Positions 1-64,000 of a DNA stretch of 64,000 bases are shown in pieces; position 1 is the first letter of the stretch, and every line of letters starts with the position of its first letter. The notes beneath the pieces were generated by a model that was given only the letters and a program-made list of their open reading frames with translations, was not told the origin of the DNA and ran no database searches. Source of the DNA: Micromonospora sp. WMMD1102 (lineage in GTDB: Bacteria > Actinomycetota > Actinomycetes > Mycobacteriales > Micromonosporaceae). Made by a program: the position numbers and the translations under genes. The DNA lies in assembly GCF_029626265.1 (NCBI RefSeq), contig NZ_JARUBN010000001.1, positions 2,728,001 to 2,792,000 on the forward strand, given 5' to 3'.

Positions 1-194
1 CCCTGACCACCACGATCCGGTACGCCACCCCGGAGGGCCGGGACCGGGTGCTCCGCTATCCGATGCGACGAGGTGTCGCCGAGGGCTACGGCCGGCTCGA
101 CGACCTGCTGGCGGAGCTGACCGGAGACCTGCCGACCACCCGACGACACGCAGCCGAACGCCCGCACAGACACGCAGCCGAACGCCCGCGCTGA
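1..194 (+). CDS. SRPBCC (AHSA1-like) domain protein, C-terminal part
   Basis: The window opens inside this gene; the reading frame starting at base 3 runs 63 codons to TGA at 192-194. The visible tail (LTTIRYATPEGRD, then RRGVAEGYGRLDDLLAEL) matches the C-terminal strand and long helix of SRPBCC/AHSA1 proteins, hydrophobic-pocket proteins of usually unknown ligand. The last 17 residues are a duplicated HAAERP motif caused by a 24-bp repeat in the DNA, an unusual extension past the domain end. It ends 12 bp before the VOC gene on the same strand, so the two probably form one transcript; SRPBCC-VOC pairs are common in actinobacteria. The N-terminus is outside the window. Confidence 0.7.
   Translation, partial: LTTTIRYATPEGRDRVLRYPMRRGVAEGYGRLDDLLAELTGDLPTTRRHAAERPHRHAAERPR
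145..189 (+). repeat. Imperfect 24-bp tandem duplication at gene end
   Basis: The 21-bp string beginning gacacgcagccgaacg occurs at 145-165 and again at 169-189, a period of 24 bp. It lies in the last codons of the SRPBCC gene and keeps the frame, adding eight residues. Confidence 0.85.
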
Positions 195-206
195 GAGGAA
201 GTCATC

Positions 207-614
207 GTGAACTGGACCCTGGAAGTGGTGGTTGTTCCCGTCTCCGACGTGGACCGGGCCAAGAGCTTCTACGCCGACCAACTCGGCTTCCACGTCGACC
301 ACGACACCCGGATCGGCGACGGGGTGCGCATCGTCCAGCTCACCCCGCCCGGCTCCGGCTGCTCGGTCGTGATCGGCACCGGCGCCGTACCGGAGATGCC
401 GCCCGGCTCGCTGCGTGGTTTGCAACTGGTCGTCCCCGACCTGGCCGAGGCGCGCGCCCAACTCGTCGAGCGGGGCGTCCAGGTGAGCGAGATCCAGGTG
501 CTCGGCGAGAACCCGAGGCCGGTCGACGACCCGCTGGACAACGTCGGGTTCGTCTTCTTCAGCGATCCGGACGGCAACGGCTGGGCGGTACAGCAGATCT
601 CCTCCCGGGGATAG
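207..614 (+). CDS. VOC family (glyoxalase/bleomycin-resistance fold) protein
   Basis: A 135-residue single-domain vicinal-oxygen-chelate protein. It starts with the typical first strand (WTLEVVVVPVSDVDRAKSFY) followed by the LGF/HVDHD segment, and ends with the usual FSDPDGNGWAVQQ motif, whose acidic residues and aromatic turn belong to the second beta-alpha-beta unit. The conventional metal-binding His near the start is replaced by Val/Pro, so a catalytic metal site is not evident; many such proteins are binding or resistance proteins of unknown ligand. The GTG start at 207 follows gaggaag by about seven bases. It probably shares a transcript with the SRPBCC gene just upstream. Confidence 0.85.
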   Translation: MNWTLEVVVVPVSDVDRAKSFYADQLGFHVDHDTRIGDGVRIVQLTPPGSGCSVVIGTGAVPEMPPGSLRGLQLVVPDLAEARAQLVERGVQVSEIQVLGENPRPVDDPLDNVGFVFFSDPDGNGWAVQQISSRG

Positions 615-646
615 CCGCCCACGCCGCGTCGGGGCGAGGCGACGGG

Positions 647-2014
647 CTACCGTCCGTCCACGACGGGCAGTCCGGCGGTGGCGGCGTGCAGCTGCGCCTC
701 GGAGAGTTCGTGGTCGGCCAGGTCACCGGCGAGGTATGCGCCGTAGGCGGCGAGGTCCAGGTGCCCGTGTCCGCACAGTGCGGTCAGGATCACCTTTTCC
801 TCGCCGGTCTCCCTGCACCGCAGCGCCTCCTCGATGCAGGCGGCCAGCGCGTGGGTGGGCTCGGGAGCCGGCACGATTCCTTCGGTACGCGCAAACCGCA
901 CGCCCGCCTCGAAGCACTCCCGCTGGTTCTTCGCCACCGCCTCGATCAGCCCCAGCTCGTAGACGTGCGAGATCAGCGGTGACATCCCGTGGTAGCGCAG
1001 CCCGCCGGCATGGATCGGGTCAGGAATGAAGTCGTGTCCGAGGGTGTGCATCTTCATCAGCGGCGTCATCCCGGCGGTGTCGCCGAAGTCGTACGCGTAG
1101 ACGCCCCGGGTCAGCGACGGGCAGCTCGCCGGTTCGACGGCCCGGATCGTCACCTCCATCCGGCCGGCCAGCTTCTCCCGGAGGAATGGGAACGCCAGCC
1201 CGCCGAAGTTGGAGCCGCCGCCGGTGCACCCGACGATCACGTCCGGGGTCAGCCCGACCTTGCCGAACTGGGTGATCGCCTCCTCGCCGATCACCGTCTG
1301 GTGCAGCAGTACGTGGTTGAGCACGCTGCCCAGCGCGTAGTTGGTGTCCGGGCTGCCGGCGGCCACCTCGACCGCCTCGGAGATCGCGATGCCGAGCGAG
1401 CCGGGGGAGTCCGGGTGGCTCGCCAGCACCGCCCGGCCGGCCGCGGTCAGCTCGGACGGCGAGGGGTGGATCACGCCACCGAACATCTCGATCATGATCT
1501 TCCGGTACGGCTTCTGGTCGTACGAGGCGCGCACCTGCCACACCTCGCAGTCCAGGCCGTACTGCGAGCAGGCGAAGGCGAGCGCGGTGCCCCACTGGCC
1601 GGCCCCGGTCTCGGTGGTCAGCCGCCGGACTCCCGCCGCCGCGTTGTAGTACGCCTGCGGCACCGCCGTGTTCGGCTTGTGCGACCCGGCCGGCGACACC
1701 CCCTCGTACTTGTAGAAGATCTTGGCCGGTGTGCCGAGCGCCCGTTCCAGCCGGTGCGCCCGATACAGCGGGGACGGTCGCCAGAGCCGGTAGACGTCGA
1801 GTACCTCCTCCGGGATGTCCACGTAGCGCTCGGCGGTCACCTCCTGCTCGATCAGGCTCGTCGGGAACAGCGGTGCCAGGTCGTCCGGCCCGACCGGGGC
1901 CAGTGTGCCGGGATGCAGCACCGGCGGCGGCGCGGCGGGCAGGTCGGCCACGACGTTGTACCAGCGGCGCGGCATCTCCGACTCGTCCAGCAGAATCTTG
2001 CTCGGCTCACCCAT
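647..2014 (-). CDS. TrpB-like pyridoxal-phosphate enzyme (TrpB2 type)
   Basis: About 455 residues, the length of the TrpB2 class rather than the roughly 400-residue canonical TrpB. The PLP lysine lies in GSHKPNTA and the glycine-rich phosphate loop in [10 protein letters not shown]; the segment ETGAGQWG is the conserved TrpB active-site stretch. TrpB2 proteins join indole and serine to make tryptophan, often without TrpA, and may salvage indole; no other trp gene is nearby, which supports salvage or another beta-replacement. ATG at 2014 is used; an in-frame GTG at 2020 is possible and neither has a strong ribosome site. It converges with the VOC gene. Confidence 0.88.
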
Positions 2015-2092
2015 GGTCACGAATTGAACCGACCGGACGGCCTGCTGTCCATGGTCGTCGCGCCACCGGCCCGCCGCCGCCCGGCGCCGCGG

Positions 2093-3433
2093 TCAGTCCT
2101 TCGGGTTGCCCTTGGGGGCGGTGTGCCACTCCGGATTGCCGAGCGTGCCGACCCAGCCGCGCACCTTGGCCAGGTCGGTCGGTGCGAAGGCGAGGCTGAG
2201 GATCAGCAGCAGTCGCGCCTTCTGCGGCAGCAGGTCCTCCCCGGCGATGATCGGCGCGCTGGTGCTGCCGCCGTAGACCGAGCCGGACCCGGTCCGGGTG
2301 GTGCTGACGAAGACGACCCCCTTGGCCGCGGCGGCGGTCCGGGCGCTGCTCTGCGCCGACGAGATGCCGCCGGCACCGGTGCCGGCGGTGACGATGCCCT
2401 TGACCCCGGCGTCCGCGAACGCGGTGATCGCCTCACCGCCGGCCTGCTGGTAGCCGTAGACCACCTCGACCCGGGGCAGCGCGGTCGGGGCGATCGTGGA
2501 CAGGTCGAACGGAGTCAGCCAGCGCTGCTTGGCGTCGCAGTCGGCGACCCGGGCCGGTGCCCGGCCGACCTTGATGTTCGGCCCGTCGACCCAGCCGAGT
2601 ACGCCCAGCTCGCGGGACTGGAAGGTGTCCATCCGGTAGGAGCTGGTCTTGGTGACGTCCCGGGCGGCGTGGAACTCGTCGCCGAGCATCAACACAGTGC
2701 CGTAGCAGTAGGTGGACTGGCTGGCGGCCAGCACGATCGAGTTGTACAGGTTGGCCGGTCCGTCGGCGCCGATCACCTGCGGCCCGTCCGGGGTCACCGC
2801 CGCCCACGGCCGCATCGCACCGGTCAGCACCACCGGCTTGCGGCTGCGCACGGTCAGGTCCAACCAGTACGCGAACTCCTCCATCGTGTCGGTGCCGCTG
2901 GTCACCACCACCGCGTCGGACTTCTTCAGCGCCGCCTCCACGGCCAGGGTGAGGGCGTGGAACTCGGCGATGGTGTAACCGCCGGAGCCCTTGTTGCCGA
3001 ACTGCACGGTGGAGACGTCGGCGACCTGGCCGATCTCCGGCTGGAGCCGGGCGACCAGGTCACCGATGGCGATCCGGCCGGACTGGTAGTCGGTGAAGCT
3101 GCTCCGGGAGGTGGCGACGCCGGAGATGGTGCCGCCGGTGCCGATCACGGTGACCCTGGGCTTCTTCGCCTTCGCGGCCGCGACCGCCCGGCCGTATTCG
3201 ACGCTGCGGATCTCGGTCGGCCCGGTGACCCCGGAGACCGTGCCGCTGATCGGGGGCAGCGCCACGGCTGCCGGTTCGGGGGAGCGGTGGAGCACGGAGA
3301 CGACCGTGGCGGTGAGCGCCGCGGTGAGGACCGGGACGAGTACGGCGGCCAGGCGCCGAGGTGTCGGCCGGAGCCGACCCGGAAGGCTGGACAATGCGAC
3401 CTCCAAGTTGCGGGGGGACGGGGGTAATGGCAT
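2093..3433 (-). CDS. Secreted or membrane-anchored L-asparaginase
   Basis: A 446-residue type II-like asparaginase. Residues about 28-46 form an uncleaved-looking hydrophobic segment after a basic start, so the enzyme is likely exported. The first catalytic motif GTGGTIS is at about 98-104 (nucleophilic Thr 102) and the second, TSGTDTMEE, at about 180-188, followed by VVLTGAMRP. These are the two hallmark threonine/aspartate motifs of the family. The protein would hydrolyse asparagine (perhaps glutamine) outside the membrane, giving aspartate and ammonia. It is divergent from the sigma-factor operon, with about 200 bp between them that also holds its promoter. ATG start; no strong ribosome site is visible. 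Confidence 0.9.
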   Translation of the reverse strand: MPLPPSPRNLEVALSSLPGRLRPTPRRLAAVLVPVLTAALTATVVSVLHRSPEPAAVALPPISGTVSGVTGPTEIRSVEYGRAVAAAKAKKPRVTVIGTGGTISGVATSRSSFTDYQSGRIAIGDLVARLQPEIGQVADVSTVQFGNKGSGGYTIAEFHALTLAVEAALKKSDAVVVTSGTDTMEEFAYWLDLTVRSRKPVVLTGAMRPWAAVTPDGPQVIGADGPANLYNSIVLAASQSTYCYGTVLMLGDEFHAARDVTKTSSYRMDTFQSRELGVLGWVDGPNIKVGRAPARVADCDAKQRWLTPFDLSTIAPTALPRVEVVYGYQQAGGEAITAFADAGVKGIVTAGTGAGGISSAQSSARTAAAAKGVVFVSTTRTGSGSVYGGSTSAPIIAGEDLLPQKARLLLILSLAFAPTDLAKVRGWVGTLGNPEWHTAPKGNPKD

Positions 3434-3629
3434 CGTCCGAGCTGCGGTTTTCCGCGGCGTTACAAGATCATTTCTCGTTGTGCGTCACGTTCGGCGCAAA
3501 CCCGGGGAGCCCTCCACCCGACGCCCAGCCCGGCCGAGGCACTGCCCAGCCCGGCCGGAGGCTGTGACGACGGGCACAATTGCCGCCGGAGCGTGAACCC
3601 GGGCGGGCCGGCGGGCTACCCAGGACGGG

Positions 3630-4205
3630 ATGGATGACGTCGACCGCGAGCTGCTGCACCGGGTGGCCGCCGGGGACCAGCGCGCCTTCGAGGAGCTGTA
3701 CGCCCGGCACGGCCAGCCGCTGCTCGCGTACGCCGAGGGGCTGCTCGGTGACCGTGGGCGGGCCGAGGAGGCGCTCCAGGACACCTTCCTGGCCACCTGG
3801 CGGGGAGCCGGCTCGTTCGAGGGGCGGTCGGCGGTGCGTACCTGGCTGTTCAGCATCTGCCGCCGGCAGGCGCTGCGCCGGATGACCGGGCAACGGCCGG
3901 CTCCGCTGCCGGTCGAGGCCGCCGCCGAGGTGCCGGCCGGCGAGCCGGGTCCGGAGGCGGTGGCGCTGGCCCGGGCCGACGCCCGGGCGGTGGCCGCCGC
4001 CCTGGCCGAGCTGGCTCCGGCGCACCGGGAGGTGCTGGAGCTGGCCTTCGGCGCCGGGCTCGCGCACGCCGAGATCGCCGAGGTGCTCGGCATCCCGGTC
4101 GGCACCGTGAAGAGTCGACTGTTCCACGCCCGGGCCGGCCTGGCCCGGGCACTGCCCGCCGACAGTGCGCCGGTCGGGGTTTCCGGACGGGAGGCGGGAC
4201 GATGA
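3630..4205 (+). CDS. ECF-type RNA polymerase sigma factor
   Basis: 191 residues with region 2 at about 9-85 (including EEALQDTFLATWR and VRTWLFSICRRQALRR) and region 4 at about 120-175 (LAPAHREVLELAF, then the helix-turn-helix AEIAEVLGIPVGTVKSRLFHAR). Region 3 is absent, as expected for an extracytoplasmic-function sigma factor. Its stop overlaps the ATG of the anti-sigma gene (ATGA-type overlap at 4202-4205), so both are translationally coupled. It presumably directs transcription of its own operon; the stimulus cannot be read from sequence. Confidence 0.93.
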   Translation: MDDVDRELLHRVAAGDQRAFEELYARHGQPLLAYAEGLLGDRGRAEEALQDTFLATWRGAGSFEGRSAVRTWLFSICRRQALRRMTGQRPAPLPVEAAAEVPAGEPGPEAVALARADARAVAAALAELAPAHREVLELAFGAGLAHAEIAEVLGIPVGTVKSRLFHARAGLARALPADSAPVGVSGREAGR

Positions 4206-5107
4206 CCCATCCGAGTGAGCTGCTGTCGGCGTTCGCCGCCGGAACCCTGCCTGCGGAGCGGGCCGACCCGGTGGCCAGGCACGTCGCCGACTGTCCCGGC
4301 TGTGCCGCCGAACTGACCGCCTGGCGACGGGTGGCCGACGCCGTCGGTGACCGGGTCGCGGGGGTCGGCGTACCGTCGCCGGGATTGCTGGCCGCGGTGC
4401 TTGCCCGGCTGGCGCCGGCCCGGGGCGCCGCGCCCGGCGTACCCCGGTATGCGGCACCGCTCGGCGGCGCCGCCGGGCGACGGGCGGTGCGGATCCTGGC
4501 CGCGCAGCGCCGGCTGGTCGACCGGCGGGTCTGGCCGGTCGCCGCCGTGGTGATGGCGGCCGGCACCGCCGTCGCCGGCTGGGCGCCGCCGGGCAGCTCC
4601 GAGCAGGTCCTGGCCATCGTGGTACCCCTGGTCGCGGCGCTCGGAGTGGCCGGGGCCTGCGGCAGCGGCACCGACCCGGCCGGCGAACTCGTCGCGGCGA
4701 GCCGCACCGGGGTACGCGCGGTGCTGCTGGCCCGGCTCACCCTGGTGCTCGGCGCGATCTTCGGCGCCGCCTCGGCCGCCTCCCTCGGGCTGGCCTGGTT
4801 CGACGCGGGTGCGCCGCCGGGGCTCTTCGCCGCCTGGCTCGGACCGATGGCCCTGCTCTCGGCGGTCAGCTTCGCGCTGTCGGTGCTCTGGCGGCCGGCG
4901 GTCGGCATCGGGGTCGCGATGGGCCTCTGGGTACTCCGCCTGCTGGCCGGCTCCAACGCGCTGGACGGCACGGTGGACCGGCTGGTCGAACCGCTCTGGC
5001 GGACCAGCGGGCCGCTGCTGCTGTGCGCGGCGCTGCTGATGGCCGGCACACTGGTACTCCTACCGCACCTGCCGGCCAGCCTCGGACGCCGCGCCTACGG
5101 CCGCTGA
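4202..5107 (+). CDS. Zinc-finger anti-sigma factor with six membrane helices
   Basis: 301 residues. The N-terminus carries a zf-HC2 anti-sigma domain with the H-x3-C-x2-C motif (HVADCPGC, about residues 27-34), which binds the sigma factor encoded just upstream. The rest is hydrophobic with about six predicted membrane segments from residue 118 onward, more than the single helix of most anti-sigma proteins and resembling the neighbouring transporter permeases. This suggests a sensor that links envelope or transport status to sigma release. The 3' end, including the stop codon, is inside a 40-bp tandem duplication. Confidence 0.88.
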   Translation: MTHPSELLSAFAAGTLPAERADPVARHVADCPGCAAELTAWRRVADAVGDRVAGVGVPSPGLLAAVLARLAPARGAAPGVPRYAAPLGGAAGRRAVRILAAQRRLVDRRVWPVAAVVMAAGTAVAGWAPPGSSEQVLAIVVPLVAALGVAGACGSGTDPAGELVAASRTGVRAVLLARLTLVLGAIFGAASAASLGLAWFDAGAPPGLFAAWLGPMALLSAVSFALSVLWRPAVGIGVAMGLWVLRLLAGSNALDGTVDRLVEPLWRTSGPLLLCAALLMAGTLVLLPHLPASLGRRAYGR

Positions 5108-5168
5108 CCGGCCCTGGAGTTCGGCACCCGCGCCTACGGACGCTGACCGGCCCTCAAGTTCGGCACCC
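5090..5168 (+). repeat. 40-bp imperfect tandem duplication over the anti-sigma stop codon
   Basis: The segment cgcgcctacggccgctgacc and what follows recurs with a 40-bp period (about 5090-5128 and 5129-5168), each copy carrying the TGA. Copies differ at a few positions. The duplication lengthens the gap to the next gene in what is otherwise a tight operon. Confidence 0.8.
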
Positions 5169-5253
5169 GGGCCAACCGGGGCGGGCCGGTGTGGCCCGGG
5201 TCACCGGGCGGGCCGGTGAACCCCGGCAGCCCGCCGACGCACCCAGTTGCGTG

Positions 5254-5979
5254 ATGGCACAAGGTTCCTGGCACATTCCGCTGCGGCGGCACGGAAGCAC
5301 GCAGCTCTGGCGGCACGAGGCCCGGCGGGCCGGCTGGGCGGCCGGCGTCGCGCCTCCGGCCGGCCTGGTGGTGGCGGTCGCCATGGCGCTGCTCTCCGGC
5401 AACGGCGGAGCCGGCCGACGGCAGATCGGCGACCTGCTGCTCACCGGCCTGGAGGCGCTGCTGCCGCTGGCGGTGGCGATGACCGCGGTGACCCTGGTGG
5501 CCCGGGACGACGCCCGCGAACTGCAACTCGCGCTGCCCACCCGGTACGCCCGCACCCTCGGCCGCCGACTCGGCATCCTTGGGCTGGCCGCCGTGCTCGC
5601 CGCGCTGGCCTACTCGGCAGGACTCGGCCTCACCGGCTGGTGGACCGGCCCCGACCCGCTCGCCTCGGCACTGGTCTGGGCACCGCCGACGCTCTGGCTG
5701 GCCGCCCTCGCGGTACTGCTGGCCCTCGCCGGCCGCAGCGTCGTACTGGCCAGCAGCGCCGTCGCCGGGCTCTGGATCGGCGAGCAGATCTTCGCGGCTC
5801 CGCTGGTCGGACACGACCTGACCCGCCCGTTGTTCCTGTTCACCACCAGCCGGGTCGGCACCGGGGAGGGCTGGCTGACGAACCGGCTGGTGTTGACGCT
5901 TACCGGGCTGCTGCTCGCCGCGACGGTCGCACTGCTGCTGCGCCGCCCCCATCTGCTGTTGTCCGAAGAGGAGGAGTGA
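5254..5979 (+). CDS. Integral membrane protein of the sigma/ABC operon
   Basis: 241 residues from ATG 5254 (GTG 5251 is adjacent and equally possible; neither has a clear ribosome site). About six hydrophobic helices are visible, including segments around VVAVAMALLSG, ALLPLAVAMTAVTLVA and LVLTLTGLLLAATVALLL. There is no recognised catalytic motif. Position between an anti-sigma factor and an ABC permease/ATPase pair suggests a second permease subunit of the exporter. It is separated from the permease gene by only 5 bp, and its final GAG GAG codons supply that gene's ribosome site. Confidence 0.8.
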   Translation: MAQGSWHIPLRRHGSTQLWRHEARRAGWAAGVAPPAGLVVAVAMALLSGNGGAGRRQIGDLLLTGLEALLPLAVAMTAVTLVARDDARELQLALPTRYARTLGRRLGILGLAAVLAALAYSAGLGLTGWWTGPDPLASALVWAPPTLWLAALAVLLALAGRSVVLASSAVAGLWIGEQIFAAPLVGHDLTRPLFLFTTSRVGTGEGWLTNRLVLTLTGLLLAATVALLLRRPHLLLSEEEE

Positions 5980-5984
5980 GCGGC

Positions 5985-6776
5985 ATGTCGGAACTGCTCG
6001 CGGTCGGCCGGTACGAGTTCCGGATGCAGGCCCGCAAACGGTCGCTGTGGCTGGCGACACTGGTCCTGGCGGCGGTCATCGCGCTCTTCCAGGGGCCGCG
6101 CGGGCCGCGCTACCTGCCGGCGGACGCGTCCGCGCCGGAGGTGATGACCGGCTGGGCGCTGCTGTTCGGCATCCTGGTGCCGCTCGGCTTCGGCATGGTG
6201 CTTGCGGACCGGCTGATCCGGGACCGCCGGCTCGGCACCGCCCCGCTGCTGGAGAGCCTGCCGGTCCGGCCGGGTCTGCTGCTGGCCGGGAAGTACCTCG
6301 GCGGGCTCGTCGCCACCGCGCTGCCGGTCCTGCTGGTGATGCTCGTCGCCGGCGGCTACGAGAGCGTGCACCGGGGCGACCCGCTGATGCTCGGCTGGGC
6401 GGTGCCGGTGTTCGCCGTCGTCATGCTCCCCGGACTGGCCTTCGTCGCCGGGTTCGCCGTGACCTGCCCGCTGGCCGTCTCCGCGCCGCTGTTCCGGGTG
6501 CTCTTCGTCGGGTACTGGTTCTGGGGCAACATGCTCGCCCCGGACTTCCTGCCGTCGCTGACCGGCACCCTGCTCACCCCGATCGGCGACTACCCGGCGA
6601 GCTGGCTGGCGGGCGAGCTGGCGCTCTTCGCCGGGGTACCCGGCTGGCTCTCCTTCCTGCGTCCCGCACCGGGCGCCGGCAGTGCGCTGCTCAGCATCGT
6701 CCTGCTCGTGCTGCTCGGCCTGCTGCCGCTGCTGGTCACGCACGTCGTGCTGTCCCGCCGCCGGCACGCCCCCTGA
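5985..6776 (+). CDS. ABC transporter permease
   Basis: 263 residues. After a short basic lead (RYEFRMQARKRSLW) come about six membrane helices, the layout of ABC-2-type export permeases, including the charged loop with RLIRDRRLGTAPLLESLPV between helices 2 and 3. Start ATG 5985 sits 6 bp after gaggagtgag. It works with the ATPase encoded next to export an unknown substrate, and belongs to the same operon as the sigma/anti-sigma pair. Confidence 0.87.
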   Translation: MSELLAVGRYEFRMQARKRSLWLATLVLAAVIALFQGPRGPRYLPADASAPEVMTGWALLFGILVPLGFGMVLADRLIRDRRLGTAPLLESLPVRPGLLLAGKYLGGLVATALPVLLVMLVAGGYESVHRGDPLMLGWAVPVFAVVMLPGLAFVAGFAVTCPLAVSAPLFRVLFVGYWFWGNMLAPDFLPSLTGTLLTPIGDYPASWLAGELALFAGVPGWLSFLRPAPGAGSALLSIVLLVLLGLLPLLVTHVVLSRRRHAP

Positions 6777-6808
6777 TCCGCCTCCCCTTTCCGAAAGGCT
6801 CTTCCCGC

Positions 6809-7678
6809 ATGGACATCCAGACCACCGGTCTGACCCGCCGGTTCGGCAGGGTCACCGCGCTGCACTCGGTCGACCTGGCCATCCCCGGCGGCATGTACGG
6901 GCTGCTCGGCGCGAACGGCGCCGGCAAGACCACGTTGATGCGGATCCTCGCCGGAGTACTGCCGCCCAGCGGTGGGCAGGTGCGGGTCGGCGGGCACGAC
7001 CTGGCAACCGGGGCCGGTCGGCTGGCCGTGCAGCGCAGGCTCGGTTACCTGCCGCAGGATCTCGGGCTCTATCCCGACCTGTCGCCCCGGGAGTTCCTGG
7101 ACTACGTCGGGTTGCTCAAGGGACTCGACGACACGAAGGCGCGTCGCCGGCAGGTGGACGAACTGCTGGAACTGGTGGCGTTGACCGAGGTGGCCGGCCG
7201 GCGGATGAAAGGCTTCTCCGGTGGCATGCGCCGGCGGGTCGGCATCGCGCAGGCGCTGCTCGGCGACCCGGCCCTGATCGTGGTCGACGAGCCGACCGCC
7301 GGGCTGGACCCGGAGGAGCGGGTACGCTTCCGGACCCTGCTCTCCGGGCTGGCCGGGCACCGGACGGTGCTGCTGAGTACCCACATCGTGGAGGACGTGG
7401 CGCAGACCTGCCAGCAGGCGGCGGTGATGGCGGGCGGCCGGGTTGTCTACACCGGGCTGGTCACCGACCTGGTCCGGGTCGGCGAGGGCGCGACCTGGGA
7501 GGTGGTGTCCGGTGTCGGGGCGCCGCCGCCGACCGGCGTGGTGGTCTCGGCGGTCAGCCGGTCGGACGGCACCCACTACCGGGTGGTCAGCCCGACACCG
7601 CCGACCCCGGACGCGCGGCCGGCCGCACCATCCCTTGAGGACGGATACGTGGCCCTGATGCAGCGCGCCGCCAGGTAA
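6809..7678 (+). CDS. ABC transporter ATP-binding protein
   Basis: 289 residues with a complete nucleotide-binding domain: Walker A GANGAGKTT at about 34-42, Q-loop YLPQDLGLYP, signature FSGGMRRRVGIAQALLG, Walker B ALIVVDEPTAGLD and the switch His in LLSTHIVED. About 70 C-terminal residues of lower complexity follow. ATG at 6809 is preceded by gaaagg. It energises the upstream permease proteins and closes the operon that begins with the ECF sigma factor, so the exporter is likely induced through that sigma factor. The arrangement resembles antimicrobial or envelope-stress exporters, but the substrate is unknown. Confidence 0.92.
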   Translation: MDIQTTGLTRRFGRVTALHSVDLAIPGGMYGLLGANGAGKTTLMRILAGVLPPSGGQVRVGGHDLATGAGRLAVQRRLGYLPQDLGLYPDLSPREFLDYVGLLKGLDDTKARRRQVDELLELVALTEVAGRRMKGFSGGMRRRVGIAQALLGDPALIVVDEPTAGLDPEERVRFRTLLSGLAGHRTVLLSTHIVEDVAQTCQQAAVMAGGRVVYTGLVTDLVRVGEGATWEVVSGVGAPPPTGVVVSAVSRSDGTHYRVVSPTPPTPDARPAAPSLEDGYVALMQRAAR

Positions 7679-7729
7679 CCGGCCTCGGCGGTCGGCGGCT
7701 GCCGGTGATCCGAGGTGCGGAGCGGCCCG

Positions 7730-9051
7730 CTACCGGTCGGTCAGCACCGCGACCCGGAACCGTCGACCCGGGTTCGGTCCCGGAGTCGCCCGGATCCGGA
7801 GTTCGTGGTCCGGGGTGGGCAGTGCCAGCCGGAGCCGGCGTACCAGCATCGCCATGGTGGCGACGGCGAGCACCTCGGTCATCCCGGCGCCGAGGCAGGT
7901 GTGGCTGCCGACGGAGAACGGGGCGTAGACGCCGGCCCGCCGGCTGGCCGCGAAGTCCCGGTCGACGTCGAAGCGCTGCGGCTCGGGATAGTACTCGGCC
8001 AACCGGTGCGGCACCGTTGTCGCGACCAGCAGTCGGCTGCCCTCCTCGACCCGGTGCCCCTGGAACCCGAACGTCGTCCGGGCGGTCCGGGCCGAGGCCG
8101 GCGCCGGCGGATACACCCGCAGCGTCTCCAGCACCAGATCCCGCAGTGTGCCGAGGTTGCGCAGGTCGTCGAAGCGGAGCCGGCCGTCGCGGCGGTAGAC
8201 GGCGTCGACCTCGGCGGTGACCCGGGCCAGCAGTTCGGGGTGACGCAGCAGCGCGTAGAGCATGAAGCTGTAGAGGTAGGCCACCGTGTTGATGCCGGCG
8301 AAGTAACCCTGGAGAGCCATCCCGGCCCGAATCTCGGCCGGATACGGGTTGCCGTGTTCGTCCACGGCCCGCAGCGCCTGGTCGAGCAGGTCCGCCGGGC
8401 CGCCGGCCGGTCGGGCGGCCCGCTCCGCCAGCGACGTACGGGCGAAGGCCAGGATCTCCGCCCGGGCCTTCCGGTACGCCGGCCAGCGGAGCACCGCCGG
8501 TGGCCACTTCCCGGCGAGGGTGACGTCGAGCATCAGTTCGAAGGCGTACCGGAGGGTGTCGAACCGCTCGACCGAACTAGCACCGGTGAGCGTGACGGAG
8601 AGCTGGGCCGCCGCCAGCCGCTGGAACTGGTCGACCACGGCGAGGCTGGGCCGGTCCGCCAGTCCGCCAGCATCCGCTCGGTCTCGGCGGTGACCGTCTC
8701 CCAGCGGGCCGCGAGCAGGTCGCGCGAGATCCCGGTGGCCAGCAACTTCCGCAGGTGCCGGTGCGGTCGGCCGCGCAGCACGTGCACCCGCATGTCGAAC
8801 TCCCGGTCAAGCCCGCCCATCGTCGTTGCACTGGAGAACAGCTCGTCGCCCCGGTCGCGCAGCAGGTGGTTGGCCTCGGCGCCGGCCAGCACGGTGAACG
8901 ACTGGTGCAGGGCCCGGATCCGGAAGATCCCGCCGTGCCGCTGGTACGCCCGGACGAGAAAGCCCTGGACGTCTCCCACCATGCTCAGGGCGTTGCCGAG
9001 CATCGGCATCCCGGGAACGATCGGTGGCGGCGCAAGCCGCTCGACGGTCAC
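7730..9051 (-). pseudogene. Cytochrome P450 interrupted by a frameshift
   Basis: The N-terminal half reads in one frame from GTG 9051 (LVTVERLAPPPIVPG to ETERMLADWRTGP) and the C-terminal half in another (VVDQFQRLAAAQL to the end at 7730). Adding one base near 8650, in the ggg/ccgg run, restores a single open frame of about 440 residues. The heme ligand loop FSVGSHTCLG and the helix-K ExxR (ETLR) are present. The I-helix reads AGINTVAY, with Asn where most P450s have an acid before the Thr, hinting at unusual oxygen activation. A sequencing error cannot be excluded. It lies 43 bp after the neighbouring hypothetical gene and is probably co-transcribed. Confidence 0.85.
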
Positions 9052-9094
9052 CAGACCGCTACCGGACGACGCTGCATCCCTCGATGCTAACCGT

Positions 9095-9610
9095 TCACTG
9101 TGGCCGGTCGCGTTGCCCCGACCGCTCGTCCGGCTCCAGCACGTCGACGGGCGGCAGCCAGCGCAGGGCCGCGAACTCGGCCGCGTCCAGACCCAACGAC
9201 TCCGGAGAGGCGGAAGCTTGCAGCTCCGGTCGCTCCCCGGGGCCTCTGCCGATGATGTCGACACCGGCCGGCGTCAGCATCGACCGGCCGAAGGTGAGGG
9301 TGGCGACACTACCGTCGTCGCTGAGCCGGGCCACCCGCCACCGGCTGGTCAGTGCGGCGAGGAGATGTCGGCCGCGCCAGACGAAACCGCCGGACGCCGG
9401 GTCGAAGCGGTCGGTGCCGACGATCGACCGCGACCTCCCCGACCGGGTCCGGTAGCGGACCTCGTCCCGCAACACCAGCGGCTCGCCAGGCAGCAGGGTG
9501 TAGCTGAAGGTGGGCGCCAGCCGCCGACCGGAGAGCCACATCGGGAAGGTGGTCGCGAGCACCCGCCATGTCCCGGGCAGGGCGGCGCGAAGCTCGTCGG
9601 CACCGTACAT
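9095..9610 (-). CDS. Hypothetical protein, possibly lipocalin-like
   Basis: 171 residues, no family recognised with confidence. It is rich in short amphipathic strands and Trp/Arg pairs (GTWRVLATTFPMWLSGRR near the start, LLAALTSRWRVARLSDDG in the middle), reminiscent of a calycin/lipocalin beta-barrel with the GxW of strand A. No signal peptide. It precedes the P450 gene by 43 bp on the same strand, so a role in binding or presenting the P450 substrate is a reasonable guess only. Confidence 0.6.
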   Translation of the reverse strand: MYGADELRAALPGTWRVLATTFPMWLSGRRLAPTFSYTLLPGEPLVLRDEVRYRTRSGRSRSIVGTDRFDPASGGFVWRGRHLLAALTSRWRVARLSDDGSVATLTFGRSMLTPAGVDIIGRGPGERPELQASASPESLGLDAAEFAALRWLPPVDVLEPDERSGQRDRPQ

Positions 9611-9652
9611 CGAACGAGGATACGCCGGGACTTCAGCTCCGACACACCGACC

Positions 9653-10375
9653 TCACCTCGGACGTCGGGCGTTGTTCGCGAGGGCTGGGATTTCGGCAAT
9701 CTTGTCGTCGCTGAGTGCGTCCCAGTAGATACCGAGAGGCCGCCGAGGGTGGCCGCACCAAATAACTTCGTCGGGGGTTACGACCAGGTCGACACTGAAG
9801 TCGTGTGGCGATTCGGGTAGGGGTGCGTCAAGAACTTGAAGTTGGTGGACCGTCGTGACAAGTAACGTAGCAGCCGTAATCAGACCGGCCTCAGTCAGGA
9901 GGGCGACCTCGATGTCGGAGTAACCGGCTCCCTTGCCGACGCGCACTCCGTAGCGGTTTACGGCCACGCTACCGCAAATCACCATCTCAATCGGCTGCAT
10001 TTGTGCAACGTCGACGGTGGGGGCGTGGGCGGCTGCACCCGCCCCAGTGGCTATGAGGTCGGGCGGAGCGCCGAGGTTGCTTGGATCGAGTAAGTAGAAC
10101 GGCCGGGGAGCGGCGAGCCTGGGAACGGCCATATAAAGCAGCTTGTGGTCCCTGAGTGCTTGCAGCCTAACCGGCAATTGGCTTTTGTCCGGGTTGGATT
10201 TGACCACCCGGGCTTGCTGCCACTGTGGTAGGTCGGCCAGTCGAGCGGACGCCCGGTCGGCACCAAGGAAGTTTGGAATCCGACCGTGTGCACCAGGAGG
10301 CAGGGTGGCACCCAACTTCTCCAGCCGGCGCCATACTTCTTCACGTACCTCCTGCTTCTCCTGGTTGATATTCAT
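9653..10375 (-). CDS. 5-formyltetrahydrofolate cyclo-ligase family protein
   Basis: 240 residues. The family's ATP/folate-site signature appears as RVGKGAGYSDIEVALL (usual form R.GKGGGYYD), and PTVDVAQMQPIEMVICGSVAVN matches the conserved segment before it. The N-terminal NQEKQEVREEVWRRLEK helix is also typical. The canonical enzyme converts 5-formyl-THF to methenyl-THF using ATP; this divergent member may act in thiamine-like salvage or be a regulator-linked paralogue. Base composition is visibly poorer in G+C than the flanks, as in the regulator 7 bp upstream; the two look like one transferred unit. Confidence 0.82.
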   Translation of the reverse strand: MNINQEKQEVREEVWRRLEKLGATLPPGAHGRIPNFLGADRASARLADLPQWQQARVVKSNPDKSQLPVRLQALRDHKLLYMAVPRLAAPRPFYLLDPSNLGAPPDLIATGAGAAAHAPTVDVAQMQPIEMVICGSVAVNRYGVRVGKGAGYSDIEVALLTEAGLITAATLLVTTVHQLQVLDAPLPESPHDFSVDLVVTPDEVIWCGHPRRPLGIYWDALSDDKIAEIPALANNARRPR

Positions 10376-10382
10376 GCACCCC

Positions 10383-11549
10383 TCATTTCGCCATGAGTGA
10401 AAGTACCCGGTCGGTCACGTCGTCAACGCTGAGGTTGTTGCGCCATGCCTGAAGCTCTCGGCATGCGCCGAATAGGACGTTTGCCCCGCCGCCAGCCCGG
10501 GTCTGTTCGACAATGTCGATCGCCTCGTGCAGTACGGCAGTCGACTCGTCGATGTGATGTTGCCGAATGTGGGCCAGGGCAAGGTTTCCGAGGACGATAG
10601 AGCGAGACTTTTCTCGTCCACGCATGGCGAGAGATGTGGCTTCGAGTACGGCCTGGGCCTTCCGGGGTTCCCCGAGCGCCAGGTAACAGGACCCCGCCAT
10701 CCGGTTGAATTGCTCGGCTGCCACGAGCCGGTGCGCTGGGTCGGCTGCGTCTACCCTCTGGAGCCAGTCCTCTGCCTGACGAAGTGCCTCCTCACATGAG
10801 GAGCGCTCTCCCATCATCGCGTTTGCTTCTCCGACGTGCAGCATCGCCAGGCCGGCCAATGCATAGCTACCAACGCTGGTCGCGAGTCGGGCTGCTTGGG
10901 CTGCTCGGGCCAACCCTCGCTTGGGCTCGCAGTCGGCGTAGAGGGCCACGAAGCCGGCGCGCAGCCGCGCATGCGCCTCAGGTAGAACATCACCGTTCTG
11001 CTTGGCGACGCCGACTGCCTGGTTGTAGTACCCGACGGCGGTCCGGCAATCCCGACGCTGCGAGGCATCCCAGACGAGCTGTCCCATTAGCATCGCCGAG
11101 GCGGCCTGTACGGTGGCCAGTGCTCGCCGGACCCCGCCAAGCGACGCGTAGGAATGTAGGAACGTGATCTCACTGTGTAGGCGTGCCGCAGTCGGTAACA
11201 GCGAGGTAGATGGCATGGTGTCGTACGTGTCGGTGATGGTGTCAAGTTCCCGGCGGAGGTAGGAGACGGTCGCGAGATCGGCTGCCCGTGGATTTTTCAA
11301 CACGTACGCGAGACGACCACCCTGCCGCGTTCTCGCTTCCTCAACCTCCTCAAGCAGTTGGGCGAGTTCCTCCAAGGTCACCTGAAGAGCATTGGCGAGT
11401 CCTCGGCGTACTCACGGCTGGGGCTCCGACTCGGCACGTTCCCAGCGCACGACCGTAGTGCGATCGACACCAAGCCTCTCGGCGAGGCTTTCCTGGGTGT
11501 GCCCGACCGACTTTCGTCGGCTGACCAGACGATGTCTCCTCAAAGCCAT
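10383..11549 (-). pseudogene. XRE-family regulator with TPR-like tail, interrupted by in-frame TGA
   Basis: From ATG 11549 an XRE helix-turn-helix reads in frame (TQESLAERLGVDRTTVVRWERAE, then SEPQP) until TGA at complement 11412-11414; the same frame then continues VRRGLANALQVTLEEL and 332 further residues of helical repeats to 10383. Homologous regulators have Trp at this point (EPQPW), so a TGG-to-TGA change is the simplest reading. Without it the protein would be 388 residues: DNA-binding domain plus TPR-like signal domain. The part after the stop has a GTG (11381) but lacks the DNA-binding domain. It precedes the folate-ligase-like gene by 7 bp. Confidence 0.85.
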
Positions 11550-11908
11550 TGCGGGTGCCTTCCGTCGTGGCTTGTCAGCAGGGGCGCCATTGGACAGTTA
11601 TCCAGATCTCCGGCTGAGATGCAACATTTCCGCCTCGATTCCACGAAAGTCGCACACTGTGCCGTCGGATCCCTGGCCAGAAGGCTGGTCGTACGGCCCG
11701 GGGCGGGTGCTGTGGCCAACGGTTTCCGCCATGCCGGCGTGGCGGACTGCCGACCCCGCCCGCCTCGGTGTCGATCCACGACAGGCGCGGACGACGTCGG
11801 GAGGGCACAGGTGTACTGGTTTGCGGGAGCCGCCCGGAGGGTGGGGTGGGGTGGTGTTGCGGTTGGGGCGCTGGTGGGCGTACCCGATCAGGCTGGTGGT
11901 GGTCGGCG
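11550..11908. other. Intergenic region, divergent promoters
   Basis: No convincing coding potential on either strand. The left part is the promoter side of the XRE gene and is AT-richer (gagatgcaacatttccgcct); the right part is G-rich and leads into the DivIVA gene, whose ribosome site is weak. No repeat or hairpin stands out. Confidence 0.5.
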
Positions 11909-12163
11909 GTGAGCGCGGTGTATCCCAGGCTGACCTCGACGGACATCCGGTCGGTCCGGTTCGGGCGGGGGCCGTGGCGGCGCGGGTTGGACCCGGACGA
12001 GGTGTACCGGTTCCTCACCCGGCTGGCCGACGAGGTGGACCTGCTGCGGCGCGACGTCCGGGTCGCCCGCGCCGACGCGGACCGGATCAAGGCGGCGTTG
12101 CGAAGCTGGCAGACCCGGAACGCCCGGCTCACCGACGGCCGGTGCCGGGGTGATCGGCGGTGA
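11909..12163 (+). CDS. Small DivIVA-domain protein
   Basis: 84 residues from GTG 11909. It consists of one DivIVA-type motif, TSTDIRSVRFGRGPWRRG followed by LDPDEVYRFLTRLADEV, then a charged coiled-coil stretch and a basic tail. This is the N-terminal lipid-binding/coiled-coil module of the polar-growth protein DivIVA but without the long coiled coil, as seen in many short actinobacterial proteins of unknown role. Its stop overlaps the GTG start of the next gene (GTGA), so translation is coupled. Confidence 0.8.
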   Translation: MSAVYPRLTSTDIRSVRFGRGPWRRGLDPDEVYRFLTRLADEVDLLRRDVRVARADADRIKAALRSWQTRNARLTDGRCRGDRR

Positions 12164-12420
12164 CGGACCTACCGGTCGGGCGGCCGTCCGCGGCCGTCGA
12201 GGTCTCCGACGAGATGGCGGCGCACTTCCGGGACACGATGCTGACGCACGCCAACGATCCCGACCTCGGGGTGTGCGTGCGGTGTGGGCGGAGCCGGTGC
12301 GACGAGTGGCGGTGGGCCTACGAGCGGCTGGTCCTGGCAGGCCGGCTCACCGACCTGCCGAGACCTGCCAGACCGGGCGAGGGTGGGCCGTCCTCGGAAG
12401 ATGCCGGAGCTGCCGGGTGA
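12160..12420 (+). CDS. Small CxxC protein of unknown function
   Basis: 86 residues from the GTG overlapping the previous stop. The middle holds CVRCGRSRCDEW, three cysteines that could bind zinc, within an acidic helix (SDEMAAHFRDTMLTHAND before it). The C-terminus is a Pro/Gly-rich tail. Not recognised as a named family. Coupling with the DivIVA-domain gene before it and the Imm1 gene after it (TGATG overlap) indicates a three-gene operon. Confidence 0.7.
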   Translation: MTDLPVGRPSAAVEVSDEMAAHFRDTMLTHANDPDLGVCVRCGRSRCDEWRWAYERLVLAGRLTDLPRPARPGEGGPSSEDAGAAG

Positions 12421-12848
12421 TGGTGGCGGCGGTGTGGGGGCAGGGCAGGTGGGAGGAGGTGGGCAGCGTCGCCGAACTGGATGCCCTGCTGGGTTGCCTG
12501 GCGGCGCTCGCCCCTGAACCGCAGGTGGTCGGGCTTTATCCGCCCAGGTTCCTGGAGCCGGGCTTCCGGCCGGGCATGCCGCCAGCGTTGCCGTCGTTGC
12601 AGCTCGGGCTCGGGCATCCGGTCCGGGGATTCCTTTACTGGACCGGGCCGGTCGGCAGTTCGGGCTACGAGCCGGAGTTGCCGCCGTGGCCGGCCGAAGT
12701 CGAGAGAATCGAGTTCGACTACGGCGGCGAGCGCATCGCTTGCGGTCCGGACCTGGCCAGCGTGACCCCGGGTGCGGTCCGTGATGCCGCCCTCGAGTAC
12801 GCGGCGACTGGCGCCCGCCCGACCCGGGTCCGCTGGCGCGACAGTTAG
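12420..12848 (+). CDS. Imm1-family immunity protein
   Basis: 142 residues. The N-terminal half (EVGSVAELDALLGCLAALA) and especially the C-terminal half (IEFDYGGERIA, TPGAVRDAALEYAATG, ARPTRVRW) match the Imm1 pattern, immunity proteins that block polymorphic deaminase toxins. No toxin gene with a deaminase domain or WXG/RHS module is found within the window, so this is an orphan immunity gene. ATG 12420 overlaps the previous stop by one base; GTG 12417 is an alternative. A second, truncated copy of the same C-terminal motif faces it 95 bp away. Confidence 0.75.
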   Translation: MVAAVWGQGRWEEVGSVAELDALLGCLAALAPEPQVVGLYPPRFLEPGFRPGMPPALPSLQLGLGHPVRGFLYWTGPVGSSGYEPELPPWPAEVERIEFDYGGERIACGPDLASVTPGAVRDAALEYAATGARPTRVRWRDS

Positions 12849-12942
12849 CCCGGAAGTGGCACTCGGACGGCTTCTTGTGCCTCCAACAGGGCGTGTGACG
12901 CGTCACCACCGGTGCGCGGCGCTCATGACGCCATCCCGCCGG

Positions 12943-13206
12943 TCAGGCCCAGGGGTCGTCAGCCACGACCGGGCCGCCATCCACCGGAGCCGCACCCTGC
13001 TCGTCCCAGTCCACGGTCGTCGGTCGTTCGCCGGTGCCGACGATCTCGCGCACCACCTCGAACGCCCGTGCGGGGGTGATCCTTGTTTCGGCCGGGTGGT
13101 AGTCAGTGGCCTGGCCGCCGTAGCTGAACTCGGCGCGCAGCTTCGCAAACTGGGCCGCGCGCAACATCGCCGCCTTCAGGTAGCCGCCGGCCCGCCAGCC
13201 TTTCAC
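12943..13206 (-). pseudogene. Truncated Imm1-like remnant
   Basis: The frame ending at 12943 reads LRAEFSYGGQATDY, then ITPARAFEVVREIVGTG and ERPTTVDW, which lines up with the C-terminal half of the intact Imm1 protein on the opposite strand (FDYGG, TPGAVRDAALEYAATG, RPTRVRW). The N-terminal half is missing: upstream sequence quickly runs into the DUF4260 gene. GTG 13206 or ATG 13165-13167 could start an 87- or 74-residue product. I read it as a degraded second immunity gene; a short functional protein is not excluded. Confidence 0.6.
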
Positions 13207-13220
13207 CTGACCCGGCCGGA

Positions 13221-13619
13221 TCACTTGTCGAGGCGCCGGGCCTTCCCGATCCGACCGAGGTGGGTGTCTTCGAACCCCTCGGCCGTATTGAGCCCGTAAC
13301 CGAGGGCGCGGTCGACCGCGACGTGGAATGCCCACGCGATGGCCAGGACTGCGAGCCAGTCGATCGGGTCGCCGAGTGCGGTCGCGATCACGGCCACCGC
13401 GCCGAGCAGCGCCGGCAGGGTGTAGGAGTGCGCCAGGTTGTAACAGGTGGCTCCGAGTCGTGGCCCGTGCAGGTAGCCGAGCATGGACAGGTCGAAGACG
13501 AGGAAGAGGGCAAGCAGCCACCACCAGGAATACCCGGCGGTGACGGTCACGACGACGGCCAGGGCGGCAACGACAACGGCCTCGATGCGCTGCGCTGCGA
13601 CCGGGTTCAGATCTGGCAT
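13221..13619 (-). CDS. DUF4260 family membrane protein
   Basis: 132 residues from ATG 13619 (MPDLNPVAAQRIEA). Four hydrophobic helices (VVVAALAVVVTVTAGYSWWWLL, LFLVFDLSMLGYLHG, TLPALLGAVAVIATALG, WLAVLAIAWAFHVAVDRALG) and the characteristic LNTAEGFEDTHLGRIGK tail identify DUF4260, small inner-membrane proteins of unknown function. No strong operon partner; the Imm1 remnant begins 14 bp downstream. Confidence 0.82.
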   Translation of the reverse strand: MPDLNPVAAQRIEAVVVAALAVVVTVTAGYSWWWLLALFLVFDLSMLGYLHGPRLGATCYNLAHSYTLPALLGAVAVIATALGDPIDWLAVLAIAWAFHVAVDRALGYGLNTAEGFEDTHLGRIGKARRLDK

Positions 13620-13722
13620 CTCACACCTCGGTGCCTGTCCGGGATCGACTGGGTGTGCAGGGCCGGCGGGAAGGCCGGCCCGGCGCACGCGTACCGCGTC
13701 ATCGTGAATCGTTCGTGACCGG

Positions 13723-14010
13723 TCAGGCGCGACCGACGACGGCGGTCACCCGGATCTCGACGCGCATCTTCGGTGCGGCGAGAGCCGCGACGCCGATCAT
13801 GGTCCAGATGGGCGACCGGTCACCCATCCGCTTACGGAACTGCTCCACCATCAACTGGCCGTGGGCCTCGCCGATCGAGTCGGGGGCGTCCGGGAGGTGG
13901 AAGGAGTCCACGGATACGACGTCGCGCCAGGTGGCCCCGGCCGTGCCGAGGGTGCGCTCGACGTTGTCGAAGGCTCGGGCGATCTCTTCCTCGAGTTTCC
14001 GTTGGACAAC
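13723..14010 (-). pseudogene. RidA-family protein remnant, N-terminus lost
   Basis: About 95 codons read as the C-terminal two-thirds of a RidA (YjgF/YER057c/UK114) protein: EIARAFDNVERTLGTAGATW, RDVVSVDSFHLPDAPD, then IGVAALAAPKMRVEIRVTAV. RidA enzymes hydrolyse reactive enamines and imines. The first 35-40 residues that should precede are absent; the frame upstream is antisense to the TetR gene, whose GTG start lies right at the break. A deletion that joined a RidA gene to a TetR gene is the simplest explanation. Confidence 0.7.
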
Positions 14011-14025
14011 AGCGAGGATCGGCCC

Positions 14026-14625
14026 GTGGCCAAGGACGTCGAGGGAACCAAGCGCAAGATCTTCGAGGCCGCCACCGCGGAGTTCGTCGCCCACGGCCCG
14101 GATGGCATCACGATCGAGCGGATCGCCAAGCGCGCCGGCGTCAACAAGGAGCGCGTCTACAACTACTACGGCAGCAAGTCCCAACTGTTCGCCGTGGTGC
14201 TCCGGGAGCAGTTCGCCACGACCGCGGGGGCCGTGCCACTCGACGCGACGGATCTCGACGCCATCGGTGAATTCGCCGGGCGGCTCTACGACTACAGCCG
14301 CGAGCACCCGCAGTTCGTCCGCCTCCTCATGTGGGAAGCGTTGTCGCACGCCGACGAGGTTCCCGACGAGGCACAGCGGCGGGACACCTACCAGCGCAGG
14401 TCAGCCGTCATCGAAGCGGGACAGGACTCCGGTCGCGTGACGTCGACATTCGCCCCGGACGTACTCCACTTCATCCTGCTCGCGATCGCCGCCTACTGGA
14501 CGGTGATGCCGCAGGTCGCGCGCATGATCACCGGCACATCGGCCGAACACCCGGACGAGATCGCACAGCGCCGGGCCGACGTCGTCGCCGCCGCGCGCCG
14601 CCTTGCCGATCCCACCGGGCCCTGA
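14026..14625 (+). CDS. TetR-family transcriptional regulator
   Basis: 199 residues from GTG 14026 (VAKDVEGTKRKIFEAATAEF). The helix-turn-helix is IERIAKRAGVNKERVYNYYG followed by SKSQLFAVVL, the standard TetR N-terminal domain; the rest is an all-helical ligand domain. No ribosome site is obvious and the gene overlaps the end of the RidA remnant head to head, so its original promoter may be lost. The target is unknown; TetR regulators of this type usually control a divergent neighbour, here the broken RidA gene. Confidence 0.85.
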   Translation: MAKDVEGTKRKIFEAATAEFVAHGPDGITIERIAKRAGVNKERVYNYYGSKSQLFAVVLREQFATTAGAVPLDATDLDAIGEFAGRLYDYSREHPQFVRLLMWEALSHADEVPDEAQRRDTYQRRSAVIEAGQDSGRVTSTFAPDVLHFILLAIAAYWTVMPQVARMITGTSAEHPDEIAQRRADVVAAARRLADPTGP

Positions 14626-14947
14626 CCTGCTGGCGAACAACGCCAGGAACTTCGGATCGTCTGAGCCCAATCTAGGTAGCCGCTGGGAGTGACCCGCCCG
14701 GCTCGGATCCGCGCTCGGCGAGCACGCTCCGCTCCAGTTGGCGTCCAGTCTGCGCCCAGTCCGCCTCAATAGCTTCGATTCGTCGGGGCCGGCGGCCACA
14801 GGCAGGTGGGCCTGCGGCATCCGGCCCGCCGGCCGCGGGGTAGCGCGGCGCGACGGGTGGTTCCGGTGGCGGGGTTCGGTGGGGGATCCGCCACCTGCGT
14901 CCGGTCGGGCGGTCCGGCCGGACGAGGCGAACTGGGGAGGACAGGCG
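14626..14947. other. Intergenic region
   Basis: About 320 bp between the TetR gene and the secreted DUF4394 gene. No coding frame with recognisable similarity and no strong hairpin. It should contain the DUF4394 promoter; the ribosome site ggggaggac is at its right end. Confidence 0.5.
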
Positions 14948-15817
14948 ATGGAGACGAGGACCAGAAGAGGAATCGCGGCGGCGATGGCCCTGGCGGCCAC
15001 CACGGCGGCCGTGCTGGTCGGGGTCGGCGGCAGCAGTTCGGCGGCCGATTCGGCTGACGGGCTGCGGGCATACGGGATCACGGCCAACGGTCGTTCTCTG
15101 CTCACGTTCACCACCGACGACCCGACGGTGAACGACTGGGTCAGGGCCGTCACCGGACTCAGCGTCGACACCGCGCTGATCGGCATCGACTTCCGGGTGC
15201 AGGACGGGCTGCTCTACGGGGTCGGCAACCACGGCGGCGTGTACACGATCTCGATCCCGGGCGCCGTACTCAAGAAGGTCTCGCAGCTCAGCGTTCCGTT
15301 GCAGGGTTCGGTGTTCGGGGTCGACTTCAACCCGGCGGCGAACCGGCTCCGGGTGATCAGCGACACCGGACAGAACCTGCGGCACAACATCGACAACGGC
15401 TCGGGCGCGGGCACCACGATCGTGGACGAGCCGCTCACCAACTCGCCGTCGACCACGGCGGCGACCGGGGTGACCGCTGCCGCGTACACGAACAACGACC
15501 TGAACTCGGACACCGGGACCACCCTGTTCGACCTCAACACGGTCTCGGACCAGGTTGTCATCCAGTCGCCGGCCAACGACGGCCTGCTGGTCCCGACCGG
15601 CAGGCTCGGCCCGGACGCCGGCTCCAACGCGGGCTTCGACATCTTCAGCAAGCTGACCAACGGCAAGACGACCGCACTGTCGGCCTTCGCCGTCCTGATG
15701 CTCACCGACGGCTCGGCCACGTTCTACACCGTCGACCTGCTCACCGGGGCGGCGAGCGCGGTGGGCGAGTTCCCGCTGCCGGTCGGTGACATCGCCGTCG
15801 CACTGGACGGCAGCTGA
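14948..15817 (+). CDS. Secreted DUF4394 protein
   Basis: 289 residues. A cleavable signal peptide is clear (basic METRTRRG, hydrophobic core, SSAADS). The mature part is a DUF4394 domain: repeated motifs such as LIGIDFRVQDGLLYGVGNHG, GVDFNPAANRLRVISDTGQN and GVTAAAYTNNDLNSDTGT, a beta-propeller-like fold of unknown function found on secreted proteins. ATG 14948 follows a good ribosome site. The gene appears monocistronic, with a candidate terminator after the stop. Confidence 0.88.
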   Translation: METRTRRGIAAAMALAATTAAVLVGVGGSSSAADSADGLRAYGITANGRSLLTFTTDDPTVNDWVRAVTGLSVDTALIGIDFRVQDGLLYGVGNHGGVYTISIPGAVLKKVSQLSVPLQGSVFGVDFNPAANRLRVISDTGQNLRHNIDNGSGAGTTIVDEPLTNSPSTTAATGVTAAAYTNNDLNSDTGTTLFDLNTVSDQVVIQSPANDGLLVPTGRLGPDAGSNAGFDIFSKLTNGKTTALSAFAVLMLTDGSATFYTVDLLTGAASAVGEFPLPVGDIAVALDGS

Positions 15818-15856
15818 CTCTTTCTCCGACCGGCAACGACCGGCCGGCGATCCCGA

Positions 15857-15887
15857 GCCCGCCTCCGGCACCCGGCCGGGGGCGGGC
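15857..15887 (+). terminator. Candidate terminator between convergent genes
   Basis: Arms gcccgcc (15857-15863) and ggcgggc (15881-15887) can pair, with a further ccgg/ccgg inside. No T-run follows, as is usual at this GC content. Confidence 0.45.
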
Positions 15888-15933
15888 CTGTCGGCGCCGC
15901 CACCACTGCCGTCACCTCTCCGGGCCGAGGGTC

Positions 15934-16512
15934 CTAAGGAGACGACTGCGCCCGACGGCGGCTGCGGGAGCGTCGTAGCAACCTGGCGACGACCGCGGGC
16001 AGCAGGTGCAGCACGACGACGAGCCCGATGGTCAGGATGGCGGTCTGGCTGACGGACAGGCCGTGCAGGGCGAGCACCGACGACGCGCAGACAGCGGTGA
16101 CCAGCACGTACAGGGCGATGCGCGGCGAGACTCTGGAGACATCGCGATTCGGCGTCTCCGGCGTCTCCGAGGCCGTAGGGCCGGGCGGGGCCGCCTCGGC
16201 TGTCTCGGAGCGCCGGACCAGGGTTGTGACCGCCGCCGTGACCGCGACCAGGATCGCGAACTGGAGCGCCCAGAAGGCCGCCCTGCCGACGCTGGCCCCG
16301 TTTGTCAGCGACGGCGCGGCAACCGTGCTGACCGCGAAGACGACGAAGGCCGGCGGCCAGCTGAAGAGGACGGCGGTTGTCGCTGCCTGCGCAACCCTCC
16401 TCGGCAGACTGGTCCGCGGCTGGACCTGTTGTCCGATCCGGGCGAGCAGCTCGTCCGAGGCCCACACCAGCTTGCGCACCGGGCGGTCGTCAGGGGGCGG
16501 CGGGGGTGACAT
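15934..16512 (-). CDS. Hypothetical four-helix membrane protein
   Basis: 192 residues with four predicted membrane helices in two pairs (VLFSWPPAFVVFAVSTVAAP, AAFWALQFAILVAVTAAVTTL, then IALYVLVTAVCASSVLAL and AILTIGLVVVLHLLPAVVAR) separated by an acidic Pro/Glu linker. The N-terminus is Pro-rich and cytosolic, with LVWASDELLARIGQQ; the C-terminus is strongly basic. Family not recognised. It lies 27 bp downstream of the serine hydrolase gene on the same strand, so the two may be co-transcribed. Confidence 0.65.
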   Translation of the reverse strand: MSPPPPPDDRPVRKLVWASDELLARIGQQVQPRTSLPRRVAQAATTAVLFSWPPAFVVFAVSTVAAPSLTNGASVGRAAFWALQFAILVAVTAAVTTLVRRSETAEAAPPGPTASETPETPNRDVSRVSPRIALYVLVTAVCASSVLALHGLSVSQTAILTIGLVVVLHLLPAVVARLLRRSRSRRRAQSSP

Positions 16513-16539
16513 GGGGCGAGCCTAGTCGGCACGCGTCGA

Positions 16540-17916
16540 TCACCTGACGGAGGTGAGTAGGTCTGCCACGGCTGCCCGTACCGGGTCGGGGTTCGCCCAG
16601 CTCCAGTTGGGATGGGCCCGGTTGGTGAGCAGGGCGAGCACGAGTCTGCGGCCCGGGTCCACCAGCAGGGAGGGTCCGGCGAAGCCGGTGTGTCCGAAGG
16701 CGCGGGGCGAGGAGAGCCTGCCCATGAACCAGGGCTGGTCGAGGACGACGCCGAGACCGTGCGCCGAGGTGCGGTTCGGCCGGTCCGGGTCGACGGCGGG
16801 TTTGCCGGCGTTGTGGTTCGTCCGCATCCGGGCCACGGTCTCGGCGGAGAGGATGCGGGTGCCCCGGTAGGTGCCGCCGTCCAGCAGGAGTTGGCCGATG
16901 ACGGCGAGGTCGGCGGCGGAGGCGAAGATCCCGGCGTGTCCGGCGATCCCGCCGAGGTGGTTGGCGACGTCGTCGTGTACGACACCGCGCAGCAGCCCCC
17001 GGGAGGATCGGGCGTCGGTGGCAACCAGTCGGGTCGCCCTGGCGCTGGCCGAGAGCCAGGTGTTGGGGTTGAAGCCGGTGGAGCGCAGGCCGAGTGGGCT
17101 GGTCAGGTTGGTCTTGAGCGCCTGGTCGAGACGCTGACCGGTGACCTTCTCCACGATCTTGCCAGCGACCATCAGGCCGACGCTGGAGTATCGGAACGTA
17201 TCGCCAGGGGTGGCGCCGCTGACCAGCGGGGTGCTCAGTACGGCGTTCCACCGGGCGGTGTTGTCGGGCAGACCGGTGACCTTGGCGCCGACCGGCAGAC
17301 CGCTGGTGTGGGTCAGCAGCATCTCGACGGTGACCCGCCCCTTGCCGGTGCCGCCGAACGCGGGCAGATAGTCGCGGACCGGCGCGGCCAGCTCCACCCG
17401 GCCCTTCTCGACCTGCTGGAGCAGCAGGATCGCGGTGTAGACCTTGGTGACCGAGGCCAGGTCGAAGATCGAGTCGGGGCGCATCGCAACCCGTTGACCC
17501 GCCGGGAGGAGTTTCGGCCCGGCACCGTACCGCAGTGCCTCGCCGACCGCGGTCTGCACGGTGCTGACACCCCTGTACCGGACGATGGCGACGGCGCCGG
17601 GGAAGCCACTGTGCTGGAAGGTGCTCGCGGTGGCGGGAAGGTGGCGCTTGAGCAGGGCGGTCACCTCCGCCGCGTGGCCGAGTCGGTTGCCGGGCACCGG
17701 TTCCGGTTCGGACGCGACCCCCGGGACGTCGGCCGGGGTCGCCGTGCCGGTGGGTGCCGGGCCGGCGACTCCGCCGGTGCCCGTCGTGGGTGGCTGACCA
17801 CCGTTACCGCCCCAGGCCACGTCCCGACTGGCGGTGCCGGGCTCGTCGCAGCCGGTGAGGGTCGCGGTGGCGGCGGCGAGGCCGGCGCCGACCAGGGTAC
17901 GACGGGTGATGCGCAT
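16540..17916 (-). CDS. Lipoprotein serine hydrolase (class C beta-lactamase fold)
   Basis: 458 residues. The signal RRTLVGAGLAAATATLTGC has a lipobox (LTGC), so the mature protein should be lipid-anchored outside the membrane; the paired Arg hints at Tat export. A low-complexity linker to about residue 80 precedes the catalytic domain: S155-V-T-K158, the tyrosine motif as Y243-S-S, and HTG near residue 410. This is the beta-lactamase/PBP-like esterase or carboxypeptidase family; the Y-S-S in place of Y-x-N is common in esterase-like members. Substrate unknown; a role in peptidoglycan or ester hydrolysis is likely. Confidence 0.85.
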   Translation of the reverse strand: MRITRRTLVGAGLAAATATLTGCDEPGTASRDVAWGGNGGQPPTTGTGGVAGPAPTGTATPADVPGVASEPEPVPGNRLGHAAEVTALLKRHLPATASTFQHSGFPGAVAIVRYRGVSTVQTAVGEALRYGAGPKLLPAGQRVAMRPDSIFDLASVTKVYTAILLLQQVEKGRVELAAPVRDYLPAFGGTGKGRVTVEMLLTHTSGLPVGAKVTGLPDNTARWNAVLSTPLVSGATPGDTFRYSSVGLMVAGKIVEKVTGQRLDQALKTNLTSPLGLRSTGFNPNTWLSASARATRLVATDARSSRGLLRGVVHDDVANHLGGIAGHAGIFASAADLAVIGQLLLDGGTYRGTRILSAETVARMRTNHNAGKPAVDPDRPNRTSAHGLGVVLDQPWFMGRLSSPRAFGHTGFAGPSLLVDPGRRLVLALLTNRAHPNWSWANPDPVRAAVADLLTSVR

Positions 17917-18283
17917 GCCGGTGATCCTGGCAGCCCTGGTGCCGTCCGCACCACCGACCTGTCCGTCCAGCTGATCAGACCAACTCCTGGGCCGGCCCGG
18001 GATCCTCCCTTCGGCGCGGCCCGTCGCACAGGTCGATCGGCGGACGGCGGCCGGTGACGAGCGGAGACCCGTGCCCTGGGTACCGCTGACGCCGGACCAG
18101 CAGCGGATTCACATCCCTGGATGCATCCCGTAGGATCACCGCCGGGAGCCACCCACCATCGCGGGCAGCGCAGTCGACATGCCTGCGCTCTCAAGATTCT
18201 TCATTGTTGGTCGGCGCGTGTTCCTCGCCGGGCCAGGGCATCCCGTCGAGCGGCACAGGCGTCGGCGGAATGCTGGAGCACAG
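17917..18283. other. Divergent promoter region
   Basis: About 370 bp between the lipoprotein hydrolase (leftward) and the AA10 oxidase (rightward). No coding signal. The AT-richer stretch ctcaagattcttcattgttg at about 18190-18210 may hold the oxidase promoter. No clear operator palindrome. Confidence 0.45.
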
Positions 18284-19342
18284 ATGAAAGCCTCACGAAG
18301 AGCCCGCCACCTGATCCTCGGCGTGGTCGCCCTGCTCGTCAGCGGGTTCACGATGTTCGTCATCCACCAACCCGGCCCGGCCGCGGCGCACGGTTCGGTC
18401 ACCAACCCGCCGTCCCGGAACTACGGCTGCTGGGAGCGCTGGGGAGACGACCACCTCAACCCCGACATGGCGCAGACCGACCCGATGTGTGCGCAGGCCT
18501 GGCAGGCCAACCCGAACACCATGTGGAACTGGAACGGCCTGTACCGGGAGAACGTCGGCGGCAACCACCAGGCCGCCGTCCCGGACGGGCAGCTGTGTAG
18601 CGGCGGACGTACCCAGAACGGGCTGTACGCCTCGCTGGACACGGTCGGTGCGTGGGTCGCGAAGCCGATGCCGAACAACTTCACGCTGACGCTCACCGAC
18701 GGAGCCCGGCACGGCGCCGACTACATGCTGATCTACATCACCAAGCAGGGCTTCGACCCCACCAGGCAGGCGCTCACCTGGGGCAGCCTGGACCTGGTGC
18801 TGCGGACCGGCAGCTACCCGACCACCGGGCTGTACGAGGCCCAGGTGAACGCGGGCAACCGGACCGGGCGGCACGTCGTCTACACGATCTGGCAGGCGAG
18901 CCACCTCGACCAGCCGTACTACCTGTGCAGCGACGTGATCTTCGGCGGTGGCGGCGAGCCGACGAACCCGCCGACGAACCCGCCCACCAACCCGCCGACG
19001 ATGCCGCCGACCACCCCGCCGACCACCCCGCCGGCTGGCAACGGTGGCTGCACCGCGACGTTCGCCAAGACGAGCGAGTGGTCCGGGGGCTTCGGCGCCC
19101 AGGTCACGGTCCGGGCCGGCAACGCAGCCATCTCCGGATGGACGGTGAACTGGACCTGGCCCAACGGCCAGAGCATCACCAGTTCGTGGAACGCGACAGT
19201 GACCTCCAGCGGGTCGTCGGTCACCGCCACGAACGTCGGGCACAACGGCTCGTTGAGCGCGAACGCCTCGACCAGTTTCGGCTTCAACGGTTCCTGGAAC
19301 GGCACGAACACCGCACCCACGCTGAGCTGTACCGCCAGGTGA
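18284..19342 (+). CDS. AA10 lytic polysaccharide monooxygenase with CBM2
   Basis: 352 residues. The signal peptide ends AAA|HGSV, so His36 becomes the N-terminal copper-binding histidine; the second brace histidine is His143 in TDGARHGADYM. The following segment LIYITKQGFDPTRQALTW and the closing SHLDQPYYLCSDVIF are typical of AA10. A Pro/Thr linker of NPPT repeats (about 250-270) leads to a C-terminal family 2 carbohydrate-binding module (SGWTVNWTWPNGQSITSSWN, GFNGSW). The enzyme oxidatively cleaves crystalline cellulose or chitin outside the cell. ATG 18284 sits after ctggag. Monocistronic, with a strong terminator. Confidence 0.93.
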   Translation: MKASRRARHLILGVVALLVSGFTMFVIHQPGPAAAHGSVTNPPSRNYGCWERWGDDHLNPDMAQTDPMCAQAWQANPNTMWNWNGLYRENVGGNHQAAVPDGQLCSGGRTQNGLYASLDTVGAWVAKPMPNNFTLTLTDGARHGADYMLIYITKQGFDPTRQALTWGSLDLVLRTGSYPTTGLYEAQVNAGNRTGRHVVYTIWQASHLDQPYYLCSDVIFGGGGEPTNPPTNPPTNPPTMPPTTPPTTPPAGNGGCTATFAKTSEWSGGFGAQVTVRAGNAAISGWTVNWTWPNGQSITSSWNATVTSSGSSVTATNVGHNGSLSANASTSFGFNGSWNGTNTAPTLSCTAR

Positions 19343-19358
19343 CAGCGGTTCCGTGACG

Positions 19359-19386
19359 GGGGGTGGCGCCAGCCGGTGCCACCCCC
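19359..19386 (+). terminator. Hairpin terminator after the AA10 gene
   Basis: Arms gggggtggc (19359-19367) and gccaccccc (19378-19386), extended inward by three more pairs to a 4-base loop, then tt. It lies 17 bp after the stop, between convergent genes. Confidence 0.75.
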
Positions 19387-19508
19387 TTGCGGCGTCGTCG
19401 GGAGCCGCCCGTGACGCGTGTCGGACGGCCCGGCGGGCGGTCCGGCTGACCGCGCCGGTACGCCGGTGCGGTGACCCGGCCGATGGAGGACCTGGCGCCG
19501 ACGGACCG

Positions 19509-20435
19509 TCAGCCGACCATCTCGGCGCAGGCCCGCCACAGCCGGTCGGCCTGCTCCGGGTCGACCGCGTGGTACGAGACCGACGAGGCGAGGTCGGCGT
19601 CGTCCGTCGGCAGCACGGTGACCGGAGTCGCCTCCGCGCAGTCGTTGAAGTAGCGGCCGGTGACACCGTCCAGCAACGGCGAGGTGGCCACCAGCACGGA
19701 GGTGGCCGCACCCTGCTGCGGGCTCTTCTGGAGATCGGCCGGTACGCCGAGATCACCGCCGATGTACTGCTGGAGGCCGGTGGCGATCGCGCCGGGGTTG
19801 ACGGCGTTGGCGGTGATCGCCCGGTCGGCCCAACGGCTGGCGGCGCCGACCGCGAAGAGCGCCACCGCGGTCTTCGCCTGGGCGTACGCCAGCCGGGGAT
19901 GGTACTCGCGGTGCAGATAGTGGATGTCCTCGAAGACGACGGGGGAGAGGTGGTGGGCGCTCGAACTGACCGAGACGATCCGGGCGCCGCCGGCCCGGGT
20001 CAGTGCGTCGCGCAGCCCGACCGCGAGCAGGTAGTGGCCGAGGTGGTTGACGGCGAACTGCACCTCCCAGCCTTCCGGGGTCCGGCGCAGTTCGGGCACC
20101 GCCATCACTCCGGCGTTGTTGACCAGGATGTGCAGCGGTCCTGCCCAGGCGTCGACGAAGGCGCGGATGGACGAGACGTCGGTCAGTTCGAGCGCGGCGC
20201 CCCGTACCTCGGGATTTCCGGTGGACGTCGCGATGTCGTACGCCGCCTCGTCGGCGTTGCCGTCCTGGGCGGTCACGGTCACCTGCGCCCCCGCACCGGC
20301 CAGCGCCCGGGCCGTCTCCAGCCCGATCCCGGAGGCCCCTCCGGTCACGACGGCCCGCCGCCCGGACAGGTCGGTCCCGGCGACGACCTCGGCGGCGGTC
20401 GAATGCCGCCCGTACGGTGTGACGATCCGTTCCAT
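19509..20435 (-). CDS. Short-chain dehydrogenase/reductase
   Basis: 308 residues from ATG 20435 (MERIVTPYGRHSTAAEVVAG). The cofactor loop is TGGASGIG, the structural NAG is in VNNAGVMAVPE, the catalytic Ser in IVSVSSSAHH, and the active-site Tyr and Lys in YAQAKTA (Y-x3-K). Residues 1-25 before the Rossmann fold match the WW-oxidoreductase/retinol-dehydrogenase-like subgroup. NAD(P)-dependent oxidoreductase with unknown substrate. The upstream in-frame extension to 20561 is not used: it has no ribosome site and is unlike the family. Confidence 0.9.
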   Translation of the reverse strand: MERIVTPYGRHSTAAEVVAGTDLSGRRAVVTGGASGIGLETARALAGAGAQVTVTAQDGNADEAAYDIATSTGNPEVRGAALELTDVSSIRAFVDAWAGPLHILVNNAGVMAVPELRRTPEGWEVQFAVNHLGHYLLAVGLRDALTRAGGARIVSVSSSAHHLSPVVFEDIHYLHREYHPRLAYAQAKTAVALFAVGAASRWADRAITANAVNPGAIATGLQQYIGGDLGVPADLQKSPQQGAATSVLVATSPLLDGVTGRYFNDCAEATPVTVLPTDDADLASSVSYHAVDPEQADRLWRACAEMVG

Positions 20436-20681
20436 GATCCGTCTCTCGTGATTGGTCGCGCCGTGATTGGTCGGGTTCGGAGAGGTCTGTCCGGTAACCG
20501 CGCCAGCCGCCGCTCCCATGATCGTCCGCCCTACCCGGGCAGCATTCCCGCCGGACACCACTTCAAGCCCTCGGCGGGCGGCGGGGTCGAGTCGTGCCGC
20601 AATTGTCGGATTGGCTCCTGTATCCGGGGATCCTCCCTATCGTGGCATCGTGATGTCCGGCAGATTCCCGAGGCGGTGGCG

Positions 20682-21851
20682 GTGACCGGTCCGCGTCGGC
20701 GTCTGGGGAAGGCCCGCGAACTGCTGGTCGAACGGTGGCGTCAGTTCCGAGCCGTCGAGGTGGTGGTGGCCCAGAGCGCTGTGGCCGCGGCGCTGGCCTG
20801 GTTCCTGGCCGCCGGGGTACTCGGCAACCCGCAGCCGGTCTTCGCTCCGATCGCGGCCATGATCACACTGGGGATATCGACGGGTCAGCGCCTGCGCCGG
20901 GCGGTGGAACTGGTGCTCGGAGTCATCGCCGGCATCGCCGTCGGCGACGGGCTGATCTACGTGATCGGGACGGGCGCCTGGCAGATCGGGGTCGGCGCCG
21001 CGCTGGCGATGAGCGTGACGATCCTGGCCGGCGGGTCGGCCGGAGTGGTCTCCCAGGCCGCCACCTCGTCGGTACTGGTGGCGACCCTGCGCCCGCCGAG
21101 CGAGGGGATCTACTTCACCCGCATCATCGACGCCCTGATCGGCGGTGCGGTGGCGTTGGCGGTGATGGCCCTGGTGCTGCCGGTGAACCCGGTGACCGTG
21201 GTGTCCCGGGTGGCCCGCCCGGCCCTGGACGTACTCGTCGAGGGGTTGACGGTGACCGCGCGCGGCCTCGCCGAGCGTGATCAGGACCCGCTACAGGAGG
21301 CGCTTGCCACGCTGACCCGGGGCGAGGACAAGCTCGAGGAGTTCTACCAGGTGCTGCCGGAGGGGCGGGAGGCCGCCACCATCGCCCCGGTGCGTTGGCG
21401 GGCGCGTGCCGCCCTACAGCACTACATGAAGGCGGCCGAGTACATCGAACGCGCCGTGCGCAACGCCCGGGTGCTGACCAGGCGGGCGGTGACCCTGCTG
21501 CGCGACGACGAACCGGCGCCGAGGGAACTCGTCGAGTCCATCTGCAGCCTGGCCGAGGCCGCGAAGGTGGTGCAGCGGGACCTGCGCCGGGGTGTCATCC
21601 CCAAGACGTGCACCGCGATGGTGTGCCGGGCCGTGGAGCAGGCGAGTGCCGCCTACCGGCAGGGGCTGGGCTTTTCCGGCAACGTGGTCGTCGCGCAGAT
21701 CCGCGCCATCGCCACCGACCTGCTCGGCACGGCCGGACTGCCGCACGACGAGGCGGAGCGGGAGGTACGCCGGGTCGGCGGTACGCCGGGGGACAACCTG
21801 GAAACCGGGAACGGATCCGGGGAGGACTCGGATCCGTCCGGGCGACGGTGA
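20682..21851 (+). CDS. FUSC/aromatic-acid-exporter-type membrane protein
   Basis: 389 residues from GTG 20682 (ribosome site gaggcgg six bases before). Four or five N-terminal membrane helices, including VFAPIAAMITLGISTGQRLRR and GVIAGIAVGDGLIYVIGTGAW, match the ArAE_1/FUSC transmembrane domain, followed by a cytosolic helical domain with many Arg/Glu. Members are proposed to export aromatic acids or act in envelope physiology. The last 30 residues are Gly/Asp-rich and run up to the place where the convergent CDF transporter is cut, so the C-terminus may be altered by that deletion. Confidence 0.82.
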   Translation: MTGPRRRLGKARELLVERWRQFRAVEVVVAQSAVAAALAWFLAAGVLGNPQPVFAPIAAMITLGISTGQRLRRAVELVLGVIAGIAVGDGLIYVIGTGAWQIGVGAALAMSVTILAGGSAGVVSQAATSSVLVATLRPPSEGIYFTRIIDALIGGAVALAVMALVLPVNPVTVVSRVARPALDVLVEGLTVTARGLAERDQDPLQEALATLTRGEDKLEEFYQVLPEGREAATIAPVRWRARAALQHYMKAAEYIERAVRNARVLTRRAVTLLRDDEPAPRELVESICSLAEAAKVVQRDLRRGVIPKTCTAMVCRAVEQASAAYRQGLGFSGNVVVAQIRAIATDLLGTAGLPHDEAEREVRRVGGTPGDNLETGNGSGEDSDPSGRR

Positions 21852-21872
21852 GTGCGTCGTCGCGCCGGCCTT

Positions 21873-22034
21873 CAGCGCGGTCGACGAGGCGAGCGTACCG
21901 GCGGTGATCGCCACCGCCGCCTCCACGACGTTGTAGGTGATCGTGGCGGCGACCAGCAGCCGTACCCGGCGGACGAGCGCGGCGCGCCGGTCCGGTGTCG
22001 GGCCGGGCGGCCGGAGCCCGATCGGCGCCGTCAT
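21873..22034 (-). pseudogene. CDF cation transporter, truncated after 54 residues
   Basis: From ATG 22034, coupled by TGATG to the regulator stop, the frame reads RRAALVRRVRLLVAATITYN then VVEAAVAITAGTLASSTAL, the start and first helix of a cation-diffusion-facilitator (CzcD-like) exporter. Right after STAL the similarity stops and the frame runs antisense into the FUSC gene. At least 230 residues, including all metal-site helices, are missing. A deletion joining this gene to the convergent FUSC gene is inferred. Confidence 0.8.
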
Positions 22035-22378
22035 CAGCAGCACCCCTTCGCGGCGGCGTCCGGGCAGGCGGCCGGGTCCACCGCCAGCACCAGGCCCAGC
22101 AGGTCGCCCAGGGCGTGCGCCAGCCGGGCGTCGGCCAGCTCGTAACGGGTCCGGCGACCCTCGGGCGCGGCGACCACCAGGCCGCAGCCGCGCAGGCAGG
22201 CGAGATGGTTCGACAGGTTCTGCCGGGTGGTGCCGAGCAGTTCGGCCAGTTCGGCCGGGTAGCCCGGACCGTCGCGCAGGGCCAGCAGCAGTCGCGCCCG
22301 GGTCGGGTCCGACAGCGCGTGACCGAACCGGGCCAGCACCTGTCCGTGCGTCAACGTCTGCACCGGATCACAGTACAT
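22034..22378 (-). CDS. CmtR-like ArsR/SmtB metal sensor
   Basis: 114 residues from ATG 22378 (GTG 22363 is possible). The winged helix contains ELLGTTRQNLSNHLACLRGC and GLVVAAPEGRRTRYELADA, very close in pattern to mycobacterial CmtR: the two cysteines in LACLRGCG correspond to CmtR Cys57 and Cys61, and the Cys-rich tail (AACPDAAAKGCC) can supply the third ligand. Such proteins repress a cadmium/lead exporter until metal binds. Here the exporter downstream is truncated, leaving the sensor without a target in this window. A perfect operator palindrome covers its start. Confidence 0.88.
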   Translation of the reverse strand: MYCDPVQTLTHGQVLARFGHALSDPTRARLLLALRDGPGYPAELAELLGTTRQNLSNHLACLRGCGLVVAAPEGRRTRYELADARLAHALGDLLGLVLAVDPAACPDAAAKGCC

Positions 22379-22393
22379 CAGATGATGTACTGT
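22370..22393. promoter_or_regulatory. Operator of the CmtR-like regulator
   Basis: Perfect inverted repeat: acagtacatca (22370-22380), centre ga, tgatgtactgt (22383-22393). It covers the ATG start of the regulator and stands in otherwise unstructured DNA. Size and position fit an ArsR-family autoregulatory operator; overlap with the start codon suggests a leaderless transcript or use of the GTG at 22363. Confidence 0.8.
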
Positions 22394-22553
22394 TCGGGCC
22401 TGCTCGGTGTGGGAGAGCCATCGTGGCCCGGTGTCCACTTGGTGCCATGTCGCCTCTGCGGCAGCACAGGTTGATGACCGACGAAATGCTCCGGCCACAG
22501 ACTCCGACTGGCGCCGTTGCCGGCGTCCACGCCGAAGTCGAGGAGCAACCGTC

Positions 22554-25500
22554 ATGTCACCTCCGCTGCGCCGTACCGCTGCCGGGCTGGCCGCCGTACT
22601 CGCGCTCACCGCCGTGGGGCCACCGGCCGCCGCCGCGCCCCGGCCCGTCGTACCGCCCGGCGCCGGGTCGCCGGACCGGGCAGGCGCGGCCACCGCCGGG
22701 GCGCGGGTCACCCTGATCACCGGTGACGTCGTCGAGGTATCGCCGGCCGGCGCCGGCCGGTACGCGGCCACGGTCCGCCCGGCCGCCGGACGGGAGCGGA
22801 TCACCTTCCACACCGTCGAGTCCGACGGCGGACTGCGGGTACTGCCCAGCGACGTCGTGCCGTACGTCTCGGCCGGCGCCCTGGACCCAGACCTGTTCGA
22901 CGTCGAGGAGCTGATCGCCGACGGGTACGCCGACAACGCCTCGGCCAGCCTGCCGCTGATCGTCCGCTACCAGGACCCGGCCGCCGGCGCCCGCGCCCTG
23001 GCCGGTACCACCGCCACCCGGCCGCTGACCAGCATCGGCGGCGCGGCCCTGGCCGCCGGGAAGGACTCGCTGGCCGGATTCTGGCAAACCGTCGGGCAGA
23101 CCGGGAAGGCCGGCCCGGCGCGCTCCGCCGCCACCACCCTCGGCGGCGGGCTCCGGCAGATCTGGCTGGACGGCCGGGTCCGGCCGGTGCTGGACCTCAG
23201 CGTCGCCCAGATCGGCGCCCCGGCCGCCTGGCAGGCCGGCCTGGACGGTGCCGGGGTCACGGTGGCGGTGCTGGACACCGGCGTCGACCAGACCCATCCG
23301 GACCTGGCCGGCAGGGTGACGCAGGCCCGGGACTTCAGCGGCAGCCCGGACGCCACCGACCACCACGGACACGGTACGCACGTCGCGGCGACCGTCGCCG
23401 GCACCGGCGCCGGATCCGCCGGCACTCGCAAGGGGGTGGCCCCGGGTGCGAGCCTGCTGGCCGGCAAGGTGCTCGGTGACGACGGCAGCGGCTACGACTC
23501 CTGGATCATCGCCGGAATGGAGTGGGCCGCCGAGCAGGGCGCGGCAGTGGTCAACCTGAGCCTCGGCGGCGGGCCGACCGACGGCACCGACCCGCTCAGC
23601 GAGGCGGTGGACCGGATCACCGCCGACACCGGCACCCTCTTCGTGGTCGCCGCCGGCAACGAGGGCGCGAACTACAGCGTCGGTACCCCCGGTGCGGCCC
23701 GGTCCGCGCTGACCGTCGGTGCGGTCGACCGGGACGAGTCGCTGGCCGACTTCTCCAGCCGGGGTCCCCGACTCGGTGACGAGGGACTCAAGCCGGACAT
23801 CACCGCCCCTGGGGTGGACATCGTCGCCGCCCGCGCCGCCGGTACCGGCATGGGCCGGCCGGTCGACGACCACTACACCGCCGCCTCCGGCACCTCGATG
23901 GCGACGCCGCACGTGGCCGGCGCGGCGGCACTGCTGGCCCAGGCCCACCCGGACTGGTCGGCGGCCCGGCTGAAGGACGCACTGGTCAGCACCGCCCGGA
24001 GCAACCCGGAACTGTCGGTGTTCGAGCAGGGCACCGGCCGGGTGGACGTGGCGCGCGCCGTCGGCCAGCGGCTGCACGCCACCGGCCAGGTCGACTTCGG
24101 CCTGCACACCGACCCGGACGGCACCGCGACCGCCCGCGCCGGTGCGGCGGCGGTGCCGGTCGGCAGGAGTGTCAGCTACACGAACGACGGGCCGACCCCG
24201 GTCACCCTCACCCTCGCCGTCGAACTGGTCAACGTAGCCAGCGGGATGCCGGAGACGGACGCCGTCACCACCGGCTCCGGAACCGTCACCGTGCCCGCCG
24301 GAGGTTCGGTGCAGGTCCCCGTCACCCTCGACCTGGCCAAACTCGACCGGGGGCTCTTCGGCGGACAGATCGTCGCGACCGGCCCGGACGGGGTGCACGC
24401 CAGTACGGCGGTCGGCGTCAGCCTGGACGGGCCCCGGCACACGGTCAGCTTCCGCGCGGTCGGCCGGGCCGGCCAGCCGGTTGCGGTGCCGGTGCTCGCG
24501 GTGATGGGCGACAGCTACCGCTGGGACAACCTCAACTTCCTCTGGCCGGGCCTGACCCGGACCATCGAGGTGGCCGAGGGGCCCTACCTGCTGCACGCCC
24601 TGATCGAGGACGGCGGCGTACTCGACGAGCAGGCCACCCTGATCACCGATCCCGAACTGCGGGTCGACCGGGACATCGAGGTACTCCTCGACGCCCGCCG
24701 GGGCACCCCGATCCGGATCGAGACGCCGCGCCCGGCCGAGCAGCAGGCGGTACTGAGCTACTACGTGCACCGGGTCACCGGCACCGGCCGGCAGATCAGC
24801 CACGGCACCATGCACTTCAGTACGGTGCAGCAGGTGAACGTCACCCCGACCCGCAAGCCGAGCGCCGGGGCGTACGAGTTCTCCTCCCGGTGGCAGCTCG
24901 TCGCGCCGATGGTGCGCACCGAGGTACCCGGGGTTCCCGGCCCGCTCGACGTCAACCTGACCGGCCAGTCCCCGGCGTACGACGGGACCCGCCGGTTCCG
25001 GCTCGTGCACGCCGGCCGGGGCAGCCCGGAGGAGCTGGCGGCGGCGAAGGTGCGCGGCGCGGCGGTGCTGGTCGAGTCCTCAGACGAACCGGCCGGGGAG
25101 GACGCGCCGAGCGAGAGCGAGGTGACCGCGGCGGCGGCCGAGGCGGGCGCGGCGGTGACCCTGATGGTGCGCCCGGCGGACTGGTCGGCCTGGACGGTCT
25201 GGCGGCCCACCGGGGACCGGGAACCGATCCCGATGCTGGCCGTGGCACACGACGACGGCCAGCGGCTGATCGCCCGGGCCCACCGGAAGGCGGCGACGGT
25301 CGAGCTGACCCTCACCACCTCCAGCCCCTACCTCTACGACGTGCAGCACGTCGAACGGAACCGGATCCCGGACCGGATCGTCTACCGGGTTACCGCGAAC
25401 AACTCGACAAGGATCACCACTCGGTACGCCGACAACGGCGGATTCCCCTGGGCAAAGGAGCAGAGGTTCGGATGGCGCCCCTGGCAGACCTATGCATGGA

Positions 25501-26333
25501 ACGACACGTCCCGGTTCGTGGCCACTCCCAAGGAGCGCGAGGAGTGGGTGACCACCGGCGACGCGCTCTGGCAGCACCGGGTCAGCCACGAGTGGCCCTG
25601 GAACGATTTCGGCGCCCTCCAAACCGGGATGACCGAACCGCCCACCAGCTACCGCGCCGGTAGGGCCGAGCAGACCTGGATCGCCCCGGTGGTCCGTCCC
25701 AACTCGCCGCGCGGGGTACCCGAGCTGGTCTCCAGCCGGACCGGTGACACCCTGGCGCTGCGGGTGCCGGAGTTCGTCGACGCCGAGGGCCACCACACGA
25801 TCGGCGAGGCGACCCGGGTGTCCGGGACGCTGTGGCGGGACGGGAAGCTGCTGGCCGAGCTGCCGGACGCCCGGCGGGACGTACCCACCACCGGGCCGGA
25901 GGCCGGTTACCGGCTGGCCCTGACCACCGAGCGCGACGGTGCGGAGTGGAGCTGGGGCACCCGTACCGAGACGGTGTGGCAGTTCCGTTCCGGTCGGTCC
26001 GCCGGCGACGGGGCGCGGCCGCTGCCGCTGTTGCAGCTCGACTACGCGGTGCCGGTGGACCTGACCGGCCGGGCCGCCGGTCGGCGGCACACCGTGGGGC
26101 TGACCCTCCGGCACCAGGACGGGCACCCCGCTGCCCGGGGCACCAGCCTGACCGTCGAGGTCTCCTTCGACGAGGGTGCCAGCTGGCGGCGGGTCCCGGT
26201 CACCGGGCACGGCAACGCCTACCGGGCCAGCGTTCCGGCCGGCGAGGGCACGGTGTCGCTGCGGGTCGGGGCCACCGACCGGTCCGGCAACGCGGTCACC
26301 CAGACCGTGATCCGGGCGTACGGCCTGCGCTGA
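22554..26333 (+). CDS. Secreted S8 subtilisin-like protease, 1,259 residues
   Basis: A signal peptide (RRTAAGLAAVLALTAVGPPAAAA) is followed by a propeptide-like region and the peptidase S8 domain at about 220-500, with Asp241 (VLDTGVD), His273 (HGHGTHVA) and Ser448 (GTSMATPH). The remaining roughly 750 residues are beta-rich accessory domains typical of large actinobacterial extracellular subtilases. ATG 22554 follows gaggag. An extracellular nutritional protease is likely. The LuxR-like gene converges on it across a strong bidirectional terminator; such pairs recur in actinobacteria, suggesting, but not proving, that the regulator controls it. Confidence 0.93.
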   Translation: MSPPLRRTAAGLAAVLALTAVGPPAAAAPRPVVPPGAGSPDRAGAATAGARVTLITGDVVEVSPAGAGRYAATVRPAAGRERITFHTVESDGGLRVLPSDVVPYVSAGALDPDLFDVEELIADGYADNASASLPLIVRYQDPAAGARALAGTTATRPLTSIGGAALAAGKDSLAGFWQTVGQTGKAGPARSAATTLGGGLRQIWLDGRVRPVLDLSVAQIGAPAAWQAGLDGAGVTVAVLDTGVDQTHPDLAGRVTQARDFSGSPDATDHHGHGTHVAATVAGTGAGSAGTRKGVAPGASLLAGKVLGDDGSGYDSWIIAGMEWAAEQGAAVVNLSLGGGPTDGTDPLSEAVDRITADTGTLFVVAAGNEGANYSVGTPGAARSALTVGAVDRDESLADFSSRGPRLGDEGLKPDITAPGVDIVAARAAGTGMGRPVDDHYTAASGTSMATPHVAGAAALLAQAHPDWSAARLKDALVSTARSNPELSVFEQGTGRVDVARAVGQRLHATGQVDFGLHTDPDGTATARAGAAAVPVGRSVSYTNDGPTPVTLTLAVELVNVASGMPETDAVTTGSGTVTVPAGGSVQVPVTLDLAKLDRGLFGGQIVATGPDGVHASTAVGVSLDGPRHTVSFRAVGRAGQPVAVPVLAVMGDSYRWDNLNFLWPGLTRTIEVAEGPYLLHALIEDGGVLDEQATLITDPELRVDRDIEVLLDARRGTPIRIETPRPAEQQAVLSYYVHRVTGTGRQISHGTMHFSTVQQVNVTPTRKPSAGAYEFSSRWQLVAPMVRTEVPGVPGPLDVNLTGQSPAYDGTRRFRLVHAGRGSPEELAAAKVRGAAVLVESSDEPAGEDAPSESEVTAAAAEAGAAVTLMVRPADWSAWTVWRPTGDREPIPMLAVAHDDGQRLIARAHRKAATVELTLTTSSPYLYDVQHVERNRIPDRIVYRVTANNSTRITTRYADNGGFPWAKEQRFGWRPWQTYAWNDTSRFVATPKEREEWVTTGDALWQHRVSHEWPWNDFGALQTGMTEPPTSYRAGRAEQTWIAPVVRPNSPRGVPELVSSRTGDTLALRVPEFVDAEGHHTIGEATRVSGTLWRDGKLLAELPDARRDVPTTGPEAGYRLALTTERDGAEWSWGTRTETVWQFRSGRSAGDGARPLPLLQLDYAVPVDLTGRAAGRRHTVGLTLRHQDGHPAARGTSLTVEVSFDEGASWRRVPVTGHGNAYRASVPAGEGTVSLRVGATDRSGNAVTQTVIRAYGLR

Positions 26334-26364
26334 CCGGGTTCCGGGCGGCACAGTCTGTGCTGAT

Positions 26365-26408
26365 CGGCTCCGGGAGGGACGGCGATCCGGTCGTCCCGCC
26401 CGGAGCCG
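26365..26408. terminator. Bidirectional terminator hairpin
   Basis: Outer arms cggctccggg (26365-26374) and cccggagccg (26399-26408) plus inner arms gggacg and cgtccc, separated by one mismatch and a 10-base loop. It sits between the convergent protease and regulator genes and can serve both. Confidence 0.8.
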
Positions 26409-26431
26409 GGTGGTGTCTGTCGTCCCGCCGG

Positions 26432-27427
26432 TCAGAGCCAGCCCCGGCGGGCGGCCTGGAACGCCAGCCCGGTACGGGTGTCCACCCCGGCCAGCGCCAT
26501 CAGCCGTTCCAGCCGGCGCTGGACGGTCCGGCGACTGACGCCGAGCTGCGAGGCGATCGACTTGTCGGGGAAGCCGGCCACGAAGAGCGAGAGCAGGAAC
26601 CGCTCACCGTCGTCCAGCGCGTCGTCGGGCGGCGCCCCGGCGAGACCACCCCGCTCGGCGTCCCAGCGGATCGGGGTGGCCCGGTCCCAGTGGCTCTCGA
26701 AGAGGGCCAGCAGGGCGTCGAGCAATTCACTGCGCCGGATCAGCGCGGCGGTCGGCTCGCCGACGTCGCGCTCGTCGTCCGGCACCAGCGGGCAGATCGC
26801 GGTCGACCGGTCGGCGATGGCGATCCGGACCGGCAACCTCGGCAGGGACCGGGCGTCCTCCCCGGCGCGTACGCTCTCGGCGATGCTCTCCAGCTCGCCG
26901 GGCGTCTCCAGCAGCGCCCGCTCGTAGATCGCCCGGTACCGCACCCCACGGGCCAGCGCCCCGGACTCCTCGGCGTTCTCCGCGCCGGACATGGCGAGCG
27001 GGTTGGCCCGGCAGAACCAGAGGATTTCCACCCGGGCCGACTCCTGGAGGTCACGCAGCCGGTCCCGCAACGCGGCCGTACCGACCACCACCTCCACCAG
27101 ATGGTCGGCGTTGCGGCGCCGGACGCTGCTCCGGTACTCCTCGGTCAGCGCGGCGACCGCCTGCCGGGCGGTCTCCAGCGACTCCTGCCGGCGCAGCAGG
27201 GTGTTGCCGAGGGCGACGTCCGGCGGCAACGGTTCGAAGATCCGTTCCGGCCCGGGACGGGCCACCGCGAGTCCCTTGTCCCGCAGGCCGTCCAGCAGCC
27301 CGGCGGCCTCCTCCAGCGGCATCCCGGCCTGCCCGGCGAGGTCGGCGGGCCCGGCCGCGGAGAGCCGCAGCAGCATCCGGTACGCCTGCTCCTCCGGTGG
27401 CCGCAGCAGGCCGTTGTCGTCGGACAT
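26432..27427 (-). CDS. LuxR-type HTH regulator with TrmB-like N-terminus
   Basis: 331 residues from ATG 27427 (agggggaacgggg upstream). N-terminal residues 10-80 (EEQAYRMLLRLSAAGPADL, MPLEEAAGLLDGLRDKGLA) resemble a TrmB-like winged helix; the middle is a sensory domain; the C-terminus is a LuxR/GerE helix-turn-helix (LLSLFVAGFPDKSIASQLGV, SRRTVQRRLERLMALAGV). This is the actinobacterial class often found beside large secreted subtilases. Likely an activator or repressor responding to an unknown signal. Confidence 0.87.
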   Translation of the reverse strand: MSDDNGLLRPPEEQAYRMLLRLSAAGPADLAGQAGMPLEEAAGLLDGLRDKGLAVARPGPERIFEPLPPDVALGNTLLRRQESLETARQAVAALTEEYRSSVRRRNADHLVEVVVGTAALRDRLRDLQESARVEILWFCRANPLAMSGAENAEESGALARGVRYRAIYERALLETPGELESIAESVRAGEDARSLPRLPVRIAIADRSTAICPLVPDDERDVGEPTAALIRRSELLDALLALFESHWDRATPIRWDAERGGLAGAPPDDALDDGERFLLSLFVAGFPDKSIASQLGVSRRTVQRRLERLMALAGVDTRTGLAFQAARRGWL

Positions 27428-27497
27428 CCCCGTTCCCCCTACTTCCCGTCGACCCGGTCGGCTCCACGACGCGGGGGAGCCGCCCGGGAGGTGCCCG

Positions 27498-27809
27498 TCA
27501 GTCCGTCGGCAGGAGCGGACGCATGAAGGTCCGCTCGTACCGGATGACACAGCCGGAGTCCTCGCGGATCCGGTCGGCCGCGACGAACTCGGGGTCGACG
27601 CCGAAATGGGCCCGGTAGCGCTCGTAGGCCGCCAGGCTCTCGAAGCTGAACAGCGCTTCGGCCCGGTCGCTGGCGCCCTCGGCGGGCAGGAAGTAGCCGT
27701 GGTGCACACCGCCGTGCCTGGCGACCAGGCGCATCCAGGTGCGGGCGAACCGTTCGAACGCGTCGATCTGCGCGGGGTCGATGGTGTAGTGCACGACGCA
27801 GGTGATCAT
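27498..27809 (-). CDS. NIPSNAP-family protein
   Basis: 103 residues from ATG 27809 (MITCVVHYTIDPAQIDAFE). The pattern of a short beta strand, then AFERFARTWMRLVARHGGVHHGYFLP, LFSFESLAAYERYRAHF and a final RYERTFMRPL is a NIPSNAP ferredoxin-like (dimeric alpha-beta barrel) domain. Function in bacteria is unknown; the fold binds small molecules. It sits between the LuxR-like gene and the arsenic island. Confidence 0.85.
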   Translation of the reverse strand: MITCVVHYTIDPAQIDAFERFARTWMRLVARHGGVHHGYFLPAEGASDRAEALFSFESLAAYERYRAHFGVDPEFVAADRIREDSGCVIRYERTFMRPLLPTD

Positions 27810-27869
27810 GCTCGTACGGTACGCGTCAAAGTCCGCCGACCGCACCGAGCCGGGGTGGCCGCCCGAACG

Positions 27870-28016
27870 TCAGGCGGCGGCCGGAAACAGGCTCTGGTAG
27901 CCGGGAAGGTGCCGGATTGGTTCGAGCCGGTGGGACACGAGGGAGTACCAGACCCAGCTGCCCCGCTTTTCGCGCTTGAGGATACCGGCGTCGACGAGGA
28001 CCTTGAGATGGTGGCT
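27870..28016 (-). pseudogene. ArsR regulator remnant (C-terminal 48 residues)
   Basis: The frame ending TGA at 27870-27872 reads SHHLKVLVDAGILKREKRG then SWVWYSLVSHRLEPIRHLPG, the recognition helix end, wing and last helix of an ArsR protein that normally starts with about 60 more residues. Upstream of SHH the similarity ends abruptly and no start codon in frame exists. It follows the arsC gene by 69 bp, where a third regulator of the arsenic cluster once stood. Confidence 0.72.
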
Positions 28017-28085
28017 ATCAGAGCCACCTCGGCCTGCTGGGTGGAAAATCCGAAGCCGAGCGTCAATGCGGTTCTGCGGTACGGC

Positions 28086-28748
28086 TCAGTGCCTGGTTGG
28101 TACGGAGAGCTGGTCGAGCAGTCGTCGGACGCGGCGTTCGATCTCGTCGCGGATCGGCCGGACCTGGTCGGCGGTCCTGCCGGCGGGGTCGTCGAGGTCC
28201 CAGTTCTCGTAGCGGGTGCCGGGGAAGATCGGGCAGGCGTCGCCGCAGCCCATGGTGACCACGACGTCGGCGGCCCGGACCACCTCGTCCGTCCAGGGTT
28301 TCGGGTACTCGGTGGAAATGTCGATGCCGCGTTCGGCCATTGCGGCGACCGCCGCGGGGTTGACCTCGGTGCCCGGCTCGGAGCCGCCGGACCAGGCGAC
28401 GGCGCGGTCGCCGGCGAGATGGTGGAAGAAGCCGAGGGCCATCTGGCTGCGTCCGGCGTTGTGGACGCAGAGGAACAGCACGACCGGCCGGCCGTCCTGG
28501 TGCAGGCCCTCGACCCGGGCCAGAGCCTGTAGCCGCTGTCGGGCGAACCGTTCGGCCAGCAGTGGGAGGAAGTGCGGAACCGTGCTGGCCAGGGCGAACT
28601 GGTCGTAGCTGGTGTGCAGGAACCGTTCGACCGTCTCGGTTCCGTAGACCCCGCCGAACTCGTCGGCGAGTCGTACGGCGGCGGTGCGCAGGGCAAGTTG
28701 CTGGTCGATCGAGATGTCGGGGCGGCGATGCGTGGTGAGGTCAGTCAT
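28086..28748 (-). CDS. arsC: Arsenate reductase ArsC with N-terminal helical domain
   Basis: 220 residues. Residues 1-80 form a three-helix region (EFGGVYGTETVERFLHTSYDQ) found in actinobacterial ArsC proteins; the C-terminal 130 residues are a low-molecular-weight phosphatase-type reductase with catalytic loop CVHNAGRS (C-x5-R-S) and the later MGCGDACPIFPG, supplying further cysteines, and the general acid loop near WDLDDPAG. It reduces arsenate to arsenite, probably with mycothiol and mycoredoxin as in Corynebacterium. Its ATG overlaps the end of the ArsR-phosphatase fusion by 8 bp, so both come from one mRNA. Confidence 0.92.
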   Translation of the reverse strand: MTDLTTHRRPDISIDQQLALRTAAVRLADEFGGVYGTETVERFLHTSYDQFALASTVPHFLPLLAERFARQRLQALARVEGLHQDGRPVVLFLCVHNAGRSQMALGFFHHLAGDRAVAWSGGSEPGTEVNPAAVAAMAERGIDISTEYPKPWTDEVVRAADVVVTMGCGDACPIFPGTRYENWDLDDPAGRTADQVRPIRDEIERRVRRLLDQLSVPTRH

Positions 28749-29430
28749 GGTCTTCTCCCGGAAGCAGGATGGAGGCCAGCCGCTCGACGCGGGTGGCGAT
28801 GTCGGCGAACGCCGACTCGAACGCGTCGTCGGTGTCGGCTCGTGCGGGATCCGGCACCGACCAGTGCAGTCGCGGCCGGGCGCCAGTGGGCAGGTGCTCG
28901 TGTGCGTTGTCGCAGACCGCGATGACGAGGTCGTCCTCGCGGACCAGGTCATCGACATGTGTGGTGCGGGTCGGAGCCAGGCGCAGGCCGTGGCGGCGGG
29001 CGACCCGCAGCGCCCGGGGATGGACCCGCTCGGCCGGTTCGGTGCCCGCCGACGCCGCCGGCACCCGGCTGTGGCCGGCCCACAGCGCGGCGGCCAGTTG
29101 CGAACGGGCGGAGTTGTGCGTGCAGACGAACACCACCCGGACGGCCTCCGGTGCGGGCGGTGCCGAGATCACCGTCAGGGTTTCCGGGACGAGTCGCAGG
29201 TAACTGCGTCGTCGGTCGCCCTCGGACCGGCTCCGGGCGACGAGGCCGCTGTCCTGCAGCACCTTCAGGTGGTGGGCGACCAGATTGGTCGGCATCCGCA
29301 GGGCCTCGCCGACCTCGCCGGGGGAGGCGTCGCCGAGTGTGAGGATGTCGACGATCGCCAACCGGGCCGGGTCGCCCAACGCGGCGTGCACCCGGGCCCG
29401 GAAATCCAGGGAAGACATCTCAGCGTTCAT
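28741..29430 (-). CDS. ArsR-type HTH fused to arsenate-reductase-like phosphatase
   Basis: 229 residues from ATG 29430 (ATG 29418 also possible). N-terminus: ArsR winged helix (RVHAALGDPARLAIVDIL, LRMPTNLVAHHLKVLQDSG). C-terminus from about residue 95: LMW-phosphatase fold with VVFVCTHNSARSQLAAA (catalytic C-x5-R-S) and SVPDPARADTDDAF (general-acid loop). The fusion combines a DNA-binding module with an ArsC-like enzyme, a known actinobacterial architecture whose sensing logic is not established. It overlaps arsC, and a perfect 15-bp palindrome covers its start codon. Confidence 0.88.
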   Translation of the reverse strand: MNAEMSSLDFRARVHAALGDPARLAIVDILTLGDASPGEVGEALRMPTNLVAHHLKVLQDSGLVARSRSEGDRRRSYLRLVPETLTVISAPPAPEAVRVVFVCTHNSARSQLAAALWAGHSRVPAASAGTEPAERVHPRALRVARRHGLRLAPTRTTHVDDLVREDDLVIAVCDNAHEHLPTGARPRLHWSVPDPARADTDDAFESAFADIATRVERLASILLPGEDHD

Positions 29431-29441
29431 TGAGTCAATGA
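29427..29441. promoter_or_regulatory. Operator over the start of the ArsR-phosphatase gene
   Basis: Perfect dyad tcattga-g-tcaatga. It spans the ATG at 29428-29430, in an AT-richer 40-bp stretch before the gene. Probably the binding site of the fusion's own HTH domain. Confidence 0.7.
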
Positions 29442-29462
29442 TTGCTGAGCTACTTCGTTCTG

Positions 29463-30475
29463 TCAACGGATGACCGGCGCCCTGGTGTCGCCGACATGGG
29501 CTGCCAGGGGCCCCATCACGTACTCGGCGTCGCGCGCCACGCCCCGCAGGGTGTTGGAGGAGAACGAGCGTTGGAACTCCAGCCCGACGTACGCCAGGCC
29601 GGGATGGGTCGTCGAGACGCCTGCGGTATGCCGGGGTGATCCGGACGGATCCAGTGCGCCGAGGGGGCGCAGATAGTCCAGGTGTGGCCGGTAACCGGTT
29701 GCGAAGATCACCGCGTCGACGGCCTCCGACGTGCCGTCCGGCCACTGCACGCCCTCGGGGGTGAAGGCGGTGAACACCGGCCGCCGGGTGAACAGCCCGT
29801 CGGTCATCGCCGCACGGTAGGCGCCGGTGTCGAGTACCGGCGTCCGGTCGACGAGGCGGGCCAGCCATGCCTGCGGCAGCGCGTCGAACCTGGTGACATC
29901 GAGCCAGTGGTGCAGGTCGCGGCCCAGGAAGACCTGCGGGACGAAGCGGACCGGCTGCCGGGTCGCGAGCGTCACCGCCGCGACCTCGGCCAGCTCGTAG
30001 CCGACCTGGACTGCCGAGTTGCCGCCGCCGACCACCACTACCCGCCTCCCGATGAACGGCTTCGGGTCGCGGTAGGCCGCCACGTGCAGCACCTCACCCC
30101 CGACGTCCTCCTGCCCGGGCAGTACGGGCAGATACGGGTTGCCGAACGAACCGCTGGCAGCCACCACCCCGGCAGCCTCGACATGCCGCCCGTCGGCGGT
30201 CCGCACCACGAACCCGGCACCACGTCCCCGCTGCACCGCCTCGACCCGCACGCCTGTGTGGATCTCCACGCCCAGCGCTGGGGCGTACCGCTGGAGATAG
30301 GCCACCACCTCGTCCCGTCCCGGATAGCGGTCGGGGTCACCCGGGAACGGCAGGTCCGGCATGCCGCTGTACCGGGCGGGGGAGAACAGGGTGAGGCTGT
30401 CGTAGTAGTGGGACCAGGAGCCGGTGGTCCGGTCGCCTGCTTCGAGGATCAGGGGGCGCAGCCCGCGGCGCTCAT
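29463..30475 (-). pseudogene. Flavin monooxygenase lacking its FAD-binding start (ArsO-like)
   Basis: About 330 codons match a flavin-containing monooxygenase of arsenic operons: GLRPLILEAGDRTTGSW, SLTLFSPARYSGMPDLPFPG, the second dinucleotide fold VVVVGGGNSAVQVGYEL, and VIFATGYRPHLDYL. The first roughly 25 residues with the FAD-binding GxGxxG are missing. ATG 30475 overlaps the ACR3 stop (ATGA), as an original start would, but this reading frame (MSAAGCAP, stop) is out of phase with the rest. A deletion just inside the gene explains both facts. Likely inactive. Confidence 0.82.
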
Positions 30476-31569
30476 CGGGAGGTCCGGACGCGAGGCGTGG
30501 CCGGGAAGAGGCGCCGTCGCAGGGCGAGGCTGACGTAGACAAGGGCGACGAGGACGGGTACCTCGATCAGCGGCCCGACGACACCGGCCAGGGCCTGGCC
30601 GCTGGTGACGCCGAAGGTGCCGATCGCCACGGCGATGGCCAGCTCGAAGTTGTTCCCGGCGGCGGTGAACGCCAGGGTGGTGGTGCGTTCGTAGCTCAGC
30701 CCGATGGCCCGGCCGAGGCCGTAGGAGCCGGCCCACATGATCGCGAAGTAGGCCAGTAGCGGCACCGCGATCAGCGCGACGTCCCACGGCTGGCTGGTGA
30801 TCGCGTCGCCCTGGAGGGCGAACAGGAGGACGATGGTGAAGAGCAGCCCGTACAGAGCGACCGGGCCGATCTTCGGCAGGAAACGCTCCTCGTACCAGGT
30901 GCGGCCTCTCGTGCGCTCGCCGAGCCGCCGGGTGAGGTAGCCGGCGAGCAGCGGGATGCCGAGGAAGATGAGTACGTTGCCGGCGATCTCCCAGCCGGAG
31001 ACCTGCAACGCTTCACCGGACAGGCCGAGCAAGTCGGGCAGCACGGAGAGGTAGAACCACCCGAGTACGCCGAAGGCGACGACCTGGAAGACGGAGTTCA
31101 GGGCGACGAGTACGGCGGCGGCCTCGCGGTCGCCGCAGGCGAGGTCGTTCCAGATGATCACCATGGCGATGCACCGGGCCAGCCCGACGATGACCAGTCC
31201 GGTGCGGTACTCGGCGTGGTCGGCCAGGAAGATCCAGGCCAGCGCGAACATGACCGCCGGGCCGACGAGCCAGTTCAACACCAGGGAGGAGATCAGCAGT
31301 CGGCGGTCGCCGGTGACGGTGTCGAGCCGGTCGTAGCGCACCTTGGCCAGCACCGGGTACATCATGACCAGCAGCCCGACGGCGATCGGCAGCGAGATCC
31401 CGCCGACCTTCACCGCTTCCAGGCCGGCGTTCAGGCCGGGGACGAGTCGGCCGAGCAGCAGTCCGGCGACCATTGCCAGGCCGATCCAGATCGGTAGGAA
31501 CCGGTCGAGGCGGGAGAGTCGGGCGACGACCGGGGATCCCGCGTCGGCTGTGGGGGCGGTGGTGGTCAT
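30472..31569 (-). CDS. acr3: Arsenite efflux permease ACR3
   Basis: 365 residues with ten predicted helices. Signature segments of ACR3 are visible: MYPVLAKVRYDRL, ARCIAMVIIWNDLACGD with the essential cysteine in helix 4, LALNS-type VALNSVFQVV, and FTAAGNNFELAIAVAIGTFG. It exports arsenite from the cytoplasm using the proton gradient. ATG 31569 overlaps the upstream arsR stop (TGATG) and the gene is followed by the truncated monooxygenase, so arsR-acr3-monooxygenase was one operon. Appears intact and is the functional core of the arsenic island. Confidence 0.94.
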   Translation of the reverse strand: MTTTAPTADAGSPVVARLSRLDRFLPIWIGLAMVAGLLLGRLVPGLNAGLEAVKVGGISLPIAVGLLVMMYPVLAKVRYDRLDTVTGDRRLLISSLVLNWLVGPAVMFALAWIFLADHAEYRTGLVIVGLARCIAMVIIWNDLACGDREAAAVLVALNSVFQVVAFGVLGWFYLSVLPDLLGLSGEALQVSGWEIAGNVLIFLGIPLLAGYLTRRLGERTRGRTWYEERFLPKIGPVALYGLLFTIVLLFALQGDAITSQPWDVALIAVPLLAYFAIMWAGSYGLGRAIGLSYERTTTLAFTAAGNNFELAIAVAIGTFGVTSGQALAGVVGPLIEVPVLVALVYVSLALRRRLFPATPRVRTSR

Positions 31570-31874
31570 CAGCACTCCCGACGGGATCCGGCGTTGGTCC
31601 GGGCCCGGGCGGCGAGTTCGGTGAGCTGCGCGGCGGCGGCTTCCAGGGCCTCGGGAAGCAGCCGGTAGTACGTGAACCGGCCGTGCGGTTCGGCGGCGAC
31701 GAGGCCGGCGTCGCGCAGTTGCCGCAGGTGGCCGGAGACGTTGGGCTGCTTCGCGCCGGTGTCGGCGACCAGATGGCAGGTGCAGGCCGGTCCCTGGGCG
31801 AGCAGGTCGACGAGCTGCGCCCGGAGCGGATCGGCCAGTAACTTGATCACATCAGGCGCTTCTGATATCAGCAC
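31569..31874 (-). CDS. arsR: ArsR-family arsenite-responsive repressor
   Basis: 101 residues from GTG 31874. Winged-helix with ADPLRAQLVDLLAQGP, then CTCHLVADTG carrying the paired cysteines of the arsenite site (C-x-C at the start of the recognition region), and QPNVSGHLRQLRDAGLV. Represses itself and acr3 until arsenite binds. The frame upstream to 31928 lacks family similarity, so the internal GTG is preferred; a nested dyad centred on 31866.5 covers this start. Stop overlaps the acr3 ATG. Confidence 0.88.
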   Translation of the reverse strand: MLISEAPDVIKLLADPLRAQLVDLLAQGPACTCHLVADTGAKQPNVSGHLRQLRDAGLVAAEPHGRFTYYRLLPEALEAAAAQLTELAARARTNAGSRREC

Positions 31875-31884
31875 GCCCTGATGT
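31849..31884. promoter_or_regulatory. Nested operator dyad at the arsR start
   Basis: Outer arms acatcagg (31849-31856) and cctgatgt (31877-31884) and the inner palindrome ctgatatcag (31862-31871) share one centre at 31866.5. The structure spans the GTG start of arsR, so it acts at or just after the transcription start. Confidence 0.68.
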
Positions 31885-31976
31885 AAGCATTCGTGGTCGT
31901 GCCGCGTCCAGTGCGGCCGGGTGAACATCAGGTGTCTTCGCTGGTCGCCCGCGTCCAGCGGGCGGAGGCGGGATGT

Positions 31977-32354
31977 TCAGGCGCTCGCCGGGCCGCCGGA
32001 TTCGAGTAGGCCGGCGAGCTGGCGCAGTAGGGCCGGCCGGGCGCGGTAGTAGACCCAGGTGCCCCGGCGCTCGGCGTCGACCAGGCCAGCCTCGCGCAGC
32101 GTCTTCAGGTGGTGCGAGATCGTCGGCCCGGACAGCTCGAACGCCGGGGTGAGATCGCAGACGCAGATCTCACCGTCCGGTGCCGAGGCGATCATCGACA
32201 TCAACTGGAGACGCACCGGGTCGCCGAGTGCCTTGAAGGCCGGGGCGAGCGCGACGGCGGTCTCCGCCGGGATCCGCTGCTCGCTGATCGGCGCGCAGCA
32301 CGGCAGCCCGGCGTTGAGGTCGGCCAGGCTGAGTGTCGGCAGCTGCTTCGACAT
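31977..32354 (-). CDS. Second ArsR-family regulator
   Basis: 125 residues from ATG 32354. A cysteine pair near the N-terminus (GLPCCAPISEQ) and a second motif EICVCDLTPAFELS provide ligands for arsenite or antimonite; the DNA-reading helix is SGPTISHHLKTLREAGLVD and the wing RRGTWVYY. This class (Cys-Cys plus CVCDL) is common in actinobacterial ars operons. It lies 103 bp upstream of the other arsR, same strand. A 14-bp palindrome is 10 bp before its ATG, so the mRNA leader is very short. Confidence 0.9.
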   Translation of the reverse strand: MSKQLPTLSLADLNAGLPCCAPISEQRIPAETAVALAPAFKALGDPVRLQLMSMIASAPDGEICVCDLTPAFELSGPTISHHLKTLREAGLVDAERRGTWVYYRARPALLRQLAGLLESGGPASA

Positions 32355-32363
32355 GGGTCTAGG

Positions 32364-32377
32364 TTGACAGATGTCAA
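32364..32377. promoter_or_regulatory. Operator upstream of the second arsR
   Basis: Perfect palindrome ttgaca-ga-tgtcaa, 10 bp upstream of the ATG. TTGACA also resembles a -35 hexamer on the reverse strand. Likely autoregulatory site. Confidence 0.7.
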
Positions 32378-32477
32378 AACAGTGCGCAAATCTCTGATTC
32401 GAAGAACCTCAAGACAAGGGGTCCCGGGGAAGTCTGTGGGCCGCTGACGGGGCGCCTTACGGGCAGGGGGAGTTTCG

Positions 32478-33366
32478 ATGAGTGACGGCTTGGACCAACT
32501 GCCGGTGGCGGTGATCGGCGCCGGACCCGTCGGGCTGGCCGCCGCCGCCCACCTGCACGAGCGCGGGCTGCCGTTCACCCTGCTCGAAGCCGGGAACGGA
32601 CCGGGCGCCGCCGTTGCCCAGTGGGGACACGTACGGCTCTTCTCGCCCTGGCGGTACGACGTCGATCCGGCCGCCGCCCGACTGCTGCACGACGCCGGCT
32701 GGGTCGAACCCGATCCGGCGACCCTGCCGACCGGCGCCCAACTCGTCGGCGAATACCTCCAGCCGCTGGCCGACCTCCCCGCACTCAAGCCGAACATCCG
32801 CTACCGGACCCGGGTCCGCGCGGTGACCCGGCTCGGCATGGACCGGCTCCGCACCGCCGGCCGGGAGAACGCGCCGCTGCTGCTCCGGCTGAACTCCGGC
32901 GCGGACCTGCTCGCCCGGGCGGTCGTCGACGCCAGCGGCACCTGGGCCACTCCGAACGTCCTCGGCGGCTCCGGGATCCCCGCGCACGGCGAGAACGAGG
33001 CGGGCCCGTTCCTCGAACCCGCCCTACCCGACGTCCTCGGCGCCGGCCGGGAGCGGTTCGCCGGCCGGCACACCCTGGTCGTCGGCGCCGGCCACTCCGC
33101 CGCGAACACCCTGCTCGCGCTCGCCGAACTCGCCGGCCAGGTCGACGGGACACAGGTCACCTGGGCGATCCGGGCCGGCGACCCGGGTCGCAGCTACGGC
33201 GGGGAGACCGCCGACGCCCTGCCGGCCCGGGGCGCCCTCGGCAGCCGGCTGCGGGAACACGTCGAAGCCGGCCGCATCGCACTGGTCACCGGCTTCGCCG
33301 TGCAGCGTCTCGGGCCGGCCGCCGACGGGCGGGTCGAGGTCTCGGACGGCACCCGGACGCTCGCCG
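32478..33366 (+). pseudogene. FAD/NAD(P)-binding oxidoreductase, C-terminus lost
   Basis: From ATG 32478 about 296 residues match a flavoprotein monooxygenase-like family: FAD motif VAVIGAGPVGLAAAAHL, GHVRLFSPWRYDVDPAA, and a second nucleotide fold TLVVGAGHSAANTLLALAEL. After VEVSDGTRTLAA the expected ATG-type FAD motif and the last 100-odd residues are missing; the frame changes to chitinase-linker sequence read out of phase. The open frame continues to 34421 only as a shadow. Deletion fusion with the chitinase gene is inferred. Confidence 0.83.
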
Positions 33367-34008
33367 CCCACCGCGCCGACCAACCCCGGCAACTTCGTGG
33401 TCAGCGAGGCGCAGTTCGGCCAGATGTTCCCGGGCCGCACCTCCTTCTACACCTACTCCGGCCTGGTCGCCGCGATCAGCGCCTACCCGGCCTTCAGCAG
33501 GACCGGCAGCAGCACCGTCCAGCGTCAGGAGGCGGCGGCCTTCCTGGCGAACGTGCACCACGAGACCGGCGGGCTCGTGCACATCGTGGAGCAGAACACC
33601 GCCAACTACCCGCACTACTGCGACGCCGGCCAGCCGTACGGCTGCCCCGCCGGGCAGGCCGCCTACTACGGGCGCGGGCCGATCCAGCTGAGCTGGAACT
33701 TCAACTACAACGCCGCCGGCAAAGCCCTCGGGCTGCCATTGCTGACCAATCCGTGGCTGGTGCAGAACGACGCCGCGGTCGCCTGGAAGACCGCCATCTG
33801 GTACTGGATGACCCAGAACGGCCCGGGCCGGATGACGGCGCACAACGCGATGGTCAACGGCGCCGGCTTCGGCGAGACCATCCGCAGCATCAACGGCTCG
33901 ATCGAGTGCAACGGGGGCAACCCCGGGCAGGTGCAGAGCCGCGTCAGCAGGTACCAGCAGTTCGTCGGCATCCTCGGCGTGTCGGCGGGAGCCAACCTGT
34001 ACTGCTGA
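33367..34008 (+). pseudogene. GH19 chitinase catalytic domain without signal peptide
   Basis: The frame reads PTAPTNPGNFVVSEAQF (the end of a Pro/Thr linker) and then a complete family 19 catalytic domain: the catalytic Glu in FLANVHHETGG, the signature YYGRGPIQLSWNFNY, and WYWMTQNGPGRMTAHNAM, ending NLYC. Everything that should precede, signal peptide and chitin-binding domain, is missing because the gene is joined to the flavoprotein fragment out of frame. The first possible start, GTG 33397, would give an unexported enzyme. A good terminator follows. Confidence 0.87.
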
Positions 34009-34016
34009 TCCGTCCG

Positions 34017-34050
34017 CCGGGGCCCGCCACGCTGTCACGGCGGGCCCCGG
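34017..34050. terminator. Terminator hairpin after the chitinase
   Basis: Perfect 12-bp arms ccggggcccgcc (34017-34028) and ggcgggccccgg (34039-34050) with a 10-base loop, located between convergent genes. Confidence 0.8.
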
Positions 34051-34057
34051 CATGCTG

Positions 34058-35020
34058 TCAAGGCGGGTCGGCGAGGGCGGCGGTGAACCGCGCCCCCACC
34101 GCCGCGACCGCGGCCCGGAGTTCGGGGCCGCCGTCGACGCGGAAGGCGAACGGTACGGTGGCCAGCCACTCCTGGGCGTACATCGCCGGATTGCCCGTGC
34201 TGCCGAGGAGCACGCACCCGTCGCCGAGTGGTTCGAGACGTCCCATCGGCGGCCGGACCCAGCGGGCCACCTCGGTCAGCGGGGCGTCGAACACCACCCG
34301 GGTGGGGAACTCCCATCCGCTGCCCAGGTTCTCCTCCAGCGTCGCCACCGGGTCGAGGTCCTCGGGCGGGACGAACCGGTGCGCGGTCTCCCGGACGGCA
34401 CGGACCCGGTCCAGTCGGTAGGTGCGGATCGCGTCGGCGCGGTGCGAGTGGCACAGCAGGTACCAGCGGCCGTGCCGGACCACGACCGCCCACGGGTCGA
34501 CCTCGGCCTCCCACTCGTTGCCGGACCCGCTCCGATAGGTCAACAGCACCCGTCGGCGGGCGGCGACGGCGGCGACGAGAGCACTGGCCAGGCTCGGATC
34601 GGGTCGGGCCGAAGACCGGTCGGGGGCCGCCGAGGCGTACTCGCGCAGCGCCGCCGCCTGCCGCCCGACACTTCCCGGCAGGGCCCGGATGACCTTGTGC
34701 AGGGCCGAGCCGACCAGGTCGTCGACGTGCACGGCGGTCGGCTGGCTGTCGAGTACCGCCATGACCAGTCCGATCGCCTCGGGCTCGGTGAAGACGACCG
34801 GAGGCAGCCGGGTGCCGCGCCCGAGCCGGTAACCGCCGTACGGTCCCCGGGTCGACTCGACCGGAATGCCTGCCTCGCGGAGGATCCCGACGTACCGGCG
34901 GGCGGCCCGCTCGGTGACCCCGAGCCCCTCGGCGAGTTCGCCGGCGGTCGCGCCGGGACGGGCCTGGAGGATCTCCATGGCCCGCAGTGCCCGTGCGGTC
35001 GGACTGAGTTCGCTCGGCAT
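34058..35020 (-). CDS. WYL-domain transcriptional regulator (YafY type)
   Basis: 320 residues from ATG 35020 (MPSELSPTARALRAMEILQA). N-terminal winged helix (ATAGELAEGLGVTERAARRY, GYRLGRGTRLPPVVFT) and a central WYL domain (VDPWAVVVRHGRWYLLCHSH) with C-terminal WCX extension. WYL domains sense ligands or nucleic acids. It is divergent from the alpha/beta hydrolase gene, its probable target, and the 115-bp gap contains a dyad. The in-frame extension to 35359 is antisense to the hydrolase and is rejected. Confidence 0.9.
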   Translation of the reverse strand: MPSELSPTARALRAMEILQARPGATAGELAEGLGVTERAARRYVGILREAGIPVESTRGPYGGYRLGRGTRLPPVVFTEPEAIGLVMAVLDSQPTAVHVDDLVGSALHKVIRALPGSVGRQAAALREYASAAPDRSSARPDPSLASALVAAVAARRRVLLTYRSGSGNEWEAEVDPWAVVVRHGRWYLLCHSHRADAIRTYRLDRVRAVRETAHRFVPPEDLDPVATLEENLGSGWEFPTRVVFDAPLTEVARWVRPPMGRLEPLGDGCVLLGSTGNPAMYAQEWLATVPFAFRVDGGPELRAAVAAVGARFTAALADPP

Positions 35021-35051
35021 CCGGGCAAGACTAGGCGGTCGCCGACGGAAA

Positions 35052-35070
35052 CCGGACGCGGATCGTCCGG
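35052..35070. promoter_or_regulatory. Candidate WYL operator
   Basis: Dyad ccggacg-cggat-cgtccgg in the divergent promoter region. Symmetry is perfect in the 7-bp arms, but GC-rich dyads arise easily here. Confidence 0.4.
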
Positions 35071-35135
35071 AACCGGTCCTACGGTGTGCCCGGCACCGGA
35101 CCCGACCCGAGCGCGCCGAAGAGGAAGAACTGATC

Positions 35136-35834
35136 ATGGACATTCTGCTTGTCGCCGGCCTCTGGCTGGACGAATCCGTCTGGGACGGTGTCGTGCCCGC
35201 GATCGAGGCGCGCGGCCACCGTGCCGTTCCGGTCGCCCTCCCCGGCCAGGGCGACGGGTCGACCACCGCCACCCTCGACGACCAGGTGGCGGCGGTCCTC
35301 GCCGCGGTCGACGCGGCCACCGGGAAGCCCGTGGTGGTGGGGCACTCCGCCGCCTGCACGCTGGCCTGGCTGGCCGCCGACGCGCGACCGGAGAAGGTGG
35401 CCGAGGTCGTCCTCGTCGGCGGTTTCCCGACCGTCGACGGCGGCAGCTACGCCGACTTCTTCGACCTGGCCGACGGTGTGATGCCCTTCCCCGGCTGGGG
35501 TCCGTTCGAAGGGCCGGACTCGGCCGACCTCGATGAGGAGGCCCGGCGCACCTTCGCCGCCCGGGCGGTCCCGGTCCCGGCGGAGGTGGCCAGGGGCGTG
35601 GTGCGCCTGCACGACGAGCGGCGGTTCGAGGTGCCGGTCGTGCTCGTCTGCCCGGAGTTCACCCCGGCCCAGGCACGGAGCTGGATCGACGGCGGCGACC
35701 TGCCCGAACTCGCCAGGGTCAGACACCTGGAACTGGTCGACATCGACTCCGGCCACTGGCCGATGGTCACCCAACCGGTCGCACTCGCCGGACTGCTGTC
35801 GTCCGTGGCGGATTCGGTCGACCCAGGCCGTTGA
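35136..35834 (+). CDS. Alpha/beta hydrolase
   Basis: 232 residues. Fold markers: N-terminal strand ILLVAGLWLDESVWD, nucleophile elbow VVVGHSAACTLAW (G-H-S-A), acid in the VVLVCPEF region and the catalytic His in DIDSGHWPMVTQP. The enzyme class is esterase/haloalkane-dehalogenase-like with unknown substrate. ATG 35136 has a good ribosome site (gaagaggaag). Divergent WYL regulator suggests inducible expression. Confidence 0.9.
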   Translation: MDILLVAGLWLDESVWDGVVPAIEARGHRAVPVALPGQGDGSTTATLDDQVAAVLAAVDAATGKPVVVGHSAACTLAWLAADARPEKVAEVVLVGGFPTVDGGSYADFFDLADGVMPFPGWGPFEGPDSADLDEEARRTFAARAVPVPAEVARGVVRLHDERRFEVPVVLVCPEFTPAQARSWIDGGDLPELARVRHLELVDIDSGHWPMVTQPVALAGLLSSVADSVDPGR

Positions 35835-35879
35835 CCCCGGCGCCGTCGATGCCGCCGCTGTTGACCCCGGCGCCGTCGA
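35831..35879 (+). repeat. Two copies of a 19-bp direct repeat
   Basis: ttgaccccggcgccgtcga at 35831-35849 and 35861-35879 (30-bp period), with a shorter third echo just after, beginning inside the stop region of the hydrolase gene. Confidence 0.7.
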
Positions 35880-36031
35880 CCCCGGCGACCGCGCACGTGG
35901 ACTGCCGTGGCCACCTCGTCCGGTGAACCCTGAGCCGGCCTTCCGGGGTTCACCCAGGGCGTTCCCGGATATGTCCGCCCCTGCCGGTCCGGAAGGCTCC
36001 TTCCTGACGAACTGCTCACGGGAGGTCGGGG

Positions 36032-37147
36032 ATGAAGCGAGTACGTCGGGTTCTGGTGGCGGCGACGGCGGCCGTGGCGGTGGTCGCGGCGCCGGTCGCG
36101 GTCGCCGCCGCGCCCGAAAAGCCGGACCGCGCCGAGTCGCAGCGCCGGCTCGACGAGGTGGTGGCCGTCGGCGCGGTGGGCGCGCTGGCGGAGGTACGCG
36201 ACGAGCACGGAGTCTGGCGGGGCACCAGCGGTGTCGCCGCGCTGGACACCACCCGGGCGGTCCCGGCGCACGGCCGGTTCCGGGCCGGCAGCATCACGAA
36301 GACGTTCCTCGCCGTCGTCGTCCTGCAACTCGTCGACGACGGCCTGCTGCGGCTGGACGACACGGTCGAGGAGTGGCTGCCCGGAGTCGTCCCGGACGGT
36401 CACCTGGTCACCGTGCGCCACCTGCTCGACCACACCAGCGGCTTGTACGACGTCCGGCGGACGCTGCCGATGCCGCCGCGACCGGAGTTCTTCGCGAACC
36501 GGTGGCGGACCTGGACCGCCGCCGAACTCGTCGCGCGGGCGGTGGCCGAGCCGCCGGCCTTCGAGCCGCCCGGTCGCACCTTCGGGTACTCGAACACCAA
36601 CTACGTGCTGCTCGGCCAGATCGTCGAGGAGGTGACCGGCGAGTCGTACGGCGACGAGATCGCCCGCCGGATCATCCGGCCGTTGCCGCTGCCCAGAACC
36701 GAGATGCCCGGAACGTCGCCGTTCATCCGCGGGCCGCACTCGCGCGGCTACGTGCCGGTGGGGGAGGGCAGCCCGCCGCCGCTGCTCGACTACACCGAGA
36801 TGAACCCGTCGGTGCTGGGCGCCGGTGGCGAGCTGGTCTCCACGGCGAGCGACCTCAACAGGTTCTTCGCCGCACTGCTCGGTGGGCATCTGCTGCCGAA
36901 GCACCTGCTCGACGAGATGCGCACGCCGGGGATCGAGGACGGGCGGTACGGCCTCGGACTGACCTGGCGGGTCACCCCGTGCGGGATCCGGGTGTACGGC
37001 AACGACGGCGACGCCCTGACGTACCAGTCCTGGTCGTTCACCACCGAGGACCGGCGCCGCCAGGTCACCGTCGCGCTGACGCCGGACTTCCGGGGTGACC
37101 CGGACGACGCCGTCGACGCCTTCGTCGACCACGCCGTCTGCTCCTGA
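36032..37147 (+). CDS. Secreted serine hydrolase (D-Ala-D-Ala carboxypeptidase-like)
   Basis: 371 residues. Signal peptide with cleavage near VAVAAAPEK. Active-site motifs S87-I-T-K90 and Y186-S-N188 are those of class C beta-lactamases and DD-peptidases. The third motif, usually H/K-x-G, reads YGNDGDALTYQS, a departure also seen in some D-aminopeptidase-like members. Likely acts on peptidoglycan stem peptides or similar amides outside the membrane. ATG 36032 after gggaggtcgggg. Ends 11 bp before a 32-bp palindrome. Confidence 0.88.
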   Translation: MKRVRRVLVAATAAVAVVAAPVAVAAAPEKPDRAESQRRLDEVVAVGAVGALAEVRDEHGVWRGTSGVAALDTTRAVPAHGRFRAGSITKTFLAVVVLQLVDDGLLRLDDTVEEWLPGVVPDGHLVTVRHLLDHTSGLYDVRRTLPMPPRPEFFANRWRTWTAAELVARAVAEPPAFEPPGRTFGYSNTNYVLLGQIVEEVTGESYGDEIARRIIRPLPLPRTEMPGTSPFIRGPHSRGYVPVGEGSPPPLLDYTEMNPSVLGAGGELVSTASDLNRFFAALLGGHLLPKHLLDEMRTPGIEDGRYGLGLTWRVTPCGIRVYGNDGDALTYQSWSFTTEDRRRQVTVALTPDFRGDPDDAVDAFVDHAVCS

Positions 37148-37158
37148 CCGGCCGTCGT

Positions 37159-37190
37159 CCCCGGGGCGGGACCTTGGTCCCGCCCCGGGG
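37159..37190. promoter_or_regulatory. 32-bp perfect palindrome: DosR-type box and/or terminator
   Basis: Arms ccccggggcgggacc (37159-37173) and ggtcccgccccgggg (37176-37190), centre tt. Its core gggaccttggtccc is GGGAC-N4-GTCCC, the DosR box core. It lies 68 bp upstream of the zinc ADH start. It could also terminate the serine-hydrolase transcript, though no T-run follows. Confidence 0.6.
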
Positions 37191-37257
37191 TGCGCACCGG
37201 CCCTGCCGACGGACCCGCCCGGGGCGCAGGTTGGAGGCAGGAGGATTGGAGGCACCG

Positions 37258-38298
37258 ATGAGAGCAGTGGTGTACGAGGGGCCGGGCCGGAAGTCCTGGC
37301 GGGACGTCCCCGACCCCACGATCACGGACCCCCGGGACGCGATCGTCAAGGTGGACACCGTGACGATCTGCGGCACCGACCTGCACATCCTGGCCGGTGA
37401 CGTACCCGAGGTCGAGCCGGGACGGATTCTCGGGCACGAGGCCGTCGGCACCGTCGTCGAGGTGGGTGCCGGGGTGACCGGGCTGAGCCCGGGTGACCGG
37501 GTGCTGGCCTCCTGCATCTCGGCGTGCGGCAAATGCCGATACTGCCGAGCGAGCCACTATGGACAGTGCCGCGACGGCGGCGGATGGCTCCTCGGCCACC
37601 GTGTCGACGGCGTGCAGGCGCAGTACGCGCGACTGCCCTTCGCCGACCTGTCCACGTACCGGTTGCCGGCGAACGTGCGCGACGAGGCCGCCGTGATGCT
37701 GGCCGACATCCTGCCCACCTCCTACGAGGTGGGTGTGCTCAACGGCCAGGTGCGGCCCGGCGACACCGTTGTGGTGGTCGGCAGCGGCCCGATCGGGCTC
37801 GCCGCGATCCTGACCGCCCGGCTGTACTCGCCGGCGCACATCGTCGCCGTGGACAGAGCGGCGAGCCGGTTGCGGGCGGCCAAGCAGTTCGGCGCGGACG
37901 TCGTGGTCGACGCCGACGAGGATCCCCGGCAGGTGGTCCTGGCCCTGACCGGCGGGCTCGGCGCGGACGTGGTGATGGAGGCGGTCGGCACGCCGCGGGC
38001 GTTCGAGACCTGCACCACGCTGGTCCGGCCGGGCGGCCGGGTCGCCAACATCGGCGTGCACGGCAAGCCGGCCGTGCTGCACCTGGAAGAGCTGTGGGGC
38101 CGCAACGTCACGATCACGACCGGGCTGGTCGACACGTACTCGACGCCGGACCTGCTCACCATGCTGGGCGCGGGTCAGCTCGACGTGGGACACATGATCA
38201 CGCACCGGTTCCCGCTCGACGACTTCATGGCGGCGTACGACGTCTTCGGCCGACCGGCCGAGACCGGCGCGCTGAAGGTCGTCCTCGGCCAGGACTGA
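37258..38298 (+). CDS. Zinc-dependent alcohol dehydrogenase
   Basis: 346 residues. Catalytic zinc ligands in TICGTDLH (Cys) and GHEAVG (His-Glu); structural zinc cysteines in CGKCRYCRASHYGQC; Rossmann motif VVVVGSGPIGLAA. Medium-chain dehydrogenase family, NAD(P)-dependent, reducing aldehydes or oxidising alcohols; in a fermentation context it would recycle NADH. Strong ribosome site (aggaggattggagg). It opens the stress/low-oxygen cluster and carries the most symmetrical DosR-type box of the window upstream. Confidence 0.92.
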   Translation: MRAVVYEGPGRKSWRDVPDPTITDPRDAIVKVDTVTICGTDLHILAGDVPEVEPGRILGHEAVGTVVEVGAGVTGLSPGDRVLASCISACGKCRYCRASHYGQCRDGGGWLLGHRVDGVQAQYARLPFADLSTYRLPANVRDEAAVMLADILPTSYEVGVLNGQVRPGDTVVVVGSGPIGLAAILTARLYSPAHIVAVDRAASRLRAAKQFGADVVVDADEDPRQVVLALTGGLGADVVMEAVGTPRAFETCTTLVRPGGRVANIGVHGKPAVLHLEELWGRNVTITTGLVDTYSTPDLLTMLGAGQLDVGHMITHRFPLDDFMAAYDVFGRPAETGALKVVLGQD

Positions 38299-38313
38299 TC
38301 CCTCGAATCGAGG

Positions 38314-38583
38314 TCAGTGCTCCAGGGTGACGGGGGTGTGGACGGCCTCCTCCAGGTCTCCGGAGGCGGCCACCAGGAGGCGGTGTCCCAGGTCCGACAG
38401 GGCACGGGCCACCGCGACCTCCTCCCCGACGAGCCCGGGGGTCGACCCGTCGGGCCGCAGCCGCGCCTGGCCGGCGCCGACCAGGTCGTCGCGGATCTCG
38501 TCGTAGAGCTGTGCCTCGGCGTACGTCCGGCCGTCCGCCGCGCCGACGAGGATCTCCACGTTCCAGCGCTTCACGGCGCTCAT
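38314..38583 (-). CDS. DUF1876 (Rv1738-like) dormancy protein
   Basis: 89 residues from ATG 38583 (MSAVKRWNVEILVGAADGRT). The domain (VEILVGAADGRTYAEAQLYD, GEEVAVARALSDLGHRLL) matches DUF1876, the family of Mycobacterium tuberculosis Rv1738, a strongly hypoxia-induced DosR-regulon protein with structural likeness to ribosome-hibernation factors. It follows the universal-stress-protein gene by 62 bp on the same strand, so both are probably driven from the box at 39619. Confidence 0.85.
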   Translation of the reverse strand: MSAVKRWNVEILVGAADGRTYAEAQLYDEIRDDLVGAGQARLRPDGSTPGLVGEEVAVARALSDLGHRLLVAASGDLEEAVHTPVTLEH

Positions 38584-38645
38584 CTCTGACTCCTCACTGA
38601 ACTGACCTGGTCGCCGGACCCGGTCGGGCGACCGCGCCCGGGTGG

Positions 38646-39521
38646 TCAGTCGGTGACCGACGCGAGTTCCCGGACGACGGCGACCGGGCAGTGCGCGTGG
38701 TGCAGCAGTTGCTGGCTGATCGAGCCGAGCAGCAGCCCGCCGAAGCCGCCGTGTCCCCGGGTGCCCACGATCACCAGCTGGGCGTCCCGGCTCGCGTCGA
38801 CCACCACCCGGCCGGCCGGCCCGGGGGTCACCTCGACGGTCACCCGGACCTGCGGGTATCTGCTCCGGCCGTCGGTGAGCACCCGGTCGAGTTCGGCCCG
38901 CTCGACCGCCGCCTGCTCCTCGGGGCCGTAGCCCGGCGGCTGCCAACGCGGGGCGATCGGCGTCCAGGCCCGGACCACCCGCAACTCGGCGTCGCGGGCC
39001 GCCGCCTGCGCGAAGGCGTACTCCAGGGCGAGCTGCGCACCGGGGGAGCCGTCCACGCCGACGACGACGGGGCCGTCCGGCCGCTCCCGCTCGCCCCGCA
39101 CCACGACGACGGGACAGTGCGCGTGTGCCGACACGGCGACGGTGGTGGAGCCGAGGAGGAGGCCGGTGAAGCCGCCGTGACCACGGCTGCCGAGTACCAG
39201 CAGCCGGGCCTGTCGGGACTGCTCCCGGAGCAGGACCGCCGCCGGACCGTCCTGCACGGTGCCGGTGACCACCACCCGGGGGTGGGTCTGGAAGGCGTCG
39301 AGGATCGCGGAGTCGAGCATCTTCCGCGCGTCCTCCCGGGCACCCTGGTCCGGCCAGCTCGTCGCCACCGGGGCGACCGTACTGGCCACGGCCGGCCACT
39401 CGAACGCGAAGAGCAGCGTCACCTGCGCACCGGTACGGGCGGCCTCGGCCAGCGCCCACGAGAGGGCGGCCCGGGCACCGTCGGAGGCGTCGTACCCGAC
39501 GACGATGGGGTGTGCGTTCAT
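38646..39521 (-). CDS. Tandem universal stress protein
   Basis: 291 residues with two UspA domains (1-145 and 150-291), each with the ATP-binding signature G-x2-G-x9-G-S/T: LGSRGHGGFTGLLLGSTT and VGTRGHGGFGGLLLGSIS. Two-domain USPs of this type (like Rv2623) are DosR-regulon members tied to entry into dormancy. Start ATG 39521 follows ggtggaggaagcc. Shares a 354-bp divergent region with the CBS gene. Confidence 0.93.
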   Translation of the reverse strand: MNAHPIVVGYDASDGARAALSWALAEAARTGAQVTLLFAFEWPAVASTVAPVATSWPDQGAREDARKMLDSAILDAFQTHPRVVVTGTVQDGPAAVLLREQSRQARLLVLGSRGHGGFTGLLLGSTTVAVSAHAHCPVVVVRGERERPDGPVVVGVDGSPGAQLALEYAFAQAAARDAELRVVRAWTPIAPRWQPPGYGPEEQAAVERAELDRVLTDGRSRYPQVRVTVEVTPGPAGRVVVDASRDAQLVIVGTRGHGGFGGLLLGSISQQLLHHAHCPVAVVRELASVTD

Positions 39522-39875
39522 GGCTTCCTCCACCGGCTTCCCGCCGGACTTCTCCGGGACACGCCCGCCGACCGGGCTCCCAGGACGGAACGTAACCGCG
39601 GCCGGGGCCCGCGGCGTAGGGCCGATGGTCCCGCCCGGCGGGTGACCCGCTGTCCGTGACGGCGGGCCGAACGGCATCCCGAGAGGAAGAAGGGTCGCTC
39701 GCCACCGGCGGGCGGGCCGTTCGACCCTGTCCGGTTCCGCCTCGGACGGCGTGCCATGGAGGGGAGGACCCGTTCCGGCGGGCAGACCGTGGAGATCCCG
39801 GTCCGTGTGCCGGCCGGCCGCACCCGTGGGTGCGGCCCGGACCTACCGGCGGGTGTGCCCGGGAAGGAGAAGGCC
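39522..39875. other. Divergent promoter region of usp and CBS genes
   Basis: No gene. It holds the dyad at 39619-39632, 98 bp from the USP start and 244 bp from the CBS start. An in-frame CBS extension from ATG 39756 exists but lacks family similarity and a ribosome site. Confidence 0.55.
39619..39632. promoter_or_regulatory. Candidate DosR-type box
   Basis: gggccgatggtccc: GGGCC-N4-GTCCC, one base from the GGGAC-N4-GTCCC core. Between the divergent USP and CBS genes. Confidence 0.5.
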
Positions 39876-40592
39876 ATGAAGAAATGGACGGTGCGGGACG
39901 TGATGACCGCCGACGTCGTGGCGGTGCCCGAGGACGCCAGCTACCGGACCATCGTCGACGTCCTCGCCGACGGCCGGATCAGCGCGGTGCCGGTGGTCGA
40001 CCCGACCGGGCAGGTCGTCGGCGTGGTCTCCGAGGCCGACCTGCTCTACAAGGTCGAGTTCGCCGGAACCGCCGGTGGACAGCGTCGCATCTTCCCCAGC
40101 CGGCGGCGCTCGCCCCGGGAGAAGGGCGCGGGCAGGACCGCGCGGGAGCTGATGAGCACGCCCGTGGTGACCGCCGGGGTGGACACCTCGCTGCCGGCCG
40201 CCGCACGTCTGATGACGGAGAAGGGCGTCAAGCGGCTGCCGGTGGTGGCGCCCGACGGCAGCCTGGTCGGGATCGTCTCCCGCGCCGACGTACTGAAGGT
40301 GCACCTGCGCCGGGACGAGGAGTTGCGGCGGGACGTCGTGGACGAGGTGCTGCGCCGGACGCTGTGGCTGGAGCCGTTCGAGGTGCGGGTCGTGGTCGAC
40401 GGCGGGGTCGTGACGCTGGACGGCCACCTCGACCGCCGCACCCTGGCCGAGCTCACGGTCCAGCTGGTCGGATCGGTGCTCGGCGTGGTCGCGGTGCGCG
40501 ACCACCTCAGCTACGACCTGGACGACGCCGAACTGGCCCGGTCCCGGTGGAACCGGTCGCACCCGTTCAGCGCCACCGGACCGTCGGCCTAG
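39876..40592 (+). CDS. CBS-pair and BON domain protein
   Basis: 238 residues from ATG 39876 (ggaaggagaaggcc upstream). Two CBS motifs (VRDVMTADVVAVPEDASY and ARELMSTPVVTAGVDTSLPA, each with a following VPVVDPTGQVVGVVSE or LPVVAPDGSLVGIVSR) bind adenine nucleotides; the C-terminal 70 residues form a BON domain (VRVVVDGGVVTLDGHLD). CBS proteins are typical of DosR-type stress regulons (compare Rv2626c, hypoxic response protein 1). Likely an energy-status sensor; partner unknown. Confidence 0.92.
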   Translation: MKKWTVRDVMTADVVAVPEDASYRTIVDVLADGRISAVPVVDPTGQVVGVVSEADLLYKVEFAGTAGGQRRIFPSRRRSPREKGAGRTARELMSTPVVTAGVDTSLPAAARLMTEKGVKRLPVVAPDGSLVGIVSRADVLKVHLRRDEELRRDVVDEVLRRTLWLEPFEVRVVVDGGVVTLDGHLDRRTLAELTVQLVGSVLGVVAVRDHLSYDLDDAELARSRWNRSHPFSATGPSA

Positions 40593-40612
40593 CCGCCTGC
40601 CGTGCGGCGGCT
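40591..40612 (+). terminator. Hairpin at the CBS gene stop
   Basis: agccgcc (40591-40597) pairs with ggcggct (40606-40612) around an 8-base loop; the left arm overlaps the TAG stop codon. Confidence 0.5.
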
Positions 40613-40642
40613 GCCGGGCAGGGCGGGGTTCGGCATCGCCAC

Positions 40643-40656
40643 GGGACCTTCGCCCC
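40643..40656. promoter_or_regulatory. Candidate DosR-type box
   Basis: gggaccttcgcccc (GGGAC-N4-GCCCC), 50 bp upstream of the DUF1876-GAPDH operon. The identical 14-mer occurs upstream of PPDK at 50416. Confidence 0.55.
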
Positions 40657-40706
40657 TGTCCGCCGGCCGCGGGTCGGGCCAGGCTGGAGATGCGGAGGTG
40701 ATCACG

Positions 40707-40994
40707 ATGGCTCGGGCGGAACGATGGACCGTCGACATCGTCATCGAGGAGTGCGACGACGAGCGGCGTACCCGGGCGGAGGCTCGGCTCCAGACACCGC
40801 AGCGGATCGGGCTGGTCGGTTACGGCGTGGCGTGGCGCAACCCGGCGGACCGGCGGGTGCCGGAGATCGGCGACGAACTCGCCGTCTCGCGGGCGCTCGC
40901 CGACCTCGCCCACGGGCTGCTGCTGGCGGCGGACGACACCGGACGGACGGCCCGCGCGCGACGACTCCGCGCGGCAGCGGGAGGTGCGAGATGA
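40707..40994 (+). CDS. DUF1876 (Rv1738-like) protein, second copy
   Basis: 95 residues, ATG 40707 with an excellent ribosome site (cggaggtgatc). Pattern [20 protein letters not shown], then [18 protein letters not shown] and [16 protein letters not shown] matches DUF1876 like the copy at 38314, with a basic C-terminal tail. Stop overlaps the GAPDH ATG (ATGA), so a presumed ribosome-associated stress factor is coupled to a glycolytic enzyme. Confidence 0.83.
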
Positions 40995-42004
40995 ACTACC
41001 GGATCGCGATCAACGGTTTCGGCCGGATCGGCCGCAACTACCTGCGCGGGCTGCTGGACCGGCGGCTCGCCGACGACGGCTTCGAGGTGGTCGCCGTGAA
41101 CGACCTCTGCGAGCCGAGGGTACTGGCCCACCTGCTGGCCTACGACTCGACGTTCGGCCCGCTCGACGCCGACGTCGCCGTCGACGGTACGGACCTGGTC
41201 GTCGACGGCCGCCGGATCGCCACGTTCGCCGAACGGGAGCCGGAACGGCTGCCCTGGGCCCGGCTCGGCGTCGACCTCGTCGTGGAGGCGACGGGCCGGC
41301 TGCGTACCCGGGACGCGGCGGGGGAGCACCTCAAGGCCGGCGCCCGACGGGTGCTGCTCTCCGCACCCGGCAAGGGCGTGGACGCCACGATCGTGGTCGG
41401 CGTCAACGAGTCGGCCTACCACCCGGCGCAGCAGGTGATCTCCGCCGCGTCCTGCACCACCAACTGCGCGGCGCCGATGGTCAAGGTGCTGGCCGACACC
41501 TTCGGGCTGTCCCGTGGCTACCTGACGACCGTGCACGCGTACACGAACGACCAGACGGTGCTGGACGCCCCGCACAAGGACCTGCGTCGGGCCCGGTCGG
41601 CCGCCGTCAACATCATCCCGACCGGCACCGGGGCGGCGAAGGCGATCGGCCTGGTGCTGCCGGAGGTCGCCGGCCGGCTGGACGGGGTGGCGCTGCGGGT
41701 GCCGGTGGAGGACGGCTCGATCTGCGACCTGACCTGCGAACTCGTCACCCCGGCGTCGGTGTCGGAGGTGAACGGGGCGTTCGCCGCGGCGGCGGCGGAC
41801 GGACCGCTGCACGGCGTGCTGCGCTACACCGACCGGCCGCTGGTCTCCCGGGACGTCGTCGGCGACCCGGCCTCCTGCGTCTTCGACGCCGCGCTCACCC
41901 AGGCGGCCGGGACGCTGGTAAAGGTCTTCGGCTGGTACGACAACGAGTGGGGCTATCTCAACCGGCTGCTGGACCTCACCGTGCTGATCGCCGGGCGGGA
42001 CTGA
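40991..42004 (+). CDS. gap: Type I glyceraldehyde-3-phosphate dehydrogenase
   Basis: 337 residues. NAD fold [14 protein letters not shown]; catalytic Cys155 in [13 protein letters not shown]; catalytic His in [10 protein letters not shown]; substrate loop [15 protein letters not shown]-terminal WYDNEWGY. Converts glyceraldehyde-3-phosphate to 1,3-bisphosphoglycerate with NAD. Its place in a stress cluster, coupled to DUF1876, suggests a dedicated low-oxygen isoform rather than the housekeeping gap, which is normally with pgk and tpi. Confidence 0.95.
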
Positions 42005-42017
42005 CGGCGGCTGGTGC

Positions 42018-42031
42018 GGGCCGTTGGTCCC
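42018..42031. promoter_or_regulatory. Candidate DosR-type box
   Basis: gggccgttggtccc (GGGCC-N4-GTCCC), 57 bp upstream of the Hsp20 start. Confidence 0.5.
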
Positions 42032-42088
42032 TGGTAGCCCGCCCCGGCCAGCAGGTGTGATGAAGAGGACGACGACGAGGAGGTCGTG

Positions 42089-42502
42089 ATGTCGACCATC
42101 AGCAAGGCCCGGGGCGGACTTCTCCCGCTGGACTGGGTCAGCAGCCTGTCCATGTTCCCGCTGCTGGCGCCGGCCATCCGGATCGAGGAGTTCCTGGAGG
42201 GCGAGACGTACACCCTCCGGGCGGAACTGCCCGGCACCGACCCGGCCAAGGACGTCACCGTGACGTGCGCGGACGGCGAGCTGCGGCTGCACGTCGTGCG
42301 CTCCGGCGAGCGGACGGACCGGACCCGCTCGGAGTTCCACTACGGATCCTTCTACCGCACCGTCCCGCTGCCGGCGGGCGCCCGGGAGGAGACCATAACC
42401 GCCGAGTACGCCGACGGGATCCTGACGGTCAAAGTGCTGGTCGGTACGCCCGAGAGTGCCGGCAGGAGCATCCCGATCGCGGTCGGGACGGACGGTAGCT
42501 GA
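42089..42502 (+). CDS. Hsp20/alpha-crystallin small heat-shock protein
   Basis: 137 residues from ATG 42089 (gaggaggtc before it). The alpha-crystallin domain spans about 30-130: IRIEEFLEGETYTLRAELPG, FHYGSFYRTVPLPAGA and the closing EYADGILTVKV, with an IPI C-terminal anchor (SIPIAV). ATP-independent holdase, like HspX of the mycobacterial DosR regulon. Followed by a clean terminator, so it is its own unit. Confidence 0.93.
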   Translation: MSTISKARGGLLPLDWVSSLSMFPLLAPAIRIEEFLEGETYTLRAELPGTDPAKDVTVTCADGELRLHVVRSGERTDRTRSEFHYGSFYRTVPLPAGAREETITAEYADGILTVKVLVGTPESAGRSIPIAVGTDGS

Positions 42503-42507
42503 CAGCG

Positions 42508-42532
42508 CCCGGCCCGCTCGACGCGGGCCGGG
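42508..42532 (+). terminator. Terminator after hsp20
   Basis: 10-bp arms cccggcccgc (42508-42517) and gcgggccggg (42523-42532), loop tcgac, 5 bp after the stop. Confidence 0.75.
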
Positions 42533-42594
42533 GCGGAGTCGGGCTCGGTCGGCGTACCGGGCCCGACGCCGTTGGCACGGCGATTGGGGACGTG

Positions 42595-43068
42595 ATGACA
42601 AGCACCCGCGTACTGCTGGCCGAGCAGCCGTTCCTCGCCGGCCTGGCGCCGGGCTGGCTGGACCGGCTCACCGCCTACGCCCACCCGGTGTACCGCAACC
42701 GCGGCTACCGGCTCTTCGCGGCCGGGCGGTCGGCGACCCGGTTCTGGCTGCTCCGCTCCGGGCAGGTGGCGCTGGACCTGCCCACGCACGGCCGGGGTGA
42801 CGTGGTGATCGAGACCGTCGGTGGGGGCGAGGTGCTGGGCTGGTCCTGGCTGTTCGCGCCGCACCGCTGGCAGTTCGGGGCGATGGCCGTCGAGCCGGTC
42901 CGGGCGGTCGAGTTCGACGCGTCCGGGGTACGGCACCTGATGGCGGACGACCCGACGCTCGGGTACGAGCTGAACCGCCGCTTCATGGCCGTCATGCTGG
43001 ACCGGCTCCAGGCCACCCGCACCCGCCTGCTCGACCTGTACGGCTACCCGGAGTACCGCGCCTCGTAG
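42595..43068 (+). CDS. Cyclic-nucleotide-binding domain protein without HTH
   Basis: 157 residues from ATG 42595 (GTG 42592 adjacent). A cNMP-binding beta-roll: VYRNRGYRLFAAGRSATRFW, LLRSGQVALDLPTHGRGD and GGGEVLGWSWLF, then a C-helix (LNRRFMAVMLDRLQATRTRLLDL). The Crp-type DNA-binding domain is absent, so it is not itself a transcription factor. Such short cNMP proteins recur in actinobacterial anaerobic-stress clusters. The stop codon is the first unit of a hexanucleotide repeat. Confidence 0.87.
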   Translation: MTSTRVLLAEQPFLAGLAPGWLDRLTAYAHPVYRNRGYRLFAAGRSATRFWLLRSGQVALDLPTHGRGDVVIETVGGGEVLGWSWLFAPHRWQFGAMAVEPVRAVEFDASGVRHLMADDPTLGYELNRRFMAVMLDRLQATRTRLLDLYGYPEYRAS

Positions 43069-43130
43069 CCGTAGCCGTAGCCGTAGCCGTGGCCGTAGCC
43101 GTGTGGTCCCGGGTACGTGTGGTCCCGGGT
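43065..43130 (+). repeat. Hexanucleotide microsatellite plus 16-bp tandem repeat
   Basis: Six units of gtagcc (43065-43100, one reads gtggcc) run from the stop codon of the cNMP gene; then gtgtggtcccgggt occurs twice (43101-43114 and 43117-43130). Nothing coding; possible slipped-strand variable site. Confidence 0.85.
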
Positions 43131-43171
43131 GCGTGTGCTGTCGGGCCGCAACCGGTGCGGGCGCCGTCCGG

Positions 43172-43276
43172 TCAGTCGGCGGACACCACCTTGATGGTCT
43201 GCTCGGCCGGCAGCCCGGGGCGCGTGCGCACCACAGCGCGCCTTGGCACGGCTCGGTTCGGCTGGTCGCGGGTCAC
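43172..43276 (-). CDS. Possible small ORF coupled to pflA
   Basis: 34 codons beginning with GTG 43276, which overlaps the activase stop (GTGA). The peptide [20 protein letters not shown] then GLPAEQTIKVVSAD is not recognised; it might be a remnant tail of a lost gene or a real small protein. The coupling geometry is the only positive evidence. Confidence 0.25.
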   Translation of the reverse strand: MTRDQPNRAVPRRAVVRTRPGLPAEQTIKVVSAD

Positions 43277-44061
43277 AGGGTGGTCAGGCCGTGCGCGCGG
43301 AACTGGTCGCGTACCCGCGCCAGCAGCTCCGGCGACGGCGGCGGGGTCTCCGCGAGCGGGAAGCGCAGCCCCAGGGCCGCGTACTTGGCCGCGCCGAGAC
43401 GGTGGAACGGCAGCACCTCGACCCGTTGCACCGTGCCGAGCGCGGCGGCCTGCCGGGCCACCGCCTCGACGTTGGCCGGCGCGTCGGTCAGGCCCGGCAC
43501 GAGCACGAACCGGATCCACATCGGATTGCCCCGGTCCGCGAGCCGGCGGGCGAACCGCAGCGTCGGGGCCAGCTCGCCGCCGGTCACCCTGCGGTAGGTC
43601 GCCGGGTCGCCGGACTTGATGTCGAGCAGCACCAGACTGGTGGCGTCCAGCAGTGCGTCGCCGGCCCGGTCGCCGAGCCCCCCCGAGGTGTCCAGCGCGG
43701 TGTGCAGGCCCGCGTCCCGGGCCCGGAGCAGCAGCGCCGCGGTGAAGGCCGGCTGGAGCAGCGGCTCGCCCCCGCTGACGGTGAGGCCGCCGCCGGAGAC
43801 CTGGATGAACCGGGTGAAGCCGGAGACCAGTCCCCAGAGCGCGTCGAGGTCGGTGCGCTGGCCGGGCCGGATCCGCCAGGTGTCCGGGTTCTGGCAGTAC
43901 CGGCAGCGCAGCGGGCAGCCGGCCAGGAACACCACGAACCTGGTGCCGGGACCGTCCACCCCGGTCGAGACGTCCCAGGAGTGCACGGCCCCGGTGATCG
44001 GACCGGCCCCGGTGGTCGCCCCGGCCCCGGTGACCGCAGCGGTTCGGGCGGCGGTGTTCAC
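43273..44061 (-). CDS. pflA: Pyruvate formate-lyase activating enzyme
   Basis: 262 residues. Radical-SAM cluster motif [12 protein letters not shown] (C-x3-C-x2-C), the glycine motif [17 protein letters not shown], and [16 protein letters not shown] typical of PflA. It would abstract a hydrogen from the glycine of pyruvate formate-lyase, making the glycyl radical under anoxia. GTG 44061 overlaps the pfl stop (GTGA), so the two genes are co-translated. The N-terminal 25 residues are an Ala/Gly/Thr-rich extension. The enzyme looks intact although its partner gene is frameshifted. Confidence 0.92.
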
Positions 44062-46285
44062 AGCGAACCGTGGAAGGTGCGGGAGATGACGTCGCGCTGC
44101 TGTTCCGGGGTGAGCCGGACGAAGTTGACCGCGTAGCCGGAGACCCGGATCGTCAACTGCGGGTAGCGCTCGGGGTGGGCCATCGCGTCGACCAGGGTGG
44201 CCCGGTCGAGCACGTTCACGTTCATGTGGTAGCCGCCGGCGTCGGTGTAGCCGTCCAGTACGCCGACCAGGTTGGTCGTCTGCTCCTCGCGGGTCCGCCC
44301 GAGTCCGTCCGGGGTGATGGTGCTGGTCAGCGAGATCCCGTCCCGGGCGCTGGCATACGGCAGCTTCGCCACCGACAGCGCCGAGGCGACCAGCCCGTGC
44401 CGGTCCCGGCCGTTGCCGGGGTTGGCACCGGGCGCGAACGGCTCACCCGCGCGCCGCCCGTCCGGGGTGTTCCCGGTGTGCCTGCCGTAGACCACGTTCG
44501 AGGTGATGGTCAGCACCGACAGCGTCGGCTCGGCACTGCGGTACGTCGGCTGCCGGCGCAACCGGTCCATGAACGCCTCGACCAGCCAGACGGCGATCGC
44601 GTCGGCCCGGTCGTCGTGGTTGCCGTAGCACGGGAAGTCTCCGTCGACGGCGAAGTCGACGGCCAGCCCGGTCTCGTCGCGCAACACCTTCACCTTGGCG
44701 TGCTTGATCGCCGAGAGGCTGTCCACCGCGACGGAGAGCCCGGCGATGCCGGTGGCGAGGAACCGGTGCACCGGGTAGTCGTGCAGGGCCATCTCCAGCC
44801 GCTCGTAGGCGTACCTGTCGTGCATGTAGTGGATGACGTTGAGCGCGTCGACGTAGGTGGCGACCAGCCAGTCCAGCGTCCGCTCGAAGGCCGCCACCAC
44901 CTCGTCGTAGTCGAGCACCTCGCCGCCGACCGGTGGCGTCGCCGGGGCCACCTGGGCACCGGTGATCTCGTCCCGGCCGCCGCGTAGAGCAGCGCCTTGG
45001 CCACGTTGGCCCGGGCGCCGAAGAACTGCATGTCCTTGCCGACCCGCATCGCCGAGACGCAGCAGGCGATCGCGGTGTCGTCGCCGAACCCAGGGCGCAG
45101 CAGCTCGTCGTTCTGGTACTGCACCGCGCTGGTGTCCAGCGACACCTGGGCGCAGTACCGCTTGAAGCCGTCGGGCAGGGCCGGCGACCACAGCACGGTG
45201 AGGTTGGGCTCCGGTGCCGGGCCGAGATTGTGCAGGGTGCGCAGGAACCGGAAGGCGGTCCGGGTCACCAGGGTACGGCCGTCCCGGCCCATCCCGCCGA
45301 GCGCCTCGGTGACCCAGGTCGGGTCGCCGGAGAAGAGCTGGTCGTACTCGGGGGTGCGCAGGAAGCGGATGATCCGCAACTTGATCACCAGGTCGTCGAC
45401 GAGTTCCTGCGCCTGCTCCTCGGTCAGCCGCCCCTCGGCCAGGTCCCGCTGGAGATAGACGTCGAGGAAGGTGGCGGTGCGGCCGAGCGACATCGCCGCC
45501 CCGTTCTGCTCCTTGGTCGCCGCCAGGTAGCCGAAGTAGAGCCACTGGATCGCCTCCCGGCCGGTGCTGGCCGGGCCGGAGATGTCGTACCCGTAGCCGG
45601 CCGCCATCGTCTTCAGCTCGTCCAGCGCCCGGACCTGCTCGGCCAGCTCCTCCCGGTCCCGGATCACCGCCGGGGAGGAGCGGTACGCGTCGAGCCGGGC
45701 CCGGTCGGCGAGCCGGCCGGCGACGAGCTGGTCGACACCGTAGAGCGGGATCCGGCGGTAGTCGCCGATGATCCGTCCCCGGCCGTAGGAGTCCGGCAGC
45801 CCGGTGATCACGTGCGAGCGGCGGGCCCGCCGGACCGCGTCCGGGTACGCGTCGAAAACCCCGTCGTTGTGCGTCTTGCGGTGCCGGGTGAACGTCTCCA
45901 GCACCCGCGGATCGAGGCTGCGGCCGTACGCCTCCAGGGCGGTCTGCACCATCCGGATCCCACCGGCCGGCAGGATCGCCCGGCGCAGCGGCGCGTCGGT
46001 CTGCAACCCGACGATCAGCTCGTGCTCCCGGTCGAGGTATCCCGGCCCGTGCGAGGTGATCGTCGACGGGGTGCCGGCGTCGACGTCGTAGATCCCCCGG
46101 CGCCGCTCCTCGGCGAAGAGCGGCCCGAGCCCGTCCCAGAGCGCGGTGGTGCGCGCCGTGGGGCCGGCCAGGAAGGCGCCGTCCCCCTCGTAGGGCGTGT
46201 AGTTCTGCCGGATGAACGCGGCGACGTCGATCCGGTGCCGCCATTCCGTGCCCTCGAATCCGCGCCAGGCGTCGAGCGTGGTCAT
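44058..46285 (-). pseudogene. pflB: Pyruvate formate-lyase, frameshifted
   Basis: From ATG 46285 the frame is a normal PFL through FRTL-type catalytic cysteines Cys408-Cys409 ([18 protein letters not shown]) to [13 protein letters not shown] at about 44985. There the frame breaks; [18 protein letters not shown] onward, including the glycyl-radical motif RVSGYAVNF (Gly codon 44136-44138), continues in another frame to 44058. PFLs read LLYAINGG before the Asp-Glu, so seven bases are missing; restoring them gives 744 residues. As given, no active enzyme can form. Converts pyruvate and CoA to formate and acetyl-CoA when intact. A box lies upstream at 46404. Confidence 0.9.
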
Positions 46286-46403
46286 CGTCTCCTCCTGTCG
46301 GCTCGGGGCCGGGTCGGGCAGTCGCCGGGACTGCCGCGTACCGCCGGTCCGCCCTCGCTCCGGGGTCACCCCCAGCCTCGCCCCGACCGGACCGGGCGGG
46401 GCA

Positions 46404-46417
46404 GGGCCACAGGTCCC
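46404..46417. promoter_or_regulatory. Candidate DosR-type box
   Basis: gggccacaggtccc (GGGCC-N4-GTCCC), 119 bp upstream of the pfl start on the reverse strand. Confidence 0.45.
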
Positions 46418-46481
46418 GTCGGGGCCGGGACCTCGGTACCGACCGGCGGTGTGTGACGCGACGCTCCCGGCCGGACCGAGG

Positions 46482-47075
46482 TCACGGGCCCACGCCGCCC
46501 GGCACACCGGGCGGCGGACCCGGCAGATCCGGCAGGTCTGGTGGATCTGGTGGAGCTGGCAGGTCTGGCGGATCCGGCGTGATCCGGAAGACCGGAAAGC
46601 GCGCTGCCACCCGCTCGAACTCGGCGAGCGGGGCACCCTGCCGGACCGGCAGGTGCGGTCGGGCGCCGGGGGCCAGGTCGAGGTAGCGGCGCAGGATCGG
46701 CGCCCGCCGGGCCGCCGGTACGGCCCGCAGCCGGACCGGTTCCCGGCCGCCGTGCCGGCGGAGGACGGCCCGGCCGCTGGCCGCGCGGACGTTGCGGACC
46801 CAGTTGGCGTCCGGACCGAGCATCGACACCAGGTAACGCTCGCCGTCGAGGTCGGCGACGACCAGCGGCAGCGCCACCGGGCGGCCGGTGCGCCGTCCGG
46901 GCACCTCCAGGGTGACCCAGTTGGGGTGGGCCAGCAGGCCGGCCGCGAACTGCCAGGCCGACATCCGGTTGAGCAGCCGGGCCAGCCGGTTCGGGCGGCC
47001 GCCCCGGTACATCCACCGCAGGCACCGGTGCCACCCGGCGGTCCCGCGGCCGACCGGGATCCCGCGCTCGGTCAT
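46482..47075 (-). CDS. Deazaflavin (F420)-dependent nitroreductase-type protein
   Basis: 197 residues from ATG 47075. The split beta-barrel pattern of the DDN/F420 family is visible: WVTLEVPGRRTGRPVALPLV, RYLVSMLGPDANWVRNVRA and GREPVRLRAVPAARRAPILR. Such enzymes use F420H2 to reduce quinones or nitro-compounds and help redox balance under low oxygen. The C-terminal 30 residues are a Pro-Asp repeat (PDPPDLP) not seen in the family and of low complexity. Confidence 0.87.
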   Translation of the reverse strand: MTERGIPVGRGTAGWHRCLRWMYRGGRPNRLARLLNRMSAWQFAAGLLAHPNWVTLEVPGRRTGRPVALPLVVADLDGERYLVSMLGPDANWVRNVRAASGRAVLRRHGGREPVRLRAVPAARRAPILRRYLDLAPGARPHLPVRQGAPLAEFERVAARFPVFRITPDPPDLPAPPDPPDLPDLPGPPPGVPGGVGP

Positions 47076-47158
47076 GATCTGTCCTCTCCGGATCGGGACG
47101 TGCAGGCCGGCCGGCCGACCGGCCGGACCAACGAGATGCACCTCGATGTCCCGGGAAC

Positions 47159-47623
47159 TCACCGAGTCCTGCTCGGCGGTTCGACGACAAGCCGGTGGGC
47201 CCGCAGGATCCGGGCCCACCAAGGTCGGCCGGCCGAGGTCAGGCCGGGTGCCGGTACGCCCTTGAGGCTCACCCAGCCGCCGGGACCCATTCGGATGCCG
47301 CCGACGGCCGGGGCGGGCCGGCGGCGGACCACCACCGCCGTGACGACGGCGGCGGCCAGGACCACTGCCGCGAGGGCCTCCACGTCGAACGCGGGCCGGT
47401 AGCGGACCGTTCCGCCGGCCAGCAGGTACGCGCCGACCGGGCGCGGGTGGGTGCGGCCCCGGACCACCGGCACCAGCGTGACCGGCTCGGGTCGGCCCAG
47501 CTCGACCGGTGGTCCGACGGGAGTGTTCTGTTCGGCCGGTGTGCCGGGTGGGGTGCTCTGTTCGGCCGGTGGTCCGGCGGGAGGGATCGGGTCGTCAGGT
47601 GGATGCAGGAGGATCTCGGGCAT
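47159..47623 (-). CDS. Hypothetical single-pass membrane protein
   Basis: 154 residues, ATG 47623 after ggagga-like sequence. N-terminal half is Pro-rich with repeated PPAEQ/TPAEQ units; a membrane segment follows (ALAAVVLAAAVVTAVVV) and a basic C-terminus (WARILRAHRLVVEPPSRTR). No family recognised. It is 11 bp downstream of PPDK and in the same direction, so probably in its transcript. Confidence 0.55.
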   Translation of the reverse strand: MPEILLHPPDDPIPPAGPPAEQSTPPGTPAEQNTPVGPPVELGRPEPVTLVPVVRGRTHPRPVGAYLLAGGTVRYRPAFDVEALAAVVLAAAVVTAVVVRRRPAPAVGGIRMGPGGWVSLKGVPAPGLTSAGRPWWARILRAHRLVVEPPSRTR

Positions 47624-47634
47624 CGCGGGCCTCG

Positions 47635-50319
47635 CTAACGGCTGTCAGAGGTGGTCGACGTCCGGGCGGCGACCGCGGCGCGGCCGGCCTCCAGCCGGGC
47701 GACCGGGACCCGGAACGGCGAGCAGGAGACGTAGTCCAGGCCGGCGTCGTGGAAGAAGTGGATCGAGTCCGGCTCGCCGCCGTGCTCGCCGCAGACCCCG
47801 ATCCTCAGGTCGGGGCGGGCCGCCCGGCCCTCCTCGGTGGCGATCCGCACCAGCCGCCCCACCCCCGAGGTGTCGATCGACTCGAACGGGGAGACGCCGA
47901 AGATGCCCATCCCCAGGTAGCGGGGGAAGAACTCGCCCTCCACGTCGTCCCGGGAGAAGCCCCAACCGAGCTGGGTCAGGTCGTTGGTGCCGAACGAGAA
48001 GAACTCCGCCACCCCGGCGATCTCACCGGCGGTCAACGCCGCCCGGGGTACCTCGATCATCGTGCCGATCGGCACCGGGGGCAGCCCGTCGGTCTCGGCG
48101 AGGATCTGCTCCGCCTCGGCGCGTACCGCAGCCAGTTCCGGCGCGGTCGCGACCAGCGGCACCATGATCTCGGGGCGTGGCGACAACCCGCGCGCCGCGC
48201 AGTCGGCGGCGGCCTGCGCGATCGCCCGGACCTGCATGGCGAAGAGCCCGGGGATCACCAGGCCGAGCCGCACCCCGCGCAGGCCCAGCATCGGGTTCTG
48301 CTCGTGCATCCGGCGTACCGCGGCCAGCAGCGCGCCGTCCCGGCCCGGATCCCGGCCCAGCGCCTCGGCCCGGGCCACCCGGGCGGTCAGCTCGGCCAGC
48401 GGCGGCAGGAACTCGTGCAACGGCGGGTCCAGCAGCCGTACCGTCACCGGCAGGCCGTCCATCGCCTCGAAGATCTGCACGAAGTCAGCGCGCTGCGACG
48501 GCAGCAGGGCGGCCAGCGCTGCCGCCCGCTCACCGTCGCCGTCGGCCAGGATGAGCCGCTCGACCAGGGCCCGGCGCTCGCCGAGGAACATGTGCTCGGT
48601 GCGGCACAGCCCGATCCCTTCGGCACCGAACCGCCGGGCCCGGCCCGCGTCCACACCGGTGTCGGCGTTCGCCTGGACCCCCAGCCGCCGCACCCGGTCG
48701 GCGTGCGTCACCAACCGGTGTACGGCGTCCAGCAGCGCGTCCGTCCCGGCTGCCGGCACATCGCCCTGGAGGTACCTGGCGACGGGCGAGGGACGCACCG
48801 GCAGCTCACCCGGGAAGACCTCCCCGGTCGTGCCGTCGATCGAGACGACGTCTCCCTCGGACACCACCGTCCCGGCCACGCTGAACCGCCTGCCGGTCGC
48901 GTCGACGTCCAGCGCCTCCGCCCCGCACACGCAGGTCCGCCCCATGCCGCGCGCCACCACGGCGGCGTGCGACGTCTTGCCGCCCCGGGAGGTGAGGATG
49001 CCCTGTGCGGCGATCATGCCGGGCAGGTCGTCCGGGTTCGTCTCCCGGCGTACCAGGATCACCCGCTCGCCGGTAGCCGCCCACTGTGCCGCCCGGACCG
49101 CGTCGAAGACCACCCGTCCGCTGGCCGCGCCGGGCGAGGCCGGTATGCCGACCGCGAGCGGCTTAGGCGCCGCCGTACGGTCGAAGCGCGGGAACATGAG
49201 CTGGTCGAGTTGCGCACCGGTGACCCGGAGCAGCGCCTCGTCCAGCTCGATCACACCCTCGTCGACCAGTTGGGCGGCGATGGTGAACGCCGCCGCCGGG
49301 GTGCGCTTGCCGACCCGGGTCTGCAACATCCACAGTTTCCCGCGCTCGATCGTGAACTCGATGTCGCACAGGTCCCGGTAGTGCCGCTCCAGCATCGCCA
49401 TGATCGAGGTCAACTGGGCGAAGCTGCGCGCGTCGAGCCGCTCCAACTCCTCCAGCGGCACCGGGGTCCGGATGCCGGCGACCACGTCCTCGCCCTGCGC
49501 GTTGGCCAGGTAGTCGCCGTACACGCCAGTGGCGCCGGTGGCCGGGTCGCGGGTGAAGGCCACCCCCGTACCGGAGTCGGGGCCGAGGTTGCCGAAGACC
49601 ATCGCCATCACGTTCACGGCGGTACCGAGGTCGTGCGGGATGTGCTCCTGCCGCCGGTACAGCACGGCCCGCTCGGTGTTCCAGGACGCGAAGACCGCCT
49701 CGATGGCCTGGTAGAGCTGCTCGTGCGGCGCCTGCGGGAAGTCCCGGCCGGTGTGGTCGTGGAAGACCTTCTTGTAGACGTCGACCAGGTGCCGCAGGTC
49801 CGCCTCGGTCAGCTCGGCGTCGTTGGCGACCCCGGCGTGTGACCGGTGCGCCGCCAACTCCCGCTCGAACGCCTCGGCCGGCACGCCCCGCACGGTCCGG
49901 CCGAACATCGCGATCAGCCGCCGGTACGAGTCCCAGGCCGCCCGGGGATCGCCGGAACACGCCGCCAGCCCCGGTACGCTCGCGTCGGTCAGTCCGATGT
50001 CGAGAATCGTCTCCATCATCCCGGGCATGGAGTATTTTCCGCCGGACCGCACCGAGAGCAGCAGCGGGTCCCGGGGATCGCCGAACACCTTGCCGAACCG
50101 GTCCTCGACCAGTCGCAGATGCCGGTTCACCTGGTCGAACAGTCCTGCCGGGACGGTGCCGGTGGCCAGGTAGCCGCGGCACGCCTCGGTGCTGACCGTG
50201 AACCCGGGCGGCACCGGCAGCCCCAGCCGGGTCATCTCGGCCAGGTTCGCGCCCTTGCCGCCGAGCAGCTCCGCCAGGTCCTTGCCGCCCTCGATGAAGT
50301 CGAACACGTACTTGGGCAT
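47635..50319 (-). CDS. ppdK: Pyruvate, phosphate dikinase
   Basis: 894 residues, full family length. N-terminal ATP-grasp domain (GGKGANLAEMTRLGLPVPPG), central swivelling domain with phospho-His in TSRGGKTSHAAVVARGMG, and C-terminal PEP/pyruvate barrel (LGLRGVRLGL, FSFGTNDLTQLGWGFSRDD, CGEHGGEPDSI). Interconverts pyruvate + ATP + phosphate and PEP + AMP + PPi; under low oxygen it can work glycolytically with PPi or supply PEP. ATG 50319 (GTG 50322 adjacent). Preceded by a box whose 14-mer is identical to that before DUF1876-gap. Confidence 0.95.
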   Translation of the reverse strand: MPKYVFDFIEGGKDLAELLGGKGANLAEMTRLGLPVPPGFTVSTEACRGYLATGTVPAGLFDQVNRHLRLVEDRFGKVFGDPRDPLLLSVRSGGKYSMPGMMETILDIGLTDASVPGLAACSGDPRAAWDSYRRLIAMFGRTVRGVPAEAFERELAAHRSHAGVANDAELTEADLRHLVDVYKKVFHDHTGRDFPQAPHEQLYQAIEAVFASWNTERAVLYRRQEHIPHDLGTAVNVMAMVFGNLGPDSGTGVAFTRDPATGATGVYGDYLANAQGEDVVAGIRTPVPLEELERLDARSFAQLTSIMAMLERHYRDLCDIEFTIERGKLWMLQTRVGKRTPAAAFTIAAQLVDEGVIELDEALLRVTGAQLDQLMFPRFDRTAAPKPLAVGIPASPGAASGRVVFDAVRAAQWAATGERVILVRRETNPDDLPGMIAAQGILTSRGGKTSHAAVVARGMGRTCVCGAEALDVDATGRRFSVAGTVVSEGDVVSIDGTTGEVFPGELPVRPSPVARYLQGDVPAAGTDALLDAVHRLVTHADRVRRLGVQANADTGVDAGRARRFGAEGIGLCRTEHMFLGERRALVERLILADGDGERAAALAALLPSQRADFVQIFEAMDGLPVTVRLLDPPLHEFLPPLAELTARVARAEALGRDPGRDGALLAAVRRMHEQNPMLGLRGVRLGLVIPGLFAMQVRAIAQAAADCAARGLSPRPEIMVPLVATAPELAAVRAEAEQILAETDGLPPVPIGTMIEVPRAALTAGEIAGVAEFFSFGTNDLTQLGWGFSRDDVEGEFFPRYLGMGIFGVSPFESIDTSGVGRLVRIATEEGRAARPDLRIGVCGEHGGEPDSIHFFHDAGLDYVSCSPFRVPVARLEAGRAAVAARTSTTSDSR

Positions 50320-50415
50320 CACCGGCCGCCTCTCGTCTCCCTCGACGCGGATCGTCACCTTGTTGGTAACAGGGTGGGAGCCGCGCGTCGTAGGGCCGGA
50401 CGGGACCGTGCCGGC

Positions 50416-50429
50416 GGGACCTTCGCCCC
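50416..50429. promoter_or_regulatory. Candidate DosR-type box upstream of ppdK
   Basis: gggaccttcgcccc, 97 bp upstream of the start; identical to the 14-mer at 40643. A second partial copy, gggccggacgggacc, lies at 50393-50407. Confidence 0.55.
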
Positions 50430-50439
50430 GACGGGGCGC

Positions 50440-50471
50440 GGGGCGCAGCCGACGGTCGCCGGCTGCGCCCC
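50440..50471 (-). terminator. Terminator after the acyl-CoA carboxylase gene
   Basis: 12-bp arms ggggcgcagccg (50440-50451) and cggctgcgcccc (50460-50471), 8-base loop, 20 bp beyond the leftward stop. Confidence 0.75.
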
Positions 50472-50491
50472 GGGGCTCGGGCGAGCCGGGC

Positions 50492-53400
50492 TCAGCCGAC
50501 CGGCGCCGGTGCCGCGCTGTCGTCGGTGCGCTGTCCGGCCCCGGCCGGTCGCCGCAGGTGTGCCTCGATGGCCTCGATCACCCGGGGGCGGAGTTCGGCG
50601 GCCCGGACGACGGCGTCGACGGAGCCGACCTCGACGGCGCGCTGGATGTTGTGCACGCGGTCGAACTCCGTGGCCACCTCGCCGAGCTTCTCGGCCCGTA
50701 CCGTCAGGCGCAGCTCGTCGAGTTCCGCGGTCAGCGCCGCGCGGTCCGCACCGGACGCGGACGCCACCCGGGCCTCCAGGTCACGTACCCGGGGGTCGGC
50801 CGCGGTGCGCGCGTCGACGTCGCCGGCGAAGACCGCGGCGGCGGCCGGGGCACCGCCGAGCACCGAGGCGAACGAGCCCTCCAGCGCCAGTACGGTCATC
50901 CCGGGGTTCAGCGTTTTGGAGAAGACCACGAACGCGCCGCCGTGGTACCGCGAGATCACGCAGAACACGATCGGTCCGCGGAAGTTGACGACCGCCCGGC
51001 CGATCTCGGCGCCGTACTCCAGTTGCAGCTTGCGCATCGACTCCGGGGAGCCGTCGAAGCCGGACAGGTTCGCCAGCACCACCAGCGGCCGGTTGCCGCT
51101 GGCGGCGTTGATCGCCCGGGCGGCCTTCTTGGACGACGCCGGGAAGAGCGTGCCCGCCGTGTAGGAGTCCGGGCCGTCGGTGGGCGGGAAGCCGCGCCGG
51201 GGCACCGTCCGGGACTCGATGCCGAGCAGGCAGACCGGGATGCCGCCGAGGTAGACGTCCTGGACGACGGCGGTCTCCGCGTCGGCCATCCCGGCCCAGC
51301 GCTCCAGCACCGGATGGTCCTGGTCGGCCAGCGCCCGCATCACCGTACGGATGTCGAACGGCTTCTTCCGGTCCGGGTTCGCCTCGGCGGAGAAGATCTC
51401 GCCGACGGTGTTGAAGTCGCTGCCCGGCACCGCGTGCGGGAAGTCCCGGATGTCCCGGTCGACCGGGTCGGTGCTGGCCGCCCGGCGCGGTGTCGCCTCA
51501 CCCGGCGCCAGGTACGTGTGGTCGTAGTGCGCCATCAGCAGGTCCCGGGCGGCGGCCAGGTCGGGCGCCCAGTACTGCGCCTGCCCGTTCGGGCCCATCA
51601 CCCGGTCGTAGCCGCCGATGCCGAAGTTGTCCTCGGCCGACACTCCGCCGGAGAAGTCCAGCGCCTGCTTGCCGGTGAGCACCATCGCCGACTCGGGGGT
51701 CATCACCAGGATGCCCCTGGTGTGCATCAGCATCGTCGCCTCGGCGTTCCAGTACGGCTGCGCGCCGACGTTGATGCCGGCGACCACGATGTTGATCTCA
51801 CCGCCGGCCTGGGTGAACTCGACGATCCGCTTGAGCGCTGCCGCCACCCAGTCCATGTTCTCGGTGCCGGACGTCATGGAGATCCGGGCACCGGCGGAGA
51901 GCGCGTACCACTCCAGTGGCACCCCCAGCCGCTGCGCCAGGTCGAGTGCGGCGATCACCCGGCGGCACTCCGGCTCCGACAGGGCACCCAGCGACTTGGT
52001 CGGGTCGCCGAGCAGCACGACCCGGGTGACGCCCTGCGGGTGCCGGGCGGTCGGGGTGCTGACCAGGCCGGCGACGATCGCCGCCCGGTTGTGCCCCTTC
52101 GGCCGGTCGACGGGCACCAGCGTGTGGTCGTCGTCGAGATCGTGCTCGACGAAGTCGCCGAGCAGCCCGGTCAGCTCGTACGGGTACACCGTGTTGCGGC
52201 TGCTCGCCCGGAGCACCTTCAGCCGGTAGTCGTCGAGCGGCTCGACCGGCTCGGTCGGCGGCTCGCCGATGGTCAGCTCGGCACCGCCGGTCACGTCGAA
52301 GGAGATCCGTACGCCGACCTTCGTCAGTGCGCCGGTCGCGGGGTCGCGCTGGCGGGCGATGAAGAGGATCTCCTCCAGCCCGGCTCCGGCGGTCGTCGGG
52401 CGTACCCGCCCGGCGATCATCTCCATCTCCTCCCGGGTGAGGCCGACCGGCGGCCAGACGTAGATCACGATCCGGTTGGTGTTGAAGCGGGTCTTCGACG
52501 GCCGGCGCGACTGGGCCCGGCGGATCGAGTCGAGGCAGGCGGCGACGGTGTCCTCGGTGGTCGGCAGCGCCACCAGCCGGCCGTCCTGCTCGCGCAGCTC
52601 GGTCAGGTCGCGCACCTGTGCGAAGGCGACCAGGCGCTGGTCGGACGGGTTCTCCCGGGCCACTCCCTGGAAGAGGTAGACCTCCTCGTCCGCCGACGGC
52701 AGCCGGGTCAGGTCGAACTCGCGCAGCCGCTCGATCTGCATCCGCTGCGCGATGTACGGGTGCAGCCCCCGGATCAGCCGCTCCTCGGCCATCCCAGCCC
52801 GCTGCCCGTCGCCCGTCCCGGCCGGTTGCCCGTCCGTCGTCTCCGTGCTGACGGGTCGGAACGTGAAGTGATGGTGCATCACCGCACCGCCGCGACCCGC
52901 GACGGTGGTGGTGAGCCGGCGGACCTGCGCCGGCAGCGGATGCGCGTTCACCACCTCCAGCAGCGCGTTCGCCATCTCGTCGAAGTCCTCCGGCTGGTTC
53001 TCCCAGCCGAGGTAGACGTCGGCGTCGACGGCGTCCCCGCCACCGGCCAGCTCGGCTAGGCCGCGCAGGGCGCCGCCCAGCGCGTCGAAGCGTACGGCGG
53101 CGGAGACGAGGCGGGAGTCGGCGCGCTGCGCGACCACGAAGGTGCAGCCCGCGGCCTGCCGGGTCGCCACGCCGGTCAGCCCCTTGTTGCCGTAGTACCG
53201 CCGGGTGAGCACCTCCAGCATCACCGCGTTGTCGAGGTGGTCGCGGACGAGTCGCTGGCCGAGCAGCCGGACCAGCGGCTCGGTGCTGCGTACCATCTCG
53301 GCGATCCGCTCGGCGCGGTCCGGTGCGTCCGGCCGGGCGTCCAGGTGCCGCAGGTGGGCGCGGACCCGGGCGTAGACGCGGGCGCGGTTGCGCCGCAGCA

Positions 53401-56056
53401 GCGGCTGGGCGAACCAGCCGAAGACCACGCCCCGGGCGAGGTCGGCGACCACCGGGAAGCGGACCTGTGTCGCGGCGATCAGCCGCTCCAGGGCGAGACC
53501 GGCCGGCTCGCGCAGGCTCTCGTCCGGCGGCGGCTCCCGCAGCCAGTCGCGCAGCAGCGCAGCGACGACGACGGCGGCGTCGGCGGCGGCGCGCTGCTGG
53601 GCGAGGAAGATCCGGAACACCGCCGCCTCGAGTTCCGGCGACCGGTCCAGTTCGGTGACGCCGTAGTGCCCGAGCGCCCGGGCGAGCTTGGCCTGGAACG
53701 CGTCCGGCAGCCCGGCCCGCTCGACGTCGAGGCTCTGTAGGTAGGTGTGGAAGTACTCGCGGGCGCTGTGCACGTGCGCCTCGCCGCCGCCGTCCTCGCC
53801 GCCGGGCCGGTTGCGGCTCAGCTCGGCGAGGTTGGCGAAGACGTCGACGAGGTCGAGTTCGGCGACCAGCGGCCGGTGGCCGGCCTCGATGGCCGTCCGC
53901 CGGGTGGCGAGGTAGTCGTCGAGCACCCGGCGGTCGTCGTGCGGGTCGACGTCGAAGCCGAGCAGCAGGCCGCGCAGGTCCTCCTGGCCGCGCCGGACGC
54001 GCTGGTCCGCCGGAGCCTCGTCGGGGGCGGCCGGCAGGTCCAGCTTGACGGAGGCGGCGGCCGGGCCGTCGTCGGTGCCGTCGCCGAGCGGCTCCAGCCG
54101 CAGCAGCGGGGCGCCGGCCTGCACCTGGCTGCCGACCGAGACGGTGCACTCCTTCAGCCGTGCCTTGAACGGCGCCCGCAGCACCGTCTCCATCTTCATG
54201 GCCTCCAGCACCAGCACCGGCGCGCCGGCCTCGACCTCGGCACCGACCCGCAGCGGGGTGGCGACCACCAGCGCGGGCATGGGGGAGCGGAGCACGCCGC
54301 CCTCGTCCCGACTGACCCGGTGCGTCACCCCGGCCACCTCGACCAGGTGGGTCGGTCCGTGCGTGCCGGTGAGCAGCCGGTACCGGTTGCCGTTGACGAC
54401 GATCTGCCCGCTGTGCCGGTCGAAGCGGTCGAGTTCGACGTCGGCGGTGCGGATCCCGCCGCCGGACTCGATGCCGACCCGGAACCGGTGCGGCCCGACC
54501 CGGGCCACCCGCAGCCGGTAGCCGGCCCCGCGCAACTTGAGGTCCAGTGGCCGGCCGCTGGCGTGCTGCACCTGTGGGCGCCCGCCGGCCGCCGTGGCCA
54601 GCAGCCGCCGTCGTTCGGCGCGCTCCTCCTCCTCGTACGTCTCGATCGCCGCCGCCGCCAGCGCGACGGCGGAGTGCCGGTGCGCGACCAGCCGGCCCTC
54701 GCCGCGGACCCGGTCGATCCAGCCGGTGTCCGCGCTGGCGTCGATGACCTCGGGCTGGTCGAGCAGGTCGAGCACGAAGCTCTTGTTCGTCGCGCCGCCC
54801 TCGATCACCACAGTGGTCTCGGCCATCGCCCGGCGCAGCCTGCCGAGTGCCTCGGCACGGTCCCGGCCGTAGGCGATGACCTTGGCGATCATCGAGTCGA
54901 AGTCGGCGGGGATGGTGTCACCCTCGCTGACGCCGGTGTCCACCCGGATGCCCGGCCCGGCCGGCAGGTCCAGCCTGGCGATCCGGCCGGGGGAGGGCGC
55001 GAAGTCGCGGTCCGGGTCCTCGGCGTTGAGCCGGGCCTCGACGGCGTGCCCGCGCTCCACCGGTGGCCGGCCCTCCAGCCGGCCACCCGAGGCCACCTGC
55101 AACTGTGCCTTGACCAGGTCGAACCCGGTGGTGGCCTCGGTGATCGGATGCTCGACCTGAAGCCGCGTGTTCACCTCCAGGAACGCGAACAGCCGGTCGC
55201 CGGGGTGGTAGAGGAACTCGACTGTCGCCGCACCCCGGTAACCGACCGCGACGGCGAGCCGCTCGGCCGACGCCTTCAGCTCGGCCGCCTGCTCCGGAGC
55301 GAGCACCGGCGACGCCGACTCCTCGATCACCTTCTGGTTGCGCCGCTGCACCGAACAGTCCCGGACGCCGAGCGCCCAGGCGGTGCCCTGACCGTCGGCG
55401 ATCACCTGGACCTCGACGTGCCGGGCGCCGGTGACCAGGCGTTCCAGGAAGACGACACCGCTGCCGAAGGCCCGTGCCGCCTCCTGGCGGGTCCGCTCGA
55501 AGGCGTCGGCGAGTTCGGCGTCGTTGGTGATCACCCGGATGCCGCGTCCACCGCCACCGGCGGTCGCCTTCAACATCAGCGGATAACCGATCTCGGCCGC
55601 CGCCACCAGCGCGGCGTCCAGGGTCTCGACCGCGCCCCGGCTCCACGGCGCGACCGGCACCCCGACCTCCTCGGCGAGGAGCTTCGCGCCGATCTTGTCG
55701 CCGAGTTGGCGCATGGCGTCCGGGCTCGGCCCGACGAAGGTGACCCCGATCTTCTCGCAGAGTTCCGCGAAGGCCGGGTCCTCGGCGACGAAGCCCCAGC
55801 CGACCCAGGCGGCGTCGGCGCCGGTCCGCAGCAGCGCGCGCTCCAGCGCCGCCATGTCCAGGTACGGGCGGGCGGCGGCCGGACCGAGATCGTACGCGAT
55901 GTCCGCTTCCCGCACGAACGTGGCGGTACGGTCGACTTCGGTGTAGAGGGCGACGGTCTCGATCCGCCTCCCGGTCTCCGCAGCCAGCTCCCGGACCGCG
56001 TGGATGAGCCGCATCGCGGCCTCACCACGGTTGACGATGGCGATACGGCTGAACAC
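50492..56056 (-). CDS. Single-chain acetyl-/acyl-CoA carboxylase, 1,854 residues
   Basis: All parts on one chain. Biotin carboxylase domain at about 1-450 (GGGGRGIRVI glycine loop, EVNTRLQVEHPITE); biotin-carrier domain with biotinyl Lys621 in VLEAMKMETV; a long central region (about 660-1,200) like that of eukaryotic ACC; carboxyltransferase halves at about 1,300-1,850 (VAGINVGAQPYWNAEA; LVVLANLSGFDGSP; ISRYHGGAFVVFSKTLN). The domain order equals eukaryotic ACC rather than the split AccA/AccD of most actinobacteria. GTG 56056 has ggaggggtcgg before it. A perfect GGGGC-N4-GCCCC dyad is 41 bp upstream. Confidence 0.92.
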   Translation of the reverse strand: MFSRIAIVNRGEAAMRLIHAVRELAAETGRRIETVALYTEVDRTATFVREADIAYDLGPAAARPYLDMAALERALLRTGADAAWVGWGFVAEDPAFAELCEKIGVTFVGPSPDAMRQLGDKIGAKLLAEEVGVPVAPWSRGAVETLDAALVAAAEIGYPLMLKATAGGGGRGIRVITNDAELADAFERTRQEAARAFGSGVVFLERLVTGARHVEVQVIADGQGTAWALGVRDCSVQRRNQKVIEESASPVLAPEQAAELKASAERLAVAVGYRGAATVEFLYHPGDRLFAFLEVNTRLQVEHPITEATTGFDLVKAQLQVASGGRLEGRPPVERGHAVEARLNAEDPDRDFAPSPGRIARLDLPAGPGIRVDTGVSEGDTIPADFDSMIAKVIAYGRDRAEALGRLRRAMAETTVVIEGGATNKSFVLDLLDQPEVIDASADTGWIDRVRGEGRLVAHRHSAVALAAAAIETYEEEERAERRRLLATAAGGRPQVQHASGRPLDLKLRGAGYRLRVARVGPHRFRVGIESGGGIRTADVELDRFDRHSGQIVVNGNRYRLLTGTHGPTHLVEVAGVTHRVSRDEGGVLRSPMPALVVATPLRVGAEVEAGAPVLVLEAMKMETVLRAPFKARLKECTVSVGSQVQAGAPLLRLEPLGDGTDDGPAAASVKLDLPAAPDEAPADQRVRRGQEDLRGLLLGFDVDPHDDRRVLDDYLATRRTAIEAGHRPLVAELDLVDVFANLAELSRNRPGGEDGGGEAHVHSAREYFHTYLQSLDVERAGLPDAFQAKLARALGHYGVTELDRSPELEAAVFRIFLAQQRAAADAAVVVAALLRDWLREPPPDESLREPAGLALERLIAATQVRFPVVADLARGVVFGWFAQPLLRRNRARVYARVRAHLRHLDARPDAPDRAERIAEMVRSTEPLVRLLGQRLVRDHLDNAVMLEVLTRRYYGNKGLTGVATRQAAGCTFVVAQRADSRLVSAAVRFDALGGALRGLAELAGGGDAVDADVYLGWENQPEDFDEMANALLEVVNAHPLPAQVRRLTTTVAGRGGAVMHHHFTFRPVSTETTDGQPAGTGDGQRAGMAEERLIRGLHPYIAQRMQIERLREFDLTRLPSADEEVYLFQGVARENPSDQRLVAFAQVRDLTELREQDGRLVALPTTEDTVAACLDSIRRAQSRRPSKTRFNTNRIVIYVWPPVGLTREEMEMIAGRVRPTTAGAGLEEILFIARQRDPATGALTKVGVRISFDVTGGAELTIGEPPTEPVEPLDDYRLKVLRASSRNTVYPYELTGLLGDFVEHDLDDDHTLVPVDRPKGHNRAAIVAGLVSTPTARHPQGVTRVVLLGDPTKSLGALSEPECRRVIAALDLAQRLGVPLEWYALSAGARISMTSGTENMDWVAAALKRIVEFTQAGGEINIVVAGINVGAQPYWNAEATMLMHTRGILVMTPESAMVLTGKQALDFSGGVSAEDNFGIGGYDRVMGPNGQAQYWAPDLAAARDLLMAHYDHTYLAPGEATPRRAASTDPVDRDIRDFPHAVPGSDFNTVGEIFSAEANPDRKKPFDIRTVMRALADQDHPVLERWAGMADAETAVVQDVYLGGIPVCLLGIESRTVPRRGFPPTDGPDSYTAGTLFPASSKKAARAINAASGNRPLVVLANLSGFDGSPESMRKLQLEYGAEIGRAVVNFRGPIVFCVISRYHGGAFVVFSKTLNPGMTVLALEGSFASVLGGAPAAAAVFAGDVDARTAADPRVRDLEARVASASGADRAALTAELDELRLTVRAEKLGEVATEFDRVHNIQRAVEVGSVDAVVRAAELRPRVIEAIEAHLRRPAGAGQRTDDSAAPAPVG

Positions 56057-56096
56057 CCGACCGACCCCTCCGGTAGACCCACGACGAACCCGCCAC

Positions 56097-56110
56097 GGGG
56101 CGATCGCCCC
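56097..56110. promoter_or_regulatory. DosR-type dyad upstream of the carboxylase
   Basis: ggggcgatcgcccc is a perfect 14-bp palindrome of form GGGNC-N4-GNCCC, 41 bp from the GTG start. A further palindrome, caaaagcttttg, is at 56196-56207 in the same divergent gap. Confidence 0.5.
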
Positions 56111-56338
56111 CGCAGTGATCACTTTTCTGCCTGCGGACCGGCGGCGCCATGTCGTAGGCACCGAACAGTATGCGGCCCGGTTTGTAGGAACCACACAAAA
56201 GCTTTTGGCTGTGTCCTCGCCTCGGACCCGACCGGGAACCGGTCACGAATCGAGAAGCGGAGGCGGCGGCGCCGCACATAGCGTGACCGTCATGGCCCGT
56301 CGGGCCGGAACAGACCATCTGCCTGCTGGAGGGTTGCG

Positions 56339-56569
56339 TTGCGTTGGAACAAGTGGGTCCGCCAGACTCATCGCTGGCTGTCCGTCGCGTTCACGGTGAC
56401 CGTCGTCGCCGCCACCGTCGCCGTGCTGACCCAGGCAGAGCCGGCCGCCTGGGTGTACTACCTGCCGCTGCTCCCGCTCTTCCTGCTCCTCGGCACCGGC
56501 CTGTACCTGTTCGTGCTGCCGTACGTCACCAGGGGGCGTGCCCGGCGGGGCGCCGCTCGGGCGAGCTGA
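56339..56569 (+). CDS. Small two-helix membrane protein
   Basis: 76 residues starting with TTG at 56339, chosen because ggaggg lies 5 bases before and the family-like start RWNKWVRQTHRWLSVAF is in frame. Two membrane helices (AFTVTVVAATVAVLTQ; YYLPLLPLFLLLGTGLYLFVLPY) and a basic tail. The first helix resembles PepSY-associated segments. Function unknown; similar short proteins occur in many actinobacteria. Confidence 0.7.
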   Translation: MRWNKWVRQTHRWLSVAFTVTVVAATVAVLTQAEPAAWVYYLPLLPLFLLLGTGLYLFVLPYVTRGRARRGAARAS

Positions 56570-56589
56570 CCGAGCGTACCCGGTCGGTC

Positions 56590-57321
56590 TCAGGCTCCGG
56601 TCTCGTGGTGCGGGGTGTTCACCGGCTTCGACTCCGGCGACCCGTGCTGGCGCAGGAAGACGCTGAGCACGATCAGGGTGCCGACGGCGAGGAACTCGCT
56701 CTGCCAGTTCTGCATCGACTGGAACCAGAAGTCGCTGCTGCCCAGGAACTCCCAGGCGGTGACGGGCGGCGCGCCGGACTCCAACGCCTGCTGCTCGTTG
56801 TGCTCGGCGGTGCCACCGAGCAGGTGCAGCACGAAGGAGACGCCGAAGAGCAGGAAGAGCGCGATGGAGAGGCTGTTGCGGTAGAGCACCAGCAGCAGGC
56901 CACCGGCGCCTACCGGCCAGGGCGAGTTCGACTTCGCCCTGGCCGGGTCGTCACCGGCCCGGTCCTCGGCCGGCTCGGTCTTGGACTCGGCCGAGCCGCG
57001 CTGCACCAGATAGACGGTGAGCAGCACGTACGCGCCCATCTGGAGGAACTCGGACTCCCAGTTCTCGAAGACCGCCTCGGCGAAGTGTCCGGTGCCGAGA
57101 TAGCCGGGATAGCTCTGCGGACGCACCCCCGCCTGGACCAGCTCCTCGTTGTGGGTCTGCCAGCCGAAGACGCTCTGCAACACGAGGAAGAGCAGGAACG
57201 CGCCGAACATCGTCACGGCCAGCCCGTTGTCGCGCAACCAACGACGTACCCGTGCCGCACCCTCCGGACCGGTCGCCTGCCCGGCGCGGGTCCGCTCCGC
57301 CGAGACGGTCTGTCGTCCCAT
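56590..57321 (-). CDS. DUF6766 family membrane protein
   Basis: 243 residues with four helices arranged as an internal duplication: FLLFLVLQSVFGWQTHNEEL pairs with FLLFGVSFVLHLLGGTAEHN, and NWESEFLQMGAYVLLTVYL with NWQSEFLAVGTLIVLSVFL. The repeated NW(E/Q)SEFL and QHGSxESKP motifs define the DUF6766 pattern; function unknown. ATG 57321. Its ribosome site is inside a strong hairpin, suggesting translational control. Confidence 0.85.
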   Translation of the reverse strand: MGRQTVSAERTRAGQATGPEGAARVRRWLRDNGLAVTMFGAFLLFLVLQSVFGWQTHNEELVQAGVRPQSYPGYLGTGHFAEAVFENWESEFLQMGAYVLLTVYLVQRGSAESKTEPAEDRAGDDPARAKSNSPWPVGAGGLLLVLYRNSLSIALFLLFGVSFVLHLLGGTAEHNEQQALESGAPPVTAWEFLGSSDFWFQSMQNWQSEFLAVGTLIVLSVFLRQHGSPESKPVNTPHHETGA

Positions 57322-57325
57322 TGCC

Positions 57326-57351
57326 GGAACCTCCTTCGTTCCGGAGGTTCC
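57326..57351 (-). promoter_or_regulatory. Hairpin masking the DUF6766 ribosome-binding site
   Basis: On the reverse strand, ggaacctcc, an 8-base loop ggaacgaa, then ggaggttcc; the 9-bp stem contains the ribosome site ggagg, eight bases before the ATG. In the folded leader the site is fully paired. Confidence 0.65.
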
Positions 57352-57475
57352 CTCCTCGGTCAGGGGGTCTCTCCCCGTGCCCTGCTTCCCTGCCGGAGTT
57401 CCCGGAAAACCCGGTCACGGCGTGGCGTGCGGGGCGGCGGGCGTGTCGGGGAGCAGGACTGCCGGCGGCTCCGCC

Positions 57476-57700
57476 TCACCCGGCGGACGTGACCGGGCCG
57501 TGTGGGTAGGTGTGTTCCGTCTCGACCCGCCCGAAGTACTTGTGTACGACGAGTCGACTCGGCCGGTTCGCCCGGGCCGCCGCCCGGCCGGCGGCGATCG
57601 CGCTCTCCTTGGTGCAGTAACGCCCCACGACGTCCGAATCGTCTTCCAGTTTCCACCCGTCGGTCTCCGGGACGACGTGGTACTGCCTCCGCTCGGCCAT
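57476..57700 (-). CDS. DUF2188 domain protein
   Basis: 74 residues from ATG 57700. RQYHVVPETDGWKLEDDSDV then TKESAIAAGRAAARANRPSRLVVH is the DUF2188 pattern, a small ferredoxin-like domain in which a diagnostic VHxxDG-like strand here reads VVHKYFGRVETEHTYPHG. Function unknown, common among stress genes. A weaker hairpin (ctcctg/caggag) again overlaps its ribosome site. Confidence 0.82.
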   Translation of the reverse strand: MAERRQYHVVPETDGWKLEDDSDVVGRYCTKESAIAAGRAAARANRPSRLVVHKYFGRVETEHTYPHGPVTSAG

Positions 57701-57925
57701 GCTGCGCCTCCTGTCTCCTTCGAGGCAGGAGCTACCCAGGCGACGGTCGTGGAAAACGGGAAAGTTGATCAGCACACCGGCCCGGAGCTGGGCGGGTGGG
57801 TGTGCGCAGTTGTTGTCGCTACCACGACATTCACTGCGCACACCTGCCACCGCCCCCACCCGCGAAGCTCAACCAGCGACGGCGCTCGGACCCGGTGCCC
57901 CGGGAGCCGCCCGGCAGACCAGCGG

Positions 57926-58588
57926 TCAGCGGCGGCGTACCTCGCCCATCGTCTCGCGGGTCTGTCCCCGCAGCTCCTCCGCCGACGAGCGTGCCTGGTC
58001 CCGCATCTCGCCCGCGTGCTGCCCGGCGCGGGACCGGACCGACTCGACCGCGTGCTGGGCCGGTTCCCGCAGGTTCTGCTGCGCCTGCGCAGCCATGCCG
58101 CTGGCCTGCTGCTTCAGCGCGCCGGAGTGCTCGGTCACCTCGTCCCGGAGCCGGCCGACCATCCGCCGTTCCGCCGGGCCGGCCGGCAGCAGCGCGGAGG
58201 CCAGCACCCCGAGTCCGAACGCGACGAGCCCGGCCGCCAGCGGATGCCCCTCCGACACCTGCCGGGTCTGCTGGCCCAGCGCCTGTGCCCGGTGGCCGGC
58301 CGAGGAGATCCCGGCCCGGGACATCTCCCCGGCCTGGTGCATGCCGCCGCGCGCGTGCTGGGCTCCCTGCCGCGCCTGGGACATCGCCCCGCTCATCTCC
58401 TGCCGGGTGTGCTCGGTGCGGCCCATCACCGACTCCCGGAGCCGCTGCCAGGCACCCCGGGCCCTGCCGGCCTGCTGGTGCGCCATGCTGCGCGGGTTCA
58501 TCCGGTCGCCGAGCGCGTTCAGGTTCTCACCCAGACGATCCTGGGTGCGGTCGGCGTCGGCTCGGATCGAGCCTGGGTCCGTACTCAT
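57926..58588 (-). CDS. DUF3618-type protein
   Basis: 220 residues from ATG 58588, overlapping the previous stop (ATGA). N-terminus SIRADADRTQDRLGENLNAL matches DUF3618; one membrane helix in the middle (PLAAGLVAFGLGVLASALLP); the rest is Gln/Ala-rich amphipathic helix resembling late-embryogenesis or apolipoprotein-like repeats. Third gene of a conserved three-gene operon with the holin-like protein. Confidence 0.83.
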   Translation of the reverse strand: MSTDPGSIRADADRTQDRLGENLNALGDRMNPRSMAHQQAGRARGAWQRLRESVMGRTEHTRQEMSGAMSQARQGAQHARGGMHQAGEMSRAGISSAGHRAQALGQQTRQVSEGHPLAAGLVAFGLGVLASALLPAGPAERRMVGRLRDEVTEHSGALKQQASGMAAQAQQNLREPAQHAVESVRSRAGQHAGEMRDQARSSAEELRGQTRETMGEVRRR

Positions 58589-59028
58589 CCCTGTCCCCCC
58601 GATCGATGCTGTGTCCGGTCCCGGATGGCGCCGGGCATCCGCCGGATCGACTCCGACGTCTGTGGCAGTGGCCGGAGACTGCGCGACTGTTGCCGGGCCA
58701 CCCCGACGAGAACGGCGGCGACCACGGCCCACACTCCGGCCACCACCAGTGCCGCCCACCCCTGGTCCATCACGTTCGACAACCCCCACCACAGGGCGTA
58801 CGAGAGGAACAGCAGCACCATCAGCGCACCCAGCGCGGCACCGCCGAACATCCCGGCGACCCGGCCCGCGGTGCGTACCTCCTGCCGCAGTTCCAGCTTT
58901 GCCAGCTGGATCTCCTGCCGGACCAGGGTCGAGGTGTCGCGGGTGACGGCGCCGAGCAGTTCGCCGATCGAGGAACGGGCGGGATCCCGCTCCCGGTCGG
59001 CGCCGAGCCCGCCCGCCGACACGCTCAC
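58585..59028 (-). CDS. Phage-holin-superfamily (DUF1469) membrane protein
   Basis: 147 residues from GTG 59028, overlapping the previous stop (GTGA). SSIGELLGAVTRDTSTLVRQ and EIQLAKLELRQEVRTAGR form the amphipathic start, then two membrane helices (GGAALGALMVLLFLSYALWW; GWAALVVAGVWAVVAAVLVG). Despite the name, these are chromosomal membrane proteins. The ATGA/GTGA chain shows strict translational coupling in the operon. Confidence 0.87.
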   Translation of the reverse strand: MSVSAGGLGADRERDPARSSIGELLGAVTRDTSTLVRQEIQLAKLELRQEVRTAGRVAGMFGGAALGALMVLLFLSYALWWGLSNVMDQGWAALVVAGVWAVVAAVLVGVARQQSRSLRPLPQTSESIRRMPGAIRDRTQHRSGGQG

Positions 59029-59714
59029 CGTCGTACCTCGCTGGCGCGTCCCTCGCCGAGTCCGCCGTACTGGCCGGCTTCCGGCAGCGGGTTGCCGTGC
59101 GGCTGTCCAGCCTGCGGTATGTCGCCCATCCCGGGTGACTGTCCCGCCGGGTTGCCGGACCGGCCCTGCGATCCGGCCTGCCGTCCGTCCGGATCTGGAC
59201 CCGACGAACCGCCGTGCAACGCCTCCCGGGTCCGGGTCAGCCGGCCGGCGAGCACACCGGCGACGGCGGCACCGGCGAGGAAGAGTCCCGGGTTGCGGCG
59301 GGCGTAGTCGCGTACGTCGTCGAGTACCATCCCGGGTTCGCGCTGGTCGAGCCAGCCGGCGGCCTGCTGGATCCGGTCGGCCGCGTGCCGGACCAGGTCC
59401 GTGCCGACTCCCGGGCGCTCGCTGCGTTCGGACATCGCCCGCAGCTCGTCGCCGAGTGCCCGCAGCCCGGACGCGGCGCGCTCCTGCTGCGCGCCGGCCT
59501 GCTGCTTGAGCTGGGCCGACGCCTGTCCCATCAGTTCGTTGGCCTGTCGGCCGGCCTCGGTCGCGACGTCCCGCCCCCGGTCGGCGGCGTTGCGCGCGAG
59601 GCCCCCGCCGGTCTGCGTCAACCGCTGTCCGGTCTCCATGGCGCCGTGCTGCGCAACCTGGGTCTTCGACCGGTGACCGTCCCCGGACGGGTCGGCATTC
59701 CTGTCCTGTGTCAT
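59025..59714 (-). CDS. Helical membrane-associated protein, first gene of operon
   Basis: 229 residues from ATG 59714. Long Ala/Gln/Arg-rich amphipathic helix (TEAGRQANELMGQASAQLKQ) then DDVRDYARRNPGLFLAGAAVAGVLAGRLTR, a membrane-anchor motif shared with ElaB/YqjD-like ribosome-associated stress proteins, and a Gly/Pro-rich tail. Exact family not certain. Upstream 290 bp have no gene and should carry the operon promoter. Confidence 0.72.
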   Translation of the reverse strand: MTQDRNADPSGDGHRSKTQVAQHGAMETGQRLTQTGGGLARNAADRGRDVATEAGRQANELMGQASAQLKQQAGAQQERAASGLRALGDELRAMSERSERPGVGTDLVRHAADRIQQAAGWLDQREPGMVLDDVRDYARRNPGLFLAGAAVAGVLAGRLTRTREALHGGSSGPDPDGRQAGSQGRSGNPAGQSPGMGDIPQAGQPHGNPLPEAGQYGGLGEGRASEVRR

Positions 59715-60002
59715 CTTCCGCCCCCAGCTTCGCCTGCGGTGTCGGCGGCCGGTTACCCGGTTGCTCGGCTGATATACCGATTGCTGTCGGGCCGTGGTGC
59801 CCTGCCGGACGGACCGACCGGATGCCGGACGACGCCCGGCGCGGCGGGAGCGGGGCGACGCGGTACGCCGGGCGGTGGGCCACGGCCGGGGTGAGCGGTA
59901 GTCACCTGTCTCACCGGCACTGTCCGGCCTGCGGTGACCAGCGGTGACCAGCGGCTTTCGTGGTGAATTCCCCGCGGGAAGGCCGGGTCCGGACGTGCCG
60001 GG

Positions 60003-60611
60003 TCAACTCGCCGGGTACGGGTGTGCCGCGAGCAGGTGCGCCAGATGTGCACTGTTGCGGGCAAGCGTTGCGGTGGCGCTGCCCGTGGTGTCCGGCTTCG
60101 GCCCGGCATCCCGGTAGTCGGTGCCGCCCATCGCCTCACCGACCCAGTAGGTCGAGGCGGCGGCGGCGATGCTGAACCCGACGTCGTCGAGCGCCTGGAG
60201 CACCTCGGCGGTGACGTGGTGCGCACCGTCCTCGTTGCCGACCACGGCCACCGCACCCACATTGCCGTACGTGCGCAGCCGGCCCTGCTCGTCGGTCTCG
60301 GAGAGCTCCGCGTCGAGGCGCTCCAGCACCATCTTGCAGACGCTCGACGGCTGCCCCAACCAGATCGGGGTGGCGACCACCAGGATCTGCGCCGCCATCA
60401 GCTTGGCACGGATGTCCGGCCACTCGTCACCGTCACCCTCGTCCGAGGAGATACCGAACTTCACCTTGTGGTCCACCACCCGGACCAGTTCACCGTCCAC
60501 GTCGTGGTCGGCGAGTGCCGCGAGGACCTCCCGGCCGAGCAGTTCCGCACTGGACGGAGCGGGTGAGGGCTTGAGGGTGCAGCACAGCACCAGGGCACGG
60601 ACGGTTCCCAC
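60003..60611 (-). CDS. Flavodoxin-type NAD(P)H reductase family protein
   Basis: 202 residues from GTG 60611 (gaaggag upstream). LVLCCTLKPSPAPSSAELLG is the FMN phosphate-binding first loop and ILVVATPIWLGQPSSVCKMV the second; both are hallmarks of the NADPH-dependent FMN reductase/flavodoxin family. Likely quinone or nitro-compound reduction. It precedes no operon partner with certainty; the SDR gene is 64 bp upstream on the same strand. Confidence 0.88.
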   Translation of the reverse strand: MGTVRALVLCCTLKPSPAPSSAELLGREVLAALADHDVDGELVRVVDHKVKFGISSDEGDGDEWPDIRAKLMAAQILVVATPIWLGQPSSVCKMVLERLDAELSETDEQGRLRTYGNVGAVAVVGNEDGAHHVTAEVLQALDDVGFSIAAAASTYWVGEAMGGTDYRDAGPKPDTTGSATATLARNSAHLAHLLAAHPYPAS

Positions 60612-60675
60612 GGGTCTGCTCCTTCAGGTCGGTTTCGATTGACCCGGGTGTTCCTACCCTGTCTCGTCCCGTTAC

Positions 60676-61476
60676 TCACTCCTTGGCGGAGCCGGGCCTT
60701 GCCAGCCTGCTGTGCAGCTCCGCCTTGACGCGTTCGGGCACCAGCTTGGCCGCACCGGCCAGCAGTCGGTTGTGCACCGACCCGGCGACCACGTGGTCCC
60801 GGCCCGCCATCATGGCCTCGAACCCGTGCCGGGCCACCTTGGCCGGGTCGTCCTTCGGGGCGGCGCCAAGCCGGGTGTCCCGCATGTCGGCCCGGTCGAA
60901 GAACTCGGTCTCGGTGGCGCCGGGCATCAGCGCGGTCACGGTCACCCCGGAGTCCTTGAGTTCGTTGTGCAGCGCCTCCGAGAACGACAGCAGGAACGCC
61001 TTGGAGGCGGCGTACCCGGCCTCGAACGGCCCCGGCTGGGTGGCGGCGATGGACGAGGTGAACATGACCCGTCCGGCACCCCGGGCCACCATCGGCGGTA
61101 TCCCCAGCTTGGCCAGGTGCACCGCCGACCGTACGTTGAGGTCGACCAGCCGCAGTTCGTCGGCGAGGTCGGACTCGGCGAACCTGCCGTTGACACCGAT
61201 GCCGGCGTTGACCACCAGTGCGTCGAGCGGACGGCCGGTCGCGGCGACCCGGTCGTACGCCTGCTGGACGCCGGTGGGTGTCGCCAGGTCGGCCTGGACG
61301 GCCTCGACGGTGGCGCCCAGCGCCTCGACGTCCCGGGCCGCCTGGCGGATCTGCTCGTTCTCGGCGACCAGCACCAGGTCGAAGCCGTTGCGGGCGAACT
61401 CCTTGGCCAACTCGTAGCCGATGCCGGTGGACGCGCCGGTGACCAGCGCGAGCGGGCGGCCGGGGGTGTCGGTCAT
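60676..61476 (-). CDS. Short-chain dehydrogenase/reductase
   Basis: 266 residues from ATG 61476. TGASTGIGYELAKEFARNG, VNAGIGVNGRFAE, catalytic Ser in MFTSSIAAT and Tyr-x3-Lys in YAASKAFLLSF. Classical SDR, probably NADP-dependent; substrate unknown. May share a transcript with the flavodoxin-type gene. Confidence 0.9.
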   Translation of the reverse strand: MTDTPGRPLALVTGASTGIGYELAKEFARNGFDLVLVAENEQIRQAARDVEALGATVEAVQADLATPTGVQQAYDRVAATGRPLDALVVNAGIGVNGRFAESDLADELRLVDLNVRSAVHLAKLGIPPMVARGAGRVMFTSSIAATQPGPFEAGYAASKAFLLSFSEALHNELKDSGVTVTALMPGATETEFFDRADMRDTRLGAAPKDDPAKVARHGFEAMMAGRDHVVAGSVHNRLLAGAAKLVPERVKAELHSRLARPGSAKE

Positions 61477-61809
61477 GTCGGTGCTCCCTGCGGTCGTCGG
61501 TTTCGGTCGCCGGCACCGCCGTCCGGCAGGACGCGACACCGAGATCTGCGTCGCCGCGTTCGCCGCCCGACCACGCCGGGACAGCCTGCTCCCGTCACGC
61601 CCTGCCGACAGCTCCCGTCACGCCCTGCCGACAGCTCCCGTCATGCCCTGCCGACGGCTCCCGTCATGCCCTGCCGACAGCTCCCGTCATGCCCTGCCGA
61701 CCCGCTGCTAAACCGACGACCGTCTACCGCAGACCTCGCCACATCACGGCCACCGACACGCGAGGATCCTCACACCAGGCCGAGCCTGGCACCGATCTCG
61801 ACATATGGC
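61477..61809. other. Intergenic region with minisatellite
   Basis: No gene. Contains the SDR promoter side, the 23-bp repeat array at 61588-61702 and an AT-richer part (cgacatatggcctatgcac) just beyond the TetR gene end. Confidence 0.55.
61588..61702 (+). repeat. Five tandem copies of a 23-bp unit
   Basis: Unit gctcccgtcacgccctgccg plus aca, at 61588, 61611, 61634, 61657 and 61680. Copies 1-2 have cac where copies 3-5 have cat; the last ends acc. Near-perfect copies suggest recent expansion. Confidence 0.9.
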
Positions 61810-62439
61810 CTATGCACAGAGCTGTGTGTGGAGCATGCCGTGGACCCATTCTTCCCAGCGATCTTGATGCCAGCCCCGGTCGCGGACGAATAGCAGATAC
61901 AGCTCCGGACTCAGCAGGCCGAACAGCAGGTCGGCAGCGTGCTCGACGGACAGGTCGGCCTTGGCGCCGGGCTTTGCCACCAGGCTGCGCGCCGCGACGG
62001 TCTGGACTTCGAGACGCGGATCGCCGACCTGTGGCCACATGCTGGCCAGGCTAGGGTCCTGCGCGCTGGCGGCGCGTAGCACCTCCATGATCGGCGCGAC
62101 CCGCTCGAGGACCTCGCAGGTGCCTCGTACGTGTGCCAGCAGGTGCGCCTCGGCGGTGTCGGTCGCGAGAGCGTCGAGGAACCAGGCTCGCTGCATCGTG
62201 GGGATCGGCTCGTCGTCGCCGGCGATGGTGACGTCAACCAGTTCCTTGAGCAGCGAAGGCTTGTTGCCGAAGGCGAAGTAGATGGTCTGCACCGCGACGC
62301 CGGCCCGCTCGGCGACGCCCTGCAACGTCGTCACCCCGTAGCCCTGGTCGACGAACAACTCGTACGCGGCCCGCAGGATCCGTCGCCGAGTCTGCCGCGA
62401 CTTCTCGCCCTTCTTGCCGGTGCTCTTGACCAGTTGCAT
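61810..62439 (-). CDS. TetR-family regulator
   Basis: 209 residues from ATG 62439. Helix-turn-helix TTLQGVAERAGVAVQTIYF followed by AFGNKPSLLKELVD; ligand domain helical. Divergent from the small monooxygenase-like gene, with two perfect palindromes between them, so it very likely represses both. Confidence 0.9.
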   Translation of the reverse strand: MQLVKSTGKKGEKSRQTRRRILRAAYELFVDQGYGVTTLQGVAERAGVAVQTIYFAFGNKPSLLKELVDVTIAGDDEPIPTMQRAWFLDALATDTAEAHLLAHVRGTCEVLERVAPIMEVLRAASAQDPSLASMWPQVGDPRLEVQTVAARSLVAKPGAKADLSVEHAADLLFGLLSPELYLLFVRDRGWHQDRWEEWVHGMLHTQLCA

Positions 62440-62455
62440 GCTTGCACTGTAACAC

Positions 62456-62488
62456 TAGAGTTCGACTCTAAAAAGTTTCTCTAGAGAA
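62456..62488. promoter_or_regulatory. Double TetR operator
   Basis: tagagt-tcg-actcta (62456-62470) and ttctctagagaa (62477-62488), both perfect palindromes sharing the CTCTA/TAGAG half-site, in the 60-bp gap between divergent genes. Confidence 0.8.
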
Positions 62489-62499
62489 GAGGTACGAAG

Positions 62500-62803
62500 A
62501 TGGCTGTCATCTGGACGACAGCGATTCACGGCCGACCCTGTGGACGCCGGTACCGTGCTGGAGCGGCGCGGCAACCTGCTCGCAGCGATCAGGGCGGCGT
62601 TCGCCGGCCCGACCGAGACCCGACTGATCCGCGTCGACGAGCGGACCTGGGTGGACATGTGGCGGTGGGACTCGCCCGAGACCCTGCAAGCGGCCCTCGC
62701 CGGCGCGCCGAGCCTGCCGGAGGCCGCCGCGGCGTTCGCCGTCGCCGGTGATGTCAGCGCGGAACAGGGCGAACTGGTCGAGGAGGACGACTGGACCCGA
62801 TGA
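62500..62803 (+). pseudogene. Small monooxygenase-like (ABM fold) gene with 5' frameshift
   Basis: ATG 62500 has a good ribosome site (gaagagg) and reads MAVIWTT, but the rest of the protein (RFTADPVDAGTVLERRGNLL, TETRLIRVDERTWVDMWRWD, then SLPEAAAAFAVAGDVSAEQG) is in another frame. One extra base near 62517 accounts for it. The 100-residue restored product looks like an antibiotic-biosynthesis-monooxygenase-type dimeric barrel; GTG 62540 could start an 87-residue form. Confidence in the fold is moderate. Confidence 0.6.
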
Positions 62804-62887
62804 CGGCTGGGTCCTGGTCGCCTGCACGGGGCTGACGGTGGTCTTCGCGCCGCTGTCGGTGCGGTTGCTCCGCGCCAGTTGACGACG

Positions 62888-62934
62888 GATCAGGCGGCCG
62901 AGGGGTGCTGGCCACGCCCCTCGGCCGCCTGATC
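62888..62934. terminator. Strong bidirectional terminator
   Basis: Perfect 18-bp arms gatcaggcggccgagggg (62888-62905) and cccctcggccgcctgatc (62917-62934), 11-base loop, between convergent genes. Confidence 0.9.
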
Positions 62935-62964
62935 CTGCGGCCGAGCGGGCGGGAAGGGCCGTCG

Positions 62965-64000
62965 CTACGGGGCGAGTACCACCTTGATGCAGCCGTCCGT
63001 CTTCTGCTGGAACATCTCGTAGCCCTCGGCGGCCCGCTCCAGCGGCAGCCGGTGGGTGCGCAGGTCCTCCACCCCGAGCGGATCGTCGTCCCGGCCCAGC
63101 AATGGCATGATCTCGTCGGTCCAGCGGCGCACGTGCGCCTGCCCCATCCGCAGCTGCACCCCACGGTCGAACATCTCCATCAACGGCATCGGGTCGAGTT
63201 CCCCGCCGTAGACCCCGGAGAGCGAGACGGTGCCGCCCCGGCGTACCGACTTGACGGCGGCGTGCAGGACGCTGAGCCGGTCCACACCGAACCGGTCGGT
63301 CATCGACCGGGCCACCGGATCCGGCAGCAGTCCCACCACGGTCTGGGCGAGCTTGCCCCACGGCGACCCGTGCGCCTCCATCCCGACCGCGTCGACGACC
63401 GAGTCGGGGCCACGGCCGTCGACCAGGTCGAGCAGGGCACCCGGCACGTCGTCCAGGTCGCTGACGTCGACGGTCTCCACGCCGTGCCGCCGCGCCATCG
63501 CCAGCCGCTCGGGGACCAGGTCGAGTCCGATGACCCGGGCGGCGCCGAGCTGACGGCCGACCCGGGCACAGAACTGCCCGACCGGCCCGAGGCCGAAGAC
63601 GGCGAGCGTGCCGCCCTCGGGCACGTCCGCGTACCGCACCGCCTGCCAGGCCGTCGGCAGGATGTCGGAGAGGTAGAGGTAGCGCTCGTCCGAACCCGTC
63701 GACGGCACCTTGACCGGGCCGAACTGTGCGTGCGGGACGCGCAGGTACTCGGCCTGGCCGCCCGGCACCGAGCCGTAGAGGGAGGTGTAGCCGAACAGGG
63801 CCGCACCCTTGCCCTCGGAGCGGACCTGGGTCGTCTCGCACTGGGCGTAGAGCTGGCGCTGGCACATCCAGCACGAACCGCAGGAGATGTTGAACGGCAC
63901 CACCACCCGGTCACCCGGCCGGAGCCGGTCCACCGCCGGGCCGACCTCCTCGACGATGCCCATCGTCTCGTGGCCCAGGACGTCGCCCGGTTTGAGATAG
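62965..64000 (-). CDS. Zinc-dependent dehydrogenase, formaldehyde-dehydrogenase-like (partial)
   Basis: The gene runs off the right edge; 345 codons are visible, continuing upstream of the internal Met as YLKPGDVLGHETMGIV. GHE of the catalytic zinc site, structural zinc cysteines CGSCWMCQRQLYAQC, GGQAEYLRVPHAQFGP and cofactor motif VFGLGPVGQFCARVG identify the glutathione-independent formaldehyde dehydrogenase-like branch of medium-chain dehydrogenases. NAD-linked aldehyde dismutation or oxidation is likely. The N-terminal zinc ligand lies outside the window. Confidence 0.9.
   Translation of the reverse strand, partial: YLKPGDVLGHETMGIVEEVGPAVDRLRPGDRVVVPFNISCGSCWMCQRQLYAQCETTQVRSEGKGAALFGYTSLYGSVPGGQAEYLRVPHAQFGPVKVPSTGSDERYLYLSDILPTAWQAVRYADVPEGGTLAVFGLGPVGQFCARVGRQLGAARVIGLDLVPERLAMARRHGVETVDVSDLDDVPGALLDLVDGRGPDSVVDAVGMEAHGSPWGKLAQTVVGLLPDPVARSMTDRFGVDRLSVLHAAVKSVRRGGTVSLSGVYGGELDPMPLMEMFDRGVQLRMGQAHVRRWTDEIMPLLGRDDDPLGVEDLRTHRLPLERAAEGYEMFQQKTDGCIKVVLAP

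Follow-up and report, generated by a model that had tools for sequence, protein, structure and literature searches.

The window analysed here is a 64-kb stretch (64,000 nucleotides; C1:2728001-2792000) of an 8.92 Mb Micromonospora genome, judged to stand near Plantactinospora within the Micromonosporaceae by its carboxylase, which shares 91% identity (best segment) with the P. mayteni enzyme. Its genes and dyad sites of interest are collected in Table 1, in which scores and matrix positions refer to a weight matrix built from related genomes (relatives' matrix, described below). The Rv1738-like gene and the glyceraldehyde-3-phosphate dehydrogenase gene (gapdh) form a probable operon, and the 37–51 kb part also contains a gene that matches F420H2_quin_red marginally. 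The radical SAM protein was named as putative pyruvate formate-lyase activating enzyme (activase) from its position beside pfl. A single-chain carboxylase of 1,854 aa with biotin carboxylase, biotin, ACC_central and carboxyltransferase domains is encoded at 50492-56056. In this assembly, the pfl reading frame is interrupted between positions 44957 and 44990, and it is a single called frame in 16/16 relatives; PFL-like and Gly_radical domains are present, with the radical SAM activase adjoining. The split may be a sequencing error or recent decay, the pathway being either broken in this strain or obscured by wrong base calls.

Table 1. Genes and dyad sites in the window (positions in the 64-kb stretch; scores from the relatives' matrix)
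Feature	Position	Strand	Matrix position	Score	Remarks
Predicted OsdR-type box, ADH	37168..37181	+	37166	19.4	centre 83.5 bp before start codon; core of repeat 37159-37190
Zinc-type alcohol dehydrogenase (ADH)	37258..38298	+			ADH_N, ADH_zinc_N; start predicted, frame 37174-38298
Rv2632c-like protein	38314..38583	-			PF08962
Universal stress protein (usp)	38646..39521	-			two USP stretches; start predicted, frame 38646-39677
Predicted OsdR-type box, usp	39619..39632	+	39617	18.2	104.5 bp before predicted usp start
Predicted OsdR-type box, CBS/BON	39714..39727	+	39712	15.4	134.5 bp before predicted start; missed by the sequence-only reading
CBS-CBS-BON protein	39855..40592	+			start predicted, frame 39756-40592
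Predicted OsdR-type box, Rv1738-like	40643..40656	+	40641	16.0	57.5 bp before gene
Rv1738-like protein	40707..40994	+			best solved relative Rv1738 (4wpy)
Glyceraldehyde-3-phosphate dehydrogenase	40991..42004	+			4-bp overlap with Rv1738-like gene
Predicted OsdR-type box, hsp20	42018..42031	+	42016	17.6	61.5 bp before hsp20
Hsp20 small heat-shock protein	42086..42502	+			
Cyclic-nucleotide-binding-domain (cNMP) protein	42592..43068	+			
Radical SAM protein	43273..43986	-			Radical_SAM, Fer4_12
Pyruvate formate-lyase (pfl)	44058..46285	-			two frames; Gly_radical domain in second piece
Predicted OsdR-type box, pfl	46404..46417	-	46402	11.8	125.5 bp before pfl
Second, weaker pfl box	46427..46440	-	46425	9.8	GGGACCTCGGTACC on + strand; missed by the sequence-only reading
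Pyruvate phosphate dikinase (ppdK)	47635..50358	-			
Possible second ppdK box	50392..50407	-		<7	10.3 with published-site matrix
Predicted OsdR-type box, ppdK	50416..50429	-	50414	14.2	64.5 bp before ppdK
Carboxylase-upstream site	56097..56110	-		4.5	GGGGCGATCGCCCC; 3.4 with published-site matrix

In a sequence-only reading of this DNA, seven sites of one dyad architecture (GGGNC-N4-GNCCC) had been proposed to mark a low-oxygen regulon of the DosR/OsdR type. All seven are in the sequence, the ADH site lying one base later than claimed, and the 32-bp palindrome described around it consists of two perfect 15-bp arms flanking TT. The 14-mer said to recur identically, GGGACCTTCGCCCC, is indeed shared by the sites at 40643 and 50416. 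The additional box at 39714 would stand 35 bp before the CBS/BON start if the longer frame from 39756 applies, and the one at 46427 lies 23 bp further upstream than that at 46404 and scores 0.3 with a matrix of published sites. The two ppdK sites at 50392 and 50416 are likewise 23 bp apart, centre to centre.

The chance rate given earlier for the degenerate pattern, one match per 3–4 kb, does not hold here: 551 matches were counted in the genome, that is one per 16.2 kb, against 1575 when the pattern was read backwards, and the density of 3.95 per 64 kb is one third of the value in shuffled sequence. The 64-kb window contains 11 matches versus 11.8 in dinucleotide shuffles, three of the 11 (22147, 47817 and 58264) falling in coding DNA. 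Because the shuffles give as many, the bare count in the window is uninformative; its comparison with shuffles was rejected as a misleading test, and counts in the actual genome together with a weight matrix were needed instead. Since the genome rate is only one per 16.2 kb, the nine matches at 37159-56110 (18,952 bp) are an excess (1.17 expected, Poisson P 4e-6, in a region chosen after the fact); they comprise the seven sites, 39714-39727 in the usp/cbs gap and 47817 inside ppdK. The earlier reading had suggested comparing intergenic with coding DNA. In a 1.48 Mb control set of 74 stretches from this genome (L013, which overlaps L042, was left out; L068, with probably real sites, was kept), no general preference of the pattern for DNA upstream of genes was seen: the 104 matches were divided into 79 in coding DNA (called genes), 13 at most 300 bp upstream of a gene and 12 elsewhere.

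With the stricter form GGGACCTTSGNCCC, seven matches were found in the genome and one with the reversed control. Three lie in the window, one upstream of a phosphoketolase gene near the regulator locus described below, two in tandem at C1:7100302/7100327 (C1 denoting the contig) and one at C1:1890565; the three genomic copies of GGGACCTTCGCCCC (40643, 50416 and C1:1890565) are among these seven. A search with GGGCCGWTSGNCCC returned nine lines, which include three in the window and count a single palindromic site twice; its reversed control also returned nine. Around 54 strong intergenic sites, 15 ordered second-site counts were obtained at 15–70 bp versus about 1.4 expected, four of the 15 at 21–24 bp, which is suggestive of a preferred tandem spacing and comprises too few cases to claim one. 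A −10 element at a fixed distance past the boxes gave no clear peak in 71 site–gene pairs. At C1:7100302-7100340 (L082), two strong boxes with a spacing of 25 bp precede a 195-aa gene (7099613-7100200, minus strand), a probable further member of the regulon.

The relatives' matrix was compiled from 26 boxes upstream of osdR (17 distinct) at 26 of 29 loci, with the genome under study left out and no site taken from L170, L191 or L196; the selection of these boxes relied on a degenerate version of that dyad, and the matrix is independent of this genome, not of the pattern. Its eight best matches in the window are six of the seven sites and the two new ones at 39,714 and 46,427. At a score of at least 11, seven matches were obtained in the 18,952 bp at 37159-56110 (0.33 expected) versus 26 in the 1.48 Mb control, and none in the remaining 45 kb of the window; the proposed enrichment at these genes was thus confirmed. 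The coding match at 47817 scored 2.4. A second matrix, made from 26 S. coelicolor 16-mers (published-site matrix), exceeded 11 for only three boxes of the window, 39619 (14.7), 42018 (14.1) and 39714 (11.7), with lower scores at 40643 (7.2), ADH (6.2), ppdK (3.8) and pfl (2.8), and gave 10.0 and 12.0 at the coding places 47817 and 39069. The preferred reading is that Micromonosporaceae have their own flavour of the box, over the alternative that the published matrix is too narrow.

A search for a DosR/OsdR homologue elsewhere in the genome had been suggested. A survey of the GerE, HisKA_3 and GAF_2 domains of the genome yielded one candidate pair: a single OsdR match at E 1e-60 (osdR, C1:3402396-3403034, 212 aa), at a distance of about 0.6 Mb from the window, with a DevS-like kinase gene beside it that has two GAF domains (osdK, C1:3403107-3404732, convergent with osdR; GAF-GAF-HisKA_3-HATPase). 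The best solved relative of OsdR is full-length DevR (3c3w; 248 bits over residues 1-209, ungapped). Residues D54, T82, K104, K179, K182 and N183 are kept, of which D54 is taken here to be the phospho-acceptor aspartate and K179, K182 and N183 the DNA-contacting residues of DosR. The first GAF domain of OsdK matched best to 2vzw, which has a generic PDB name and is presumably the GAF domain of DosT, and to four DevS GAF structures; it keeps a His and a Tyr aligned to DevS H149/Y171 at an equal spacing of 22, the numbering and heme-pocket roles of the DevS residues being assumed. This domain is predicted to be of the DosT/DevS-like heme type.

Boxes also surround the regulator genes. Two lie between osdR and the divergent gene, at C1:3402346 (TAGGACCTTCGGCCCT) and 3402290, and in the vicinity one stands at 3408414 (AGGGCCGGTCGGCCCT) upstream of an acyl-CoA synthetase/acetyltransferase fusion gene and another at 3412982 upstream of the phosphoketolase gene, with an acetate kinase gene located between these two genes. 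The fusion protein may, it is assumed, act as a protein acetyltransferase and not as an ATP-forming enzyme. A strong box (20.1) was also noted at C1:3400121 (L002:7119); the gene that begins about 60 bp downstream of it (3399452-3400069, minus strand) encodes 205 aa.

OsdR was found at E 1e-60 or better in 124/150 genomes of the family. The strict box occurred 420 times in these 124 genomes versus 179 times with reversed-pattern controls (kinship uncorrected), and 36 times versus 31 in the 26 genomes without OsdR, six of which were assigned to this group by elimination; 13 of the 36 came from the single genome G081. The regulator of G081, which has 13 strict boxes and no OsdR at E 1e-60, may have diverged, be absent from the assembly or have been lost. 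In the best-matching genomes, taken at one locus per genome, a box is centred 42–44 bp before osdR in 28/30, 26 by pattern and two (L168 and L170) in which the 14-mer has A in place of its first G. The hexamer TA[GC][AG]AA precedes the osdR start in all 30 (L168-L197), by 12 bp in 29 and 13 bp in one. On account of this hexamer at 12–13 bp and the box at 42–44 bp, the arrangement suggests a leaderless osdR transcript from a conserved promoter with an activator bound next to the −35 position, which offers a handle for promoter work.

Conservation of the targets was followed in the same family. A pfl gene (E 1e-40) was present in 17 of 61 genomes, the present one included, and in none of the ten among the 61 that are without OsdR. 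Among the 16 relatives with pfl, a box lay at most 200 bp upstream in nine, versus 19 of 1,090 control genes taken from the genome under study (binomial P 1.5e-12, ignoring kinship); in one (L230) it lay 231 bp upstream, and in six no box was found up to 300 bp upstream. Other genes in these 16 loci were labelled at 50% identity or more. Boxes were found before ppdK (3/6), cNMP (4/6), CBS (2/2), ADH (1/2), gapdh (1/2), OsdK (1/3), OsdR (1/2) and acyl-CoA synthetase (1/1) genes, and before none of the usp (0/2), second usp (0/1), hsp20 (0/1), Rv2632c-like (0/1) and carboxylase (0/2) genes in these loci; the activase, mostly placed closely behind pfl, was boxed in 0/13. Altogether 23/60 labelled genes including pfl were boxed versus 31/184 unlabelled neighbours in the same 16 loci.

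ADH was present in 5 of 24 genomes searched, including the one under study, and its box was found in G078 (at −83), G057 (−85) and G001 (−73); the ADH gene of G072, in which no OsdR was found, and the second ADH copy of G001 were without a box. G078 and the Plantactinospora mayteni locus L088 count once because they are identical over the 4,038 bp compared. Since the long arms of the 32-bp repeat are gone in G078 and a pattern dyad (GGGACGTTGGTCCC) is kept at −83, the dyad and not the long arms would be the conserved unit at ADH. The cluster is arranged differently in P. mayteni, where ADH, CBS and cNMP are nevertheless each boxed. The nitrate reductase gene narG was not found in the genome under study. 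Mutual exclusion of pfl and narG was considered and rejected (17 genomes with pfl, 18 with narG and three with both out of 61; Fisher P 0.35), and no box was found upstream of narG in the four loci examined of 24 matches. In another genome (G029), known here by coordinates only, a strict box stands about 170 bp before a narG match (C42:16991-17176), as at S. coelicolor narG2.

The site upstream of the carboxylase, which had been counted into the regulon, does not share these properties: its scores are low with both matrices (Table 1), and it is not conserved above its surroundings. At least 566 of 593 candidate stretches held relatives of this carboxylase, the 80 kept among the matches listed were all actinobacterial by title, and 36 of these 80 loci were examined. 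In favour of the carboxylase as a further OsdR target, GGGGCATTCGTCCC stands before the P. mayteni gene at the same −48; the dyad, however, is identical at 11/14 positions between the two genomes and the whole upstream stretch at 143/164 columns, which makes the dyad unremarkable, and the 35 other carboxylase loci had no match at that place, with three matching elsewhere within 260 bp. Regulation of the carboxylase by OsdR through 56097-56110 is unlikely, and the dyad is probably due to chance. Long unbroken runs of identity with P. mayteni were observed in the carboxylase upstream region at 56057-56216 (minus strand), which may hold a regulatory element or an RNA leader.

Chance could be extended to all sites if GC-rich DNA yielded dyads from which those before genes had been picked, and the shuffles that match the window count, the three coding matches, the chance-like carboxylase site and the good backing of only three sites by the published-site matrix are what such an account would expect. 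It is extremely improbable for the set, and unlikely for six of the seven sites, given a genome density of one third of the shuffle value, the result of the relatives' matrix in the region and the placement of boxes conserved in relatives. A related question is whether the boxes serve a different regulator that recognises a similar dyad, such as one of the other NarL/LuxR-type response regulators of this genome; there are 72 GerE-domain matches in the genome, and so generic a dyad could serve several. This is quite improbable, as the same box precedes osdR in 28/30 genomes, the strict-box excess is confined to genomes with OsdR, a single OsdR match was obtained in the genome under study at E 1e-60, and binding of this motif by OsdR has been published for S. 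coelicolor (main text of PMC5069765). The ADH repeat allows a further reading, in which transcription termination or RNA hairpin formation would account for some dyads and this repeat would end the preceding gene: it starts 12 bp past the stop codon of the preceding frame and folds strongly (MFE −67.5 kcal/mol for 93 nt, z −3.3). Against this, G078 retains the dyad at −83 in the absence of the long arms and the remaining boxes have short arms, and such a role is very improbable.

The DosR/OsdR-type regulon proposed from the sequence therefore stands, with enriched sites, an OsdR and a DevS-like kinase in the genome, and osdR itself boxed in 28/30 of the best-matching family genomes. The dyads at 37168, 39619, 39714, 40643, 42018, 46404 (with 46427) and 50416 are very probably OsdR operator boxes, as predicted from placement and matrix scores. 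Placement and conservation of boxes, the regulator, its conserved residues and the co-occurrence of strict boxes with it across genomes were computed; binding by OsdR, activation and not repression, oxygen sensing and the metabolic role are deduced, the OsdK–OsdR mechanism from homology and from the binding work published for S. coelicolor (main text of PMC5069765). OsdK would sense a change in oxygen (or in heme redox state, NO or CO) through its heme and phosphorylate OsdR, which would bind boxes 57–135 bp before the predicted start codons and activate adh, the usp/cbs divergon, the Rv1738-like–gapdh pair, hsp20, pfl with its activase, and ppdK. PFL would then cleave pyruvate, and acetyl-CoA or acetyl phosphate would be converted to acetate with a gain of ATP, while PPDK, GAPDH and ADH would adjust carbon and redox. 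When the boxed phosphoketolase and acyl-CoA synthetase/acetyltransferase genes are added, the targets in the window suggest a programme of stress protection and fermentative ATP formation at low oxygen.

Among known systems, the DosR/DevR regulon of M. tuberculosis has a box with a GGGAC-N4-GTCCC-like core, and Rv1738 and CBS proteins are among its members. Its regulator and heme-GAF kinase are homologous to those described here; M. tuberculosis has DosT plus DevS, whereas one kinase gene stands beside osdR in the present genome. The boxes in the window stand before usp, CBS, hsp20 and Rv1738-like genes, and usp and hspX are listed as DosR-regulon members in the main text of PMC5069765. The regulon type is already known from Streptomyces coelicolor, where, according to the main text of Urem et al. 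(2016; PMC5069765), it is governed by OsdKR (SCO0203/SCO0204), and OsdR binds AGGGCCGATCGGCCCT-type sites at targets including usp-adh and ppdK. Both organisms have an OsdR/DosR-type regulator with a kinase and the same type of box (the published sites include AGGGACCTTCGGCCCC and CGGGACCTTCGGCCCT), and in both, as far as that text goes, osdR itself, usp-adh and pyruvate phosphate dikinase are boxed. They differ in that osdR and osdK form an operon in S. coelicolor (PMC5069765) and are convergent here, and that osdKR and the usp/adh/ppdK cluster are separated by about 0.6 Mb here; several window boxes also obtain low scores with the published-site matrix. In addition, pfl with its activase, hsp20, the Rv1738-like gene, phosphoketolase and the acyl-CoA synthetase fusion are boxed here, a difference from S. 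coelicolor as far as the text of PMC5069765 goes, and the boxed narG2HJI operon of S. coelicolor (PMC5069765) contrasts with the absence of a narG match in the present genome.

The main text of PMC5069765 does not contain the words formate, fermentation or phosphoketolase and does not name pfl. Literature linking pyruvate formate-lyase to DosR or Streptomyces, to actinobacterial hypoxia or USP, or to Actinoplanes or Micromonospora was not found and may be in print elsewhere. The payload, with its conserved wiring of pfl into an OsdR-type regulon, looks new. PFL is destroyed by oxygen and filamentous actinomycetes are supposedly aerobic; pfl under an OsdR switch makes it testable how such organisms survive the loss of oxygen. 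In a wider reading, for which the balance is about even, the DosR-type switch of Micromonosporaceae would drive true fermentation for ATP through PFL together with phosphoketolase and acetate kinase, and perhaps also through the acyl-CoA synthetase fusion, replacing or accompanying the nitrate respiration that this switch controls in Streptomyces. The switch would represent an ancestral module of actinobacteria that lineages have coupled to different pathways of anaerobic energy generation. The oxygen switch of the DosR type, known from Mycobacterium and Streptomyces, is extended by these data to Micromonosporaceae with a candidate regulator, kinase, box and list of targets.
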